64,000 nucleotides of DNA from Streptomyces griseomycini (GTDB lineage Bacteria > Actinomycetota > Actinomycetes > Streptomycetales > Streptomycetaceae). The notes beneath the pieces were generated by a model. The model made no database searches. It worked only from the letters and a program-made list of their open reading frames with translations, and was not told the origin of the DNA. Of the stretch, positions 1-64,000 are shown one piece after another. Location of the stretch: contig NZ_JACHJI010000013.1 of assembly GCF_014203535.1 (NCBI RefSeq), positions 124,001-188,000 on the forward strand, given 5' to 3'. Position 1 is the stretch's first letter, and every line of letters begins with the position of its first letter. The translations under genes and the position numbers were made by a program.

Positions 1-84
1 GGACTCGGGGTACACGGCGGGGCGGACGCGCTCGTCGAGGACACGCCTGAGGCGGGCTTCGACCAGGGTGCGGTCGTCATGCAT
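1..84 (-). CDS. Alpha-mannosidase, GH38 family (N-terminal 28 residues only)
   Basis: The gene reads leftward off the window edge, so only the first 28 codons are visible. The peptide starts MHDDRTLVEARLRRVL and continues to VRPAVYPES, which I recognise as the usual N-terminus of Streptomyces GH38 alpha-mannosidases. An ACGGAG ribosome site lies about 9 bases before the ATG. The enzyme would hydrolyse alpha-mannosides, and these proteins normally lack a signal peptide. The catalytic part is outside the window, so the call rests on N-terminal similarity alone. Confidence 0.6.
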   Translation of the reverse strand, partial: MHDDRTLVEARLRRVLDERVRPAVYPES

Positions 85-334
85 GCGGGTGCTCCGTAGC
101 GGTGGCGGGTGCGGGCGGGTCGGCCGCTCAGGGCGGTGGTCACAGGTGGGCGCGGGGTCACGGGTCCGGACGTGGTGTACAGCTCCCCCGCCGCGCGCGG
201 TTCGAACCACGTCCGGCCTCCCCCGGTCCGGGCCGGTGCACGGGCTCTCGACGCGCGGCCCCGGCCAGGGCACAGTTCTCCCTGCGTACTCGCCGGTACG
301 CACTGTCCTGTCCCCTCGCCACGAGGAGCCGAAG

Positions 335-1678
335 GTGACCAGTTGGGTCGGCCGGACCGCCGTCGAGATCGCCGCCGCCGTACGGGAGAAGCGGGTCACG
401 CCGCGGGAGGTGGTCGCGGAGCATCTCGCGCGGATCGAGCGGCTCGACGGACGTGTCGGGGCCTTCCGCACGGTACGGGCCGGGGCCGCGCTCGCCGAGG
501 CCGACGAGGTGGCCGCGCGCGCCGGTCTGGACGAACTGCCCCTGGCCGGAGTGCCCGTGGCCGTCAAGGACAACCTCGCCGTGCGCGGTGAGAGCATGCG
601 CGTCGGGTCCGCCGCGACCCCGGACGCACCGGCCGAGCGGGACCACGAGACGGTGGCCCGGCTGCGGGCGGCGGGCGCGGTGGTCGTGGGGCTGACGAAC
701 GTGCCGGAGCTGTGCGTCTTCGGCACCACCGAGGGCGTCCACGGCACCGCGCGCAATCCCTGGGACCCGGCGCGCACCGCGGGCGGTTCGTCCGGGGGCA
801 GCGCGGCGGCCGTCGCCGCCGGGATGGTGCCGATCGCCCTCGGCAACGACGGGATGGGCTCGCTGCGCATACCGGCCGCCAACTGCGGCCTGGTCACCAT
901 CAAACCGGGCCGCGAGGTCGTGCCCGCGGGGATCGGGGACGGCGACTGGTTCGGGATGTCGGAGAACGGGCCGCTCGCCACGACGGTCGAGGACGCCCGG
1001 CTGATGCTCGCGGTCCTCGCCGGAACCGGGACCGCGCCCCGTCCCGGAACCGGCACCCGCAGGATCGCCGTGTCCCTGCGCAGCCCGCTGGCCGGCGTCA
1101 CCGTGACCCGGCCGTACACGGCGGCCGTCCGGGAGGCCGCCGGGGTGCTGATGAAGGCGGGGCACCAGGTGCGGCGGGCCGATCCGCCGTATCCGGTGTC
1201 GCTGGGCGCGACCGCGCTGGCCCACTGGACGGCGGGAACGGCCGTGGACGCACGCGGTGTCGACGCCCGCCTGCTGACGCGGCGCACCCGGGTGCACGCG
1301 GCGATCGGCCGGCGCTGCGAGCACACCGTGCGCTCCGGTACCGGCCGGGAGCGGCTGAGGCGGCGGCTGGAGCCGTTCTTCGCCGAGTACGACGTCCTGC
1401 TCACCCCGGCGCTGGCCCGCCGCTCCCCCAAGGCCGCGCCCTGGCACGAGCGGGGCTGGCTGTGGAACGTGGCCGCCAACTCGGCGTACTCGCCGCTGAC
1501 CCCGCCCTGGAACCTGACGGGCTGGCCCGCGATGTCCGTTCCGTTCGGCACCCTGCCGTCCGGCGCGCCCTGCGCGGTGCAGCTGGTGGGCCGTCCGGGG
1601 TCCGAGGCCGATCTGCTGGAGGTCGCCGGGCAGTTGGAACAGCGGCACCCGTGGCGGCGGACCGCGCCCCTGGAGTAG
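335..1678 (+). CDS. Amidase (amidase signature family)
   Basis: A 447-residue amidase-signature hydrolase that would cleave an amide bond using a Ser-cisSer-Lys triad. The lysine is in AVKDNLAV, the glycine/serine-rich signature is GGSSGGSAAAVAAG, and the nucleophile region reads GNDGMGSLRIPAANCG where the family usually has GTDxGGSIRIPA. The Gly-to-Met change beside the nucleophile is slightly unusual. The GTG start was chosen because GAGGAG sits 6 bases upstream and homology begins there; an ATG at 68 in the same frame has no ribosome site. There is no signal peptide. Substrate is unknown. It stands alone. Confidence 0.85.
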   Translation: MTSWVGRTAVEIAAAVREKRVTPREVVAEHLARIERLDGRVGAFRTVRAGAALAEADEVAARAGLDELPLAGVPVAVKDNLAVRGESMRVGSAATPDAPAERDHETVARLRAAGAVVVGLTNVPELCVFGTTEGVHGTARNPWDPARTAGGSSGGSAAAVAAGMVPIALGNDGMGSLRIPAANCGLVTIKPGREVVPAGIGDGDWFGMSENGPLATTVEDARLMLAVLAGTGTAPRPGTGTRRIAVSLRSPLAGVTVTRPYTAAVREAAGVLMKAGHQVRRADPPYPVSLGATALAHWTAGTAVDARGVDARLLTRRTRVHAAIGRRCEHTVRSGTGRERLRRRLEPFFAEYDVLLTPALARRSPKAAPWHERGWLWNVAANSAYSPLTPPWNLTGWPAMSVPFGTLPSGAPCAVQLVGRPGSEADLLEVAGQLEQRHPWRRTAPLE

Positions 1679-1985
1679 CGGTCCGGCCGGAGAACGACGT
1701 TGCCGTGGTCCTCGGCCGGCGTCCGGGGTCGGCCGGGTGACTGCCGGGTCGGTCATGGGCCGTACACGTAAGGCGCTCCCGGCCTCGGTGTGAGGCCGGC
1801 GGGGTGCTCCCCGCCCGGACGGAGCCGGGCGCCGGAAAGGGCACGCGCTCCGCCCTCTTCTCCGCGTTCCTTCCGCCGCGCCCCCCGCGCGGCGTTCCCG
1901 ACGGAGACGACACCCGGAGACGAATCCGGCCCTGCCCGAAGCACAGCACTCCTGCACGACCGAACCGCCCGCCACGGCCGTCCAG
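1679..1985. other. Intergenic stretch, nothing assignable
   Basis: About 300 bases between the amidase and the VOC protein. I see no gene, RNA or strong terminator. The last 54 bases are an open extension of the VOC reading frame back to a CTG at 1932 and may belong to that gene. Confidence 0.4.
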
Positions 1986-2357
1986 TTGGACCACACGGTC
2001 GTCCACGCCCACGACCGGCGGCTGTCGGCGGAGTTCCTCGCCGCGGTCCTGGGCCTGCGGGTCGGCGCCCCGTTCGGGCCGTTCCTGCCCATCGGCCTCG
2101 GCAACGGCGTGACGCTCGACTGCTACGAGAAGCGCGACGAACCGATCCAGCCGCAGCACTACGCGTTCCTCGTGCCCGAGGAGCGGTTCGACGCGATGAT
2201 CGCCCGCCTGGAGGCGGTCGGGGTCACCTACTACGCCGATCCCGGCCACACCGGGCCCGGCCGGGTCAACGACCTGTTCGGCGGTCGCGGCGCCTACTTC
2301 GACGATCCGGACGGCCACACCATGGAGATCATGACCCGTCCCCGCGTCCGGCCGTAG
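1986..2357 (+). CDS. VOC (glyoxalase/bleomycin-resistance fold) protein
   Basis: About 123 residues with a vicinal-oxygen-chelate pattern: QLDHTVVHA at the start of the first beta-alpha module, and AYFDDPDGHTMEIMTRP at the end, where the Glu of MEI is the usual metal ligand. Typical single-domain length. Function is unknown; relatives include dioxygenases and resistance-type binding proteins. The TTG start is a compromise: the frame stays open upstream (…PPATAVQLDH) to a CTG at 1932, and neither start has a convincing ribosome site. It stands alone, convergent with the acetyltransferase downstream. Confidence 0.7.
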   Translation: MDHTVVHAHDRRLSAEFLAAVLGLRVGAPFGPFLPIGLGNGVTLDCYEKRDEPIQPQHYAFLVPEERFDAMIARLEAVGVTYYADPGHTGPGRVNDLFGGRGAYFDDPDGHTMEIMTRPRVRP

Positions 2358-2371
2358 GGACGGGGCCCCGG

Positions 2372-2854
2372 TCACAGCGCCCGGTACATGATGTGCAGCC
2401 CGACCCGGCCGTGCCGGGGGTGCTCGTACGCCTCGGGGACCGTCCCGAGGATCTCGAACCCCAGGGACGTCCACAGCTTCACGGCCGGGTTGGTCTCGAC
2501 GACGGCGTTGAACACCATGCCCCGGTAGCCGGCCGCCCGGGCCTCGGCCAGGACGTGCTCGGCGAGGGCCCGGCCGGTGCCCCGCCCGGCGCGGTCGGGA
2601 TCGACCATGAAGCCGGCGTTGGCGATCCGGGCGGCCGGACCGCCGTAGTTGGGGGTGAGGTAGGCGGAGGCCACGACGGCTCCGGTGTCGTCCTCGACGA
2701 CGTAGACCTGTTTCGCCGGGTTCATCCACAGGGCCCGGGCGCCCTCCTCGGAGGTGCCCGGGTCCCACGCGTAGGTCTCGCCGGCGGCGACGATGCGGTG
2801 CCAGAACGGCCAGATGCGCGGCCAGTCGTCCGGGGTCGCTTCCCTGATCAGCAT
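2372..2854 (-). CDS. GNAT family N-acetyltransferase
   Basis: A 160-residue single-domain GNAT. The acetyl-CoA loop region reads VDPDRAGRGTGRALAEHVLAEARAAG, followed by FNAVVETNPAVKLWTSLGFEILGTVPEAY, the typical C-terminal beta-strand/helix with N-x-x-A-xx-L-x-x-x-LGF. It resembles the phosphinothricin/L-amino-acid acetyltransferase subgroup, but the substrate cannot be told from sequence. The ATG start gives MLIREATPDDW, the canonical N-terminus. A frame extension further upstream overlaps the next small gene and is rejected. Confidence 0.88.
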   Translation of the reverse strand: MLIREATPDDWPRIWPFWHRIVAAGETYAWDPGTSEEGARALWMNPAKQVYVVEDDTGAVVASAYLTPNYGGPAARIANAGFMVDPDRAGRGTGRALAEHVLAEARAAGYRGMVFNAVVETNPAVKLWTSLGFEILGTVPEAYEHPRHGRVGLHIMYRAL

Positions 2855-2907
2855 GGGTGCGAGTCTGGCACGCCGGGCGGCCGGAGATCGCGAAGGGGCG
2901 GCGGACG

Positions 2908-3081
2908 TCAGTCGACGCTGGGGAGGATGTGGGGCTCGGCGAGGTCGTCCTCGTAGCCCGCGAGGCGGATCGGGGCCGACCGGGCCCACACGTCCAGGCT
3001 GCCGAGTTCCCCGGGCCGTCGGCCCGCGCGCTCCGGGCGTTCCTTGGGGCGCTGCTCGCGATTCGTCTTCTCCGGTGTCAC
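2908..3081 (-). CDS. Small conserved-looking protein of unknown function (57 aa)
   Basis: A short GTG-initiated frame with an excellent AAGGAG ribosome site 6 bases upstream. The first half is charged and low in complexity (Glu/Arg/Lys-rich). The second half is distinctive: SLDVWARSAPIRLAGYEDD, then AEPHILPSVD at the C-terminus. There is no signal peptide or membrane segment. I remember similar tails in other Streptomyces but cannot name a family or function. It lies 53 bases upstream of the acetyltransferase on the same strand and may be co-transcribed with it. Confidence 0.6.
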   Translation of the reverse strand: MTPEKTNREQRPKERPERAGRRPGELGSLDVWARSAPIRLAGYEDDLAEPHILPSVD

Positions 3082-3555
3082 CGCGCACTCCTTATGTGTC
3101 GGTCACCCTAGGGACGTGCCGCGCCGGTCCTGCCGCGCCGTGCGCCCGACGTCCGCCCGGGCCTGGGTCGAAAGCGGTTCGGACGCGGTGGCGCCGGTAA
3201 CTCGAGGGAGAGCAGGCCGTTGTGAAGCGGCTTGTCCCATGACGGACCGTGGGTGTGGGTAGGACCCTTTGCTGCTGTCCGTCCGCATCAGGGTAACCAA
3301 ATGAGCGGCCCTCCGCTCGATGGGGCTCGGGACCGGGGGTGACAATCATGCGTCGAGCAGCGCTCAACGCCCCTCCATATGCCGTTATTTAGCGATCGGC
3401 ACGCTCAGCTCCGGTCACTCATTCGGACTACACGGCGTCGACGTTTTCGAGAAGACCGCGTGGTCATGACGAAGTTCAGGTCCCGTTGGCCGACGCGCAA
3501 GCTCACCATGGTCTGCTGCCGCACGACAACGGCTGTCCCCCGGGAGGACCGGCGC
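3082..3555. other. Intergenic region with no firm gene
   Basis: Roughly 470 bases between the divergent small gene and the HD-like gene. It has lower GC than its surroundings near 3290-3480, consistent with promoters. A 14-codon mini-frame (MRRAALNAPPYAVI, ATG at 3349) has a GGGGGTG just upstream, but I have no evidence that it is translated. An upstream in-frame extension of the next gene (ATG at 3466) is possible but lacks family-like sequence. Confidence 0.35.
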
Positions 3556-4005
3556 ATGGAGCTGCGCACCGTCGAGGAGCTGATGGACCTGCTGTACGCG
3601 TGCCGGGGCACCCGGGAGGCACCGGGCCGGGGCGGCGCTCCGGTGGACGCCCACGACCACGCGCTGCGGACCGCCGCGCTGCTGCGCCGCGGCCGGCCCG
3701 CGGACAAGGAGCTCCAGGTGGCGGGCCTGGTGCGGCCCGTCGGCCGGCTGCTGTGGCCGGGCGAACCGGCGGGACGCGCCGACCGTGCGGCGGACGCGGT
3801 ACGGGCCCTGCTCGGCGAGCGGGTCGCCGGTCTGGTCCGCCGCCACCCCCGGAGCGACCTCCCCGCCGACGACGACCTGCTCACCCTGCGCGCGGCGGAC
3901 GAGGAGGCCCGCACCGTCTGCTTCGACGCCGGGGTCCTGGAGGACTGGCGCACCGTGCTGGAGCTGCTGGCGGCGCGCAACGCGCGGCTGGGCGCGGTCG
4001 ACTGA
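3556..4005 (+). CDS. Degenerate HD-domain-like protein
   Basis: A 149-residue protein resembling the metal-dependent HD phosphohydrolase/inositol-oxygenase fold. DAHDHALRTAALLRR fits the first helix, and LQVAGLVRPVGRLLWPG sits where active members have AxLVHDxG. The HD dyad is replaced by RP, so metal binding and catalysis are probably lost. A GGGAGG ribosome site precedes the ATG by 8 bases. It is convergent with the SDR, 27 bases away. It could instead be a small regulatory relative; no function is assigned. Confidence 0.55.
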   Translation: MELRTVEELMDLLYACRGTREAPGRGGAPVDAHDHALRTAALLRRGRPADKELQVAGLVRPVGRLLWPGEPAGRADRAADAVRALLGERVAGLVRRHPRSDLPADDDLLTLRAADEEARTVCFDAGVLEDWRTVLELLAARNARLGAVD

Positions 4006-4032
4006 CGAGCCTCCGGACCGCGTCCGCCGTCG

Positions 4033-5526
4033 TCACCACTTGCCGGGCGCGTAGTCCTTCAGGAAGACGCCGTACAGGTCCTCGCCCGCCTCGCCGCGCA
4101 CGATGGGGTCGTAGACGCGGGCCGCGCCGTCGACCAGGTCGAGCGGGGCGTGGAAGCCGGCCTCGGCGAGGCGCAGCTTGTCGAAGTGGGGGCGCTCGTC
4201 GGTGATCCAGCCGGTGTCGACCGAGGTCATCAGGATGCGGTCGGTGTCGAACATCTCCTGCGCACTGGTCCGCGTCACCATGTTCATGGCCGCCTTGGCC
4301 GCGTTGGTGTTGGGGTGGCCCGCGCCCTTGTAGCCGCGGGCGAACACGCCCTCCATCGCGGAGACGTTGACGACGTAGGCGCGCCCGGCCGACGCCCGGC
4401 GCGCGGCCTCGGCCATCGCCGGCCGCAACTTGCTGATCAGGATGAACGGCGCCGTGTAGTTGCACAGCTGGGTCTCCAGCAGCTCCACCGGGGAGATCTG
4501 CTCGATGGTCTGCACCCAGGTGTTGGTGTCGACGACGTCGGGGAGCAGGCCGCCCGCGTCGATGGCGGTGCCCTCACGGTGCCGGACCACGCTGGCGTTG
4601 CCCGCGACCAGGGCGAGGTCGGCCACCTTCTGCGCGTCGAGTCCGCTGGCGCCGACGGGCAGCGCGGCCAGTCCGTCGACCGCGCCGGAGTTGAAGGCTC
4701 CGATGACGTGGTGGGCGGGCAGCTCACCGGCCGGCAGGGGAGCGCTCTCGCCCTCGACGAGCGCGGCGTACGCGGACGGCAGGCGGCGTACGGTCTGGGT
4801 GGCGTTGTTGATCAGGATGTCGAGCGGGCCCTGCTCGGCGACCTGGTCGGCCAGCGCGACGGCCTGTGCCGGGTCGCGCAGGTCGATGCCGACGACCTCC
4901 AGACGGTGGATCCAGTCCGCGGCGTCGTCCATGGCCTTGAAGCGGCGGATGGCGTCCTTGGGGAAGCGCGTGGTGATCGTGGTGTGGGCGCCGTCGCGCA
5001 GCAGCCGCAGCGCGATGTACATGCCGATCTTGGCACGGCCGCCGGTGAGCAGGGCCCGCTTGCCGGTGAGGTCGGTGCGGGCGTCGCGCCGGGCCCGGTT
5101 CTCGGCGGCGCACTTCTGGCAGAGCTGGTGGTAGAAGTAGTCGACCTCGACGTAGCGGGTCTTGCAGACGTAGCAGGAGCGCGGGCGCTGGAGTATCCCC
5201 GCGATCCGGCCGGGTTCGACCCGGGAGGACGGCAGGATGCCCTCCGTCTCGTCGTCGATGCGCTCGGCGGAGCCGGTGGCGGTGGCCTCGGTGACCGCGC
5301 GGTCGTGGGCGGTCTTGGCGGCCCGGCGCTCCTGGCGGCGGCGCTGCTTGACGGAGCGGTAGATGTGCGAGGTGGCCCGGCGGACCAGGATCGCGTCCGG
5401 GTGGTCGACGTCGAGCTTGTCGAGTTCCTCGAGCACGCTGAGGCAGACGGCGAGCCGCTCCGGGTCGATGCCGGGCCCGTGTGCCACCGCGTCCGTGGCC
5501 CGGGGGCCGTCCTCTGTCACCGTCAT
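4033..5526 (-). CDS. SDR-family oxidoreductase with N-terminal zinc ribbon
   Basis: A 497-residue protein, far longer than the usual 250-residue SDR. Residues 1-115 are a charged helical region. Four cysteines (C118, C121, C136, C139; CYVC and CQKC) form a likely zinc ribbon. A Rossmann fold then starts at residue 154 with TGGRAKIG and ILINNATQ. Near the active site the sequence is NVSAMEG followed by HPNTNAAKAAM, so the YxxxK lysine is present but its tyrosine is Thr. It would bind NAD(P); the reaction is unknown. It stands alone, with the start at ATG 5526. Confidence 0.75.
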   Translation of the reverse strand: MTVTEDGPRATDAVAHGPGIDPERLAVCLSVLEELDKLDVDHPDAILVRRATSHIYRSVKQRRRQERRAAKTAHDRAVTEATATGSAERIDDETEGILPSSRVEPGRIAGILQRPRSCYVCKTRYVEVDYFYHQLCQKCAAENRARRDARTDLTGKRALLTGGRAKIGMYIALRLLRDGAHTTITTRFPKDAIRRFKAMDDAADWIHRLEVVGIDLRDPAQAVALADQVAEQGPLDILINNATQTVRRLPSAYAALVEGESAPLPAGELPAHHVIGAFNSGAVDGLAALPVGASGLDAQKVADLALVAGNASVVRHREGTAIDAGGLLPDVVDTNTWVQTIEQISPVELLETQLCNYTAPFILISKLRPAMAEAARRASAGRAYVVNVSAMEGVFARGYKGAGHPNTNAAKAAMNMVTRTSAQEMFDTDRILMTSVDTGWITDERPHFDKLRLAEAGFHAPLDLVDGAARVYDPIVRGEAGEDLYGVFLKDYAPGKW

Positions 5527-5636
5527 CGCCGCTGCCGCTCCTGGTGTGCCGTCCCGGCGCTCCGTTCGCGCCCGCTTTCGAACGGGGGATTTTACGGAGC
5601 GCCGGGCCCCGGCACCAAACCCGGGCCGTGCGGCGG

Positions 5637-7082
5637 TCAGGGATCACAGGCCGCGATCAGCGTCTCCACCTCCTCGGAGACGGCCCGGGCGAGCCGGTCG
5701 AGGTCCGGGACCGCCGTGCCGTCGGCGACCAGGCCGTAGTGGACGCGTCCCCGGTAGGTGGAGACGGCGACCGCCAGGGAGTGCCCGGGAGCCAGCGGCG
5801 CGAGCGGGAAGACCGCGCCGAGCGGGTCGCCGCCGAGCCTCAGGCCGAAGCCGGGCAGCGGCACGCTGGTGACCAGCACGTCGAACCAGAGGCGGGCGGC
5901 CCGGCCGACCAGGGGTCCGCCGAGCCGGTGGCCGAGCGGCGGCACGTGGTCGGCGAGCAGGGCGACCGCGCCCGCGCCGCGGTTCGGTCCCGCGTCCTTG
6001 TTGCGGTCCATGGCGGAGCGGACCAGGCCGAGGCGGACGAGCGGGTCGTGCTCGCCGACGGGGAGCCGCATCAAGTAGCCGGAGAGCCGGTTGCCCTGCG
6101 GGTGGGCGGTGCGCGGCCGGCGCCGGGACACGGGGATGAGGGCCCGGGGCGCGACGCCCTCGCTGCCGTCGCCGCGTTCGTCGAGCCAGCGGCGCAGGGC
6201 GCCGGCGACGACCGCGATCAGGACGTCGTTGACGGTGCCGCCGACGCTCTTGCGGATCCGGTGCACGTCGTCGAGGTCGGCGACCACCCCGGCGGTGCGG
6301 CGGGTGCCGCTGGGCCGGCAGGTGAGCGCGGGTGAGGAGCGCACGTCGAGGGTGGAGAGGGCGACGGAGGCGCCGATGTCCAGGGCCCGGCCCGCGTCCG
6401 ACAGGGCGCCGCGGACGAGCTCGGGCACCCTGCGCACGTCCGGGAGCAGTCCGCGCGGGGGTTCGTCCGGGCGGGGCCGCGGCGTGGGCAGGTCCATGGG
6501 ATCCATCAGCGCGGCGGCGAGGGTCAGCGCGCGCAGCCCGTCGGCGAGGGCGTGGTGGAACTTGAACAGCACGGCGAAGGAGACGCCGTCCTCCCCCGGC
6601 AGCACATGGGCCTCCCACGGCGGCCGGGTGCGCTCCAGCGGGCGCTCCATGAGCCGGCCGGCCGCGGCGTGGAAGTCGGCGGCCGGGGCGTGCAGCCGGA
6701 CGTGGTCCAGCGGGTCGAAGCGGGGGTCGGGTTCGCGGGCGGCGCCGCCGAAGGCGAGCGACCGGCGCACGGCCGAGGCGAACGGTTCCCGCAGCGCGGA
6801 GGCCGGCGGCCGGCCGACGGCCGGCCACGGCCGGGTCAGCGCCCCCAGTGACCGCCGCAGGGCGGGCGGCTGCCACACGTCCCGGATCCGCATGCGCAGG
6901 CCGGGCACGGCGGCGGCCCGTGCGGCCAGCAGATCGGCCGCGTGGGCGCCGGCGGCGGGGGAACGGGCCGCGAAGACGCCGAGCGCCGCGAGGTGCATCG
7001 GGTGATCGGCGGACTCGATGTTCCAGAACGCCAGATCGAGGGGTGCGAGCAGGTGGTCTGCGTTCAAGGGCTTGCCTCGCAT
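5637..7082 (-). CDS. Wax ester synthase / acyl-CoA:diacylglycerol acyltransferase (WS/DGAT)
   Basis: A 481-residue member of the bacterial WS/DGAT family, which esterifies acyl-CoA to diacylglycerol or fatty alcohol to make storage lipid. The N-terminus PLDLAFWNIES matches the family. The catalytic HHxxxDG motif is HHALADG at residues 176-182, and the later VNDVLIAVVAGALRRWL segment matches the family's ND-containing motif. Length is normal. The given ATG lacks a ribosome site; a TTG at 7067 (giving MNADHLLAPLD) has GAGG 7 bases before it and may be the true start. It is single-gene, with the GH2 gene upstream on the same strand. Confidence 0.85.
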   Translation of the reverse strand: MRGKPLNADHLLAPLDLAFWNIESADHPMHLAALGVFAARSPAAGAHAADLLAARAAAVPGLRMRIRDVWQPPALRRSLGALTRPWPAVGRPPASALREPFASAVRRSLAFGGAAREPDPRFDPLDHVRLHAPAADFHAAAGRLMERPLERTRPPWEAHVLPGEDGVSFAVLFKFHHALADGLRALTLAAALMDPMDLPTPRPRPDEPPRGLLPDVRRVPELVRGALSDAGRALDIGASVALSTLDVRSSPALTCRPSGTRRTAGVVADLDDVHRIRKSVGGTVNDVLIAVVAGALRRWLDERGDGSEGVAPRALIPVSRRRPRTAHPQGNRLSGYLMRLPVGEHDPLVRLGLVRSAMDRNKDAGPNRGAGAVALLADHVPPLGHRLGGPLVGRAARLWFDVLVTSVPLPGFGLRLGGDPLGAVFPLAPLAPGHSLAVAVSTYRGRVHYGLVADGTAVPDLDRLARAVSEEVETLIAACDP

Positions 7083-7172
7083 CGACGACGGGACGGACCA
7101 GCAGTCAACCGCCCCGGCCGATTACGGTCAAGTACGATCCGGCTACGCATAGTTAATAGCAGATTACGACTG

Positions 7173-7203
7173 CGCCCCTCCCACCGGGACGGCGGGAGGG
7201 GCG
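7173..7203 (-). terminator. Hairpin terminator after the GH2 gene
   Basis: A perfect 10-base inverted repeat, CGCCCCTCCC and GGGAGGGGCG, around an 11-base loop. It lies about 95 bases beyond the stop of the leftward GH2 gene and before the acyltransferase gene. It has no T-tract, as is common in Streptomyces. Confidence 0.6.
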
Positions 7204-7298
7204 GGACTCATGGGACTGACGGGGTCACAGCGTCGCGGTCGGCACCTCCACGGGTGACATACGCCACCCGTACGGGCGCGGGCCGCCGGGGGGGCCGC

Positions 7299-9929
7299 TC
7301 ATCGTGCGGTGCCCTCCGCGGCCGGACAGCCCGCGGGCCGCGCCCGGGACGCGTCCCGGATCAGGGCCTCGTGCGCGGCCTTCACCCGGGCCACGTCCGG
7401 CTTCACGACGCGCCGGTCGTAGGTGAGCAGACCGTTCAGCTCGCCCTCGACGTCCGCGATCTGGGTGTAGACGGCGCCGTTGCCGCCCCGGCACATCAGC
7501 GCGCGCACCTCGTCGAGCTTGGTGAGGTAGTCGTCGGTGTAGGTCGCCGGGTCGACGTCGACGTACGACTGCTGGACCGGCCAGGCGTGTCCGGGCACCG
7601 CGAGGCCGAGGCCGCCGTACTCGCCGCTGACCAGGGCGCGCTTCCCGTCCGGCCGGGGCGGGAGGGCCGGGCTGGGATAGCCGTGCTCGTCCATGATGTC
7701 GCCGGCGCCCCCGTCGGCGCCGAGGTTGAGCCCCGACTGGTTGTTGACCAGGCGGGTGGGGTCCCAGGCCTTGGCCTGCTCGGCGATCCGGCCGACGTCG
7801 TACTGGCCCCAGCCCTCGTTGAAGGTGACCCACATGACGATCGACGGGCTGCTGACGTGCTCGTCGATCATCTGCTTCATCTCGCGCTCGTAGCGGGCGC
7901 GGGCCTCGGGGCTCGGGTTCACCCCGGCCGTCATGGACGGCATGTCCTGCCACACCAGGAGCCCCAGCCGGTCGGCCCAGTAGAACCAGCGGTCCGGCTC
8001 GACCTTGATGTGCTTGCGCACGGAGTTGAAGCCGAGCTCCTTGTGCATGCGCAGGTCGTACGCGAGGGCCGCGTCGGTGGGCGCGGTGTGCAGGCCGTCC
8101 GGCCAGAAGCCCTGGTCGAGGGTGGCCATCAGGAAGACGGGCTCGCCGTTGAGGACCGTGCGCGGCACGCCGTCGATCCGCTCGACGGCGATGGAGCGCA
8201 TCCCGAAGTAGCTGCCGACGCGGTCGGCGCCGACGGTGACCTTCAGCCGGTACAGGAACGGGTCGTCGGGCGACCACAGGTGCGGGTCCTCGATCTCCAG
8301 GGTCAGCGGTCCGCCGGTGCGGCCGGAGGCCTTGGCGACCTCGCGCCGCCCGTCGTACGCGGTGGCCGTGATCGGTACGCCGTCCCGGACGCCCTTCGCC
8401 TCCACGGTGAGCCGCTCGCCCGGGACGTCGGGGATCAGCTTGAGCGAGTCGACGTGGTCGCGGGCGACCGGCTCCATCCAGACCGTCTGCCAGATGCCGG
8501 AGCTGGGCGTGTACCAGATGCCGCTGGGGTCCAGCCGCTGCTTGCCGAGCGGCGGGTTCTCGCCGTTCGCCGCGTCGGTGGGGTCGTACACGCCGACGAT
8601 GAGCTCCTGGGTGCGGCCGGGCCTCAGGGCGTCGGTGACGTCGGCGCTGAACTTGTCGTAGCCGCCCTCGTGCGCGGCGACCCTCGTGCCGTTGACGTAC
8701 ACCTCGGAGCGCCAGTCGACGGCGCCGAAGTTCAGCCGCAGCCGCCGGTCGGAGCCGATGCGCCAGTCGCGGGGGACGGTGAAGGTGCGGCGGTACCACA
8801 TGCGGTCCTCGTGCCGCTGGATCCCGGAGAGCCGGGACTCCACCGGGTAGGGGACGAGGATGCGCTCCTTCAGCGTCTTGCCGACGGGCGGCCGCTCGCC
8901 CTCCTCGGCGGCGGCGAACTGCCAGCGGCCGTTGAGGTTGCGCCACTTCTCGCGGGTGAGCTGCGGGCGCGGGTACTCGGGGAGGGCGTTGTCCGGGCCC
9001 ACCTCGTCGGCCCACCGGGTGCGCAGTTCGTGGGTGGAGCGGTTGGGGCCGCTGCTCAGGAAGGCGTCCACGGGGTCGCCGCCGGCGGCGGTCAGGCCGC
9101 CCCGTCCGTCGTAGCGGACGTCGGCGGTGCCGCGGGCGGTGCCGGTCCTGTTGCCCACGACGGGTTCGGCGAGCGTGACGAGCAGCGCCCTGGGGTCGGC
9201 CGGGTCCGGCTCCGCCGACTTCAGGGGCCACTCGGCGCCGCCGATCACCGCGTCGATGTGGTCGGTGAGACCGGCCGGGGGCGTGGCGAGCGGCCGGGGG
9301 AAGTCGAGCTTCAGGGTGCGCCCGGAGGCGAGGACGGTGGCGGCGAGGGCGCCGTCGTAGTCGAAGCCGTCCGGGAGGCGGAACGCCGACTGCGGAACGG
9401 GTTCCTTGGTCCCGCCGGGTTCCGTCCAGCGCAGGTGGAGGTTGGAGCCGCCGTAGTGCTCGAAGTACTCGACCTTGATGTCGTGGGCCCGGCCGGCGGT
9501 CAGCTCGATCGGCGCGGCGGTCTGTTCGCGGTCCCAGTCGTCGACCCAGTGGTCGATGGCGAGCCGGCCGTCGACCCACAGGCGGAAGCCGTTGTCGCCG
9601 ATGATCGAGAAGGTGTGGGCGCCGGTCCTCTCCGGGACGATCTTCCCGGTCCAGCGGACGCTGACGTCGTCCGACCGGCCGGTGGTGACGTTCAGGCGCG
9701 GCTCCAGGTTGTCGAAGTCGAGGTGCGGGTCGAAGGCGGTGGTCCTGAGCTCGTGGAAGTCGAAGGCGCCGGGGGCGGACTGGGTGTAGTACTCGCCCTT
9801 CAGTCCGTGGATCTCCACCGGGTCGTCCTCCGCCGCGGTCGCCGCCGGACCGGCCGCGGTGAGTCCGGTGACTCCCAGCGCGGCGGCCAGCAGAAGCGTG
9901 AAACGGTCTCTGAGTCGTCTGATGCGCAC
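7299..9929 (-). CDS. Secreted PA14-domain GH2 glycoside hydrolase (beta-galactosidase-like)
   Basis: An 876-residue secreted enzyme. Residues 1-32 are a Sec-type signal ending AATAAED. A PA14 carbohydrate-binding domain follows (GLKGEYYTQ…, with IIGDNGFRLWVDGRLAIDHW). The GH2 modules begin near residue 325 with WRNLNGRWQFA and a jelly-roll segment RRTFTVPRDW. The acid/base is in VTFNEGWGQYD and the likely nucleophile in VSGEYGGLG. The sugar specificity (galactoside, glucuronide or mannoside) cannot be decided. The GTG start has GGAGG 5 bases upstream. It stands alone with its own promoter region and terminator. Confidence 0.82.
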   Translation of the reverse strand: MRIRRLRDRFTLLLAAALGVTGLTAAGPAATAAEDDPVEIHGLKGEYYTQSAPGAFDFHELRTTAFDPHLDFDNLEPRLNVTTGRSDDVSVRWTGKIVPERTGAHTFSIIGDNGFRLWVDGRLAIDHWVDDWDREQTAAPIELTAGRAHDIKVEYFEHYGGSNLHLRWTEPGGTKEPVPQSAFRLPDGFDYDGALAATVLASGRTLKLDFPRPLATPPAGLTDHIDAVIGGAEWPLKSAEPDPADPRALLVTLAEPVVGNRTGTARGTADVRYDGRGGLTAAGGDPVDAFLSSGPNRSTHELRTRWADEVGPDNALPEYPRPQLTREKWRNLNGRWQFAAAEEGERPPVGKTLKERILVPYPVESRLSGIQRHEDRMWYRRTFTVPRDWRIGSDRRLRLNFGAVDWRSEVYVNGTRVAAHEGGYDKFSADVTDALRPGRTQELIVGVYDPTDAANGENPPLGKQRLDPSGIWYTPSSGIWQTVWMEPVARDHVDSLKLIPDVPGERLTVEAKGVRDGVPITATAYDGRREVAKASGRTGGPLTLEIEDPHLWSPDDPFLYRLKVTVGADRVGSYFGMRSIAVERIDGVPRTVLNGEPVFLMATLDQGFWPDGLHTAPTDAALAYDLRMHKELGFNSVRKHIKVEPDRWFYWADRLGLLVWQDMPSMTAGVNPSPEARARYEREMKQMIDEHVSSPSIVMWVTFNEGWGQYDVGRIAEQAKAWDPTRLVNNQSGLNLGADGGAGDIMDEHGYPSPALPPRPDGKRALVSGEYGGLGLAVPGHAWPVQQSYVDVDPATYTDDYLTKLDEVRALMCRGGNGAVYTQIADVEGELNGLLTYDRRVVKPDVARVKAAHEALIRDASRARPAGCPAAEGTAR

Positions 9930-10019
9930 GGATCCTCCGTCGGTGAGGAAGGTGACGGCTCTCGCTGACTGACGTGCGTCCCGTGTTCTGTTGTGTGCGG
10001 TGGATGTGCCCGCACAACG

Positions 10020-10042
10020 TTGTCATGAACAGTACTTGTCAT
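10020..10042 (-). promoter_or_regulatory. Direct repeat in GH2 promoter region, possible operator
   Basis: TTGTCAT occurs at 10020-10026 and again at 10036-10042, 16 bases apart, in an AT-richer stretch about 90 bases upstream of the GH2 start. This is the kind of spacing seen for dimeric repressors or overlapping promoter elements. The regulator is unknown, and the repeat could be chance. Confidence 0.3.
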
Positions 10043-10082
10043 AACAGCACGGATTCCGTCACTCGTCCAGGGACATGACAAA

Positions 10083-10114
10083 GGCCCCGGTGGTCACGAC
10101 GACCGCCCGGGGCC
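10083..10114 (-). terminator. Hairpin terminator after glgC
   Basis: GGCCCCGG at 10083-10090 pairs with CCGGGGCC at 10107-10114, with an inner GGTC/GACC stem. It begins 15 bases after the glgC stop on the leftward strand. Confidence 0.6.
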
Positions 10115-10128
10115 CCTCAGCCGTACGG

Positions 10129-11349
10129 TTACGGCACCCGCTGTCCCTTCCCCAGGGCGATCACCCCGCCCTTGGACACCGTGTACAGCTCCGCGTCCCG
10201 TTCCGGGTTGACGCCGATCGTCGCGCCCGGCGGCACCTCGACGTTCTTGTCGAGCACCGCCCCGCGCACCACCGCGCCCCGCCCGACGTGGACGTTGTCG
10301 TGCAGCACCGAACCCTGCACCACGGCCCCCGGGTCGACCACCACGCCCGGCGACAGCACCGACCGCGTGACCTGGCCCCGGATCAGACAGCCGGCGCTGA
10401 TGATGGACTCGCTCGCCATGCCGCCGGCGTTGAAGCGGGCCGGGGAGAGCTGTCCGGAGTGCGTGTAGATGGGCCACTGCCGGTTGTAGAGGTTGAAGGC
10501 GGGACGCTCGGCGATCAGGTCCATGTGCGCGTCATAGTACGCGTCCAGCGTGCCCACGTCCCGCCAGTAGCCCTGGTCCCGGCTGGTCTCGCCGGGCACG
10601 TGGTTGGCGCTGAAGTCGTACAGCGCGGCCTCGCCCCGGTCGGTGAGCTGGGGCAGGATCGAACCGCCCATGTCGTGCACCGAGTTCCCGTCCTCGGCGT
10701 CCCGCTGGAGCGCCTCGACGAGGGCCTTGGTGGTGAAGAGGTAGTTGCCCATGGAGGCGAACACGCACTCGGGGTCGTCGGCGAGTCCGGGCGGGTCGGT
10801 GGGCTTCTCCAGGAAGCGCTCCACGGTCTGCCCGTCCGAACCCGGTGTGATCACGCCGAAGGCGGAGGACTCCGAGCGCGGCACCCGGATCCCGGCCACC
10901 GTGACCCCGGCGCCGCTCTCGATGTGCTGGGCCAGCATCTGGCGCGGGTCCATGCGGTACACGTGGTCGGCGCCGAACACCGCCACGTACTCCGGCTGTT
11001 CGTCGTGGATCAGGTTCAGCGACTGCAGGATCGCGTCGGCGCTGCCCAGGTACCAGCGCGGGCCGAGGCGCTGTTGGGCGGGGACCGGCGTGACGTAGTT
11101 GCCGAGCAGGCTGGACATCCGCCAGGTGGTGGTGACGTGCCGGTCCAGCGAGTGCGACTTGTACTGCGTGAGCACGCAGATGCGCAGGATGTCGCCGTTG
11201 ACGAGGTTGGACAGGACGAAGTCGACCAGGCGGTACGTGCCGCCGAAGGTGACCGCCGGTTTGGCACGGTCCGCCGTGAGGGGCATCAGGCGCTTGCCCT
11301 CGCCGCCCGCCAGCACGATTCCCAGGACCGAAGGACCCCCACGACGCAT
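10129..11349 (-). CDS. glgC: Glucose-1-phosphate adenylyltransferase (ADP-glucose pyrophosphorylase)
   Basis: A 406-residue enzyme making ADP-glucose from glucose-1-phosphate and ATP for glycogen synthesis. The nucleotide loop is [18 protein letters not shown], followed by [21 protein letters not shown]. The sugar-phosphate site reads [15 protein letters not shown], and FLEKP is present. The C-terminus has left-handed beta-helix repeats. The ATG was chosen for the GAGGGGA ribosome site; an in-frame upstream ATG adds an unlikely 10 residues. It lies 51 bases after glgA on the same strand, so the two are probably one operon. A GlgC-like paralogue (52141-53274) lies in the inhibitor cluster. Confidence 0.95.
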
Positions 11350-11400
11350 GGCCGCTCCCCTCACGCCGAATTTCCCCAAGACTGCCCCGGACGGGCGGGA

Positions 11401-12552
11401 CTAAGCCTGTTCGAGGATCTCCTCGTAGAGGAGGACCGTGCGCCGGGCCACCGCGTCCCAGCCGAACTCCGCGACCGCGCGTTCCCGCCCCGCCTCGCCC
11501 ATCCGCCGCGCCGTGGCCGGGTCGCCGAGGACCGAGTCGAGAGCCCGCGCGAGGCCTTCCTCGAAGTCGTCGTCCGCGTCCACGAGCACCCCCGTCGAGC
11601 CGTCCGCCACGACCTCCGGGATGCCGCCGACGCGGGAGGCGACCACCGCGGTGCCGCACGCCATGGCCTCCAGGTTGACGATGCCGAGCGGCTCGTACAC
11701 CGAGGGGCACGCGAACACGGCGGCATGCGTCAGCAGCTGGATCACCTCCGGGCGCGGCAGCATCTGCGGGATCCAGTGCACCCCCTCGCGGACCCGGCTC
11801 AGCTCCTCGTACAGCTCGCGGAACTCCCGGTCGATCTCCGGCGTGTCCGGGGCCCCGGCGCACAGCACGACCTGCGCGGCCGGGTCGATGCCGCGCACCG
11901 CCCGCAGCAGCTGGGGCACCCCCTTCTGCCGGGTGATCCGGCCGACGAACAGCACGTAGGGGCGGGAGCGGTCCAGGCCGATCCGGTCCAGGGCCCCGGT
12001 GCCGGTGTCGGGGCGGTACAGGGCGGTGTCGATGCCGTTGTGCACGACGTGCACCCGGCCCGGGTCGAGGGCCGGGTAGCAGCCGAGGATGTCCTCGCGC
12101 ATGGCACCGGACACGGCGATCACCGCGTCGGCGGCCTCCACGGCGGTGCGCTCGGCCCAGCTCGACAGGGCGTAGCCGCCGCCGAGCTGCTCGGCCTTCC
12201 AGGGGCGCAGCGGCTCCAGGGAGTGGGCGGTCACCACGTGCGGGACGCCGTGCAGCAGCTTGGCGAGGTGGCCGCCGAGGTTGGCGTACCAGGTGTGGGA
12301 GTGGACGAGTTCGCGGTCCCGCAGGGCGGCGGCCATGGCGAGGTCCACGGAGAAGGTGCGCAGCGCGTCGTTGGCGCCGTCGAGCGCGGTCCAGGGCCGG
12401 TGGCGCAGCACCCCGTCCGCGCGGCCCTCGCCCCAGCAGTGCACCTCCAGGTCCACCAGGGGCCTCAGCTCCCGGGCGAGGAACTCCACGTGGACCCCCG
12501 CGCCGCCGTACACGTCCGGGGGGTACTCCCGGGTCAGCAGTCCCACTCGCAC
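11401..12552 (-). CDS. glgA: Actinobacterial GlgA/GlgM-type glycosyltransferase (GT4)
   Basis: A 383-residue GT-B enzyme. In actinobacteria this protein uses ADP-glucose to extend glycogen or, as shown for the mycobacterial orthologue, to make alpha-maltose-1-phosphate. The N-terminus is MRVGLLTREYPPDVYGGAGVHVEFLA with the acceptor-binding GGAG loop. VHNGID and VGRITRQKG mark the nucleotide domain. The E-x7-E region is in CPSVYEPLGIVNLEAMACG. The GTG start matches the family N-terminus. It is paired with glgC downstream on the same strand. Confidence 0.92.
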   Translation of the reverse strand: MRVGLLTREYPPDVYGGAGVHVEFLARELRPLVDLEVHCWGEGRADGVLRHRPWTALDGANDALRTFSVDLAMAAALRDRELVHSHTWYANLGGHLAKLLHGVPHVVTAHSLEPLRPWKAEQLGGGYALSSWAERTAVEAADAVIAVSGAMREDILGCYPALDPGRVHVVHNGIDTALYRPDTGTGALDRIGLDRSRPYVLFVGRITRQKGVPQLLRAVRGIDPAAQVVLCAGAPDTPEIDREFRELYEELSRVREGVHWIPQMLPRPEVIQLLTHAAVFACPSVYEPLGIVNLEAMACGTAVVASRVGGIPEVVADGSTGVLVDADDDFEEGLARALDSVLGDPATARRMGEAGRERAVAEFGWDAVARRTVLLYEEILEQA

Positions 12553-12590
12553 CCGTGAACCCCCTGTCTGAGCGGACGTCCCCCTCATGG

Positions 12591-13358
12591 TCACCCAGAC
12601 GGGGCGCGTGGGGAAGAGCGGGGCGGTCGCGGGAAGCAGCAGTCGCCGCAGACGCCCCCGCCGGGGACCCGGTAGTACAGGCAGCAGCTGCGGCGCCGGA
12701 ACGCGGTGCCGGTGAGGGTCCCGGCGCCGGCGAGCAGGGGGTGCGTAAGGAGTTCGGCGGCCAGGCCGACGGCCCGGGCGCCGACGTCCGTACGGCCGTG
12801 GCCGCGTCCCCAGCGGTCCAGTTCCCGGGCGGCGCCCGCGAGCGCGGAGGCGGCGTTGCCGCGCAGCAGACCGGGCGCGAGGCGGTGGCGGGAGCGCAGG
12901 GCGACGGCGAGGGGCTCGAGGTGGCCGTGCAGCACCAGGTCCGCGATCGTCGTGGCGTCCGCCCCGCGCGGCCGCACCTCGGTCAGCCACAGGTCGTCGG
13001 GGGCGCTGCCGTCGGGGTCCCAGCGCAGCAGGCCCGGAGCGAGGTCCGGGACCGAGCCGTGGAGTGCGGCGCAGCCGAGCGCGACCGACCAGAGGCGGGC
13101 GGCGAGTCCCTGCTGGGCGACGGATGCCGCGACCCGCGCCTCGGGGGTGCGCAGGGCGTGGGCGACCCTGCGGACACGGGCGTCCAGGGGGTCGTCGTGA
13201 ACATCCGGGCGCACCGGGCCGTATGCCTGTGCGAGGGTGGGCAGGGGCCGGTCGGCTGTCCCGGCCGCGCGCAGGACGAAGAATCCGCCGAGCGGGCGGA
13301 GAGCGGCGAGACGGGGGTCGAGACGAGGGTCGAGGTCCACGAAGTGCAGTAGTACCAA
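12591..13358 (-). CDS. FhuF-like (2Fe-2S) protein, putative ferric-siderophore reductase
   Basis: About 255 residues, mostly Ala/Leu/Arg-rich, ending in a cysteine cluster (RRRSCCLYYRVPGGG, then CGDCCF). The CC-x10-C-x2-C pattern is the 2Fe-2S site of FhuF-type reductases that release iron from siderophores. Typical length. The TTG start has AGGGGA just upstream; a GTG 18 bases inside is the alternative. It ends 39 bases from the glgA start but need not be co-regulated. No siderophore genes are nearby. Confidence 0.7.
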   Translation of the reverse strand: MVLLHFVDLDPRLDPRLAALRPLGGFFVLRAAGTADRPLPTLAQAYGPVRPDVHDDPLDARVRRVAHALRTPEARVAASVAQQGLAARLWSVALGCAALHGSVPDLAPGLLRWDPDGSAPDDLWLTEVRPRGADATTIADLVLHGHLEPLAVALRSRHRLAPGLLRGNAASALAGAARELDRWGRGHGRTDVGARAVGLAAELLTHPLLAGAGTLTGTAFRRRSCCLYYRVPGGGVCGDCCFPRPPRSSPRAPSG

Positions 13359-13568
13359 GTCCCCTAGGGGAAGCCATCAGGGGCCCGCCGCCTCGGCGCA
13401 CCCACCCTGGGGATGACGGGGCCGTCGCCGTACTCCATCGGCAGTAGGACTCATTGAGTGCTCAGGGACGACGACGGGAACAGCCCGGGACGGCATCGTG
13501 TTGGTCATGAAAGCCGACCGATCGCCGCGCCGGGCCCCGGGCTCCGGCCCCACGCAGAGGAGCAGCCG

Positions 13569-16351
<2,783 letters not shown>

Positions 16352-17791
16352 ATGAGCAGTTCAGCGCAGATCGGCGTCACGGGGCTCGCGGTCATGGGCC
16401 GCAACCTCGCGCGCAACTTCGCCCGCAACGGCTACACGGTCGCGGTGCACAACCGGACGGCGGCGCGCACGCACGCGCTGGTGGAGGAGTTCGGGAACGA
16501 GGGCGACTTCGTGGCGGCCGAGACGGCCAAGGAGTTCGTGGCGGCGCTGGAGCGGCCGCGGCGGCTGGTCGTCATGGTGAAGGCCGGTGAGCCGACGGAC
16601 GCCGTGATCGAGGAGTTCGCCCCGCTGCTGGAGCCCGGCGACATGATCATCGACGGCGGCAACGCCCATTTCGCCGACACCCGGCGCCGGGAGCGCGAGC
16701 TGCGCGAGAAGGGGATCCACTTCGTCGGTATGGGTGTCTCCGGAGGTGAGGAGGGGGCGCTGCACGGGCCGAGCATCATGCCGGGCGGGCCGAAGGAGTC
16801 GTACGACTCGCTCGGCCCGATGCTGGAGAAGATCTCCGCCAAGGCGGCCGACGGCGCGCCCTGCGTCACCCACGTCGGCCCCGACGGCGCCGGACACTTC
16901 GTGAAGATGGTCCACAACGGCATCGAGTACGCCGACATGCAGCTGATCGGTGAGGCGTACCAGCTGCTGCGCGACGTCGCCGGGTACTCCCCCGCGCAGA
17001 TCGCGGAGATCTTCCGCACCTGGAACACCGGCCGGCTGGACTCGTACCTGATCGAGATCACGGCCGAGGTGCTCTCCCACGTGGACGCGGCCACGGGCAA
17101 GCCGTTCGTGGACGTGGTGGTGGACCAGGCGGAGCAGAAGGGCACGGGCCGCTGGACCGTGCAGATCGCGCTCGACCTGGGCGTGCCGGTGTCCGGCATC
17201 GCCGAGGCCGTCTTCGCGCGCTCCCTCTCCGGCCACGCGGCGCTGCGCGAGGCCTCGCGCGGCCTGGCCGGTCCGAAGGCCGCGCCGCTGGGCGAGGCGG
17301 AGGCGGCGGCGTTCGCCGACCGGGTGGAGCAGGCGCTGTACGCGTCGAAGATCGTGTCGTACACGCAGGGCTTCCACGAGATCGCCGCGGGCAGCGAGGA
17401 GTACGGCTGGGACATCGACCTCGGCGCGGTCTCCGCGATCTGGCGCGGCGGCTGCATCATCCGGGCGGCCTTCCTGGACCGCATCCGCGCCGCCTACGAC
17501 GCGCGGCCCGACCTGCCGAGCCTGCTGTCCGACGAGACGTTCGCGCGGGAGATCGCCGACGCGCAGGACGACTGGCGCGAGGTGCTGATCGCCGCGACCC
17601 GCCAGGGCGTGCCCACCCCCGGTTTCGCCGCGGCCCTCGCCTACTACGACGCCCTGCGCGCGGAGCGCCTGCCGGCCGCGCTCACCCAGGGCCAGCGGGA
17701 CTACTTCGGCGCGCACACCTACCGGCGCACCGACCGCGAGGGCTCGTTCCACACGCTGTGGGGCGGGGACCGGTCGGAGGTGACCGCGTGA
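16352..17791 (+). CDS. gnd: 6-phosphogluconate dehydrogenase (decarboxylating, NADP-type)
   Basis: A 479-residue enzyme of the oxidative pentose phosphate pathway, converting 6-phosphogluconate to ribulose-5-phosphate, CO2 and NADPH. It has the Rossmann start IGVTGLAVMGRNLARNFARNG, the substrate loop GVSGGEEGALHGPSIMPGG, the catalytic lysine in HFVKMVHNGIEYADMQ and the C-terminal GAHTYRRTDREGSFHTLW. Length matches the long homodimeric type. AGGAG sits 8 bases upstream. It is monocistronic with a strong hairpin after it. Confidence 0.97.
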   Translation: MSSSAQIGVTGLAVMGRNLARNFARNGYTVAVHNRTAARTHALVEEFGNEGDFVAAETAKEFVAALERPRRLVVMVKAGEPTDAVIEEFAPLLEPGDMIIDGGNAHFADTRRRERELREKGIHFVGMGVSGGEEGALHGPSIMPGGPKESYDSLGPMLEKISAKAADGAPCVTHVGPDGAGHFVKMVHNGIEYADMQLIGEAYQLLRDVAGYSPAQIAEIFRTWNTGRLDSYLIEITAEVLSHVDAATGKPFVDVVVDQAEQKGTGRWTVQIALDLGVPVSGIAEAVFARSLSGHAALREASRGLAGPKAAPLGEAEAAAFADRVEQALYASKIVSYTQGFHEIAAGSEEYGWDIDLGAVSAIWRGGCIIRAAFLDRIRAAYDARPDLPSLLSDETFAREIADAQDDWREVLIAATRQGVPTPGFAAALAYYDALRAERLPAALTQGQRDYFGAHTYRRTDREGSFHTLWGGDRSEVTA

Positions 17792-17828
17792 CGGACCGCG
17801 GTGGGGTGCGCTGAGCGGCGCACCGCAC

Positions 17829-17888
17829 GGTGCAGGACGAAGGGCGGTGGACGGCCCCGGCGGTCGTCCGCCGCCCTCGTCGTGCACC
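17829..17888 (+). terminator. Long hairpin after gnd, with a 16-base tandem repeat
   Basis: The arm at 17829-17852 pairs with 17866-17888 with one mismatch, one bulge and one G-U, giving a stem of about 22 bases. The 3' arm contains GCCCTCGTCGTGCACC, which is repeated exactly head to tail at 17873-17888 and 17889-17904. It lies 40 bases after gnd and before the convergent Pro-rich gene, so it could stop transcription from both sides. Confidence 0.6.
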
Positions 17889-17938
17889 GCCCTCGTCGTG
17901 CACCGCTCTTCCGTGCGCGTCCCGTGCGCGCGGGCCGT

Positions 17939-18187
17939 TCAGCTCAGCGGCGGCCCGGGCTCCGGGTTGGGCACCGGCTCGGGCCCCGGCGGGATCGGTG
18001 AGGGGGAGGGCTCGGGCGGGCCCGGGTGCGGCGGAGTGGGGTGGGGAGGCGGAGGCGTGGGGCCCGGAGGCGGCTCGGGGCCCGGAGGCGGCTCCGGGGG
18101 CGGGACCGGGTGGGGCTGGGGGTCCGGGCCAGGGGCGGGCCCCGGAGTGGGGCCCGGCTGGACGGGGTCCGGGTACGGCTCGGTCAT
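17939..18187 (-). CDS. Proline-rich small protein (82 aa)
   Basis: A short protein over half Pro, with Gly, Glu and Ser (PEPPPGPEPPPGPTPPPPH is typical), no signal peptide and no cysteine. GGAGGA lies 8 bases before the ATG, which argues for translation. Simple codon composition (CCC, CCG, GGG, GGC) means the frame could stay open by chance, and I recognise no family. It is convergent with gnd. Confidence 0.4.
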   Translation of the reverse strand: MTEPYPDPVQPGPTPGPAPGPDPQPHPVPPPEPPPGPEPPPGPTPPPPHPTPPHPGPPEPSPSPIPPGPEPVPNPEPGPPLS

Positions 18188-18366
18188 GGCGGGTGTCCTC
18201 CGGCCAGTCGGTCGACGTCGGCTCTGGACTACTCCCCCGCCTACCCGGGGGCCGCGCCCTCAGTCACCCGCCCGCAGGACGGTGAGGGGTCCGGACGGCC
18301 CACCCGGCGGAGGGGGCGACGGACTCCGGGTGCCGCCGCGGAACGCCCGCCCCGCCGCGGGCGGTG

Positions 18367-19005
18367 CTACCGGACGCCCGCCGCCGCCGCGCCCGCCGCG
18401 AGTCCGGGCCGCGGGCTGGACAGCACCGGGACGGTGGTCGTGCGGAGCCGCTCGGCCGGCGCCATGGAGGCCTGGGCGAGGACGATCACGTCGGCGCCGG
18501 TGACCTCGTCGGCCGCGTCCGCGACCCGGCGCACGTACCCTTCCCGGTCGCCCGTCTCGAAGCGGGTCCAGGCGCCCTCGACCAGCACGGTGCGCACCTC
18601 GACGGTGCGGCCGGCGCGCCGCGCCTCCTCCTCGAGGAGCGCCACCGTGGGCCGCACGGTGCTCTCCAGGGCGGCGAGGACGACGACGCGCGGACCGGCG
18701 GCCACGGCCGCGCCCGCCATCGGCCGGTCGACGCGCAGCACGGGAACGCCCGCCCCGGCGGCCGCCGCCTCCGCGACGCCGCCGATGGTCGAGCAGGTGC
18801 ACAGCACGGCCCGGGCCCCGCCGTCGACGGCCTCCCGCACCCTCGCCCGTACGTCCTCGGCGACCGCCGCGGGACCGTCGGGGCGGGCCCGGTGCAGCAG
18901 GTCCTCGGCGACGAGGTGCCGCAGTTCCAGGCCGGGGTGGTCCTCGTCGCGCAGCGCGTCGAAGACGGGGACGTGGACGGGTGAGGTGTGCAGGAGGGCG
19001 AGCAC
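18367..19005 (-). CDS. Asp/Glu racemase-superfamily protein
   Basis: A 212-residue protein of the aspartate/glutamate racemase fold (two similar alpha/beta domains each with a catalytic Cys). The N-terminal half reads MLALLHTSPVHVPVFDAL, then ARAVLCTCSTIGGVAE with the first candidate cysteine. The second half has IVLAQASMAPAE where the second cysteine would be, so the usual Cys pair is incomplete (Ser/Ala at that site). This suggests a lyase/maleate-isomerase-like relative or a changed activity. The upstream GNAT-like gene ends 15 bases away on the same strand. Confidence 0.68.
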   Translation of the reverse strand: MLALLHTSPVHVPVFDALRDEDHPGLELRHLVAEDLLHRARPDGPAAVAEDVRARVREAVDGGARAVLCTCSTIGGVAEAAAAGAGVPVLRVDRPMAGAAVAAGPRVVVLAALESTVRPTVALLEEEARRAGRTVEVRTVLVEGAWTRFETGDREGYVRRVADAADEVTGADVIVLAQASMAPAERLRTTTVPVLSSPRPGLAAGAAAAGVR

Positions 19006-19020
19006 GCGGGCGGCCGGGGG

Positions 19021-19371
19021 TCAGAAGCGCCCGGGGTGGGCCGCCAGCCACTCCTTCGCCGCCCGGATCAGCTCCGGGCCGGCCGCCGGGGCCCGGTCGG
19101 GGTGGCGTTCGGCCCACTTGGCGACGTACGGGCAGAGCGGGGCGACCGCGCCGTCCTCGCGCGCGGCGACGGCGTACAGCTCGCGCGCGAGGCCGCCGGC
19201 GATGCCCTTGCCCTCGTGGGCGGGCTCCACGACGGTGTGGACCGGCACGAGCGCGCGCTCGGGGGTGTCGAGGACGAAGTACTCGATCCGGCCGACGACC
19301 TCGCCGCCCGTCACCGCCTCGAGCCGGCCGGCCGCCCGGTCGTCGCGGATCTCGGTGTCACCCATGGCCAC
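19021..19371 (-). CDS. Small GNAT-like N-acetyltransferase (YjdJ type)
   Basis: About 116 residues of the short GNAT-like family (G-x-V-x-G-x-I-E-Y pattern, HTVVEPAHEGKGIAGGLARELY for the CoA loop, and LCPYVAKWAERHPD at the C-terminus, a family hallmark). The substrate is unknown. The GTG at 19371 has AGGAG 6 bases upstream; ATG 19365 is the alternative. It is in the same orientation as, and close to, panD upstream and the racemase-like gene downstream, so a short operon is likely. Confidence 0.8.
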   Translation of the reverse strand: MAMGDTEIRDDRAAGRLEAVTGGEVVGRIEYFVLDTPERALVPVHTVVEPAHEGKGIAGGLARELYAVAAREDGAVAPLCPYVAKWAERHPDRAPAAGPELIRAAKEWLAAHPGRF

Positions 19372-19399
19372 GTCACGCTCCTGCCTCGGTCTGCGCCGG

Positions 19400-19822
19400 T
19401 CAGGCCGTGGGGACGGCCTGCGGGCTGCGCTCCTGGTCCGATCCCGGCACCGGCTCGGACGGGTCCGCGCCCAGGGCCACGATGCGGTTGTCGCGGTCCA
19501 CGTGCACGATCCGGGGTTCCAGCGCCCGCGCCTCGGCGTCGGTGACCTGAGCGTAGCTGATGATGATCACCAGGTCACCGGGGTGGACGAGGTGGGCCGC
19601 CGCCCCGTTGATCCCGACGACACCGGAGCCCCGCTCGCCCTCGATGACGTACGTCTCCAGCCGGGCCCCGTTGGTGATGTCGACGATGTGCACGAGCTCG
19701 CCGGGCAGCAGGTCGGCGGCGTCGAGCAGATCGGCGTCGATGGTCACCGATCCCACGTAGTGCAGGTCGGCCTGGGTGACGGTGGCGCGGTGGATCTTGG
19801 ACTTGAACATGGTGCGCAGCAT
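19400..19822 (-). CDS. panD: Aspartate 1-decarboxylase precursor
   Basis: A 140-residue proenzyme making beta-alanine from aspartate for pantothenate/CoA synthesis. It begins [26 protein letters not shown]. The Gly-Ser bond in YVGSVTID is the self-cleavage site that creates the pyruvoyl cofactor. Conserved [30 protein letters not shown] follows. The ATG at 19822 has GGGAG 7 bases upstream; frame further upstream is not family-like. The C-terminal tail of about 20 residues ([13 protein letters not shown]…) is longer than in E. coli. Confidence 0.96.
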
Positions 19823-20044
19823 GGAGAAACTCCCGATTCGTCTGCTCCCTGCCTGCTTCTTGCAGGTCAAGGGCGGTCTCCGCAGGGTACAACCACTCAC
19901 ATGTCCGGTCAGCTGTCGCCAGGTGTTTCAGGACTCACACCGACCCGTTGCCGACCTTCCTGACGAATGACCAGGTGAGGACCGGGCTGCTCCACTCACT
20001 CGGTTCCGAGCACAGGAGGAGGGCACAAGGCAAGTGCCTGCCGT

Positions 20045-21377
20045 TCAGCTCGTGCTTCTGCCCGCCAGGGCATCGAGCAGTACGACGGCCTCACCGCGGC
20101 TCAGCAACTCGTGGAAGCGCTCGTTGCGGAAGGTGCGCAGGCATGCGTGGCAGCTGCTCTCCGGTCCGCACTCGCATCCGCCCACGCGTGCGAGGGCGGC
20201 CTCGACGACCGGTTCGAGGTGCTCGCCGATCCGGATCACGTTCCCCGCCCCGCCCGGTGTGGTGTCGAAGAGCAGCAGCGAGGGCATGCCGTCGGCTCCT
20301 GACCAGGAGCGGCGCGGCGGGGTCCGCCCCGGCCGACGCTGGGGTCCGCGTGCGGCGACGAAGCCGTAGACCGGCTCGACGTAGCGGCGCGGTGCTGCGG
20401 TGGACGTCGCTCCGCAGGCGGTGCAGGTGGGATCGACGGGCTCGGTGGCCTCGCGGTAGCGGCCGCAGGTGCCACACACGGTGTAGTGGCGGCTGACCAG
20501 TTCACGGTCGGGCAGGCGGTAGACCCCGGCGGACGCCCACAGGTGGCCGCCCGCCACGATCTCGGCTCCCGGCGCGTACTCGTGGACGGCGGCGCTGAGG
20601 TCGCGGGTGAGTTCGAGCTGGCCCGCCACCCCGCCGCCGTCCTGCGGGATGCGCAGTTCGACGGTGTCCACGGGGAAGCCGTACTTGGGCAGGACGTTGC
20701 GGTTGGCCAGGACTCCGAGGAGTTCGCGCTGCGTCAGGTTGCGGATGACCTTCTGGTACGTGTCCGCCAGCCAGTACTTGCGGGCGGCCACCGCCTGGTC
20801 GCGGCGTTCGCCGTAAGCCGTGACGTCCTGCTCGAGGATCTGCCCCGCAGCCCGCAGGAGTCGGTCCAGCTCGTCGACCCAGACGCCCGACTCCACCTCG
20901 ATCTCGTCCTGGACGCTCGGGGGGAAGCACTCGGCGGATCGAGGCCTCCACGCTCTCCGGGACGGGCTTGAGCCAGTCGCGCACGAGGTGGGCCGCGGTC
21001 TCGCCGGTGGTGTCGTCGGGCAGGAAGAATTCGCCCGCCGTACGCCAGATACGGCCCCGTTCCTCCTTCATGGCGCGGAAGAACGCGGCGAGGGCGATGG
21101 AGTGGGCGTGGCGGCGGTCGATGCGGACGTTGTCGACGGGGACGATCGGGGCCCGGACCTCTCCGGCAATCATCCGCTGCGGTTCGGCGAACCGTGCGGG
21201 GTCGTGGGGGCGTCGCTGGGCGTAGGTGAGGACGAGGGCGGCGGAGTCCGCGCGCCTGCCGGCGCGTCCGGCCCGTTGGACGTAGTTGGCGGTGGAGGGC
21301 GGCATGTTGCGCAGGACGACGGCCTGCAAGTTCGCCCACGTCGACGCCGAGTTCGTATGACACCCGCCGTGCGCCAC
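20045..21377 (-). pseudogene. Remnant of DEAD/DEAH helicase with C-terminal DUF1998
   Basis: Helicase C-terminal motifs and a DUF1998-type zinc module are spread over shifted frames. One frame gives SYELGVDVGEL. The next gives QAVVLRNMPPSTANYVQRAG (helicase motifs V/VI) and continues to VLPPE. A third gives VQDEIEVESGVWVDELDRLL to the end, with CGTCGR, CTACG and CECG…SCHACL cysteines. The junctions look like one extra T (GAACTTGCAG, near 21330) and one extra C in a run of six C (near 20921). The N-terminal ATPase half is absent. Intact relatives are MrfA-type repair helicases and some phage-defence proteins. Confidence 0.75.
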
Positions 21378-21669
21378 ACGGCCTGTTGCCGGATCTCGGG
21401 GAGTTCGTCGAGGACGCGGACGTGGGCGTCGAACCGGCCAACCGCGCCGCTGGGGTCCTCGTGTCCGGCCAGGATCGCCGTACCGGCACCTCCCAGGAAC
21501 TGCCCCATCTCATCGAGGAGTTGCTTCTCCTCCGGGTACAACTCGTCGATCTCGTAGGCCGGGTCGCCGGACAGGCACGCCAGCAGCGGCGCCGTGAGCA
21601 GCAGCGCGCACAGGGATGGGCCGCGCCGACGATCGGTTCACCGGGTGCGGTGACGGTTTCCTGATTCAC
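21378..21669 (-). pseudogene. Broken gene fragment, family not recognised
   Basis: A GTG start (…MNQETVTAPGEP) is followed, after an apparent frame change near 21610, by a clean protein-like run CALLLTAPLLACLSGDPAYE to DELPEIRQQAVWRT. This then runs out of frame just before the helicase remnant. The run has Streptomyces codon bias and no stop, so it was once coding. I cannot name the family. It is probably a second decayed gene or the 5' part of a fusion created by deletion. Confidence 0.45.
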
Positions 21670-21831
21670 ATCACCGAGGGTGACCGAGTCGTCCTACCGT
21701 GAGGAGCGGTCCGGGCGGTACGCAGGGTGACTGTCCCGGTGCGGACGGTGTGGTGTACGGGCGTCCGGCCGTGACCCGGCCGGGCCCTCGCCGGTTCGTC
21801 CTCGGTACAGGGAACAGGGTGGTGGTACGGC

Positions 21832-22704
21832 ATGGCAGCACAGTCGGGCACGGGGGTCCCCACGGGCGGCGGGGCGGACGGTACGGACGAGGTCGCGGAC
21901 CTGTTCCGGGCCCTGGGGCGGCAGATCAAGGTCGCCCGGGAGCGGGCCGGGCTGAGCCAGAAGGAGCTGGGTGACCGGATCGGGTACGGCGAGGAGACGA
22001 TCTCGTCGGTCGAGCGGGCCCGGCGGACGCCCCAGCCCGAACTGCTGGTCGCGGTCGACCGGTTGCTGGACTGCGGCGGCCTGCTGGCGTCGGCCGCGGA
22101 GGACGTGGAACGGGCGAAGACCCGGCGCAGGGTGCGGCATCCGGAGTGGTTCCGGGACTACGCGCGGTTGGAGGCGGAGGCGGTTGAGCTCCGTCACTTC
22201 GCCAATCAGGCGGTGCCGGGCTTGTTCCAGACCCGGGAGTACGCACGTGCCGTGTTCGCCAGTCGACAGCCCTTCTTCGACGAGGAAACCATCGAGGAAC
22301 GTGTGGCTGCGAGGATGACTCGGCAGGAGTTGATGACCCGGTGGCCGCCGCCGACCGTGAGCGCCGTCGTCCAGGAGACCATTCTGCGTCAGCCGTTCGG
22401 CGGCCCAGCCGTACGGCGCGGCCAGTTGGAACAGTTCCTCCGTATCGGTCAGTTACGTCACGTCGAAATCCAGGTCATGCCGACCATGAGCGAGGAACAT
22501 GCGGGCATGGGAGGCCCGTTCACACTGCTCACCCCGAAGGGCAAACCGCAGGTCGCCTATCTGGAGGTCCAGCACTTCAGTCGCCTCATCACCGACCCGG
22601 AAGAGGTGCGTGTCCTGGCCGCGAAGCATGGCAGCATCCGAGGGCAGGCACTCACCCCACGCGAGTCCTTGCACCTGCTCGAGAAGATGCCGGGAGACCT
22701 ATGA
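21832..22704 (+). CDS. XRE-family regulator with DUF5753
   Basis: A 290-residue Streptomyces-type regulator. Its N-terminal helix-turn-helix is GRQIKVARERAGLSQKELGDRIGYGEETISSVERARR. A DUF5753 sensor domain follows (WFRDYARLEAEAVELRHFANQAVPGLFQTREYARAVF; VQETILRQPFGG; HVEIQVMP). Such proteins pair with a small DUF397 partner, as here, and act in development or antibiotic control. The ATG start is family-typical. The gene ends in a 4-base ATGA overlap with the partner. Confidence 0.92.
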   Translation: MAAQSGTGVPTGGGADGTDEVADLFRALGRQIKVARERAGLSQKELGDRIGYGEETISSVERARRTPQPELLVAVDRLLDCGGLLASAAEDVERAKTRRRVRHPEWFRDYARLEAEAVELRHFANQAVPGLFQTREYARAVFASRQPFFDEETIEERVAARMTRQELMTRWPPPTVSAVVQETILRQPFGGPAVRRGQLEQFLRIGQLRHVEIQVMPTMSEEHAGMGGPFTLLTPKGKPQVAYLEVQHFSRLITDPEEVRVLAAKHGSIRGQALTPRESLHLLEKMPGDL

Positions 22705-22901
22705 ACACCGAACAGTCCGCACAGCTCAACTGGTTCAAGAGCAGCTACAGCGGTGACGAAGGAGGCGAGTGCGTCGAGATCGCCGCCGACGTCGCCGCGA
22801 TACACGTACGGGACTCCAAGGAGCGCGGCGGCCCTCGGCTCGCGTTCACGCGGAACGCATGGTCCGGGTTCGTCGCGAGCCTGGAGCGGGACCGGACCTG
22901 A
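22701..22901 (+). CDS. DUF397 partner protein
   Basis: A 66-residue DUF397 protein (LNWFKSSYSGDEGGECVEIAADVAAIHVRDSK… then FTRNAWSGFVASL), the standard small partner of XRE/DUF5753 regulators in Streptomyces. It overlaps the regulator by ATGA, so translation is coupled. It probably modulates or binds the regulator; its exact biochemical role is not settled. Confidence 0.93.
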   Translation: MNTEQSAQLNWFKSSYSGDEGGECVEIAADVAAIHVRDSKERGGPRLAFTRNAWSGFVASLERDRT

Positions 22902-23408
22902 CCCGCCGTGCCCGGGGCCGTGACGCTCCGCTTCTGTCATGGCCTCCCCTCCGGTGGCGGCCCGGCACCCTCCGGCCCGCCACCGGCCACCTCGCTTTCC
23001 CTCTTTCCAGGCCGAGGGCCTTTTCGCACGCTCATGAGCGGGATGGGACCCCCGCCCCCTTTGAGAACCATGAGGAACTCAAGGCGTTCACGCTCCTCTT
23101 CGCGATGGACCACCAGTCAAGGTCGACCGGCGGCGGGAGGATCAAGGAGCCCTCGGTTGAAGTCCCTGCGCCGACGGCACGACCTGGCGCTCCGCCCGGA
23201 CGTCCTCCGCCGACCAGGGCTGGACCACCCTGGTACGACGCCCGGAGGGTTTCCGGCTTCGTGTCTCTGCGCACCGCCGCCGGTGACTCCGCGGGCAGCA
23301 GCATCACGCGGAGCGTCATGCACGCCTACCGCCTCAAGTGACAGGCGTCCGGTCCGGCAGCTCCTGAACACCTTCCGGACACCTGACACACCGTCGGCAC
23401 CACCCTGC
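22902..23408. other. Intergenic stretch of about 500 bases, no assignable gene
   Basis: The stretch lies between the DUF397 gene and the convergent inhibitor gene. Open frames exist on both strands, but none has a ribosome site plus recognisable family sequence. The base composition is slightly less GC-rich than its neighbours, and it may include decayed sequence continuing the accessory patch. Confidence 0.35.
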
Positions 23409-23448
23409 AAGGGCGAGCGCTCCCGGCCGGCCGGGAGCGCTCGCCCTT
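23409..23448 (-). terminator. Perfect 40-base palindrome terminator after the inhibitor gene
   Basis: AAGGGCGAGCGCTCCCGGCC is followed directly by its exact reverse complement, giving a 20-base-pair stem. It begins 12 bases after the stop of the leftward tendamistat-like gene, and would also stop rightward transcription from the DUF397 side. Confidence 0.85.
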
Positions 23449-23460
23449 GCCGCCGCGCGG

Positions 23461-23790
23461 TCAGGCACCGTCGGCGTGGTCGCACAGGACGATGCCCTCG
23501 ATCGTGTTCCCCTCGGTTCCGTAGCCCGGGAAGGTGAACCAGTTCCGCGGGGCCACCTCCTGGCAGGGGACGTCCATTCCGTCGCCGTACAGGACCTTCA
23601 CCCTGTGGGCGGTCGAGCAGTCGTTGCTCACGAACGTGTAGCGCCATCCCGGGCTGTACGTCAGGCACGCGGGCGCGGGGGTCTGGGTCCCCGCACTCTC
23701 CTGGGACTCGGCGTGGGCCACCGTGGCGGGCGTCCCCAGGGCCAGAGCCATCGCGCACGTCACGAAAGTTGAACGCACAAACCGCTTCAT
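23461..23790 (-). CDS. Secreted tendamistat-like alpha-amylase inhibitor
   Basis: A 109-residue precursor with a signal peptide (MKRFVRSTF… cut after AHA, residue 27). The mature part carries the hallmarks of tendamistat (HOE-467A). Cysteines at 42, 58, 76 and 103 have spacings 16, 18 and 27, against 16, 18 and 28 in tendamistat. The amylase-blocking Trp-Arg-Tyr triplet is at 49-51, seven residues after the first Cys as in tendamistat. VKVLYGD and EVAP match VKVVYED and AVAP. It should form a two-disulfide beta-barrel that plugs animal-type alpha-amylases. The ATG has GGGGAG 7 bases upstream. The gene is monocistronic with a strong terminator, next to the amylase genes. Confidence 0.9.
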   Translation of the reverse strand: MKRFVRSTFVTCAMALALGTPATVAHAESQESAGTQTPAPACLTYSPGWRYTFVSNDCSTAHRVKVLYGDGMDVPCQEVAPRNWFTFPGYGTEGNTIEGIVLCDHADGA

Positions 23791-23873
23791 CAGCGTGCTC
23801 CCCTTCACTTGCTGAACGGACGCCCTCAGAGTACGAGGGCCCGGCAGGGGCATGAAAAACATTGCGGCAGGTT

Positions 23874-23899
23874 CCAGCAACTTGCGGTGCCGGTTTCAA
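23874..23899 (-). promoter_or_regulatory. Putative MalR-type operator upstream of the amylase-inhibitor gene
   Basis: On the gene strand this reads TTGAAACC, then CCGCAAGTTGCTGG, about 85-110 bases before the start codon. A further TTGCGGCA lies at 23862-23869 on the plus strand. The TGAAAC / CGCAA / TTGC words resemble those upstream of the secreted amylase, malE and the inhibitor cluster. Confidence 0.45.
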
Positions 23900-24160
23900 T
23901 GAACCCGGGAGACGCGGCTCCTCATGAACACGCAGCTCAGCGGCCAGAGCCGGCATCACACCGCAGGATGACAGGACACAGCCGGACGGATGAATCCGCG
24001 AAGCCAGTGAGGTTACTGCCGGATGAAGCGGCACGTCTTACTCCTGCCATCAGGCCGCGTTGCCGTCGACAAACGAACACATGGCCGCGCTCAGTGAGGC
24101 AGCCGCGACAAGACCGAAAGCTGTCGTCCCTCCCCCGTTCCGGGTGCCGGCCCCCACATG

Positions 24161-24196
24161 GAAGTGCCCGTACCGGGCTGCCGGTACGGGCACTTC
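24161..24196 (-). terminator. Perfect hairpin terminator after the amylopullulanase gene
   Basis: GAAGTGCCCGTACCGG (24161-24176), a GCTG loop, then the exact complement CCGGTACGGGCACTTC (24181-24196). It begins 15 bases beyond the stop of the leftward gene. Confidence 0.85.
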
Positions 24197-24211
24197 GTGG
24201 GCCATTTCCTG

Positions 24212-27200
24212 TCAGCGCGTGAAGACCGCCACGGTGCGGCCCGGCACCTCGAAGGTGCTGGTGCTCTTTGTGTAGGTGGCCGTCCTGACCACGCGGTCAG
24301 CACCGGCGGCCTGCACCGGATGCAGCCGGTAGGTGCCTCCGCCCGGTTCCGTCAGCCGCTGGGACTGCCGGTCGGGCGTGGCGTTGAAGACGACGACCAG
24401 GTCACCCAGTCTCATGGTGATCACGCCGGGTGTCTGGTCCTTGCCCGAGAGTGGGAAGGAGAGCGCCGACTGCACCTGGGCGGCCGTGTCCAGGGAGAAG
24501 GCACTCTCCGTGGTACGGATCCTCAGCAGGTCCCGGTAGGCGGCCGAGGCGCCCTGGATCTGCGGGCAGCCGACCTTCACCGCACCGAGCAGGGGCTTGG
24601 CGTAGGGCCACTTGGCCTCGTTGTCGGCGGCCGACGGCAGCCCGCGGCCGAAGCCGTTGCCGTCCGCGCAGTTCCAGTGGATCGCGTTGAACCAGTCACC
24701 ACTCTCGAAGGAGTTGCGGTCCAGGGATTTCGAACGCAGCAGGTCGGTGCCCGCCTGGGAGAGCGTCGGGCCCTGCGAGAGGGTGGCCGTGGCCATGGCG
24801 AGGACCTGCATCCGGGCCCGGTCGTCGGCGGACGTGTCCGCCGGGAGCTTGTACGCGAGCGCGTCGAACAGGGTCTCGTTGTCGTGCGCGTCGGCGTAGG
24901 CGAGGGCGTCGCCCGGGGCGTCGGCGTATCCGGCGGGAGCGCCGTCGTAGTCGACCTGGGAGCCGGTGACCTCCTTGCCGCTGGAGTCGATGAAACGGTA
25001 CTGCCGGAGATTGCCCGTCAGCCCCACCTTGATCAGGTCCTGGTAGTGCAGCAGGCGGGCCTTCTGCTCGGCCTCGGTGCCGTTGTTCTCCGAGGAGTTG
25101 GGGTCGGTGTGGAGGCCGGAGGCGAAGCCCTGCACGCCGGGGTCGGCGTCGAAGGGCGAGCCGCCGCGCACGGCGTCGCGGGCCCGGTCGGAGAAGGTGG
25201 CGATGCCGGTGCCGGCCATGTTCTCCTGCGTGGCCTGCTCGAAGCGGGCGTCGTCGGCCACCTCGCCGAAGTTCCAGCCCTCGCCGTACAGGATGATCTT
25301 CTTGCCGTCGACGCCGTCCTTCGTGAGGGTCAGCTCGTCGAGGGCCTTGCGCACGGCGAGGATGCTGGCCTTCGGGTGGTGGCCCATGAGGTCGAAGCGG
25401 AACCCGTCGACCTTGTACTCCTTGGCCCAGGTGACGACCGAGTCGACGACCAGCTTGCCCATCATGGCGTTCTCGGGAGCCGTGTTGGCGCAGCAGGTCG
25501 AAGTGGCGACCGAGCCGTCGGCGAGCAGCCGCTGGTAGTAGCCGGGCACGATCCGGTCCAGGACGGACGTCTCGGCCTGGCCGCTCGCGACGGTGTGGTT
25601 GTAGACCACGTCCATCACGACCCGCAGACCGTCCTCGTTGAGCGCCTTGACCATCCTGCGGAACTCGACCGTGCGCCGCGTCCCGTCCGGGTCGCTGGAG
25701 TAGGAGCCCTCGGGGACGGTGAAGTGGTAGGGGTCGTAGCCCCAGTTGTAGGCGTCCTTGGCGGCGGCCTTCGCCACGCACTCCTGCTGCTCGGCGGAGT
25801 CGGCCGGGTAGGAGGCCAGGTCGCATCCGGGGGCGGCCCGGTCGGCGGCCTTCTCCGGAACGGTCGAGAAGTCGAAGACCGGGAGCAGGTGCACGTACGA
25901 GGTGCCGGCCTCGGCCAGAGCACGGAGGTGCCTGCTGCCCGCCGAGTTCTTCTCGGTGAAGGCGGTGTACGTGCCCCGCTCAGCCGCCGGGACGGTCGAG
26001 TCACCCACGGAGTGGTCACGTACGTGCAGTTCCTGGATCTGCGCGTCCTTGAGCGGAACGGCCGGGGGTTTGTCCAGCCCGGACCATCCCGCGGGCGCCA
26101 GGGACCTGTCCTTCAGATCGACGACGAGACTGCGTGCGGAGTCGGCCGTCAGTGCCACGGAGTACGGGTCGGTGACCTTGTTGGTGACGGTCCTGCGGAC
26201 CGTCGGGGCCCACACCGTGACGGCGTACCGGTACGGCTTGCCCTTCCAGGCGCGGGATCCGGTCACCGACCAGACACCCGTGTCGCTGTCCCGGCGCATG
26301 GGTACGCGCCGGCCGTCCAGCTCGAGGGACACGCTCTTGGCGGTCGGGGCCCAGACGGACAGGGTGGGCCTGCCCCGGTGGTCGAAGACGGGCCCGAGGC
26401 GGGCCTTGCGCGCCGCGCCGTAGAGGTCGTCCAGCACGCCGGGGATCTGGACACCCGTCGCCGCGAGCAGCGCGCCGTCGGCGGCCCGCTGCGTGGCGAT
26501 GAGCTGGCCGCGCAGCGCCTCCCGCACCCGGTCCCGGTCACGCGGGTCGACGGACCAGGCGGTGCCGTCCTTCAGGTGCCGGAACTTCGCCTTCTGGGCG
26601 TCGCTGAGGGTCGTCGGCACCAGACGCAGCCAGTGCCCCTCGTGGGAGAGGGCGCCGTCCTTGACGGTGATGTCGCCCTTGGGGGCGTACACGAGCTGCT
26701 GGCTGGTGGCGTCGGTGGCCTTGACGTTCCACACCACCGTGTCCGCGTCGATCCACTGGGCCTTCGAGGCGCCCAGGTCGAGGTCGGGGGCCGAGCCCAC
26801 GGTCGGCAGCAGGTGGTCGGCGGTTCCGCCGATCAGCCAGACGTCCTTGCCGTAGGTGGCGAAGTCCAGAGACCGATCGCTGGCGATGTCCTTCTCGTCA
26901 CCCTTGTGGATGATGTAGCTGAGGGACGTGGCGCCGTCGGCGAGGGGTACCTCGAAGGTCACACCGAAGCTGTCCCTGCCGACCGGCTGCAGCGGCTTCG
27001 ACCAGTCCGTCGGGTTCGCCGCACCGGTCCAGGTGTGCAGGCCCCAGCCGTCGTAGTCGCCGTCGGCGCGGTGGTAGTGCAGGACGGCCTTCTTCTCGTC
27101 CTGCGGCGGGTAGGCGCCCTCGGGTGCGGTCACCGCCTGTCCGTCCTCGCCCTGCTCGATCCAGACCTCACCCGTCTTCGCCACCTCGAGCGTGCGCCGC

Positions 27201-29620
27201 GGACCGTCCGCGTCGCCGTCCTTCTCGACGGTGTAGGTCACGTCGCCGGCACCGTCGTCCAGCTTCACCCAGGCGAAGGCTCCGTAGGCGTCGCGGCCGG
27301 TGAAGTCCGCGGTTCCGGCGGACGACTTGAGCTGCCAGCCGTCGTAGTCGCCGTCCGTCCGCCGGTAGTGCACCACGGCGTAGGGTCGGTCCACTGCGGT
27401 CGGTTTCTCGGGGGCGGGGGGTTGTCCCGCGGTGGTGGCGGCGGTGTCGCTCGCGGTGCGTCCCGCACGGTCGACCACGACGGCCTTGTAGCGCAGCGGC
27501 GTCCCGGCACGCACCGTGTCCGGCAGGTGCTGGGTCACCTTGTACGGGGCGTGGTCGGCGGAACCCAGAGTACGCCAGGGCCCGTCGCCGACCTGGGCGG
27601 CGAACACCACCCGGTTCAGCCCGCCACCGTCCACCTCCGCGGAGACCTCCACGTCACCGGTCGCACCGGCCGCCGGAGCCCGCACCGACACCGACGGCCC
27701 GGTGGCCGGAGTGGCCAGCGGCTTCGCCGCCTTCAGCACCACCGCGGACAGCGGCGGAACCTCCACCCGCACCTTCCGGTCCGTACCACTGCGCACCCGC
27801 GCCGACGCCCCGTACACCCCACGGAAGTCCATCCCCGCCGAGTACGTCGGCACCTCCACCGTCCGGTCCTCGTCCGCGTTGTTCACCGCGACGACGTACT
27901 CGACCCGCTGCCCCGCATCCGTGCGCGAGAACGCGTACACCCCCGGACCGTCGTCCGCGTACCGCTCCTCCTGCACACCGTCACGCAACGCCGGATGCCG
28001 CTTCGTCAGCTGTGAAAGGGAAGCGATCGCCTTGTACAGCGGATGCGCCGGGTCGTACGCGTCCGAGGCGTGCGTGCGCTCCGTGCCGATCTGGTCGTCG
28101 TCCAGATAGTCCGGGACCTTCGACGCGAACAGCGTCTGCCGGGCACCCTTGTCCCCGCCCGGTCCGGTGAAGCCCTGCTCGTCACCCGCGTAGATCACCG
28201 GATTGCCCCGCGACAGGAACATCAACTCGTGCGCGAACCGGTCCCGGCGCAGCAGCTCGGCATCGCCCGCACCCGGGTTGTCCTGGCTGATGAAACTGCC
28301 GATGCGGCCCATGTCGTGGTTGCCGAGGAAGGTCACCTGCTCGTAGGCGTTGGCCTTGTCGCTGGTGTAGCGGTGGTCCTGGGCCAGGACGCCGGAGAGG
28401 GTGCTCGCCGGCTTGTCCTGGGAGGCGTAGCCGCGGATGGCGTTCTGCAGCGGGAAGTCGAGCGTGGCGTCGAGTCTGCCCTCGGTCACGTAGGGCGCCG
28501 TGACGGCCGGGTCGGAGGAGAGGGTCTCGCCGAAGACGAAGAAGTCTTCGCGTCCCCTCTTCGCGGCGTAGGCGTCGATCGCGGTCGCCCACTGCGTCCA
28601 GAACGGCATGTCGACGTTGCGGACCGTGTCGACGCGGAAACCGTCCACGTCGAAGTCCCTGACCCACCTCTGGTAGATCTTCTCCAGGCCCTCGACCACC
28701 TCGGGCCGTTCGGTCCACAGGTCGTCGAGACCGGTGTGGTCGCCGTAGAGGCCGCTCTCGCCGACGAACGTCGAGTCACCCCGGTTGTGGTACATCGTGG
28801 GGTCGTTCAGCCATGCCGGGACTTTGGCGTCGGCCTCGTCCTCGTTCACCACGGGCGTGTAGGGGAAGCTGTCCCGGTCGACCTTGCCCATACCGGAGCT
28901 GTCGTTGAACGGACGTCCTTGGGTGTCGAGGTAGGGATAGGAACCCTTGGAGCGGTAGCCGTACTTCTTCTCGACGTTCGTGACGGTGTCGGCGGTGTGG
29001 TTGGTGATGACGTCGAAGAAGACCTTCATGCCCTTGGCGTGGGCCTTGTCGATGAGTTCAGCGAGCTCGGCGTTGGTGCCGAAGTGCGGGTCGACCTGGG
29101 TGAAGTCGGTGATCCAGTAGCCGTGGTAGCCGGCGGACTCGCCACCGCCCTGCACCGGCTTGTTCTTGAAGATCGGCGCCATCCAGATCGCGGTGGTGCC
29201 CAGGCCCTTGATGTAGTCGAGCTTCTCGATCAGGCCCCTCAGGTCGCCCCCCTGGTAGAAGCCCTTGTCCGTCGGGTCGAATCCCGTCGCGGTCCGGTCG
29301 CCGCCGAGCCCTCCGCGGTCGTTGGCACGGGATCCGTTGGCGAACCGGTCGGGCAACAGGAAGTACGCCTGTTCCCGGGTCAGATCGTGGCGGGCCGGCT
29401 CGGCGGCGAGCCGGGCGTCGGACGGCGGACCGGGAGGCCGCGGTGCCGCGGCTGCCTGCTGGGGTGTGCCCAGCGCCGTGGCGAGCAGTGCGGCCACGAC
29501 GACCGCGGCGGCCATGGTCGTAGGGCCGGCCGTGGGTCCCGGCACGGTTCCGTGGTTCGTGCCGCCGGGACGGCCTCTTCGTCTTCTTCGGTCTCTTCGG
29601 TCTGGGAGCGAGCCGATCAC
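24212..29620 (-). CDS. Secreted bifunctional alpha-amylase/pullulanase (amylopullulanase, 1802 aa)
   Basis: Two GH13 catalytic units in one secreted chain. A signal region ([12 protein letters not shown]…AAAAPRPP) leads to the first barrel: nucleophile D331 in FRVDTV, acid/base E365 in FGETL, third acid D436 in GNHDM. Then come a beta domain, an Ig-like module and two CBM41 starch-binding repeats (each HYxRxDGDYDGWxL). The second, pullulanase-type barrel has nucleophile D1410 in [10 protein letters not shown], acid/base E1447 in YGEGWNFG and D1580 in AHDNETLF. It would cut alpha-1,4 and alpha-1,6 links in starch. The GTG start overlaps the upstream stop as GTGA and has GAAGGAA 8 bases away. 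Confidence 0.93.
27395..28340. repeat. Near-identical segment shared with 30601-31546
   Basis: This is the 3' part of the amylase barrel plus the Ig-like module of the amylopullulanase gene. It matches the neighbouring gene at a constant offset of 3206 bases with only scattered differences, many of them silent. The flanking CBM and signal regions diverge much more. Sharp high identity inside otherwise diverged paralogues points to gene conversion. Confidence 0.8.
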
Positions 29621-32600
29621 TTGCCGGTTCCTTCCGGTCGGGTGTCTTCGATGCGCACGCCGGTGGCGCCCAGCAGGGCCCCGTTGTCGGCGCGTTGGGT
29701 GGCGATCAGCCGGGCGCGGAGTGCCTGGCCGACGCGGTCGCGGTCCCGCGGGTCCACGCGGAACGCCGAGGCCTGTGTGTACTGGGGGTAGCGGGACCTC
29801 TGGGCCTCGGTCAGCTCGGTCGGTACGAGCCGCAGCCACTGTCCCTCGTCGGTCAGTGCGCCGTTCTCGATCGTGAGGTCGCCCTCGGTGGTGTACACCA
29901 GTTGCTGACTGGCCACGCCGCTGCCCTCACCCGCCCACACGACGGTGTCGTCACCGATCCAGGTGGCCTCCGCCGCGCGCAGGTCGAGGCCGAAGGCGCC
30001 ACCGGGAGAGGGCGTCAGGTAGGTGGGGTCGCCCGCCACGCGCCAGACCTCGTGCCCGTGGAGGGAGAAGTCGAGGGCCTCGTCGTCGGGGATGTCCTTC
30101 TCCTGCCCCTTGTGCAGGATGTAGCTGAGGGAGGCGGCTCCGTCGTTCAGCGGCACCTCGAAGACGAGCCCGAAGGGGTCCTCGCGCACCGGCAGGATGG
30201 GGTCGTTCCACTCGGGCGGGTCGGCGGACCCCGTCCAGGTGTGCAGGCCCCATCCCTCGTAGTCGCCGTCGGGCCGGTGGTAGTGCAGCACGGCCTTGGT
30301 GCCGTCCTGGGGCGGGTAGGCGGACTTGGGTCTGGCCTTCAGGACCGTCGTGTTGTTCTGTTCGGTCCACACCTCGCCGGATACGGCGACGTCGAGGACG
30401 CGCTCGGGTCCGTCGGGGACTCCGTCCTTCTCGATGGTGAACCGGATGGCGCCGGTACCGGAGCCGGGGGTGATCCACGCGAAGGCCCCGTAGGCGTCGC
30501 GGCCGGTGAACCGGGCCGTCGTACCGTCGGCGGTCCGCAGCAGCAGGCCGTCGTAGTCGCCGTCCGCGCGCCGGTGGTGGACGACCGCGTGGTGTCGCTT
30601 CGCGGTCGGTTTCTCGGGGGCGGGGGGTTGTCCTGCGGTGGTGGCGGCGGTGTCGCTCGCGGTGTGTCCCGCATGGTCGACGACGACGGCCTTGTAGCGC
30701 AGCGGCGTCCCGGCACGCACCGTGTCCGGCAGGTGCTGGGTCACCTTGTACGGGGCGTGGTCGGCGGAACCCAGAGTGCGCCAGGGCCCGTTGCCGACCT
30801 GGGCGGCGAACACCACCCGGTTCAGCCCGCCACCGTCCACCTCCGCGGAGACCTCCACGTCACCGGTCGCACCGGCCGCCGGAGCCCGCACCGACACCGA
30901 CGGCCCGGTGGCCGAAGTGGCCGGCGGCCCGGCCGCCTTCAGTACCACCGCGGACAGCGGCGGAACCTCCACCCGCACCTTCCGGTCCGTACCACTGCGC
31001 ACCCGCGCCGACGACCCGTACACCCCACGGAAGTCCATCCCCGCCGAGTACGTCGGCACCCCGACCGTCCGGTCCTCGTCCGCGTTGTTCACCGCGACGA
31101 CGTACTCGACCCGCTGCCCCGCATCCGTGCGCGAGAACGCATACACACCCGGGCCGTCGTCGGCGTACCGCTCCTCCTGCACACCGTCACGCAACGCCGG
31201 ATGCCGCTTCGTCAGCTCCGACAGCTTCGCGATCGACCGGTACAGCGGATGCGCCGGGTCGTACGCGTCCGAGGCATGCGTACGCTCCGTGCCGATCTGG
31301 TCGTCGTCCAGATACTCCGGGACCTTCGACGCGAACAGCGTCTGCCGGGCGTACACATCGTCCGCCGATCCGGTGAAGCCCTGCTCGTCACCCGCGTAGA
31401 TCACCGGATTGCCCCGGGACAGGAACATCAACTCGTGCGCGAACCGGTCACGGCGCAGCAGCTCGGCATCGCCCGCGCCCGGGTTGTCCTGGCTGATGAA
31501 ACTGCCGATGCGCCCCATGTCGTGACTGCCGAGGAAGGTCACCTCGCCGTAGGCGTTGGCCTTGTCCGTGATGTAGCGGTGGTCCTGGGCCAGGACGTGC
31601 GCGAGGTCGCGCGTGGGACCGCCGCGCGACGCGTAGTTGCGGAGCGCGGCCTGCAGCGGGAAATCGAGCGTGGCGTCGAGCCTGCCCTCGGTCAGGTAGG
31701 GCGCCATGACGACGGGGTCGGCCGAGAAGGCCTCCGCAAAGATGAAGAAGTCCCGCTTCCCCTGCTGGGCCGCGTAGGCGTCCAGCGCCGTGGCCCACTG
31801 GGTCCAGAAGGCCATGTTGACGTTCTTCGCCGTGTCGACGCGAAAGCCGTCGATGCCGAAGTCCTTGACCCACGTCTCGTAGATCCGCCGCATGCCCTCG
31901 ACGACCTCGGGCCGTTCGGTCCACAGGTCGTCGTTGCCCTTGAAGTCGCCGTACAGGGCGCTCTCACCGGCGAAGGTGGAGTCGCCCCGGTTGTGGTACA
32001 TCGTGGGGTCGTTGAGCCACGCCGGCACCTTGGTGTCGTGTTCGCCGGGGCGGGGGCGCGGCGTGTACGGGAAGCCGTCCTCGTCGACCTCGCGCATGCC
32101 GGAGCTGTCGTCGAAGGGGCGGCCCTCGGCGTCCAGGTAGGGGAACGCTCCCTTGGAGCGGTAGCGGTACGTCTTCTCCGCGTAGTCGACGGTGTCGGCG
32201 GTGTGGTTGGTGATGACGTCGAAGAAGACCTTCATGCCCTTGGCGTGGGCCTTGTCGACGAGTTCCGCCAGTTCGGCGTTGGTGCCGAAGTGCGGGTCGA
32301 CCCGGGTGAAGTCGGTGATGGAGTAGCCGTGGTAGCTGGCCATCTCGGTGCCGCTCATGGTCTGCACGGGCCGGTTCTTGAAGACCGGCGCCATCCAGAG
32401 GGCGGTGGTGCCCAGGTCCTTGATGTAGTCGAGCTTCTCGATCAGGCCCCTCAGGTCACCGCCCTGGTAGAAGTGCTTGTCGGTCGGGTCGTGGCCGGTC
32501 TGCGAGCGGCCGCCGGTCATGCCTCCCCCGTCGTTGGAGGTGGTCCCGTTGGCGAAGCGGTCGGGCAGCACCAGGTAGAACTGCTCGCGCGACGGGGCGG

Positions 32601-32757
32601 GGCGCGCCGGTGTGCGGGCGAGCGCGTGATCGGACGGCGGTCGCGGGGGCGCGGCGTCCGCGGACGGGGTGGTGGACGGGAGGGCCGACAGCACGGACAG
32701 GATCAGTGCGACGGCCGACAATCGGGCGGTTCTGCGTCGGGACGGTAAACCGGTCAT
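29617..32757 (-). CDS. Secreted alpha-amylase with two CBM41 domains (1046 aa)
   Basis: A paralogue of the N-terminal part of the amylopullulanase next to it. It has a signal peptide (VALILSVLSALPSTTPSADA), a GH13 barrel (nucleophile D308 in FRVDTAKN, acid/base E342 in FAEAF, D413 in SHDMG), an Ig-like module and two CBM41 repeats ([28 protein letters not shown]). It then stops inside the domain that precedes the pullulanase barrel (…ALRARLIATQRADNGALLGATG). The final 12 residues differ from the neighbour. It overlaps the downstream gene by GTGA, so translation is probably coupled. About 1.3 kb of the barrel region aligns without gaps to the neighbour at an offset of 3206 bases. Confidence 0.92.
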   Translation of the reverse strand: MTGLPSRRRTARLSAVALILSVLSALPSTTPSADAAPPRPPSDHALARTPARPAPSREQFYLVLPDRFANGTTSNDGGGMTGGRSQTGHDPTDKHFYQGGDLRGLIEKLDYIKDLGTTALWMAPVFKNRPVQTMSGTEMASYHGYSITDFTRVDPHFGTNAELAELVDKAHAKGMKVFFDVITNHTADTVDYAEKTYRYRSKGAFPYLDAEGRPFDDSSGMREVDEDGFPYTPRPRPGEHDTKVPAWLNDPTMYHNRGDSTFAGESALYGDFKGNDDLWTERPEVVEGMRRIYETWVKDFGIDGFRVDTAKNVNMAFWTQWATALDAYAAQQGKRDFFIFAEAFSADPVVMAPYLTEGRLDATLDFPLQAALRNYASRGGPTRDLAHVLAQDHRYITDKANAYGEVTFLGSHDMGRIGSFISQDNPGAGDAELLRRDRFAHELMFLSRGNPVIYAGDEQGFTGSADDVYARQTLFASKVPEYLDDDQIGTERTHASDAYDPAHPLYRSIAKLSELTKRHPALRDGVQEERYADDGPGVYAFSRTDAGQRVEYVVAVNNADEDRTVGVPTYSAGMDFRGVYGSSARVRSGTDRKVRVEVPPLSAVVLKAAGPPATSATGPSVSVRAPAAGATGDVEVSAEVDGGGLNRVVFAAQVGNGPWRTLGSADHAPYKVTQHLPDTVRAGTPLRYKAVVVDHAGHTASDTAATTAGQPPAPEKPTAKRHHAVVHHRRADGDYDGLLLRTADGTTARFTGRDAYGAFAWITPGSGTGAIRFTIEKDGVPDGPERVLDVAVSGEVWTEQNNTTVLKARPKSAYPPQDGTKAVLHYHRPDGDYEGWGLHTWTGSADPPEWNDPILPVREDPFGLVFEVPLNDGAASLSYILHKGQEKDIPDDEALDFSLHGHEVWRVAGDPTYLTPSPGGAFGLDLRAAEATWIGDDTVVWAGEGSGVASQQLVYTTEGDLTIENGALTDEGQWLRLVPTELTEAQRSRYPQYTQASAFRVDPRDRDRVGQALRARLIATQRADNGALLGATGVRIEDTRPEGTGK
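30601..31546. repeat. Near-identical segment shared with 27395-28340
   Basis: The partner of the repeat in the downstream amylopullulanase gene, in the same orientation. Homologous recombination between the two copies would delete 3206 bases and leave one in-frame amylopullulanase. Confidence 0.8.
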
Positions 32758-32837
32758 GGGGCCTTTCTTCTCCTCACCGGTCGAACGGGACAGTCCGCCC
32801 GGCCCGCGGCGGCGGGAAGCCGGCGCGGATGGGGCGG

Positions 32838-32876
32838 GCCGCCCGGTGCGCCCTCGGGGGGGCGAACCGGGCGGTC
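32838..32876 (-). terminator. Hairpin between the secreted amylase and the CBM41 amylase genes
   Basis: Stem GGCCGCCCGGT…GCGCC against GGCG…ACCGGGCGGTCC. It starts 33 bases after the stop of the secreted GH13-CBM20 gene. The next gene starts only about 80 bases further on with no obvious promoter, so partial read-through (attenuated operon) is possible. Confidence 0.55.
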
Positions 32877-32908
32877 CTTCGGTCGGCGAGACGGAGCGCT
32901 TCCCTGGT

Positions 32909-34606
32909 TCAGCTGCGCCAGGTGTCGCTCAGCAGCTTCTTGCCGCTGGTCGGGACGGTGGCGGTACGGTTGGCGCCGCTCTCCCAGGTGACCTTGCCGG
33001 AGGCGTCCTTGCGGAGGTACTTGTACGCGAAGGAGGTGCCGGCCGGGAGGGCGACGTCGAGCTTCCACACGGGGTAGGCCGCCGGGTCGAGCTTGAGCGC
33101 GGCGGCGGGGTTCCAGTTGCCGAGCGCGGCGTTGTCGCCGGTGACGTAGACGTTCTCGCCCCAGGTGGTGGTGGCGTCGACGCTGAACGAGGCGCCGGCC
33201 TCGACCTCGGGGTCCGGGTCCGGGCCGGGGTCGCAGCTGGTCGCCCCCGTGTGCAGGGCGAGGGCCGTGTGGGCGCCGAGGGTCGCGGTGAACTGCCCGG
33301 ATCCGTTCACGGTGACGGCCTTGCCGCTCTGGACGTCGCAGTAGGTGCCGGAGGGCAGCGACGTCTGGAAGGTGCGGGTCAGCGAGCCGGACTCGTGGTT
33401 GATCGCGACGTAGGCCTTGCTGCCGCGGCCGAAGGCGATGGCGTTGTTGCCGTTGTCCCACCAGTCGGTCACTCCGGCGCTGCCGGCGGTGTTGCGGAAC
33501 GCGACCATGCCGGCGATCTCGCGCCAGGCGTGCTGGCACTTCCACCCGTCGGTGTAACAGGCGTCGACCTGGCCGTTGTTGGGGCCGCCCGCGTCGTTGC
33601 TGAACTCGTAGCCGGAGTGCACGTCCGGTGATCCGTAGGGCCAGGCCAGCATGAAGACGTGGGCGAGGGTGTAGGCGGAGCCGTTCTTGTAGGTCAGCGT
33701 CGTGTCGTGGCGCTCGGTGTCGTGGTTGGCCACGAAGGTGGCGGCCTTGCCGCTGGGGACGTACCCCCAGGCCTCGCCGATGTTCTTGAGGTACGCCAGC
33801 TTCTCGCCGGAGAAGACGCGCTTCAGGTCCTTGGCGAAGGAGAATTCCTGGACGTCACCGGTACCGGTGTACTGACCGGGCTGCACGGCTTCGCCGGGCG
33901 CCCCGATGGTCTCCTGCTTCCAGTAGGCACCCGGGTCGCTGAGCCGGCCCTTGATGTCGGCGAGGTCCCCCGGCGGGATGTGCTTGGCCGCGTCGATGCG
34001 GAAGCCGTCCACGCCGAGGGACAGCAGGTCGTTCATGTACCCGGCGATGGTCCTGCGGACGTACTCCTCGCCGGTGTCCAGGTCGGGCAAGCCGGACAGT
34101 TCGCAGTGGTGGACGTTCCAGCTCTCCCCGTAGTTGTCGATGTCCCTCGTGCAGTCGTCCATGTCGGACCTGGAGTACAGGCCGGGGTAGTCGTACTTGC
34201 TGTAGGGGGAGCCCGCGGTCCCGGTGCCGGCGCTGTTGGCCATGTGGTTGATCACCGTGTCCACGACGACCTTGACGCCGGCGGCGTGGCACGTGTCGAC
34301 CATGTTCTTGAAGGCGGTGCGGTCGCCCAGTCTCGTGCCGATCCTGTAGCTGACGGGCTGGTACGCGGTCCACCACTGCGGGCCCTGGACCCGCTCGTTC
34401 GGCGGCGACACCTGCACGTACCCGTACCCGGCCGGCCCGAGGTCGTCGGTACAGGCCTTGGCGACGGAGTCGAAGTTCCACTCGAACATCACGGCGGTGA
34501 CGTCCTTGTCGCCGGGCGGGTCCGCCTGCGCGGTTCCGGGTGCCGTGACGACCACAGCGGCTCCCGCCACGAGGGCGAGTGCAGTGGCCACGGTCTTGTT
34601 GGCCAT
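32909..34606 (-). CDS. Secreted alpha-amylase, GH13 with C-terminal CBM20
   Basis: A 565-residue extracellular endo-amylase of the Streptomyces/animal-like type. Signal peptide [20 protein letters not shown]… cut near TAQADPPG. The barrel has [12 protein letters not shown], nucleophile D205 in GFRIDAAKH, acid/base E232 in WKQETIG and third acid D296 in VANHDTER, plus several disulfide cysteines. A Pro/Asp-rich linker leads to a CBM20 starch-binding domain ([27 protein letters not shown]…[12 protein letters not shown]). AGGAGG lies just upstream of the ATG. Amylases of this type are in general sensitive to tendamistat, whose homologue is encoded at 23461-23790. It is strongly regulated (see the adjacent promoter and operator). 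Confidence 0.95.
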
Positions 34607-34683
34607 AGTTCCTCCTGATCCACCTGATGCGGATGAGAGGCCTCCACGCAGCAACGCGCCTTGCCCGACAGGCCTGTGAGGGG

Positions 34684-34704
34684 CTTGCTGAAACACTCAG
34701 CAAG
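34684..34704 (-). promoter_or_regulatory. Palindromic operator just downstream of the amylase promoter
   Basis: CTTGCTGA-N5-TCAGCAAG, a perfect 8-base inverted repeat. It lies about 15 bases past the -10 box and therefore over or just after the likely transcription start. This position would let a LacI-family repressor block transcription. The half-site CTTGC is shared with the other maltose-region operators. Confidence 0.6.
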
Positions 34705-34718
34705 TAGTTGCGATCGAG

Positions 34719-34747
34719 ACCGTACGAGCCCCTCAACCATCGGTCAA
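34719..34747 (-). promoter_or_regulatory. Sigma-70-type promoter of the secreted amylase gene
   Basis: On the gene strand, TTGACC (-35, 34747-34742), exactly 17 bases, then TACGGT (-10, 34724-34719). This is a close match to the HrdB consensus with ideal spacing, about 113 bases before the start codon. Confidence 0.7.
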
Positions 34748-34819
34748 CCCTTCACGACGGGACTCCTGGACTTCCCTCGGAGAACCTCAACGCCATTGAC
34801 TCGAGCGCCGATCGATTCT

Positions 34820-34846
34820 CTGCAAGGGGTTTCGCAAGCGTTTCAG
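34820..34846 (-). promoter_or_regulatory. Upstream CTGAAACG…CTTGCAG element of the amylase gene
   Basis: On the gene strand it reads CTGAAACG, CTTGCGAAACCC, CTTGCAG. CTTGC repeats 12 bases apart. The same two end words with nearly the same spacing occur upstream of the inhibitor cluster at 44505-44530. Probably a second operator, about 70 bases upstream of the -35 box. Confidence 0.5.
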
Positions 34847-34913
34847 AGGTGTTACGTTCAAACACCGTCCGGCCCGGCGGTCCGGAGGCCTCGGCAACTG
34901 TCGGAGCCCACGC

Positions 34914-35000
34914 GCCCGGCCCGCCGGGCCGGGCTCCAGCCGGGGCTCCGCAGCCTTCATGCCGCCCCGCAGCCCCGACCACAGGGCCGGCTGCGGAGCC
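34914..35000 (-). terminator. Two hairpins after the LacI gene
   Basis: Reading leftward from the LacI stop, GGCTGCGGAGCC (34989-35000) pairs with GGCTCCGCAGCC (34944-34955). Then a 9-base-pair stem follows, GCCCGGCCC/GGGCCGGGC at 34914-34934, with a 3-base loop. Together they likely end the mal operon transcript. Confidence 0.6.
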
Positions 35001-35019
35001 TCTCCCCGGGCCGGTGCAC

Positions 35020-36069
35020 TCACCCGCCGCGCCGCGCCGTGGAACCGCGCACGACCAACTCCGGCTGGAAGACGAACTCGGTCCGCTGCACGGGGGTTCC
35101 GCCGACCTCCTCCAGCAGCGCCCCCACCGCCGCGGTCGCCATCGCCTGCACCGGCTGGCGCACGGTGGTGAGCGGTGGGTCGGTGAACGGGATCAGCGGT
35201 GAGTCGTCGAAACCGATCACCGAGACGTCGTGCGGAACCGACAGGCCTCGTTCGCGCACCGCGCGGATCGCTCCCAGGGCCATCAGGTCGCTGCCGCAGA
35301 CCAGGCCGGTGCACCCCCTGTCCAGCAGCGCCGTCGCGGCCGCGTGGCCGCCCTCCACCGTGAACAGGGTGCGCTCGATGTGCGCCTCGGCCTCGTCCGC
35401 CCGCATCCCGCAGAAGGAACGCACGGCCGCGAGGAAACCCTCGGCCTTGCGCCGCGACGGCACGAAACGGGTGGGGCCGACGGCCAGTCCGACCCTCGTG
35501 TGCCCCAGGTCGGCCAGGTGCCGCACCGCCATCCGTACCGCGGACCGGTCGTCGGACGACACGAAGGACGCCGTGATGCGCTCGTTGTAGCCGTTCACCA
35601 GGACGAACGGCATGCGGCGGGAGGCGAGTCTGTGGTACCGGACCGGGTCGGCCGTCGTGTCCGCGTGCAGCCCGGACAGGAAGACGATGCCCGTGACGCC
35701 CCGGTCCTCCATCTGCTCCACCAGTTCGTCCTCGGTGGACCCGCCGGGCATCTGCGTGCACAGCACGGGCGTGTATCCGTGCCCGGCCAGCACCTGCTCG
35801 ATGACCTGGGCGAAAGCCGGGAAAATCGGGTTCGTGAGCTCCGGGATCACCAACCCGATCAGGCCGGCGCTGCGCTGGCGCAGCCGTACGGGCCGCTCGT
35901 AGCCGAGTACGTCGAGTGCGGCCACCACCCGCCGCCGGGTGGCGGGGGCGACGCCGGGTTTCCCGTTGAGCACGCGGCTCGCCGTGGCTTCACTCACCCC
36001 GGCCTGCGCAGCGATGTCGGTGAGCCGCGGGGTGCCGTGCTCGGCACCCCGCGTCAGGGAGAGGGTCAC
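35020..36069 (-). CDS. LacI-family transcriptional regulator (maltose region, operon-internal)
   Basis: A 349-residue LacI repressor. The helix-turn-helix is RLTDIAAQAGVSEATASRVLNGKPGVAPATRRRVVAALDVLGYE. The periplasmic-binding-like ligand domain includes GLIGLVIPELTNPIFPAFAQVIE and VIGFDDSPLIPFTDPPLTTVRQP. It is a close paralogue of the regulator at 41226-42263, with an almost identical recognition-helix neighbourhood. The GTG start overlaps the alpha-glucosidase stop (GTGA), so it is the last gene of the malEFG-glucosidase transcript. It probably senses a maltodextrin or related sugar. Confidence 0.92.
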   Translation of the reverse strand: MTLSLTRGAEHGTPRLTDIAAQAGVSEATASRVLNGKPGVAPATRRRVVAALDVLGYERPVRLRQRSAGLIGLVIPELTNPIFPAFAQVIEQVLAGHGYTPVLCTQMPGGSTEDELVEQMEDRGVTGIVFLSGLHADTTADPVRYHRLASRRMPFVLVNGYNERITASFVSSDDRSAVRMAVRHLADLGHTRVGLAVGPTRFVPSRRKAEGFLAAVRSFCGMRADEAEAHIERTLFTVEGGHAAATALLDRGCTGLVCGSDLMALGAIRAVRERGLSVPHDVSVIGFDDSPLIPFTDPPLTTVRQPVQAMATAAVGALLEEVGGTPVQRTEFVFQPELVVRGSTARRGG

Positions 36070-37751
36070 ACCGCCCACCAGACGGTGCTGTCCGCGGGAA
36101 GTCCGGCCGCGTCGCCCCCGATCACCGGCTCGCAGCTGCTGAGCAGCGGCCGCCCCTGCGGGGTCCAGCGCACCGGCGCACCGGTCAGGTTCACGGTGCA
36201 GACCAGGTCGCCGTCCCGAGCCTGGTCGCCCGGGCCCCGTGCGGTGCGGCGGAAAGCGAGGACGCCCTCAGGGGCCTCCAGCCACTCGACGCCGTCGCCG
36301 GCACCGAGGGCGGGGTGCTTCCGGCGCAGTGCCAGGGCACTGCGGTAGAGCTCCAGCGTCGAGCCGGGGTCACCGGTCTGCGCCTCGACCGACAGGTGCC
36401 TCCAGCTCTCCGGCTGCGGCAGCCAGCTCGGTCCGCCCGCGACGGGTCCGAAGCCGTACGGCGCCTCGGTCCCCGACCACGGGATCGGTACCCGGCAGCC
36501 GTCCCGCAGCCCGTCCTGCCCGTTGTCCCGGAAGAACGAGGGGTCCTGCCGCACCTCGTCCGGCAGGTCGGTCACCTCCGGCAGGCCGAGTTCCTCGCCC
36601 TGGTAGAGGTAGGCGGACCCGGGCAGGGCCAGCATCAGCAGCGTCGCCGCGCGGGCCCGGCGCACCCCCTGCTCGGGACCGTCCGCGGCGAGGCGGGTGG
36701 TGTGCCGGACGACGTCGTGGTTGGACAGCACCCAGGTGCTCGGGGCGCCCACCGGGCGCATGGCGTCGAGGCAGTCGTCGATGGCCCGGCGCAGGGCGCC
36801 GGCGTCCCAGCCGGCGCCCAGGTAGTGGAAGTTGAACGCCTGGTGCAGTTCGTCCGCCCGCAGGTAGTTGGCCGTGCGCTCGGCGCTCGGCGTCCACGCC
36901 TCGGCGACGCCGATGCGCTCTCCCGGGTACTCGTCCAGGATCCTGCGCCAGGACCGGTAGATCTCGTGCACGCCGTCCTGGTCGAAGAAGGGCAGTGACT
37001 GGGTGCCGAGCAGCCGCAACTGCCCCGTGCGGCCCGTGTCGGGCAGTCCGGCGGCCTTGACCAGGCCGTGGGCGACGTCGATCCGGAAACCGTCGACGCC
37101 CATGTCGAGCCAGTACCGCAGCACGGAGCGGAACTCGTCCCGCACGGCCGGGTGCTCCCAGTTGAAGTCGGGTTGCTCGGGGGCGAAGAGGTGGAGGTAC
37201 CACTCCCCCGGGGTGCCGTCGGGGTTCTTCGTGCGGGTCCAGGCGGGGCCGCCGAAGACGGACTCCCAGTCGTTGGGGGGCTCCTCTCCCCCGGGCCCGC
37301 GTCCCGGCCGGAAGTGGAAGCGGTCGCGCAGCGGGGAGCCGGGGCCCTCGCGCAGGGCGCGCCGGAACCAGTCGTGCTGGTCCGAGCAGTGGTTGGGGAC
37401 CACGTCGACGATCACGCGCAGCCCCAGGGCGTGCGCGTCGCGGATCAGTTCGTCCGCGTCGAGCAGCGTGCCGAACACGGGGTCGACGGCCCGGTAGTCG
37501 GCGACGTCGTAGCCGCCGTCGGCCTGAGGCGAGACGTAGAAGGGGCTGAGCCAGACGGCGTCGACGCCGAGGTCCCTCAGGTACGGCAGCCGGGAGCGGA
37601 TGCCCTGGAGGTCGCCCACCCCGTCGCCGTCGCTGTCGGCGAAGCTGCGGGGATAGACCTGGTAGATCACGGCGTCCCGCCACCAGCCCGGGCGCTCGCC
37701 GGGGCCGGAGGGTCGGGTACGGGTGCCGGGTTCGGCAAGGTGCTGGGTCAT
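36066..37751 (-). CDS. aglA: Intracellular alpha-glucosidase, GH13
   Basis: A 561-residue GH13 exo-glucosidase without a signal peptide, hydrolysing imported maltose and maltodextrins to glucose. Motifs: WWRDAVIYQVYPRSFADSDGDGVGDLQGI, DVVPNHCSDQH, nucleophile D225 in GFRIDVAHG, acid/base in GVAEAW and the third acid in LSNHDVVRH. AGGAG stands 4 bases before the ATG. It follows malG by 26 bases and overlaps the LacI gene, so it belongs to the mal operon. As a cytoplasmic glucosidase it would be exposed to any acarbose-like product before export or after re-uptake. Confidence 0.93.
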   Translation of the reverse strand: MTQHLAEPGTRTRPSGPGERPGWWRDAVIYQVYPRSFADSDGDGVGDLQGIRSRLPYLRDLGVDAVWLSPFYVSPQADGGYDVADYRAVDPVFGTLLDADELIRDAHALGLRVIVDVVPNHCSDQHDWFRRALREGPGSPLRDRFHFRPGRGPGGEEPPNDWESVFGGPAWTRTKNPDGTPGEWYLHLFAPEQPDFNWEHPAVRDEFRSVLRYWLDMGVDGFRIDVAHGLVKAAGLPDTGRTGQLRLLGTQSLPFFDQDGVHEIYRSWRRILDEYPGERIGVAEAWTPSAERTANYLRADELHQAFNFHYLGAGWDAGALRRAIDDCLDAMRPVGAPSTWVLSNHDVVRHTTRLAADGPEQGVRRARAATLLMLALPGSAYLYQGEELGLPEVTDLPDEVRQDPSFFRDNGQDGLRDGCRVPIPWSGTEAPYGFGPVAGGPSWLPQPESWRHLSVEAQTGDPGSTLELYRSALALRRKHPALGAGDGVEWLEAPEGVLAFRRTARGPGDQARDGDLVCTVNLTGAPVRWTPQGRPLLSSCEPVIGGDAAGLPADSTVWWAV

Positions 37752-37777
37752 GGTTCTCCTGCCTGCGTCGGGGGCGG

Positions 37778-38662
37778 TCAGGACTTGGTGGCGCCTGCGG
37801 TCAGACCGGAGACGAGGTGCCGCTGGACGAGTCCGAAGACGATCGCGGCGGGGACCGCGATGATCACGGCGGCCGCGGTCAGCGCGCCCCAGTCGCTCGT
37901 GTACTGGTTGACGAACGTCTGGAGGCCTCCGGCGAGCGTGAGGTTCTCCTCGCCGGTCATGAAGGCGGACGCGTAGGCCACTTCGCCCCAGCCGGTGATG
38001 AAGGTGTAGAAGGCGGTGACGGCGAGCCCCGGCTTGGCCAGGGGCAGCACCAGCCGCCAGAACGTGCCGAACGGGGTGAGTCCGTCGACCCGGCCGGCTT
38101 CGTCGATCTCGACCGGGATGCCGTCGAAGTAGCCCTTCATCATCCAGGCGCAGAACGGCACGGCGACGGTGAGATAGGTGACGACCAGTCCGATCGGCTG
38201 GTTGAGCAGCCCGAGGCCGGCGAGCAGGTTGTACAGCGGCACGATGAGCACCGCCACCGGGAACATCTGGGTGAGCAGGAGCATCCACATCAGGGGGCGC
38301 ATGCCGGGGAAGCGGAAACGGCTCACCGCGTAGCCGGTGGTGGCGGAGATGAAGACGCCGATCAGCGTGGTCAGCCCGACGACGACCAGCGAGTTCTGCA
38401 GCCAGGACAGGAAGTCGGTGTCGCGTACGACGTGGCTGTAGTTGCCGAGCGTGAAGTCCTTGACGAGTGAGGTGTCGAACGCGTCGGTCTTCGGTTTGAA
38501 GGAGGTGGCCAGCAGCCACAGCGGGGGGAAGACCGCGACGACGGAGGCGGTCAGCAGGGTCAGGTGCAGTCCGAGCGAAGCCAGCGGGCCGCGCTCGCCG
38601 CGCTTGCGCGCGGAGGCCGGCGGCTCGGTGCGCCCGGGGGTGCGCGTGATCGTGTCGGTCAC
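37778..38662 (-). CDS. malG: Maltose/maltodextrin ABC transporter permease MalG
   Basis: A 294-residue inner-membrane permease with six predicted helices. The conserved EAA loop is VEIDEAGRVDGLTPFGTFWRLVLPLAKPGL. It pairs with MalF; the ATPase (MsiK type in Streptomyces) is normally encoded elsewhere and is not in this operon. The GTG start overlaps the malF stop by GTGA. Confidence 0.94.
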   Translation of the reverse strand: MTDTITRTPGRTEPPASARKRGERGPLASLGLHLTLLTASVVAVFPPLWLLATSFKPKTDAFDTSLVKDFTLGNYSHVVRDTDFLSWLQNSLVVVGLTTLIGVFISATTGYAVSRFRFPGMRPLMWMLLLTQMFPVAVLIVPLYNLLAGLGLLNQPIGLVVTYLTVAVPFCAWMMKGYFDGIPVEIDEAGRVDGLTPFGTFWRLVLPLAKPGLAVTAFYTFITGWGEVAYASAFMTGEENLTLAGGLQTFVNQYTSDWGALTAAAVIIAVPAAIVFGLVQRHLVSGLTAGATKS

Positions 38663-39681
38663 CAGGTCTCTCCCTGCTTGCGCAGTGCGCGGCGGTAGGC
38701 CGCGGTGACGAGTGCCAGGAGCAGCAGGATCAGCACGCCCCAGGCGGCGGACGTGGAGTAGTCCCGCGGGCTGATGACGAAGGACAGGCGGTAGGCGTAC
38801 GTCACCAGGATCTCGGTGGCGTCACCCGGGCCGCCCCGGGTCAGCAGGAAGATCACCGGGAACATGTTGAAGGTCCAGATGGTGCTGAGCAGGACGACCG
38901 TGCTCGAGACGGACCGCAGCCCGGGCAGGGTGATGTGGCGGAAGCGCTGCCAGGGGCCCGCCCCGTCCATCTCCGCGGCCTCGTAGAGCTCTCCGGGGAT
39001 GGACTGCAGGCCGCCGAGGAGGGCGATGAGCATGAACGGCACGCCCACCCAGACGTTCACCGCGATGACGGAGATCTTCGCCCAGGTGGGGTCGTTCAGC
39101 CAGGAGATCCGGTCGAACCCGGCGCCGGTGAGCAGTTCGTTGAACAGACCGCTGCGTTCGTTGAACAGCAGGCGCCAGGTGAACACGGAGACGAACGCCG
39201 GCACCGCCCAGGGCAGGACCAGGGCCGTGCGGTACAGGGTGCGGCCCTTGAAGGTGCGGTTGAGCATGACGGCCAGGGCCAGCCCGAGGGCGAAGGAGAG
39301 CGCCACGCAGCTGACCGTCCACACCACGGTCCAGCCGAGCCGGTCCCAGAAGACGCCGTCGTTGAGGATCGCCCGGTAGTTGGCGAGTCCGACATGCTCG
39401 TACGTCGCGGGGATGTGGTTGACCCCGATGGTGCGCTCGACGTTGGCCTCGTTGGCGTCGGTGAAGGACAGCCAGACGCCGCGCGCGAGGGGGTATCCGA
39501 TGATCACGCCGATCACGATCACCACGGGGGCGACCATGCTCCAGGCGTACCAGTGGGTGGCCAGGGCCCTGCGCAGCCGCCCCGGGGTCCTGGGGTTCTT
39601 GTGGCCGGTGCGGTGGGCCCGGCCGCGGGCACCCTGTGTGCCCGCGGCCTTCGTCACCGGCCGGCCGGTCTCGACAGCCAT
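38659..39681 (-). CDS. malF: Maltose/maltodextrin ABC transporter permease MalF
   Basis: A 340-residue permease. After a basic cytoplasmic N-terminus it has six or so helices (for example VAPVVIVIGVIIGYPLARGVW), the large external loop, and the EAA loop IPGELYEAAEMDGAGPWQRFRHITLPGLR. The ATG start follows the malE stop by 26 bases. It forms the channel with MalG. Confidence 0.94.
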   Translation of the reverse strand: MAVETGRPVTKAAGTQGARGRAHRTGHKNPRTPGRLRRALATHWYAWSMVAPVVIVIGVIIGYPLARGVWLSFTDANEANVERTIGVNHIPATYEHVGLANYRAILNDGVFWDRLGWTVVWTVSCVALSFALGLALAVMLNRTFKGRTLYRTALVLPWAVPAFVSVFTWRLLFNERSGLFNELLTGAGFDRISWLNDPTWAKISVIAVNVWVGVPFMLIALLGGLQSIPGELYEAAEMDGAGPWQRFRHITLPGLRSVSSTVVLLSTIWTFNMFPVIFLLTRGGPGDATEILVTYAYRLSFVISPRDYSTSAAWGVLILLLLALVTAAYRRALRKQGETW

Positions 39682-39707
39682 GGGTCGTCGGTCCGCCTTC
39701 CCGTGGC

Positions 39708-40982
39708 CTACTTGTAGTCCTTGAGCAGCTTGCGGTAGGCGTCGCCGGTGCTCGACGCCGCCTCGTCCGGGCTGGTCTTGCCGGCCAGCACGTTGGCCAT
39801 CTGCAGCCGGATCGGCTCGAAGAGGGCGTTGCCCTGGGCGATCCACGGCCGCTCCACGGCCTTGTCGACCGCCGGCTTGAAGAACTTCACCATCTCGTTG
39901 TCCGCGACGGCCGGCACCTCGTAGACGGAGGTGCGGGTGGGGAGCAGGCTCAGCTTCTCGGTGGTCTCCTGCTGCACCTCGGCGGAGCTCATGTACTTCA
40001 CGAAGGCGTAGGAGGCGTCGAGGTTCTTCGAGCCGGCGTACACCGACAGGTTCCACCCGCCCTGAGGTGATCCCTGGCCGGCGCTGCCGGCCGGGACGGG
40101 GGCCACTCCGAGGTTGGCGGGATCCTTGAACCGGTCGCCCGCCTTGACGTCCTCGATGGCCCACGGGCCGTTGAGCATCATGGCGACCTTGCCCGACTTG
40201 AAGGCGTTCTGCATGTTGTTCCAGCCGTCGGACGCGTCCGTGATGGCCGCTTCGCTGTCCACCAGGTCCTTGAGGATCCGGTACGCCTCCACGCCGGGCT
40301 CGTCGTCGATGGTGACGGTCTTGTTCTTCTCGTCGACCAGGTCGCCGCCCTCGCCGTAGAGGTAGGGCAGGAACCAGTACGGGTCGTCGCCCCGCAGGTA
40401 GAGGCCGGTCGCGCCGGTCTTCTCCTTGATCCTGGCGGCGGCCGTCTTCAGCTCGGTGACGGAGGCGGGTGCCTGGACGCCGGCCTTCTTCAGCAACTCC
40501 TTGTTGTAGAAGAGCGCCAGGGTGTCGATCACCTGCGGGACCGCGTAGGTCTTCCCCTCGTACTTCGTGCTGGCCGCGGCCTGCGGGAGGTGGTCCGACG
40601 CGTCGTCGAGGGCGGCCGTGCCGTCGAGCGGGGCGAGGTAGCCGATGCTGGCGAAGTCCGCGACCCAGGCCACCTCCGTGCGCATCACGTCCGGGGCACC
40701 GGAGTTGCCGCCCGCCGCGTTCTTGAACTTGGCGTTCGCCTCGCCGAACGGCACGTTGACGTACTTGACGTCGACCTTCGGGTGTTCCTTCTCGAAACGT
40801 TCCGCGAGGGCCTGGTACGTCGCCTTCTCCGCCTCGTTGGAGGTGTCCCAGAAGGTGACGGTTCCCGACAGCTCCCCGCTGCCCCCGCCGGCACCGTTCC
40901 GGCCGTCGTCGTCCCCGCCACATGCCGAAGCCGTCATGGCCAGAGCCGCGACCAGCGCGGTGGCCGCAATGCCACGCCGCAT
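39708..40982 (-). CDS. malE: Maltose/maltodextrin-binding lipoprotein MalE
   Basis: A 424-residue extracellular solute-binding lipoprotein. The signal ends in a lipobox (MTASAC, lipidated Cys near residue 21). Family motifs are GTVTFWDTSNEAEKATYQALAERFEKEHP, VPQVIDTLALFYNKELLKKAG and MMLNGPWAIEDVKAG. First gene of the malE-malF-malG-glucosidase-lacI operon, transcribed away from malR. In acarbose producers related binding proteins carry acarbose or maltodextrins, so ligand range is worth testing. Confidence 0.95.
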   Translation of the reverse strand: MRRGIAATALVAALAMTASACGGDDDGRNGAGGGSGELSGTVTFWDTSNEAEKATYQALAERFEKEHPKVDVKYVNVPFGEANAKFKNAAGGNSGAPDVMRTEVAWVADFASIGYLAPLDGTAALDDASDHLPQAAASTKYEGKTYAVPQVIDTLALFYNKELLKKAGVQAPASVTELKTAAARIKEKTGATGLYLRGDDPYWFLPYLYGEGGDLVDEKNKTVTIDDEPGVEAYRILKDLVDSEAAITDASDGWNNMQNAFKSGKVAMMLNGPWAIEDVKAGDRFKDPANLGVAPVPAGSAGQGSPQGGWNLSVYAGSKNLDASYAFVKYMSSAEVQQETTEKLSLLPTRTSVYEVPAVADNEMVKFFKPAVDKAVERPWIAQGNALFEPIRLQMANVLAGKTSPDEAASSTGDAYRKLLKDYK

Positions 40983-41102
40983 TGTGAACTCCCCTGTTTC
41001 TTCCCGGAATTGGGCGGAGGCATCGAGGCCTCACGCCAACCGCTCCTGCGCGGCGCCGGGGTTGCCAGGAACGTAACAGGGACGAAAGGACGCCGAAAGA
41101 TG

Positions 41103-41131
41103 TTGCGGCAATTTGCTGCAAGTTTTTTCAG
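41103..41131 (-). promoter_or_regulatory. Tandem TTGCNGCAA operators between malE and malR
   Basis: TTGCGGCAA (41103-41111) and TTGCTGCAA (41113-41121) are two small palindromes whose centres are exactly 10 bases (one helical turn) apart, followed by CTGAAA on the opposite strand. On the malE strand the block contains CTGAAA…CTTGCAGCAAATTGC. Its location in the 243-base divergent intergenic region fits autoregulation of malR and repression of malE. Confidence 0.65.
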
Positions 41132-41225
41132 CCATTGTGCGGGCGGCGGACAGGCGTACTGCGCAGCCCCGTCGTTTTCCCCACGCAGTGGGCACAGCGG
41201 CGGCCGGCGGGTAAAGTGCCCTGCC

Positions 41226-42263
41226 ATGACCATGCGGCTCGCCGACATCGCAGCCCAGGCGGGCGTCAGCAAGGCCACGGTCAGCCGCGTGCTCAACGGC
41301 GCGCGCGGTGTGGCCACGGACACCCGCGACTCCGTGCTCGCCGCACTCGACACGCTGGGGTACGAGTACCCGTCACGGCAGCGGCGTGCGGAGCTGGTCG
41401 GTCTGATCACACCGGAGCTGGACAATCCCGTCTTCCCCGCGCTGGCCGAAGTGATGGGGCAGGCGCTCACGCGCCGGGGGTACACGCCCGTCCTGGCCAC
41501 GCAGACGCCGGGGGGTTCGACCGAGGACGAACTCACCGAGATGCTCGTGGGCCGCGGGGTAGCCGGCATCGTCTTCGTCTCCGGGCTGCACGCCGACACC
41601 ACCGCAGACACCGGACGCTATGACCGGCTGCACCGGCAGCGGGTGCCCTTCGTGCTCGTCAACGGGTTCTCCCCCCGGATCGAGGCGCCCTTCGTCTCCC
41701 CGGACGACCGGGCCGCCATGCGTCTGGCCGTGGCGCATCTGGCCGAGCTGGGACACGAGCGCATCGGGCTCGCGCTCGGGCCGGAGCGCTTCGTGCCGGT
41801 CCAGCGCAAGATCGAGGGCTTCCGCGTCGGTATGCACGAGCACCTGGGACTGTCTGCGCAGGAGGCCGGGGAACTGATCCAGCACTCGCTGTTCTCTCTG
41901 GAAGGGGGCCAGGCAGCGGCGTCCGCGCTGATCGACAGGGGGTGCACGGCTGTCGTGTGCGCCAGCGACATGATGGCCCTCGGCGCTGTCCGGGCCGCGC
42001 GCCAGAGGGGCCTTGCGGTTCCCGGCGACCTCTCGGTCGTCGGCTTCGACGACTCGCCGCTCATCGCCTTCACCGACCCTCCGCTGACCACGATCAGACA
42101 GCCCGTCAAGGCGATGGGGCAGATCGCCGTGGACGCGCTGCTGGAGGAGATGTCCGGAACGCCGCCGCCGCGCACCGAGTTCGTCCTCATGCCGGAACTG
42201 GTGGTCCGGGGGTCCACCGCCGCCGCTCCGCGGGACGGCCGGCGCCCGCCGGGCCGGCACTGA
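41226..42263 (+). CDS. malR: LacI-family maltose regulator MalR
   Basis: A 345-residue LacI repressor, divergent from malE, the position of malR in Streptomyces. Helix-turn-helix: RLADIAAQAGVSKATVSRVLNGARGV. Ligand domain: ELVGLITPELDNPVFPALAEVMGQ, GIVFVSGLHADTTAD, VVGFDDSPLIAFTDPPLTTIRQP. The C-terminus has a Pro/Arg/Gly tail. Closely similar to the second LacI gene at 35020-36069. By family knowledge it represses mal and amylase genes in the absence of maltodextrins; the shared operators here suggest it may also read the inhibitor cluster, which begins just past it. Confidence 0.93.
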   Translation: MTMRLADIAAQAGVSKATVSRVLNGARGVATDTRDSVLAALDTLGYEYPSRQRRAELVGLITPELDNPVFPALAEVMGQALTRRGYTPVLATQTPGGSTEDELTEMLVGRGVAGIVFVSGLHADTTADTGRYDRLHRQRVPFVLVNGFSPRIEAPFVSPDDRAAMRLAVAHLAELGHERIGLALGPERFVPVQRKIEGFRVGMHEHLGLSAQEAGELIQHSLFSLEGGQAAASALIDRGCTAVVCASDMMALGAVRAARQRGLAVPGDLSVVGFDDSPLIAFTDPPLTTIRQPVKAMGQIAVDALLEEMSGTPPPRTEFVLMPELVVRGSTAAAPRDGRRPPGRH

Positions 42264-42333
42264 CCCGCCGGCCACCACCCGGACACGACACCCCGGAGCG
42301 GCCGAGGTCCCGTGGTCCCGGTCCGGCCCGGCG

Positions 42334-43313
42334 TCACGCGGACGCGAGCAGCGGACGCCACCAGTCCGCGTGGCGCTCGTACCACTGGGCGGTCTCGGCC
42401 AGGGCGGCCGCGAAGTCGGTGCGGGGCCGGTATCCGAGTTCGGCGGTGATCTTGCCGTGGTCGACCGCGTAGCGCCGGTCGTGCCCCTTGCGGTCCTCGA
42501 CGTGTTCGATCCGCTCCGGGCCCGCGCCGCACAGGGCGAGCAGCCGGTGTGTGAGCTCCAGGTTGGACAGCGGGGTGCCGCCCCCGATGTTGTAGACCTC
42601 CCCCGGCCGGCCCGACACGCGGACGAGTTCGACGGCCCGGACGTGGTCGTCGACGTACAGCCAGTCGCGCTCGTACCGTCCGTCGCCGTAGAGCGGGACG
42701 GTGCCGCCGGACAGCAGGCGGGCCAGGAAGTGCGGGATGAGCTTCTCCGGGTGCTGGTGGGGCCCGAAGTCGTTCGAGCAGCGGGTCACCCGGACGTCCG
42801 GTCCGTGCGTGCGGTGATGGGCCAGGGCGATCAGGTCCGAGGCCGCCTTCGACGCCGCGTACGGCGAGGTGGGCCGCAGGGGATCGCTCTCCTTGGCGGC
42901 CCCCCCGGGGGGAGGGAGCCGTACACCTCGTCGGTGGAGACGTGCACGAAGGTGCGCACGCCGTGGCGGAGCGCGGCGTCGAGCAGCACCTGGGTGCCCA
43001 GCACATTGGTGCGGGTGAAGGCGCCGCCGTCGGCGATGGAACGGTCGACGTGCGACTCGGCGGCGAAGTGCACGATCTGGTCGTGGCGTCGGGCCAGCGC
43101 GTCCACCAGGGACGCGTCGCACACGTCGCCCTGGACGAAGGTGAGGTCGGGGTGGTCGCGCACCGCGTGGAGGTGTGCGAGGCTGCCGGCGTAGGTGAGT
43201 TTGTCGAGGACGGTCACCGCCGTGCCCCCGGGTCCTCGGGGCGACAGGAGGTGGCGTACGTAGGCGGAGCCGATGAAGCCCGCCCCGCCGGTGACGAGGA
43301 TCGCTGCGTTCAT
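42334..43313 (-). CDS. rfbB: dTDP-glucose 4,6-dehydratase, interrupted by a 1-base frameshift
   Basis: Would make dTDP-4-keto-6-deoxyglucose, the precursor of the amino-deoxyhexose. The first frame (ATG at 43313) gives ILVTGGAGFIGSAYVRHLLS through HVSTDEVYGSLPPGG. The second resumes with AAKESDPLRPTSPYAASKAASDLIA (catalytic YxxxK) to the natural end …DWWRPLLASA. The break is in a run of seven C and six G on the plus strand at 42900-42912; one more base restores a full-length protein of about 326 residues. No other damage is seen. AcbB-like by context. It overlaps rfbA by ATGA. Confidence 0.85.
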
Positions 43314-44377
43314 GGGGTGAGGTACACCTTGCTGTGGTCGCCGATCACCAGACGGTGAGCTTGCGGAAGACGGGGGGCCGGGCCCACGACGGCGCCGCGG
43401 CCGATGAGGGACGCCTCGATGCGGGACGCCCCCTCGACCTGCGCGCCGCGCAGCAGGACGGAGTACTCGACGGCACTGTCCTCGACCCGGCAGTCCTCCC
43501 CGATGGAGGTGTACGGGCCGACGCTGGAGTTGCTGACGACGGCGCCCGCGCCGATGACCACCGGGCCGACGACGCGTGACCCGCGCACCACCGCGCCCTC
43601 GGCCACCCGGACCCGGCCGATCAGCGTGCTGTGCGCGTCGACCTTGCCCTCGATCCGGCCCTCCAGCCCGTCGAGGACGTGGCGGTTGACCTCCAGCATG
43701 TCCTCCGCGCTGCCGGTGTCGCGCCAGGGCCGGGTGGTGGTCTCGGCGCGCACGCACAGCCCTTGGTCGACCATCCACTGCACGGCGTGGGTGATCTCCA
43801 GCTCGCCGCGTGCCGAGGGGGCGATGGCGCGCACCGCCTCGTGCACGGCCGGGCTGAAGGCGTACACGCCGATGAGGGCGAGCGCGCTGCGCGGAGTGTC
43901 GGGCTTCTCCTCCAGGCGCAGCACGTTCCCTTCGGCGTCGACCTCCGCGACTCCGAACGCGGAGGGGTCCGCTACGGGGGTCAGCAGCAGCCGGGCCGCC
44001 GCGGCGTCGGCGGCGGCAAGACGCACGAAGTCGGTGACCCCCTGCGGGAGGTAGTTGTCGCCCAGGTACAGCAGGAAGTCGTCGTCGCCGAGGAAGTCGC
44101 GGGCGATGCGCACCGCGTGCGCGAGGCCGAGCGGGCGGGACTGTTGCAGGTAGGTGATGCGTAACCCGAACTCTGCACCGTCACCGGCCAGTTCGCGGAT
44201 CTCGCGGCCGTGCGACCCCACGACGACGCCGACTTCCCGGATGCCCGCCGCGACGAGGGAGTCCAGCGCGTAGAACAGCACGGGTCTGTTGGCGACGGGG
44301 AGCAGCTGCTTGGCGCCGGTGTGCGTGAACGGCCTCAGTCTGCTGCCGGTTCCACCTGCCAGGACCAGGGCCTTCAC
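43310..44377 (-). CDS. rfbA: Glucose-1-phosphate thymidylyltransferase, long StrD/AcbA type
   Basis: A 355-residue enzyme making dTDP-glucose. The nucleotidyl-transfer loop is VKALVLAGGTGSRLRPFTHTGAKQLLPVANRPVL. FLLYLGDNYLPQGV and LEEKPDTPRS follow, and the last 110 residues are a left-handed beta-helix. This long form (about 355 residues versus 290 for RmlA) is typical of antibiotic sugar clusters such as strD and acbA. The GTG start has GGAGG 5 bases upstream; sequence before it is not family-like. It is the first gene of the leftward pair and divergent from the aminotransferase. Confidence 0.93.
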   Translation of the reverse strand: MKALVLAGGTGSRLRPFTHTGAKQLLPVANRPVLFYALDSLVAAGIREVGVVVGSHGREIRELAGDGAEFGLRITYLQQSRPLGLAHAVRIARDFLGDDDFLLYLGDNYLPQGVTDFVRLAAADAAAARLLLTPVADPSAFGVAEVDAEGNVLRLEEKPDTPRSALALIGVYAFSPAVHEAVRAIAPSARGELEITHAVQWMVDQGLCVRAETTTRPWRDTGSAEDMLEVNRHVLDGLEGRIEGKVDAHSTLIGRVRVAEGAVVRGSRVVGPVVIGAGAVVSNSSVGPYTSIGEDCRVEDSAVEYSVLLRGAQVEGASRIEASLIGRGAVVGPAPRLPQAHRLVIGDHSKVYLTP

Positions 44378-44636
44378 CTCGGCCTCCGCGGGGGCGGACC
44401 GGTCGGGGGGCGTTTTCTCACAGGTCTCTCCTCGCATGAGAGGCGTGGCGTCGCCGTGGGCACATCGACTCAAGCAGACTGCCGCGCCCCCTCGCAACAA
44501 TTTTCTGAAACGATCCGCAAAGTCTTGCAGCCGTCTGTGTTCAAGTGTTTGACTCAAGTCGAACAGCCAACCGTGGTGTGTCACACCGCAGTTCGCCGGT
44601 GATCGCGTACAGCCGGTCCGACGAGCAGGGACAGCG
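44378..44636. promoter_or_regulatory. Divergent promoter region of the inhibitor cluster
   Basis: A 259-base, relatively AT-rich region driving rfbA-rfbB to the left and the long operon to the right. At 44493-44530 it holds CGCAACAA, CTGAAACG, CCGCAAAG and CTTGCAG in order. CTGAAACG-N11-CTTGCAG (44505-44530) is nearly the same arrangement as at the secreted amylase (N12) and shares words with malE/malR and the protein-inhibitor gene. Inference: MalR-type or similar LacI control links inhibitor production to maltodextrin supply. Confidence 0.55.
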
Positions 44637-45929
44637 ATGACAGGTTTACGGCAGACCCAGCACCTGGCACGGGAGGCCCGGCATCTGGCGCCGGGCGCTT
44701 CCGAGGAAGCCGTTCACGGACGCCGGGTGTTCGCCGAGGGGCACGGTCCCGTGCTGACCGACCTCGACGGCAACCAGTACCTCGACTTCGCCGCCGGCAC
44801 CCTCACCCAGTCCCTGGGCCACGGGCACCCGGAGGTGGTCGAGGCGCTCACCGCCCAGGCCCGCCGTCTGTGGAACGTCCACGACAGCGCCACTCCGGAC
44901 CGCGCCGGCCTGCTGGACCTGCTCGCCAGGCTGCTGCCCGAACGGCTCGACACCTACGCGTTCTTCTCCACCGGCGCGGAGGTGGTCGAGGCCGCACTGC
45001 GGGTCGTCCAGGCGACCGCGCCGCCGGGACGCAACCGGATCGGCGCCCTGCGGCACGGCTTCCACGGCAAGACCATGGGGGCCAGGATGCTCGTGCACTG
45101 GGACATCGGCCACCAGGCGTTCAGCGGCAACAGCGTGCTGGGCTACAGCCCTTACTGCTACCGCTGCCCCCTGGGGCTGGAGTACCCGTCGTGCGACGTG
45201 CGCTGCGCGACGCTGGTGCGCCGGCACATCGCCGAGAAGCCCAACGTCTCCGCGCTGGTCTTCGAACCCGTCCTCGGCGCGGCGGGGGTCGTCGTGCCGC
45301 CGCCGGGTTACTGGGAACGCATCGCGGACGCCTGCCGGGAGGGCGGCGTCCTGCTCGTCGCGGACGAGGTGCTCACCGGCGGCGGACGCACGGGGGCCTT
45401 CCTCGCCAGTGACCTCTTCGGCGTCGAACCGGACCTGGCGATGCTGTCCAAGGGCACCGCGAGCGGGTTCCCCTTCGCCGTTCTCGCCGGCCGTGCGGAG
45501 CTGCTGCGCAGGCCGGAAGCGGCCATCTCGGGGGCGTACGCCTCGACGTACGCGAGCAACCCGCTGGGCATCGCCGCCGCCCGCGCCACGCTCGAGGTCG
45601 TCGAGCGCGACCGGCTGATCGACCGCGTACGCGTCCTCGGCGAGATCATGGAGGACCGGCTGCGCGTCCTGGAGTCCCGCTTCGACCGGCTGGGCCAGGT
45701 GCGCGGCCTCGGACTGCTGTGGGGCCTGGAGTTCGTCACCGATCCCGCCGCCCGCACACCCGCGCCGGAGACGGCCCGGGCCGTCTACACCACGGCCCTG
45801 GACCTGGGACTGCGCACCTCCCTCGGAGGCCACATCCTGCGCCTGGCCCCGCCGTTCACACTCGACGAGGCGCTGCTCGAGGAGGGTCTGCGGCTGTTGG
45901 AGAAGGCCCTCGAACGGGTGATCGCGTGA
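44637..45929 (+). CDS. PLP-dependent sugar aminotransferase, class III (AcbV-like)
   Basis: A 430-residue class-III aminotransferase. The fold signature is LTDLDGNQYLDFAAGTLTQSLGHGHPEVVEAL. The cofactor Asp is in LLVADEVLTGGGRTGAF and the PLP lysine in MLSKGTASGFPFAV. Two Cys pairs around CYRCPLGLEYPSCDVRC may bind metal. By context it would aminate dTDP-4-keto-6-deoxyglucose to dTDP-4-amino-4,6-dideoxyglucose, the nitrogen donor unit of an acarviosyl group, as AcbV does. First gene of the rightward operon; its stop overlaps the ATPase start (GTGA). Confidence 0.88.
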   Translation: MTGLRQTQHLAREARHLAPGASEEAVHGRRVFAEGHGPVLTDLDGNQYLDFAAGTLTQSLGHGHPEVVEALTAQARRLWNVHDSATPDRAGLLDLLARLLPERLDTYAFFSTGAEVVEAALRVVQATAPPGRNRIGALRHGFHGKTMGARMLVHWDIGHQAFSGNSVLGYSPYCYRCPLGLEYPSCDVRCATLVRRHIAEKPNVSALVFEPVLGAAGVVVPPPGYWERIADACREGGVLLVADEVLTGGGRTGAFLASDLFGVEPDLAMLSKGTASGFPFAVLAGRAELLRRPEAAISGAYASTYASNPLGIAAARATLEVVERDRLIDRVRVLGEIMEDRLRVLESRFDRLGQVRGLGLLWGLEFVTDPAARTPAPETARAVYTTALDLGLRTSLGGHILRLAPPFTLDEALLEEGLRLLEKALERVIA

Positions 45930-46972
45930 TCGTGGCGGAGCGCCTCGTCAAGGAGTTCCGGCTGGCCGAACGCAAACCCGGCCTGCTCGGCAGCCTCTCC
46001 ACCCTCCTCACCCGCCGCCACCGCGTGGTGCGCGCGGTCGACGACGTCTCCTTCGAGATACCGGCCGGCACCAAGACGGCCTACATCGGCGCCAACGGGG
46101 CCGGCAAGTCGACCACGATCAAGATGCTGACCGGCATCATGACCCCCACCTCCGGCCGCTGCACGGTCGCCGGCCTGGAGCCGTACCGGCACCGGCAGCG
46201 CAACGCCCGCACCATCGGCGTCGTCTTCGGCCAGCGCAGCCAGCTGTGGTGGGACCTGTCGGTGCCGGACTCCTTCCGCATCCTGCGCCGCGTCTACGAC
46301 ATCCCCGAGCCGGTCTACCGGCGCAACCTCGACCTGTTCCGCGAGCTCCTCGACATCGACGCGCTGGGTCCGACCCCCGTACGGCAGCTGAGCCTCGGCC
46401 AGCGCATGCGCGCCGAGATCGCGGCGAGCCTGCTGCACGACCCCGCCGTCCTGTTCTGGGACGAGCCCACCATCGGCCTCGACATGGTGCTCAAGGACGC
46501 GGTGCGCCACCTGGTCAACCGCGCCCACCGGGAGCTGGGCACCACCGTGGTGCTCACCAGCCACGACATCGCCGACATCGGCGCGATCTGCGACAGCGCC
46601 CTGGTCGTCGACCACGGCCGGGTCGTCCACCAGGGGACCCTGAAGGACCTGCTGCGCACCGCCGACCACCGCTCGGTCGTCTTCGACCACCGGGACGGCA
46701 CCGCGGCCGGTACCGTCCGCGCCCGCATCGAGGCCGGTCTGCCGGGCGTGCGCGCCACACCGGACGACGGCGGCCGCATCCGCGTCGACTACCCGGCCGG
46801 CCGCTACACCTCCCGGCAGGTCCTCACCTTCCTCCTGGACCACTTCGACCTCGCCGACTGGTACGCCCCCGAACCCGGCCTGGAGGACGTGCTCCGCAAG
46901 ATCTACGGCCGCGCACGCGTTCCCGGCGACACACCCGACGGGGCCGGCCGTACACCTGACGGTGCCGCATGA
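45926..46972 (+). CDS. ABC transporter ATP-binding protein (AcbW-like exporter)
   Basis: A 348-residue ATPase. Walker A is YIGANGAGKSTTIKML, the signature is QLSLGQRMRAEIAASLLH, Walker B is AVLFWDEPTIGLD and the switch is LTSHDIADIG. A C-terminal extension of about 100 residues is typical of ABC-2 exporter ATPases. It is followed by two overlapping permease genes, as in acbWXY. Likely exports the finished inhibitor. The GTG start overlaps the aminotransferase stop. Confidence 0.9.
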   Translation: MIVAERLVKEFRLAERKPGLLGSLSTLLTRRHRVVRAVDDVSFEIPAGTKTAYIGANGAGKSTTIKMLTGIMTPTSGRCTVAGLEPYRHRQRNARTIGVVFGQRSQLWWDLSVPDSFRILRRVYDIPEPVYRRNLDLFRELLDIDALGPTPVRQLSLGQRMRAEIAASLLHDPAVLFWDEPTIGLDMVLKDAVRHLVNRAHRELGTTVVLTSHDIADIGAICDSALVVDHGRVVHQGTLKDLLRTADHRSVVFDHRDGTAAGTVRARIEAGLPGVRATPDDGGRIRVDYPAGRYTSRQVLTFLLDHFDLADWYAPEPGLEDVLRKIYGRARVPGDTPDGAGRTPDGAA

Positions 46973-47778
46973 CCGCCCGCCTGCGCCGCTACACGCCGTT
47001 CGCCACCAGCGGCCTGCAGTCCCTGCTGCAGTACCGCTCGATGTTCGCGATGACCGCGATGACCGCGGCCGCCGGCGCGGCGGTGACCGTCTTCCTGTGG
47101 CGCGCCGTGTACGCGGGCACACCCGGCCGCGGACCCGGCGGCTTCACCGTGGAGGACATCACCACCTACCTGCTGGTGGCCCAGATCCTGCAGGTGCTGC
47201 ACACCAACCGGGTGGACGACGAGGTCGCGGCCGAGGTGTACCGGGGTGACGTCGCGGTCATGCTGGTGCGCCCCGTCAGCTACCCGGTGATGCGGTTCTT
47301 CGCCTGCCTGCCCGTGGTGGGGGCCAACGCCGTCCTGGTCGGCCTGCCGGTCCTCGGCCTGTTCGCGCTGCTCGTCCCGCTCACCGCGCCCCGGCCGGCG
47401 GACCTGCTGCTGTTCACCGTCTCCACCGCCCTGTCGGTGCTGCTGGCGTTCTGTGTGAACCTGCTGACCGGCATGACCGGTTTCCTCACCACCAACACCT
47501 GGGGCGTGCGGATGGTCAAGCAGAGCGTCGTCGCCTTCTTCGCCGGACAGCTCGTGCCGCTCGCGCTGATGCCGGGCCCGCTGGCCGCGCTCGCGAAGGT
47601 CCTGCCCTTCCGCGGCATGGTCGACGGTCCGCTGACCCTGCTGCTCGGCCGCTACGACGGCTGGACGGACGCCGCCGGGGTGCTCGTCCAGCAGGCGGCC
47701 TGGGCGGCCGGGCTGTCGCTGCTGTGCGCCGCGCTGTGGCGCGCCGCCCTGGGACGGCTGGAGGTGCTCGGCGGATGA
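46969..47778 (+). CDS. ABC-2 type permease (AcbX-like)
   Basis: A 269-residue membrane protein with six hydrophobic segments (for example AMTAMTAAAGAAVTVFLW, GLPVLGLFALLVPLTA and LSVLLAFCVNLLTGMTGFLT). It belongs to the ABC-2/DUF990-like permeases. It starts by ATGA overlap with the ATPase and ends by ATGA overlap with the second permease, so the three are translated together. Confidence 0.87.
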   Translation: MTARLRRYTPFATSGLQSLLQYRSMFAMTAMTAAAGAAVTVFLWRAVYAGTPGRGPGGFTVEDITTYLLVAQILQVLHTNRVDDEVAAEVYRGDVAVMLVRPVSYPVMRFFACLPVVGANAVLVGLPVLGLFALLVPLTAPRPADLLLFTVSTALSVLLAFCVNLLTGMTGFLTTNTWGVRMVKQSVVAFFAGQLVPLALMPGPLAALAKVLPFRGMVDGPLTLLLGRYDGWTDAAGVLVQQAAWAAGLSLLCAALWRAALGRLEVLGG

Positions 47779-48575
47779 CGCGCACCATGATGCGGTACCT
47801 GCGGCTGGCCTGGTTCCTGGGCGGGGTGGGCCTGCACCGGCTGGCCGCGTACCGCATGGACTTCGTGCTCGGCGCGGGCGCCTTCCTGGTGCGGGTCGGC
47901 ATCCAGACGGCGGTCGTCGGCCTCGTCTTCCGGCAGGTCCCCGCCGTGGGCGGCTGGTCGTACCACGAGGTGCTGTTCCTGCTGGGGTTCTCCCTGCTGC
48001 CGCGCGGGCTCGACCACCTCTTCACCGACCAGTTGTGGGAACTGGGCCGCAAACTGGTCCAGCGCGGGGAGTTCTACCGCTACCTCGTCCGGCCGGTCGA
48101 CCCGCTGTTCTCCTTGCTGTCGGAGCGCTTCTTCCACCCCGACGGGCTCGGCGAACTCGTCGTCGGCGCCGTCCTGGTGGGATACGCGGGGAGCGAGCTC
48201 GGCCTGTCGCTCAGCCCCGTGCAGTGGGTGCTGGCGCCCGTGCTGGTGCTGTGCGGGGCGCTGCTGCACACCTCGGTGAAGCTGCTCTTCGCCTCCCTGT
48301 CCTTCTGGACGGTGACGAGCATGCCCGCGATGTACGCGGCCAACCAGGTGTCGGAGTTCTCCGCCTACCCCCTGGACATCTACCACCCCTCGCTGAAGGC
48401 CCTGCTCACCTGGGTCCTGCCCTTCGCCTTCACCGCCTACGTGCCCTGCGTCTACCTGCTGAGCGGCGGGACCGGCCTGCTCGGCTGGCTGCCCGTGGTG
48501 ACCGCCGGCGCCCTGGCCCTCGCGCTGACGGTCTGGCGCCGCGGCGTCAACCGCTACGAAATGACCGGAAGTTGA
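47775..48575 (+). CDS. ABC-2 type permease (AcbY-like)
   Basis: A 266-residue membrane protein, partner permease of the same exporter. It has about six helices, including FVLGAGAFLVRVGIQTAVVGLVF and LAPVLVLCGALLHTSVKLLFASL, and the family-like GEFYRYLVRPVDPLFSLLSERF segment. The second half of the ABC-2 pair; the ATG at 47775 is fixed by the overlap with the first permease. Confidence 0.87.
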   Translation: MTRTMMRYLRLAWFLGGVGLHRLAAYRMDFVLGAGAFLVRVGIQTAVVGLVFRQVPAVGGWSYHEVLFLLGFSLLPRGLDHLFTDQLWELGRKLVQRGEFYRYLVRPVDPLFSLLSERFFHPDGLGELVVGAVLVGYAGSELGLSLSPVQWVLAPVLVLCGALLHTSVKLLFASLSFWTVTSMPAMYAANQVSEFSAYPLDIYHPSLKALLTWVLPFAFTAYVPCVYLLSGGTGLLGWLPVVTAGALALALTVWRRGVNRYEMTGS

Positions 48576-48582
48576 GCCTGAC

Positions 48583-50052
48583 ATGATGAGAAACGACGAT
48601 CTGGGCCCCTTACTGCGCACCGCCCCGTGGATGCCCGAGGACGGTCGGCGGGCCGAGCGCTTCGAGTGCGTCGACCACGCGGACCTCGGCGCCACCGCCC
48701 GCCTGCTGGTCGTGGCCGCCGTCGGCGGGCCGGCGTCGGGACGGCGCTACTTCGTGCCGGTGCGGTCCGCACCCACGGGGCACGGCGCCGAAGAGGCGCA
48801 CGGAAGCGTCGAGTTCGACTCCGCCGTGCTGGACGCGGTCTGCGCCGGACGCCGGCTGCCCACCGCCCGCGGCGGCCGGGTGCTCTTCCGCGGTGCGGGA
48901 CTCACCGCGCACTCGGTGCGCCGGCTGCCGTTCGAGCGGGGCTGGTCCTCCAACGTGCTGTCCCTGGTGGAGAACGACGGGACTGCCTACGTCCACAAGA
49001 CCTACCGGCGGCTGGACGAGACCGTCCGGGAGCCGGAACTCCTGCGGCTGATGAACGGGACCGGCCGCACCCCCGACTGGGCGGGCGACTACGCCTACGT
49101 CGACCCGGCGGACGGCACCCACCGCCCGCTGGGCGTGTTCTACCGGTACGCCCCCGGAGACGGGATCGACCTGCCGCTGAGACACAGCATGCGGTCCCTG
49201 TGGCCGAAGGTGACCGGCGGACGGGCCCCCGGCTCACTCGACGACGTCGTGCGGGCACACCTGCGCCCGCTCGCGGACAACCTGCGCGACGCCGGGCGCT
49301 TCCTGGCCGGCTTCCACCGCGACCTGGCCGGCCGGCTCGGCCGGGGTCCCGTGCCGCCGTACCCGGTACGGGAGATGCTGGCCCGGGCCACCGCCCGCAC
49401 GGACGCACTGGCCTCGGCGGACATCGACCTGCCCGAGGCCCCGCGCACCGCCGCCTTCACGGCCCTGCGGCAGGAGACCGCCGCGCTGCGGAGCGCCTTC
49501 GACGCCGCCCCGGCGGGGTTCCCCTCGGGGCCGTGCCACGGCGACCTGCACCTGTCCCACCTGCTGTGCCGGCCGCGCGACGACGGAGGCTGGTCGATGA
49601 ACGTCATCGACATGTCCACCCCCGCCCTCGGCCCCGGCGAGGCGGGCTGGGCCGCGCAGTCGCCGGTCCAGGACCTGGTCGCCGTCCAGCGCGCCCTGGA
49701 GTACTTCACCGCCGACGAGGCGGCCTTCGAGAGCGCACGGCGCCTCGGCGTCGACTCCATGGAGACGATGCGGGACGCGCTGGACGGCGCCGGCGACCGG
49801 CCGCCCGGGCAGCGCTCCGTACTGCGCCCGGTCTTCCACGCCGCCGACGTCTGGCGGGCGCACGTGCTGCGGCTGCTCCTCGGACGCACGGTGGACGACC
49901 CCCTGCGCCGGCTGCTGTACCTGGACCGGCTGCTGCACGAACTCGCCTACAACACCGACCACGCCCGCCCCTACCACGCCGCGATCGACCTGCGCCACGC
50001 CCTCGCGCTCGGCGCCCGCACCCCGGCCCCGACCCTCCCAGCAAGGACGTGA
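48583..50052 (+). CDS. Maltokinase/aminoglycoside-phosphotransferase-fold kinase (candidate cyclitol 1-kinase)
   Basis: A 489-residue kinase of the APH fold, closest in layout to actinobacterial maltokinase: an N-terminal cap (about 1-110), then the kinase domain. The catalytic loop is CHGDLHLSHLL (H319, D321) and the metal Asp is D343 in NVIDMSTP, where maltokinase has IDFEGEP. By context (between exporter and GlgC-like transferase) it is a candidate to phosphorylate C1 of the cyclitol 7-phosphate before nucleotide activation, the step assigned to AcbU. It starts 7 bases after the permease and ends 2 bases before the next gene. Confidence 0.75.
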   Translation: MMRNDDLGPLLRTAPWMPEDGRRAERFECVDHADLGATARLLVVAAVGGPASGRRYFVPVRSAPTGHGAEEAHGSVEFDSAVLDAVCAGRRLPTARGGRVLFRGAGLTAHSVRRLPFERGWSSNVLSLVENDGTAYVHKTYRRLDETVREPELLRLMNGTGRTPDWAGDYAYVDPADGTHRPLGVFYRYAPGDGIDLPLRHSMRSLWPKVTGGRAPGSLDDVVRAHLRPLADNLRDAGRFLAGFHRDLAGRLGRGPVPPYPVREMLARATARTDALASADIDLPEAPRTAAFTALRQETAALRSAFDAAPAGFPSGPCHGDLHLSHLLCRPRDDGGWSMNVIDMSTPALGPGEAGWAAQSPVQDLVAVQRALEYFTADEAAFESARRLGVDSMETMRDALDGAGDRPPGQRSVLRPVFHAADVWRAHVLRLLLGRTVDDPLRRLLYLDRLLHELAYNTDHARPYHAAIDLRHALALGARTPAPTLPART

Positions 50053-50054
50053 AC

Positions 50055-52148
50055 GTGACCGAGCCCCCGATGCACATCATCGAGACCTACTTCGAATGCT
50101 GCGGCTTCGACCACACCTTCCTGCAGGGCGGCACCTCGGTGTACCTGTGGAACCTCTCCCGGGAGTTCGCCGCCCGCGGGCACCGGGTCTCCCTCGTCAC
50201 CCCCGCACACGGCAGACTCGACGACCTGCGCGGCAGGTACGAGGTGGAGGACCTCGGCTACGCGGACGAGTACGTGCTGCCGCTGGTCCTCGACCCGGAG
50301 GTGTGGCACGGCTTCCCCACCGAGACCGGACTGCCCGTGCGCACCACCGCGCACCGCATCCGCCTCGACGGCGTGGACCTGTACTTCCTGTCCAACGAGC
50401 ACCTCGACCGGCTCCCGGACACCTTCTACCCGCCGTACTCCGCCAAGGGCCGGGACCTGGTCTTCTTCAAGCCGCTGGTCTTCCAGGTGGACAGCGTGCG
50501 CTTCCTGCGTCACTGGTTCGACGGGGAGCGGGCGATCGTCCACGCCCACGAGCCCTTCTACCACTACCTGCTGCCGGCCGCGCTGCGCGACGACCCGACG
50601 AAGCACGTCGTCAGCACGGTGCAGAGCAACATGCCGATCACCAAGAAGGTCTACGCGCCCGAGGTCCGGCGCCTGCTCGAGCTCCTGGGCACACCGGACG
50701 GCCTGCCGCAGGAGCACCCGCAGGCCGGGCCGGACCTCGAAGCGGTGCGCCAGTACCAGCAACTGACCCATCTGCACTACGAGTACCCGCCGGACCACGT
50801 GGCCGTCTACCGGTTGGTCCTGGAGAACGCCGACCTGATCGACTTCCTCTCGCCCGGCCAGCTCGACTTCTACGCCTCCTTCCGGGACACGCCCTTCGAG
50901 GCGCTCTTCGCGCACCTGCCCCTGGCGCAGGCCGTGAAGGAGAACGCGCACAAGATGTTCGTCGGGGGCTGCGCCATATCCGACCGGTGGCTCGCCTGGG
51001 ACCCGGGCGAGGTGGACCGGTCGGCGGTGCTCGAAGGGCTGGGACTGGATCCCGCGCTGCCGACGTTCTTCCACAACGCCCGCTACGCCCTGCACCACAA
51101 GGGCCAGCTGGAGCTGATGCGCGCCGTCGACCGGGTGCTGGGCGACGGCCTGGCCGCGAACTTCGTCGTGCGCTGCATCTCCGGCGCCCCGCTCGACGAC
51201 CCCTACTTCCGCGAGGTCGCCGAGCGGCACCGGGGCCGGCTGCACCTGGAGTCGGAGCGGGTGGACGAGCGGCGGGTGTTCGAGTACGCGTCGGCCGCCG
51301 ACTTCTGCCTGTTCCCCTCCAAGTTCGAGATGGACACCTTCCTCATCGCCCAGGGCGAGGCGATGGTGTGCGGGGCGGTGCCCATCGCGACGGCGCAGGA
51401 GGGCATGGCGCACTTCCGGCACGCCCGACCCGAGCCGGAGACCACCGGCCTCGCCGTCAACCGCTCCTTCGCCGAGGACGACCCTCTGCTCACCGCCGCG
51501 CTCGCCGCGCGCATCCGGGAGGCGGTGGCCCTGTGGTCCGACGACCCGGCCCGCTACCGCGAGCTGTCCCGGCGCGCGGCGGCGGTCGCCCGGCAGTTCA
51601 CCTGGGAACACTGCGCGGACCTGCATCTCGCCGCGTTCGGCCGCCTGTGGCGGGGCGAGCCGGCCGAGCTGCCCGCCGAACGCGCCCTGCGGCACGGCTG
51701 GTTCGACCTGCTGAAGGACGAGGAGATCACCGAGGAGGCGGCCCTCGCCCACGGCGACCCGGCGGCGTACGCGCGCCGCGCCCCCGTCGACGCCCCGGTC
51801 GCCCGTCGGTTCTTCCACGCGGCCTGGGAGCGGGCCGACTTCAGTACATGCGAACGGATCGTGGACCGCCACCCGGCCGCGGTGACCGCCGAGGAGGTGC
51901 GCGCCCTGCGGGAGCGGTGCTCGGTCGGCGGCGACGGCGGGCTGGTGTACCGGCTGCCGCACGCCGAGCGGGTGGAGCTGGTGATCCCGGCCCCGCGCGG
52001 CCCGGCGGTCCGGGCGCTGCCCGAGGTGCGGGAGCTGCGCCGCACCGCGCCCGGCGTGTTCGAGGGACCGCCGCCGCGGCCGGGGGCGCGGCTGCTGCTG
52101 ACGCTGTCCTCCGGCCGGGTCACCTGGGACGAAGCCCGTCATGGCTGA
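50055..52148 (+). CDS. GT5-like glycosyltransferase (AcbI/AcbS-type)
   Basis: A 697-residue GT-B enzyme related to glycogen/starch synthase. It begins [45 protein letters not shown]. The nucleotide domain includes [24 protein letters not shown] and the acidic motif [29 protein letters not shown]. The C-terminal 150 residues are a separate helical/beta module. It shares layout and many blocks with the second transferase at 54208-57468, so they are paralogues. One of the two should join the activated cyclitol to the amino sugar or maltose acceptor. GTG start; it overlaps the GlgC-like gene by 8 bases. Confidence 0.8.
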
Positions 52149-53274
52149 GCGGGGAGGGGTGCGCGCGGTGCTGCTGGCGGGCGGCGAGGGACGGCGCATG
52201 GGGCCGCTGGGCGCGGGGCGCCTGAAGCCGCTCGTCCCGTACGGAGGCGCCTGCCGCCTGATCGACTTCAGCCTCGCCAACGCGCGCGACTCGGGACTGG
52301 GGGAAGTACTGCTGCTGTCCCAGTACGAGGAACGCCGGCTGATGGACGACCTGTACCGGGTGTGGAACCGCGACCCGGGCTTCCGAGTGCACTTCGGGCC
52401 GTACGACGACGCCTACCGGGCCGCGGGCGCCGGGCTCCCCCGCGAGCTGCCCGCACGTACCTGGCCGGCCGAGCGCGGTACCGCGGACGCCCTGATCCGC
52501 AAGGCCGGGCACGTCTTCGGCGGTGACCGCGAGCAGGTCCTGGTGCTGCACGCGGACCACGTCTACCGCTTCGACTACCGGCCGCTGATCGCGGAGCACC
52601 GGGCCTCCGGCGCCGCCCTGACCGTCGCCTACCAGCGGATCGAGCGGCGCTGGGTCCACCTGTTCGGGATGGTCCGCTTCGACCGGGCGGGCCGGCTCAC
52701 CGAGTTCGTGGAGAAGCCGGCCGAACCGACCAGCGACCTGGTGTTCGCCGCGTTCTGCGTCTTCGACGCCTCGGTGCTGCACCGCTACCTGGAGAAGCTG
52801 GACGGCACCGACTGGCAGCACGACATCAGCCGGGACGTCATCCCCGCGATGCTCGCGGGCGGCGAGGACATCCGCGGCCACGAGGTAGCCGGCCACTGGG
52901 AGGACATCGGCACCGTCGAGCGCTACCACCGGGCGCACCTGATGCTCGCGGCCGGCGGGCCGCGGGCCGGGCTCCCGGTCGAACGGATGCCTAGGACCGT
53001 CCGGCCCGGGGTGGACCGGGGCTGGGTGGCCGACTCCCTGGGCGTGGTCGCCTCGTTGGTCCCGGCGGACCTCGTCAACGAGGGCCGGGTGGAGCACAGC
53101 GTGCTCTTCCCCGGAGTCACCGTCGGGGCGGGCGCCCGGGTCCGGCGCAGCGTACTGCTGCCCGGTGCCACGGTCGGCCCCGGTCAGGACATCGACTCGG
53201 CGGTGGTCCTGGAGAACGGACAGGTGCAGCGGGTCGAGGACCCCGCGGCCGTCGCGGAAGGAGCCCGTACATGA
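52141..53274 (+). CDS. GlgC-like nucleotidyltransferase (AcbR-type, cyclitol-1-phosphate)
   Basis: A 377-residue paralogue of ADP-glucose pyrophosphorylase: [63 protein letters not shown] and a short beta-helix tail. The glucose-1-phosphate-binding region differs from the genomic GlgC at 10129-11349 (for example [17 protein letters not shown] replaces [15 protein letters not shown]). By context it would activate a valienol-type cyclitol phosphate with a nucleotide, the step assigned to AcbR. It overlaps both neighbours (8 and 4 bases). Confidence 0.8.
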
Positions 53275-54194
53275 GCCCGTCCCCTTACGACGTCCTGGTG
53301 GTCGGCGGAGCCGGCGTGGACACCGTCGTCCGCGTCGAGAAACTGGAGGTCCCCCCGGGCGACTCGCTGCACGTGCCTCCGGTGTACGACTACGTCGCGC
53401 ACACCGGCAACGGCGTGGCGCTCGGCTGGCACGCCCTGGGCCTCACCACCAAGTTCATCGACTTCCTCGGCGACGATCCCCAGGGTCACGCGGTGCTCGC
53501 CGCGTACGCCGGGCACGGTCTGGACTTCAGCCACCTGGTGTCCCCGCACGGCACCCCGCGCGGCGTCAACCTGGTCGACGCGCGGGGCCGCCGGTTCTCC
53601 TTCTACGACTCCCGGCACCCCGCGGACCTCCGGCTGCCCCGCGCCTTCTACCTGCCCCACCTGGAGCGGGCGCGCCACGTCCACCTCTCCATCGTGGGGC
53701 ACAACCGCGACCTGTACGAGGACGTCCACCGGCTCGGGGTGACCAGCTCCACCGACCTGCACGACTGGGACGGCGTCGACCCCCACCACCTCACCTACGC
53801 CCTCTCCTCCGACTACGTCTTCATGAGCGCCGCGGCCGTCCACGACCGGCTTCCGGAGGTCCTGCACGGCATCGTCGACGAGGGCCGGGCCCGCTTCGTC
53901 GTGGCCACCGACGGAGCGGACGGCTGCCACGTGCTCGTACGGGGCGAGGCCGGGGTGCGCCACTTCCCGGCCGTGCGGCCGGAGCGGCCCGTCGTCGATT
54001 CCAACGGGGCCGGCGACGCGTTCGTCACCGCGTTCCTCCACGCCCACTTCGAAGGGCGGCCGGTGGAGGAGTGCGTCCTGGCCGGATCGGTGTCCGGGGC
54101 CTTCGCCTGCGGTGCCGCCGGCACCCACACCGAGTTCATCGACCTGCCCGGCCTGCGCGCGGCCTGCGCCCGCGCGCAGGCCGCGGCGGAGTGA
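53271..54194 (+). CDS. PfkB/ribokinase-family kinase (AcbK-like, product 7-kinase candidate)
   Basis: A 307-residue carbohydrate kinase. It begins [18 protein letters not shown], has the [14 protein letters not shown] substrate loop, and ends with the catalytic PfkB signature [20 protein letters not shown] (the Asp of GAGD is the base). In Actinoplanes a kinase of this family, AcbK, phosphorylates acarbose at O7 as self-protection during re-uptake, and context supports the same role here. A general sugar kinase role cannot be excluded. GTGA-type overlap with the upstream gene; the next gene starts 13 bases on. Confidence 0.8.
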
Positions 54195-54207
54195 AGGAGC
54201 CCCGCGC

Positions 54208-57200
54208 GTGCACATCGTCACCTTCTCCTTCGAGTGCGGCGGCTTCGACAACCGGCTGATGCGCGGCGGGCTGTCCCCGCTCGTGTGGAACCTGTCCCGT
54301 GAGTACGCCGCACGCGGCCACCGCGTCTCGCTGGTCACACCCGCGCACGGTCACCTTCAGGCCCTGCGGGAGCGGTTCGACGTCCGGGAGCTCGACCACC
54401 GCGACGAGCACACGGTGCCGCTGGTGCTCGACCCCAAGGTGTGGCCCGGCCGGCCCGCCGAGACCGGTCTCGCCCTCGACACCCGCGCCCACCTGTTACG
54501 CCTGGACGGCGTGGACGTCTACCTGCTGTCCGACGCCTTCCTGGACCTGCTGCCGGACCGGCTCTACCCGCCTCCGGCCCTCGAGGGCCGGGACCTGGCG
54601 TACCTCAAGCCGCTGGTCTTCCAGGTCGGCGGCCTGCGCTTCGTCCAGCGCCACCTGGCGGACGGCCCGGCGGTCGTGCACGGCTTCGAGCCCTCCTACC
54701 ACTACCTGCTGCCCGCGGTCCTCGCCGACGACGACCGGTACCGGACGGTGAGCACGGTCGCCGCGAACGCCCCCGTCACGCAGAAGGTGTACCGGCCGCA
54801 GGTGGAACGGCTGCTGGAGCTCTTCGGGGTCCGCGGACCGGACCTCGACGCCCTGGACGGGCCACCGCCCGCCGAGGACTCCCCCCTGGCCACCATGGCC
54901 CGGGCGCTGGCCGGCACCCGTATGCACGTCGAGTACGGGCCGGACCACGTGGGTGTGTTCCCGCTGATCGCCGACCGCGCGGATCTGATCGACTTCGTGT
55001 CCCCCGGTCAGCGCGACCACTACGTCACCTGGCAGGACACGCCGTTCGAATCCCTGTTCCGGTCGCTGCCCGTGGCGCGGCGGCTGCGGGAACGGCCGGA
55101 CCGGCTGCTGGCCGGCGGCTGCGGCATCGCGGACAGCTGGCTGGCGCGCGACCCGGAGGCCGTGGACCGGGCCGCGGTGCGCCGGTCGCTCGGTCTGACG
55201 GGCACCGGTCCGGTCTTCTACCACGCCGCCCGCTACGCGGTGCACCACAAGGGCCAACTGGAGCTGATGCGGGCCGTGGAGGAGGTGCTGGCCGCAGATC
55301 CGGAGGTGGGTTTCGTGATCCGCTGCTCGACCGGGGGCGGCGGTGACGCGCCGGCGGCGGTCGCGAACGCCGCGTTCCAGCGGCTCGCCGACCGCTTTCC
55401 GGGACAACTCCGCCTGGAGTGGCGGCTCGCCGACGAGGACACGTTGTTCGAGCAGGCGGCGAGCGCCGACTTCTGCGTGTATCCGTCCAAGTTCGAACTG
55501 GACGGTTTCCTCATCGCCCAGGCCGAGGCGATGGCCTGCGGGGCGGTGCCGATCGCCACCGCCCAGCGGGTGACCTCCCACTTCGGGCACGGGCGGCCCC
55601 TCGACGACCCGGACGCGACGGGCTTCTCCGTGCCCGGTTCCTTCCGCGACGACGACCCGGGGCTGGCCCGGGCCCTCGCCGGGCGAATACGCGAGGCCGT
55701 GACGGTCTTCCGCACGGCACCCGACACCTACGCCCGGCTCTCGGGCAACGCCCGGCGCCTGGGCCGCTCGTTCACCTGGGCCCGCAGCGCGGACCTGCGT
55801 CTGGCCGCCTACGAACGTCTGCTGCGCGGCGAGCGCGCGCAGCCGTCGGCCGGCGAACTGGTCGGGCGGGGCTGGCTGGAGGCGCTGTCGCCCGCCGACC
55901 GCACCGAGCATCGTGAGCTGATCGCGCGGGCGGCGACGGAACGCGGTGACGCCACCGCCCTCGCCCGCGCTCTCGGGCGCGGCGTCGACGACCTCGGAGC
56001 GGACGACTGGGAACGGTTGTTCACCTCGGCCCACCGCCGGGGGGACTTCACCCGCTGTGCCGAACTGGCCCGGCGGGCGGGCCGACCGGACCTGTGGGCC
56101 CGGCAGGCGGACCGCTTCCGGCTCACCGCCGCTCCGGACGGCACGTGGCGCGTGCGGTACGCGCACGCCGAGGCGGAACGGGTCGAGCTGGTGGTCGAGG
56201 CATCCGCGACGACGGGCACGGCCCCCGGCCGGGCCCCGACGGCCACCACCCCCGTCGCACCCGCCGCACCCGCCGCCCCGGCCCCGAGCACGGCCACCGC
56301 GTCCGCGGCACCCGCGGTCATGACCGCCGCGGTCACGGCTGCCGCCGGCACGGCCCACTCGGACGTGGCTGCTGTGGACACGGGCTCCGCGGACATCGCC
56401 TCCCCAGACGCAGATGCCGCGGACAGTGAAGCGCCGGGAGCCGGCGTCCCGCGTCCCCCGCTGGAGTCGGTCACCGAGGCCCTCGCCTCCGACGAGCCGG
56501 CTCCCGCCTCCGGCGGTGCCGTACTGCGGCCGCTCGCCGCCGACGGCGACGGCGTGTTCACGGGGACACTGGACGGGCCGCCCGTCGGAGGTCACGCCGT
56601 CGCCATGGTGACCCTGCGCTCCGGCCGGGTGGTCTGGGACACCGTGCCGACCCGCGCACCCGCGTTCCGGCTGGTGGCGACCGATCTCGACGGTACGCTG
56701 CTGCGCAGCGACCTGACCGTGTCGGCGCGCACCCGCCGGGCGCTGGAACGGGCCGCCGCCTCCGGCGCCCACCACCTGGTGGTCACCGGACGCCCCGCGG
56801 TGGCCTGCAGGCAGCTCCTGAACGCCCTCGGCTACCGAGGGCTGGCCGTCTGCGGCCAGGGCGCGCAACTGTACGACGCCGGTGCGGACCGCCTGCTGTC
56901 CTCGGTGTCCCTGGACCGTGATCTCGCCCGCGGCGTCGTCGCGAAGGTCGAGGCCGAACTGGGCCGGGTCGAGCTCGGCGTCGTCACCTCGCCGCCGGAG
57001 AGCCGGTTCAAGGTGACCCCCGGCTTCGGGGAACGGGTCCGCCACGGCTGGGACGTGACCACCGACCCGGGCCGGCTGTGGGCGGCGCCCATCGACAAAC
57101 TGATCCTGCACCACCCGCACGTCGACGAGGACCGGCTGGCCGCCGTCGCACAACGGCTGACGGACGGTGAGGTGACCGTCGTGCACTCGGTCAAGGGCAT

Positions 57201-57468
57201 GGTGGAGGTCCTGCCCGCGGGCACCGACAAGGGCGCCGGTGTGGCCCGGGCCGCCGAACTGCTGGGCTTCACCGGCGCCGACACCGTCGCCTTCGGCGAC
57301 ATGCCCAACGACATCCCGCTGCTGGCCTGGGCCGCTCACGGCGTGGCGGTCGCCAATGCCCACCACGATCTGCGGGCCATGGCCGACGAGGTCGCCCCGG
57401 GCAACGACGAGGACGGGGTCGCCGCCGTCCTCGAGCGTCTCTTCGCGCCGGAAGGGGGCCGTCCGTGA
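54208..57468 (+). CDS. Glycosyltransferase fused to a HAD-family phosphatase (1086 aa)
   Basis: Residues 1-650 are a GT5-like GT-B enzyme paralogous to the 697-aa transferase ([80 protein letters not shown]). Residues 663-770 are a low-complexity Ala/Thr/Pro linker. From residue 821 comes a Cof-type HAD phosphatase: nucleophile in VATDLDGTLL, then VVTGRP, IDKLIL and FGDMPNDIPLL. The fusion suggests that glycosyl transfer and removal of the cyclitol 7-phosphate are done by one protein, the steps given to AcbS/AcbI and AcbJ. The GTG start has GAAGGAG 8 bases upstream. Confidence 0.83.
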   Translation: MHIVTFSFECGGFDNRLMRGGLSPLVWNLSREYAARGHRVSLVTPAHGHLQALRERFDVRELDHRDEHTVPLVLDPKVWPGRPAETGLALDTRAHLLRLDGVDVYLLSDAFLDLLPDRLYPPPALEGRDLAYLKPLVFQVGGLRFVQRHLADGPAVVHGFEPSYHYLLPAVLADDDRYRTVSTVAANAPVTQKVYRPQVERLLELFGVRGPDLDALDGPPPAEDSPLATMARALAGTRMHVEYGPDHVGVFPLIADRADLIDFVSPGQRDHYVTWQDTPFESLFRSLPVARRLRERPDRLLAGGCGIADSWLARDPEAVDRAAVRRSLGLTGTGPVFYHAARYAVHHKGQLELMRAVEEVLAADPEVGFVIRCSTGGGGDAPAAVANAAFQRLADRFPGQLRLEWRLADEDTLFEQAASADFCVYPSKFELDGFLIAQAEAMACGAVPIATAQRVTSHFGHGRPLDDPDATGFSVPGSFRDDDPGLARALAGRIREAVTVFRTAPDTYARLSGNARRLGRSFTWARSADLRLAAYERLLRGERAQPSAGELVGRGWLEALSPADRTEHRELIARAATERGDATALARALGRGVDDLGADDWERLFTSAHRRGDFTRCAELARRAGRPDLWARQADRFRLTAAPDGTWRVRYAHAEAERVELVVEASATTGTAPGRAPTATTPVAPAAPAAPAPSTATASAAPAVMTAAVTAAAGTAHSDVAAVDTGSADIASPDADAADSEAPGAGVPRPPLESVTEALASDEPAPASGGAVLRPLAADGDGVFTGTLDGPPVGGHAVAMVTLRSGRVVWDTVPTRAPAFRLVATDLDGTLLRSDLTVSARTRRALERAAASGAHHLVVTGRPAVACRQLLNALGYRGLAVCGQGAQLYDAGADRLLSSVSLDRDLARGVVAKVEAELGRVELGVVTSPPESRFKVTPGFGERVRHGWDVTTDPGRLWAAPIDKLILHHPHVDEDRLAAVAQRLTDGEVTVVHSVKGMVEVLPAGTDKGAGVARAAELLGFTGADTVAFGDMPNDIPLLAWAAHGVAVANAHHDLRAMADEVAPGNDEDGVAAVLERLFAPEGGRP

Positions 57469-59558
57469 CCCGCCCCACCGCGCCCGGCTCGTCCCTGCGG
57501 GACCTGGCCCGCGCGCACGGCGTGAGCACCGAGTACGTCACCGACCGCGGTGACCGCGTCACCGTCGCCGCGGACACCCTGGTCGCGGTCCTGGCCGCGT
57601 GCGGCGTGGACGCGAGCACCCCGGACGCCGCCCGGCGGGCCCTGGCCGCCCGGCGTGCGGCGGACGCGGACAGGCTGCTTCCGCCCTGCGTGGTCGTCCG
57701 TGCCGGATCGGCCGCGGGGCTGCGGCTGCCGCCCGGCGCCGAGGCCCGCGTCGCCCTGGAGGACGGTGGCGAGAAAACTCCCGAGGACCCGCTGCCGCCG
57801 GGCGCGCACGTCCTGCACGCCGTGGCGGGCCGGCGGCGGGCGTCCGCTCCGCTGCTGTCGGTGCCCGAGCGCATCCCCGTGCCCGAGCGGCGCGGCTGGG
57901 GCTTCCTGGTCCAGCTGTACTCGGTGCTCTCCCGCAGGTCCTGGGGCATGGGCGACCTGGCCGACCTCGCGGAGCTGGCCTCCTGGTCCGGCCGCGCGCT
58001 GGGCGCCGGCTTCCTCCAGCTGGGGCCGCTGCACGCGGTGGAGCCGGGTCCGCTGCCCGATCCGTCGCCGTACCGGCCGAGTTCGCGGCGGTTCGCGGAC
58101 CCGATGCACGTCCGGGTGGAGGAGGTGCCGGAGTACCGGTACCTGGACCGGGAGGCCCGCCGCGCGGTGGACTCCTGCGCCGCCCGGGCACGGGCCCTCA
58201 ACGAGCGCGTGCTGAGCGGTGGGACGCTGATCGACCGGGAGGTGGTGCGCGCCCTCAAGTTCGAGGCGCTGCGCCATGTGTACCGGGTGCCGGCCCCGCC
58301 CGGCCGCCGTGCGGCCCTGGAGGCGTTCACCGCCCGCGAGGGCGGGGACCTGACGGACTTCGCCACCTGGTCCGCGCTGGCCGAGGTGCACGGCGGCGCC
58401 TGGCGGTCCTGGCCCGAGGGGTTGCGCGACCCGCGGTCGCCGCGGGTGGCCGAGGCCCGCGAGGAACTGGCGGAAGCCGTCGCGTTCCACCGCTGGCTGG
58501 CGTGGATCACCGACGAGCAGCTCGCCGCCGCGCAGCGCGTGGCGAAGGAAGCGGGCATGGACATCGGCCTGGTGCACGACCTGGCGGTGGGCGTCGCCCC
58601 CGAGGGGGCCGACGCCTGGACGCTGCAGCACTGCCTGGCCGGCGGGATGAGCGTCGGGGCCCCACCGGACGACTTCAATCCGCTCGGTCAGGACTGGGGC
58701 CAGCCGCCCTGGCGGCCGGACGCGCTGGCCGCCGAGGGGTACCGGCCGCTGGCCGGGCTGCTGCGCGCCGGCATGCGGCACGCGGGAGCCCTGCGGGTCG
58801 ACCACGTCATGGGGCTGTTCCGGTTGTGGTGGGTGCCCGAGGGCCGGCCCCCGTCCGAGGGGACCTACGTCCGTTACGACGCCGAGGCCATGCTCGGCGT
58901 GCTGCTCCTGGAGGCCCACCGGGCCGGGGCGGCGGTGGTCGGCGAGGACCTCGGCACGGTGGAGCGCGGTGTCCGCGAGGAGCTGGCCGCGCGCGGCGTG
59001 CTCGGCACGTCGGTGCAGCGCTTCGAGTACCTGGGCGGTTCCGAGGGACGGCACGGTCCGCTGCCTCCGCGGCAGTGGCGCAGGAACTGCCTGGCCACGC
59101 TGACCACCCACGACCTGCCGACGACCACCGCATGGCTGAGCGGCGAACACGTCGACCTGCGGGCCCGGCTGGGGCTGCTGACCCGCCCGGAACCGGAGGA
59201 GAGGGCGCAGGCGGCGGCCGAGCGGGACGGCTGGCTGGCGGAACTGCGCCGGCAGGGCCTGCTGCCCGACGCCGACGGCGAGCTGGTCGCCCTGCACCGT
59301 TTCCTGACCCGCACCCCGTCCACCCTGCTCGGGGTCTGGCTGCCGGACGCCACCGGCGACCGCAGGCCCCAGAACCTGCCCGGTACCGCTGACGTGCACC
59401 CCAACTGGAGGCTGCCGGTGGCGGACGGGCAGGGCCGGCCGGTGCCCTTGGAGGACCTGCCCGGCCATCCCCGTGTACAGGCCGTCGCCCGCGTGTTCGC
59501 CGACGGTGAACCGCACGGAACGAAGACCGAGGAGAGAGATGTCAGGCCAGGCCCTTGA
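57465..59558 (+). CDS. malQ: 4-alpha-glucanotransferase (amylomaltase, GH77; AcbQ-like)
   Basis: A 697-residue GH77 enzyme. An N-terminal actinobacterial extension of about 140 residues precedes WGFLVQLYSVLSRRSWGMGDLADL. Catalytic regions: nucleophile in ALRVDHVMGLFRLWWVPEG, acid/base in VVGEDLGTVE and third acid in TTHDLPTTTAW. The 250s-like flexible region GMSVGAPPDDFNPLGQDWGQPPW is intact. It lacks a signal peptide, so it acts inside the cell, where it could supply malto-oligosaccharide acceptors or exchange sugar tails on the product. Overlaps: GTGA with the fusion gene and 20 bases with the cyclase. Confidence 0.92.
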   Translation: MTRPTAPGSSLRDLARAHGVSTEYVTDRGDRVTVAADTLVAVLAACGVDASTPDAARRALAARRAADADRLLPPCVVVRAGSAAGLRLPPGAEARVALEDGGEKTPEDPLPPGAHVLHAVAGRRRASAPLLSVPERIPVPERRGWGFLVQLYSVLSRRSWGMGDLADLAELASWSGRALGAGFLQLGPLHAVEPGPLPDPSPYRPSSRRFADPMHVRVEEVPEYRYLDREARRAVDSCAARARALNERVLSGGTLIDREVVRALKFEALRHVYRVPAPPGRRAALEAFTAREGGDLTDFATWSALAEVHGGAWRSWPEGLRDPRSPRVAEAREELAEAVAFHRWLAWITDEQLAAAQRVAKEAGMDIGLVHDLAVGVAPEGADAWTLQHCLAGGMSVGAPPDDFNPLGQDWGQPPWRPDALAAEGYRPLAGLLRAGMRHAGALRVDHVMGLFRLWWVPEGRPPSEGTYVRYDAEAMLGVLLLEAHRAGAAVVGEDLGTVERGVREELAARGVLGTSVQRFEYLGGSEGRHGPLPPRQWRRNCLATLTTHDLPTTTAWLSGEHVDLRARLGLLTRPEPEERAQAAAERDGWLAELRRQGLLPDADGELVALHRFLTRTPSTLLGVWLPDATGDRRPQNLPGTADVHPNWRLPVADGQGRPVPLEDLPGHPRVQAVARVFADGEPHGTKTEERDVRPGP

Positions 59559-60705
59559 TCGGCTCGAGGGGGTCCGCGAGGACTCCGGAGGCTTCGACCT
59601 GCTGGCGCCGGACGGCACGCGCTACCGTGTGGACGTCACCGACGGGGTGTTCGACCCCCGCAACCCGCTCCTCGCGGGCTACGTGGCGGGACGGCGTGTG
59701 GTGGCCTTCGTCGGCCCCACGGTGGACCGTCTCTACGGCGACCGGCTGCGCGCCTACCTCGACGCCCGGCTGGAGCCGGGCAGCTGGAGCGTCCACACCA
59801 TCGACAGCGGTGAACGGAACAAGACCCTCACGTCGGTGGAGCGGGTGTGCGCCGTCGCCAAGGCGTCCGGCCTGGACCGGCACGGGGTGATGCTCGCCGT
59901 GGGCGGCGGGATCGTCGCGGACGTCGTGGGCTTCGCGGCCTCGATGTACGCCCGCGGCATCCGCTACATCAAGGTCAACACCACCCTGGTGGGACAGGTG
60001 GACGTGGGCGTCGGGGTGAAGACCGGCGTCAACGCCCTGGACTCCAAGAACATGTTCGGCGCCTACCACCCCGCGCACGCCTCGCTCAACGACCCGGCCC
60101 TGCTGGCCACCCTGCCGGTCCGGGAGATCCGCTGCGGCCTCGCGGAGATCGTGAAGATGGCCGTGATCCTCGACTCCGACCTCTTCCGGGCGCTGGAGGA
60201 GCACCCGGACGCCTTCCTGCGTTCCTCCGACGGCGCGCTGGAGACGTACGTGCTGCGCACCTCGATGCGGCTGATGATGGAGGAGCTCTGCCCCAACCTC
60301 CGCGAGCACGACCTCGCCCGGCTCGTCGACTTCGGGCACACCTTCAGCCCGGTGATCGAGACGGCCGGCGGCCACCGCCTGGAACACGGTGAGGCGGTCG
60401 CCGTCGACATGGCCCTGTCGGCACATGTGGCCCGGCTGCTGGGGCTCGTCGACGCGGAGAGCTGCGCGCGCGTGGTGACGCTGCTGCGCCGCATCGGTCT
60501 CCCCGTGTTCGACCCGGCCACCTGCACGCCGGAGCTGATGACGCAGGCCCTGCACGCCTCCTGGCAGCGACGGGGACGCAAGCTGCACCTCGTCGTGCCG
60601 ACCGGCATCGGCAAGGCGGACTTCGTGGAGCGGCTGGAGGACCTGCCTGCCGACGTGCTGCGGGCCGCCCTGGAAGCGCTGGCGCGCGACGGGGGCACGG
60701 AGTGA
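59539..60705 (+). CDS. acbC: C7-cyclitol synthase, sugar-phosphate cyclase (2-epi-5-epi-valiolone synthase type)
   Basis: A 388-residue member of the dehydroquinate-synthase-like cyclases. NAD site and core: GERNKTLTSVERVCAVAKA, VGGGIVADVVGFAASMYARGIRYIKVNTTLVGQVDVGVGVKTGVN. Metal ligands are expected in EIVKMAVILD, FGHTFSPVIE and RLEHGEAVAVDMAL. The position beside a ROK kinase, and the whole cluster, indicate cyclisation of sedoheptulose-7-phosphate to 2-epi-5-epi-valiolone, the entry step to acarviosyl units. A few core residues (KNMFGAYHP; VNTT instead of VPTT) are worth comparing with EEVS, EVS and DDGS subfamilies. AGGAG precedes the ATG. Confidence 0.88.
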   Translation: MSGQALDRLEGVREDSGGFDLLAPDGTRYRVDVTDGVFDPRNPLLAGYVAGRRVVAFVGPTVDRLYGDRLRAYLDARLEPGSWSVHTIDSGERNKTLTSVERVCAVAKASGLDRHGVMLAVGGGIVADVVGFAASMYARGIRYIKVNTTLVGQVDVGVGVKTGVNALDSKNMFGAYHPAHASLNDPALLATLPVREIRCGLAEIVKMAVILDSDLFRALEEHPDAFLRSSDGALETYVLRTSMRLMMEELCPNLREHDLARLVDFGHTFSPVIETAGGHRLEHGEAVAVDMALSAHVARLLGLVDAESCARVVTLLRRIGLPVFDPATCTPELMTQALHASWQRRGRKLHLVVPTGIGKADFVERLEDLPADVLRAALEALARDGGTE

Positions 60706-61076
60706 CCGCCCGCGACGTGGTGAACCTCGACACGCTCCTGCGCGGCAAGGAGCACGACCACGGCGGGCTGGGCACGATCCTCGCGCACCGCCTGTTCGCC
60801 CGCGCCGAAGGCGGCGTGGGAGCGGAGTTCGTCGACATCGCCGTGCTGCCGCCCGGCACGTCCATAGGGCGCCACCGGCACGCCCTGGACCGTGAGACGT
60901 ACGTCGTGCTCAGCGGCAGCGGGCTGATGTACCGGGACGGAGCCGAGTTCCGCGTCGGCGCCGGGGACGTCGTCGTCAACCGCCCGTACGGCGAGCACGG
61001 CCTCGTCAACGACTCGGCCGCCGATCTGTGGCTTCTGGTCTTCGAGGAGGAGCTTCGTGACCATCCCGCGGTCTGA
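60702..61076 (+). CDS. Single-domain cupin, candidate cyclitol-phosphate epimerase/isomerase
   Basis: A 124-residue cupin. Motif 1 is GTSIGRHRHALDRETYVVLSGSG (His, His and Glu metal ligands) and motif 2 is GDVVVNRPYGEHGLVNDS (third His). It overlaps the cyclase by GTGA and the ROK kinase by 20 bases, so it is made together with both. The acarbose route needs a 2-epimerase right after kinase action (AcbO step). I infer this cupin may do that, or stabilise an intermediate; the sequence alone does not prove it. Confidence 0.75.
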   Translation: MTARDVVNLDTLLRGKEHDHGGLGTILAHRLFARAEGGVGAEFVDIAVLPPGTSIGRHRHALDRETYVVLSGSGLMYRDGAEFRVGAGDVVVNRPYGEHGLVNDSAADLWLLVFEEELRDHPAV

Positions 61077-62145
61077 CCGTCCCCCCGCCGGTCCGGCGCA
61101 CCGCGCGGACTCCTGGCGGCCCCACGACGTCTTCACCGTGCTCGACGTGGGAGGCACGACGCTGCGGACCGGGAGCTACGACCCGGTGACGGCGGCCGTC
61201 TCCCGCGTGCGCCGGGTGCCGGTCGAGGGCATGGCCCGTCATCCGGAGGACTCGGTGGCCGGTCTGCAGCGCCGCGTCGTGGACCAGATCGTCCACGAGG
61301 TCGGCCGGCACACCGCGGGGACGGCGCCGCGCGCCGTCGGCGTGGCCTTCGCCGGGCCGATCTCCGCCGGCGGTCTGGTGCTGGCCGCTCCCACGGTGTG
61401 GGGGCGGCGCGGTGACCCGCTGCCGCTGGGGCAGCTCCTGACGGAGCGGACCGGCGTACCGGTCGTGGTGGTCAACGACCTGACCGCCGCCGCCTGGCGC
61501 TACGCGGCGACCGAGACCGAGCCGTTCTGTCTGATCACCGTCAGTTCCGGCATCGGCAACAAGGTCTTCCGGGGCGGGGAGGTGCTGCTGGACGCGGACG
61601 GGCACGGGGGCGAACTCGGGCACTGGGTGTGCGATCCGTCCCCGGGGGCACCGCTGTGCGACTGCGGTGCGCGCGGCCATCTCGGTGCTGTCGCCTCCGG
61701 GCGGGGGGTGCTCGCCGCGGTCCGCCGTGCGGCGGACGCCGACCCGGCCGGTTTCGCCCGGTCCCGGCTGGCCGCGCGCTGCGGCGGCCGCGTGCCCGGC
61801 ATCGACAACCCGGCCGTCGCGGCCTCGGTGCGGGAGGGCGACGAGTTCACCACGCAGGTGCTGCGCGGCACCCTCACGCATCTCGCGCAGGCGATCGGGG
61901 CCGTCTTCACCTCCGTCGGGGTGTGCCGGTACATCGTGATGGGCGGCTTCGCACTGGCGGTAGGCGAACGCTACCGGGAGCTGCTGGTGGGCGAGTTGGT
62001 GAGACTGGGGTGTTTCGGTCTGGACGCGGACGCGGTCGACTCCATGGTGTCGCTCGGCGAACCGGACGACGACCACGGCCTGATCGGTGCCGGCAGACTG
62101 CTGGCCGACCGGATGTCCCGGCCGTCCCCGGCGGGTGCCCGGTGA
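61057..62145 (+). CDS. ROK-family kinase (AcbM-like, 2-epi-5-epi-valiolone 7-kinase candidate)
   Basis: A 362-residue ROK kinase. The phosphate loop is FTVLDVGGTTLRTGSY, catalytic Asp region VVVNDLTAAAWRY, and the ROK zinc/signature region is GHGGELGHWVCD…LCDCGARGHLGAVASGRG. The CxC(x)4 cluster with the preceding His is intact. Next to the cyclase it should phosphorylate the cyclitol at O7, the reaction of AcbM. The GTG start overlaps the cupin by 20 bases; the stop overlaps the SDR gene by GTGA. Confidence 0.87.
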   Translation: MTIPRSDRPPAGPAHRADSWRPHDVFTVLDVGGTTLRTGSYDPVTAAVSRVRRVPVEGMARHPEDSVAGLQRRVVDQIVHEVGRHTAGTAPRAVGVAFAGPISAGGLVLAAPTVWGRRGDPLPLGQLLTERTGVPVVVVNDLTAAAWRYAATETEPFCLITVSSGIGNKVFRGGEVLLDADGHGGELGHWVCDPSPGAPLCDCGARGHLGAVASGRGVLAAVRRAADADPAGFARSRLAARCGGRVPGIDNPAVAASVREGDEFTTQVLRGTLTHLAQAIGAVFTSVGVCRYIVMGGFALAVGERYRELLVGELVRLGCFGLDADAVDSMVSLGEPDDDHGLIGAGRLLADRMSRPSPAGAR

Positions 62146-63065
62146 GCGCCGGGGGCACCCTCGTCGTCGGCAGCGGTTTCGTCGGCATGGGCATCGCGCG
62201 ACGGCTGGCGGCGGCCGGTGAGCCGGTCACCGTCACCTCGCGTCACCGCCCGGAGCACCTTCCGGACCTCCCGGGGTTCCGGTGGCACGCACTGGACGCC
62301 ACCGATTCCGCGGCGTGCGGCCGGCTCGTGGCCCGGCTGGACCCGCGGCGCATCGTCCTCGTGCACGGCCCGTCCGACGTCACGTGGTGCGAGGAGCACC
62401 CGGACCTGGCCGTCGCGGCGCACACCGCCGCGGCCGCCCACTTCGCCGCGCTGGCCGGGGACGCGAGGCTGCTGATGATCTCCACCGACAACGTCTTCGA
62501 CGGATCCCGGCCCGACAACCCCGAGGACGCCCCGGTCTCCCCGGCCAACGCCTACGGCCGCGCGAAACTGCAGGCGGAACGGACCGTGCTCGACGCGGCG
62601 GCGGACGCGGTGGTGCTGCGGGTCAGCCTGGTCTACGGGCACGAGCCCGCGGACGCCGGCAAATGGCTCAACTTCTTCGCCGCGTGCGCGCACCGGCTGC
62701 GGCGCGGCGAGCAGGTCAGGGTGCCGCGGGACCAGTGGACGACCCCGGTGCTGGTGGACGACGTCGCGGAGGTGACGGCGGCCCTGCTGGGCGCCGGCGC
62801 GCCCCTGCCGCCGGTCCTCCATCTGGGCGGGCCGGACCGCGTGGGCCGTGCCGCCTGGGCCTCGGTCGTCGCCGAGACGCTGGGGGCGCCCGCGCACCTG
62901 GTCGTGCCGGTGCCGCGGGCGGCCACGCGGTACGCCTCCCGGCCGGAGAACGCGTGCCTGACCGGCTCCCGTCTCGCCCGGTTGCCGGCCACCGGGGCGA
63001 TCACCGTCCGGGGCGTGCGGGAGGGCGCCCGGTCCCTGGCCCCGGCGTTCACGACGGCACGCTGA
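62142..63065 (+). CDS. RmlD-like extended SDR, candidate cyclitol reductase/dehydratase
   Basis: A 307-residue NAD(P)-binding protein of the dTDP-4-dehydrorhamnose-reductase type. It starts LVVGSGFVGMGIARRLAAAG (GxGFxG variant of the usual GxxGxxG). It continues LLMISTDNVFDGS, catalytic AYGRAKLQAE (YxxxK), VVLRVSLVYGHEP and PVLVDDVAEVTAALLG. A role on the cyclitol phosphate (reduction or dehydration after AcbM/O-type steps) or on a deoxysugar are both possible. GTG start overlapping the ROK kinase; last gene of the tightly packed run. Confidence 0.8.
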   Translation: MSAGGTLVVGSGFVGMGIARRLAAAGEPVTVTSRHRPEHLPDLPGFRWHALDATDSAACGRLVARLDPRRIVLVHGPSDVTWCEEHPDLAVAAHTAAAAHFAALAGDARLLMISTDNVFDGSRPDNPEDAPVSPANAYGRAKLQAERTVLDAAADAVVLRVSLVYGHEPADAGKWLNFFAACAHRLRRGEQVRVPRDQWTTPVLVDDVAEVTAALLGAGAPLPPVLHLGGPDRVGRAAWASVVAETLGAPAHLVVPVPRAATRYASRPENACLTGSRLARLPATGAITVRGVREGARSLAPAFTTAR

Positions 63066-63170
63066 ACACCCCGCCCGGCGCCGCGGGTGACCGCACGTCC
63101 GACAGCGTGCCGGGACACCCGGCCCGCGCGCGGCCCCCGCACACCGTGCGGCCGCGCGCGTCACCCCCGC

Positions 63171-63196
63171 CCGGGCGGCGGACCGCCGCCGCCCGG
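63171..63196 (+). terminator. Hairpin after the SDR gene
   Basis: CCGGGCGGCGG (63171-63181), a 4-base loop and the exact complement CCGCCGCCCGG (63186-63196). It lies about 105 bases past the SDR stop and about 45 bases before the GMC gene, so it may end or attenuate the long operon. Confidence 0.5.
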
Positions 63197-63242
63197 CCCG
63201 TACGACCGCCGCCGTCCGGCGGCGAGACGGTGGAGCAGACGT

Positions 63243-64000
63243 ATGTCACGTACAGGATCGGTGAAGAGCTACGACGTCGTCGTACTCGGCGGAGGTGTGG
63301 CCGGGTGCGTACTCGCCGCCCGGCTGAGCGAGGACCCGGACCGGTCGGTCTGTCTGGTCGAGGCCGGCCGGGACTACGGGCCGCAGGGCGACGGATGGCC
63401 GCGCACGGTGCTCGACGCGCGGCGCCTGCCGCGCGACCACGTGTGGGAGCGGCACGCGGCCGCGCACCGCGTCCGGGCCCGGATCATCGGCGGCTCCTCG
63501 TGCGTCAACGGGTGCTGGAACACCTGGGGCGCCCACGCGGACCACACGGACTGGGAACGGGCGGGGGGCGAGCGGTGGTCGGCGCGGGCCATGGAACCCT
63601 TCCGCCGGGCCGCGGTGGACCATATGGGGCTGCGGCCGGTTCCGGAGAGCGAGTTCTCCGTCTGGAGCAGCGCAGCACTCGATGCGGCCGGCGAACTCGG
63701 CTACCCGCCGGTCGACATGGGCACCTCGGGCGCCCCCGGTTACGGCACTCCGCTCATCAACTCCTTCGACGGTCTGCGCTGGAACGCGGCGTTCGCCTAC
63801 CTCGACCCGGTGCGGGAGCGCCCGAATCCGACGATCGTCGACGCGGCGCTCGTCGACCGGCTGCACGTCGTGCGCGGCCGGGTGCGGGGCGCCGACATCG
63901 TCCGCGGCGGGAAGCGGACCACCCTGGCCGCCGACGACTACATCGTCGCGTGCGGGACGTACGGGTCTCCCGCCGTGCTCCTGCGCAGTGGCCTCGGGCC
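63243..64000 (+). CDS. GMC-family FAD oxidoreductase (partial, runs off the window)
   Basis: The first 252 residues of a glucose-methanol-choline oxidoreductase. FAD dinucleotide motif: YDVVVLGGGVAGCVLAARLSEDPDRSVCLVEAG. The second FAD/substrate block is ARIIGGSSCVNGCWNTWGAHADHTDWERAGG, then YGTPLINSFDGLRWNAAFAYLDP and the start of the GMC signature VACGTYGSPAVLLRSGLG. The usual VNGM(W/V) is VNGCW. The catalytic His domain lies beyond the edge. A GGAG precedes the ATG. It probably belongs to the cluster, as an oxidant of a cyclitol or sugar, but a separate transcript is possible after the hairpin. Confidence 0.88.
   Translation, partial: MSRTGSVKSYDVVVLGGGVAGCVLAARLSEDPDRSVCLVEAGRDYGPQGDGWPRTVLDARRLPRDHVWERHAAAHRVRARIIGGSSCVNGCWNTWGAHADHTDWERAGGERWSARAMEPFRRAAVDHMGLRPVPESEFSVWSSAALDAAGELGYPPVDMGTSGAPGYGTPLINSFDGLRWNAAFAYLDPVRERPNPTIVDAALVDRLHVVRGRVRGADIVRGGKRTTLAADDYIVACGTYGSPAVLLRSGLG

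Follow-up and report, generated by a model that had tools for sequence, protein, structure and literature searches.

A probable sct/gac-type acarviosyl gene cluster with a dedicated starch system in Streptomyces griseomycini

Cluster identity and gene organization

The window, the whole 64,000-nucleotide stretch of contig C13 analysed here, very probably (roughly 0.85) carries a Streptomyces (sct/gac-type) cluster for an acarviosyl pseudo-oligosaccharide together with its own starch system. The acarviosyl class (acarbose/acarviostatin/trestatin) appears to fit the cluster, and gene content does not tell which of these would be the product. Clusters of this kind have been described and this one is largely ordinary; its cyclitol enzymes, however, differ from those worked out for acarbose. 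What the DNA shows directly is gene content and homology, the presence of two mal loci, the resistance residues and a conserved promoter element. We infer every enzymatic step, import and regulation from these features.

The pathway is defined by homologues of 11 Acb proteins (AcbS, AcbI, AcbR, AcbV, AcbU, AcbW, AcbX, AcbY, AcbQ, AcbK and AcbJ), which match those of G359, probably Actinoplanes sp. SE50/110, at 45–75%; the acb/gac class named in an earlier note on this DNA is right. A sugar phosphate cyclase, an AcbR-type cyclitol nucleotidyltransferase and an AcbV-type aminotransferase lie within one cluster. On the minus strand are B, a dTDP-glucose 4,6-dehydratase (42334..43316), and A, a glucose-1-phosphate thymidylyltransferase of the rmlA_long family (43310..44389; TIGR01208 in NCBIfam, 411.6 bits against a cut-off of 320). 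The plus strand opens with V, a class-III aminotransferase (44637..45929; AcbV, 75%), and an ABC exporter made of the ATPase W (45926..46972) and two ABC2_membrane_6 permeases, X (46969..47778) and Y (47775..48575), all assigned by Pfam and comparison with G359. There follow U, an APH-like kinase (48583..50052; 45% to AcbU, a valienol-7-phosphate 1-kinase in Actinoplanes); S, a GT5-like pseudoglycosyltransferase (50070..52148; AcbS); R, a GlgC-like cyclitol nucleotidyltransferase (52141..53274; AcbR, 72%); and K, a PfkB kinase (53271..54194; AcbK, 48%). The next frame, 54208..57468, is an in-frame I–J fusion of 1086 aa that joins a GT5-like glycosyltransferase (AcbI) to a HAD phosphatase (AcbJ, 54%) carrying the HAD motifs DLDGT and GDxxND. 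S and I form a pair, at 59% and 50% to their G359 counterparts and 52% to each other. Q, a GH77 4-alpha-glucanotransferase (57465..59558; AcbQ, 58%), precedes the cyclitol genes: C, a sugar phosphate cyclase of the DHQS fold that is about 40% to AcbC and belongs to a clade of its own (59539..60705); J, a cupin (60702..61076; counterpart of SctJ, a proposed 2-epimerase); M, a ROK kinase at 28% to AcbM (61057..62145); and O, an RmlD-like SDR (62142..63065; counterpart of SctO, a proposed dehydratase), all on the plus strand.

Gene blocks were checked by reading-frame GC bias, Pfam and NCBIfam. Those named earlier (cyclase, ROK kinase, GlgC-like and maltokinase-like proteins, dTDP-sugar genes, two GT5-like transferases, PfkB kinase, amylomaltase and exporter) are all open and codon-biased except the 4,6-dehydratase. 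The proposed start also holds: 70 bases separate the end of malR (42263) from the first cluster gene (42334), and the two genes are convergent. The proposed extent of 42334–64000 ends too early, as the cluster continues partly beyond the window with a GMC-family FAD oxidoreductase (63237–64748, plus strand; the window ends at 64000), an AKR (64908–65855, contig C13) and a secreted CBM25–CBM25–fn3–GH13 amylase (about 66084–69053, contig C13).

Eleven other Streptomyces clusters share the order B-A|V-W-X-Y-U-S-R-I-Q-C-J-M-O, which rules out chance. A DNA-likeness scan of contigs gave 11 true relatives and may well have missed others, so it is no measure of prevalence. K lies between R and I in 6 of the 11 and beside GMC in 5; the idea that several Streptomyces clusters lack K was rejected, since there it sits with GMC–AKR. 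The I–J fusion is in frame in 12/12 clusters, the window included. A search of 250 genomes with the S protein gave 21 matches, with 14 weak ones (E above 1e-14) set aside; two of the matches (G410 and G471) align over the first 530 residues only. A further S search gave 14 matches, among them the divergent G090, G093 and G145 and the fragment G074.

The exception among the open, codon-biased genes is B, whose coding sequence changes frame near 42.9 kb through 2 extra bp in a C/G run relative to the 97%-identical locus of S. caelestis, and which is one open frame in 12/12 other clusters of like layout. These observations would suit a decaying cluster with a genuinely defective dehydratase, in a strain that forms no acarviosyl compound. 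We regard this as very improbable: the remaining cluster genes are open and codon-biased, homopolymer slips are a frequent assembly error, and a second RmlB above the cut-off lies on contig C1. For the supply of dTDP-4-keto-6-deoxyglucose A is intact, and the AcbB function would need the RmlB on C1 if the frameshift is real and no error of sequencing.

Comparison with characterized clusters

The closest described layout is the sct cluster of Streptomyces coelicoflavus ZG0656, which is associated with acarviostatins (Guo et al. 2012, via PMC8234114). With the order of Table 1 of PMC8234114 taken as gene order, the window from 24 to 63 kb follows Z2-Z1-E2-LacI-E1-G-F-H-MalR-B-A-V-W-X-Y-U-S-R-K-I-Q-C-J-M-O with similar protein sizes. 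The direct linkage to malR–malEFG and amylases that the earlier note pointed out is present; because the window follows the sct list, that linkage is already in print. As judged from the table rather than from sequence, sct resembles the window in having an amylase-inhibitor peptide and no AcbL/N/O homologues. SctI, at 1027 aa, has the size of the fusion, and from its length may be one. After O, the sct table continues with SctT (464 aa, unknown) and Scim, whereas the window has GMC, AKR and the CBM25 amylase, with its peptide gene beyond Z2.

The gac cluster of Streptomyces glaucescens GLA.O is similar by description, with two LacI regulators, the letters A V W X Y U S R K I Q C J M O, nearby amylases and the Gaim peptide (PMC5526262, PMC13240717). 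The sct/gac features are found here: mal genes, two LacI regulators and Z/E amylases stand beside B. The acb cluster of Actinoplanes sp. SE50/110 (probably G359) shares V, W, X, Y, U, S, R, I, J, Q and K at the 45–75% given above, but has a cyclase of another clade, an AcbM at only 28%, AcbL/N/O instead of J/O, a separate AcbJ, and no malEFG match beside the cluster in the 40 kb read.

The cyclitol module

By homology, A, B and V would supply dTDP-4-amino-4,6-dideoxyglucose, and C, J, M and O would convert sedoheptulose 7-phosphate to valienol 7-phosphate in steps without orthology to AcbC/M/O/L/N. From there U, the HAD domain and R would lead to GDP-valienol; the glycosyltransferase part of the I–J fusion would attach the amino sugar to maltose or maltodextrin, S would form the C–N bond, and WXY would export the product.

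The window has J and O and lacks AcbL, AcbN and AcbO, matches to which occur in 2 of 21 stretches (20–77 kb each), both acb-type. The AcbC-clade EEVS with AcbL, AcbN and AcbO that marks the acb subtype is not found here, and the window's cyclitol module appears from these comparisons not to be orthologous to that of Actinoplanes. The cyclase falls in an 18-member clade outside the side of the tree formed by EEVS and DDGS enzymes (support 98/97, with 99/99 for that side), a placement for which the tree tool gave long-branch warnings; a smaller tree of 31 rows gave the clade 82/80. For the larger tree two long branches, the AroB of this genome and the solved DDGS, were removed and further sequences brought in. 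A DHQS or DDGS assignment was dropped on this placement. The valiolone-type cyclase of the earlier note accordingly does not group with DHQS or DDGS enzymes; it does not group with the EEVSs either.

The residues used here to recognize an EEVS are ones we take to be diagnostic, and the window clade has the Asp of the pair but Arg for the His. The Asp that separates EEVS from DDGS is kept in 18/18 clade cyclases, as are the three metal-ligand positions (Glu, His, His), and Arg occupies in 18/18 the site where ValA and AcbC have His. On the EEVS/DDGS side that site is His in 13/18 (ValA and AcbC included) and Thr, DDGS-like, in 5/18, counted over the whole side because an EEVS-like group picked by its HRD motif would make 'all have His' circular.

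Somewhat favoured among readings of the module is that the cyclase forms 2-epi-5-epi-valiolone from sedoheptulose 7-phosphate, and that J, M and O then epimerize, phosphorylate and dehydrate as proposed for sct. The retained Asp and metal ligands speak for this, as does the published naming of SctC as an EEVS, and authentic EEVS activity has reportedly been found in a separate clade (Osborn and colleagues, 2017), which may or may not be that of the window cyclase. The position outside the EEVS and DDGS enzymes, with its long-branch warning, and the Arg in place of His or Thr speak against it. PMC8234114 calls SctC an EEVS and, as a proposal only, sets out an alternative Streptomyces cyclitol route with J as 2-epimerase and O as dehydratase; the sole acarbose paper naming GacC or SctC among the matches listed (others may exist), it has no SctC or GacC assay in the portion available. 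More tentatively, and with less probability than the 2-epi-5-epi-valiolone route, the valienol unit of acarviosyl compounds may have evolved twice: the Streptomyces cyclase would make a different stereoisomer (e.g. 2-epi-valiolone), and the cupin J, the ROK kinase M and the RmlD-like SDR O would process it, all without orthology to AcbC/M/O/L/N, to feed the same GDP-valienol and C–N coupling machinery.

The GMC oxidoreductase and the AKR could instead perform the redox steps of valienol formation in place of AcbL/AcbN. GMC is present in 16/18 and AKR in 15/18 window-type clusters whose flanks were read (the GMC count excludes G106, G017 and G127, whose contigs end too early), and neither has a match in 40 kb of two acb-type clusters. 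We nevertheless consider this role unlikely, and dropped the pair as essential cyclitol enzymes: it is missing from the S. caelestis cluster, otherwise 97% identical to the window's, and from G260 within 52 kb. M-O-R sets with a single AcbS/AcbI-like glycosyltransferase occur without GMC–AKR in the 17–20 kb read of G090, G093, G410 and G471, in contrast to G145, where 5.4 kb hold an AcbS/AcbI-like glycosyltransferase with K, and a GMC at 43%. The pair follows directly behind the K kinase in 9 clusters, a position that suggests a role in handling the product and not in making the cyclitol.

Amylases and inhibitor resistance

The earlier note saw no AcbD/E/Z-type genes, which is correct inside 42334–64000; outside it, pullulanase-type and CBM20 amylases lie to the left and another amylase type to the right. 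All left-hand genes named in this paragraph are on the minus strand. Z2 (24212..29839) is a secreted amylase-pullulanase with Asn at the resistance site (DTVRN); it is an open frame whose true start is not pinned, with the catalytic domain from near 29.36 kb. Z1 (29617..32757) is a secreted pullulanase-type, AcbZ/AcbE-like amylase with Asn at that site (DTAKN), 44–46% to two AcbZ/AcbE-type proteins of G359. E2 (32909..34696) is an alpha-amylase with CBM20 and has Gly and Ala at two published resistance sites, the second being Thr as published. These three were assigned by Pfam. E1 (36066..37751) is a GH13 alpha-glucosidase-like protein of 561 aa (PF00128, 2.8e-108), and a whole-genome search placed a tendamistat-like alpha-amylase inhibitor peptide of the Scim/Gaim kind at 23461..23880 (PF01356, 2.4e-26).

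Z1, Z2 and E2 carry published inhibitor-resistance residues, and the copies on C1 are without them. Among matches at E <= 1e-60, the pullulanase-type site, identified from a residue pattern (His/Asn/Ala next to Lys) rather than a numbered alignment, is Asn in 19/19 Streptomyces cluster-linked copies and His in 10/11 copies from other mal loci; the lone Asn of the latter is in G003, a genome with clusters elsewhere. CBM20-type amylases have Gly at the published site in 7/13 cluster-linked and 0/12 other copies, so that 6/13 linked copies lack it, which counts against the resistance pattern. Further points against it are the Ala at the second site of E2 and the two Actinoplanes-type clusters, in which amylases at the AcbE position have Ala but those at the AcbZ position keep His. 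In Streptomyces sp. JHA26, two cluster-linked pullulanases have the His-to-Asn change and one unlinked pullulanase is without it; that strain also has two alpha-1,4-amylases, one cyclomaltodextrin-like amylase and a Gaim-like peptide (PMC13240717), a set resembling the amylases met in the present genome. The resistance residues suggest that Z1, Z2 and E2 would go on degrading starch outside the cell. Competitors' amylases are predicted to be blocked, and so are the C1 copies of the host itself.

Two maltose loci

Between the amylases and B lie a second LacI-type regulator, the SctC2 counterpart and like it 352 aa long (35020..36078, minus), a MalG-like (37778..38662, minus; SctG) and a MalF-like permease (38659..39666, minus; SctF), a MalE-like binding protein of 424 aa (39708..40982, minus; SctH), 44% to the MalE on C1, and a MalR-type LacI repressor (41211..42263, plus; SctC1), 76–77% to the MalR on C1; all were identified with Pfam. 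The genome holds a complete second malEFG–malR locus on contig C1. Against the mal loci of seven other Streptomyces the C1 proteins score 80–89% (MalE) and 93–95% (MalR), and those of the window 43–45% and 75–78%; six of the seven reference genomes gave no S homologue in a search and the seventh, G003, has clusters elsewhere. By these values the C1 locus, and not the window's, is orthologous to the mal genes of other Streptomyces. The window genes were accordingly dropped as the host core locus, which contradicts the earlier suggestion that the pathway is served by maltose genes of the host's own.

A single malEFG–malR serving growth and the inhibitor cycle alike, as the host core maltodextrin regulon, would suit the 70-base adjacency. 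Window-type mal loci also occur without the cluster (MalE 79% in G006, 74% in G002, 64–65% in G015, G004 and G005), and the last three have no further MalR above 70% among the matches listed, so a window-type locus can be a working mal locus. Set against the conserved C1 locus, whose amylases are without the resistance residues, this is quite improbable. MalR sorts less cleanly than MalE, which counts against the two-locus explanation: in G006, G015, G004, G005 and the S. alfalfae cluster MalR is 82–87% to that of C1 and 76–79% to the window's, and MalE is nearer to the window's. With two loci, the second MalEFG with K, Q and E1 would re-import and recycle acarviosyl-dextrins (the carbophore).

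MalR-type repressors may control the mal, amylase and biosynthetic promoters via sites resembling CTTGCAG. A candidate MalR-type half-site, CTTGCAG, recognized by sequence only, lies in the divergent A|V promoter (44524..44530, plus strand), and the same heptamer occurs in the malE, CBM20-amylase and CBM25-amylase promoters. TCTTGC is invariant in 8/8 aligned A|V regions; the A|V region of S. alfalfae is without exact CTTGCAG. CTTGCWG occurs 17 times in the window against 7.5 expected, and 0/100 shuffles had as many.

Implications

The 18 related cyclases, in which Arg replaces the His of ValA and AcbC, give concrete form to the part of the Streptomyces pathway that is so far a proposal. So does the GMC–AKR pair by which the clusters of the window and S. 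caelestis, otherwise 97% identical, differ. With a cluster-borne and an ordinary mal locus in one genome, the carbophore idea becomes testable by deleting either. The locus would add a clear example to the published view of acarviosyl producers, in which an inhibitor of starch enzymes goes together with resistant amylases and a private importer.

Layout and class of the locus

The host genome comprises 8.66 Mb in 72 contigs, and the window is positions 124001–188000 of contig C13, which extends 13.3 kb beyond the window end. Gene calls were made from frame bias together with domain searches. The locus spans 23.5–69 kb in window numbering, and its left part contains, in order, a tendamistat-like peptide, two pullulanase-type amylases, a CBM20 amylase, a LacI regulator, an alpha-glucosidase, malGFE and malR. 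After malR come B (dehydratase) and A (thymidylyltransferase) and then, across a divergent promoter region, V (aminotransferase), W, X and Y (exporter), U (kinase), S (GT5-like), R (nucleotidyltransferase), K (kinase), I–J, Q (GH77), C (cyclase), J (cupin), M (kinase) and O (RmlD-like SDR). A GMC oxidoreductase, an AKR and a CBM25 amylase follow O at the right end. The letter J is used twice because the published names clash: AcbJ is a HAD phosphatase, whose window counterpart is fused to the GT5-like protein I, and SctJ is a cupin. Within the I–J fusion, an Ala/Thr-rich low-complexity stretch (window ~56200–56450) separates the GT and HAD parts; judged by eye, it occurs in the window and in S. 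caelestis and is absent in the same form from the other 10 fusions.

Genome G359 carries a cluster in acb gene order, which we take to be that of Actinoplanes sp. SE50/110. For V, W, X, Y, U, S, R, I, J, Q and K, the G359 and window proteins agree at 45–75%. According to PMC9200736, AcbU and AcbJ act in steps before GDP-valienol, AcbI transfers the amino sugar to maltose and AcbS is assigned to the C–N bond. Because of the G359 homologies and these enzyme assignments, the window gene set is predicted to encode an acarviosyl pathway. The cluster is real, nearly complete and of an already known kind. Its DNA is 97–98% identical to the S. caelestis counterpart, and it recurs in other named Streptomyces.

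The linkage to malR-malEFG and amylases, put forward in the earlier note, is present but already in print, since such clusters are described in PMC8234114, PMC5526262 and PMC13240717. The S. coelicoflavus (sct) cluster shares with the window a common gene order and near-equal protein sizes from the second pullulanase-type amylase (Z2) to O, and its gene list includes MalGFE-like transporter genes, a MalR-like regulator and a second LacI regulator (PMC8234114, Table 1). Two LacI regulators are reported for both sct and the S. glaucescens gac cluster (PMC5526262). Among 295 Streptomyces genomes, PMC13240717 counts 12 with such clusters, which have one to four amylases next to them; the amylases of strain JHA26 in that paper resemble those seen in this genome.

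Two maltose systems in one genome

A second MalR (C1:511912–512946) lies within a complete pullulanase–amylase–malGFE–malR locus on another contig, C1. Seven Streptomyces mal loci were compared (G001, G003, G007, G009, G011, G013 and G016), to which C1 MalE is 80–89% and C1 MalR 93–95% identical, against 43–45% and 75–78% for the window proteins. Because the C1 locus resembles these loci and the window's far less, the cluster is best read as sitting on a second mal locus, with the host keeping its own. The earlier note's idea that the host's own maltose genes serve the pathway, the one point on which it misreads the cluster, is contradicted by this ordinary locus on C1 and by the distance of the window MalE from loci of its type. 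No published statement of such an arrangement was found in the available text of the sources.

Among the seven genomes, an S homologue is present only in G003. Window-type MalE also occurs in five genomes that yielded no cluster (G006, G002, G015, G004 and G005), in G017 (86–95% identical over most of the stretch read) and beside the cluster in S. alfalfae. MalR sorts less cleanly, G006, G015, G004, G005 and S. alfalfae being at 82–87% to C1 and 76–79% to the window.

CTTGCWG is described as the half-site of MalR and AcrC (PMC5526262). The window has 17 copies of it where 7.5 are expected, several of them inside genes; the sites include the malE, CBM20-amylase and A–V divergent promoters, and a direct repeat precedes the CBM25 amylase. 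In an alignment of the A–V region from eight clusters TCTTGC is invariant, although S. alfalfae is without a full CTTGCAG in that region.

Amylase residues linked to self-resistance

PMC13240717 describes two kinds of resistance change: in pullulanase-type amylases His is replaced by Asn or Ala, and alpha-1,4-amylases have Gly for His/Tyr together with Thr for Asp. At what we take to be the first of these sites, the two pullulanase-type amylases of the window carry Asn, and the C1 copy has His. Asn is found in 19 of 19 Streptomyces cluster-linked copies. Of the 11 copies that belong to other mal loci 10 have His, the eleventh being that of G003, a genome with clusters elsewhere. The two Actinoplanes-type clusters have Ala in the AcbE-position copies and His in the AcbZ-position copies. 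The window CBM20 amylase has Gly at the first site and Ala at the second, compared with Phe and Asp in the C1 copy; Gly is present in 7/13 cluster-linked CBM20-type amylases versus 0/12 others. A second tendamistat-like inhibitor gene lies elsewhere in the host genome (C11:65247–65444).

Dehydratase B and the right flank

B is one open frame in all 12 other clusters of the window layout (S. caelestis, S. monomycini, S. alfalfae, NK15101, S. litmocidini, S. parvus, S. filamentosus, G206, G189, G102, G061 and G017). The window copy carries two extra bases in a C/G run. In the acb-type cluster of G462, no more than pieces of B gave a match. Another RmlB is encoded on C1 (434 bits, cut-off 365).

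The GMC gene is near the cluster in 16 and the AKR gene in 15 of the 18 clusters whose flanks were read, and the pair lies directly behind the K kinase in 9 of these. S. caelestis NRRL B-24567 is 97–98% identical over 22 kb and lacks the pair: O is joined to the CBM25 amylase (its positions 1–1267 correspond to window 61799–63065, and 1308–4459 to 65903–69055), and its genome gave no match to GMC. The pair is therefore probably dispensable, and a role in tailoring or recycling the product is more likely.

Just past the window, at window-equivalent 72378–77308 of C13 (L003/L004), the minus strand has genes for DpgA (610 bits against a cut-off of 425) and DpgB (186 bits against 140) beside an NRPS close to the end of the contig. 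A dihydroxyphenylglycine-type peptide cluster thus lies near the acarviosyl cluster. Over 20 kb downstream, the S. caelestis cluster showed no homologue of these genes.

Distribution and related clusters

Of 199 genomes from the genus, 14 have an S homologue (own included), which is divergent or fragmentary in four. Among 41 relatives the number is 3, the own genome again included and with overlap with the first set, and 5 of 250 Hamadaea-family genomes have one at full length. S. alfalfae XY25 gave three equal-identity matches on three contigs of one assembly (L008, L009 and L010), perhaps through assembly redundancy. The G003 pathway is split over two contigs (L071, L072), with W-X-Y-U-S-R-M-O-HAD-K-GMC-AKR on its C7 and a GT with Q-A-B on its C1. 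Four genomes (G090, G093, G410 and G471; L136–L139) contain a single AcbS/AcbI-like GT (42–45%) with R, M and an RmlD-like O, and three of the four have an EEVS-type cyclase in the stretch; the 17–20 kb read gave no match to the aminotransferase V. These clusters are candidates for other pseudo-oligosaccharides.

Cyclitol module and cyclase tree

The window type differs from acb in having a cupin, a ROK kinase and an RmlD-like SDR in place of AcbL, AcbN and AcbO. Among 21 stretches, these G359 proteins have matches in G359 and G462 only (E ≤ 1e-4). Stretches beyond these 21 show cases that lie outside paired acarviosyl clusters: an AcbN/L/O-like set but no S in G496, and an AcbL-like gene at 28% in G410. 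Against the non-acb clusters AcbC is at 39–42%, AcbM at 28–35% and AcbR at 66–80%. That the window-type enzymes form an alternative cyclitol route has been proposed for sct (PMC8234114).

The cyclase tree contained 8 DHQS, 18 cyclases of such clusters, 10 EEVS-like, 5 DDGS-like and 3 other rows. The fingerprint sites were located by alignment, and the names used for them are in part presumed. Two such sites exist in cyclases (PMC4426668). The EEVS/DDGS Asp and three metal-ligand residues are kept in the 18 cyclases, and all 18 have Arg for the His of K/RHRDG, where 13 rows on the EEVS/DDGS side have His and five have Thr. Mean identity is 70% within the 18 and 39% to the EEVS-like rows. Set against the DHQS rows, the 18 make up a clade (98/97) that lies next to the group of EEVS-like, DDGS-like and other rows (99/99) and is not nested in it. 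Long branches come together in the tree, and joins of that kind may be false. That the window cyclase is an EVS is a guess. For this known class of cluster, the cyclase tree is what is new here.
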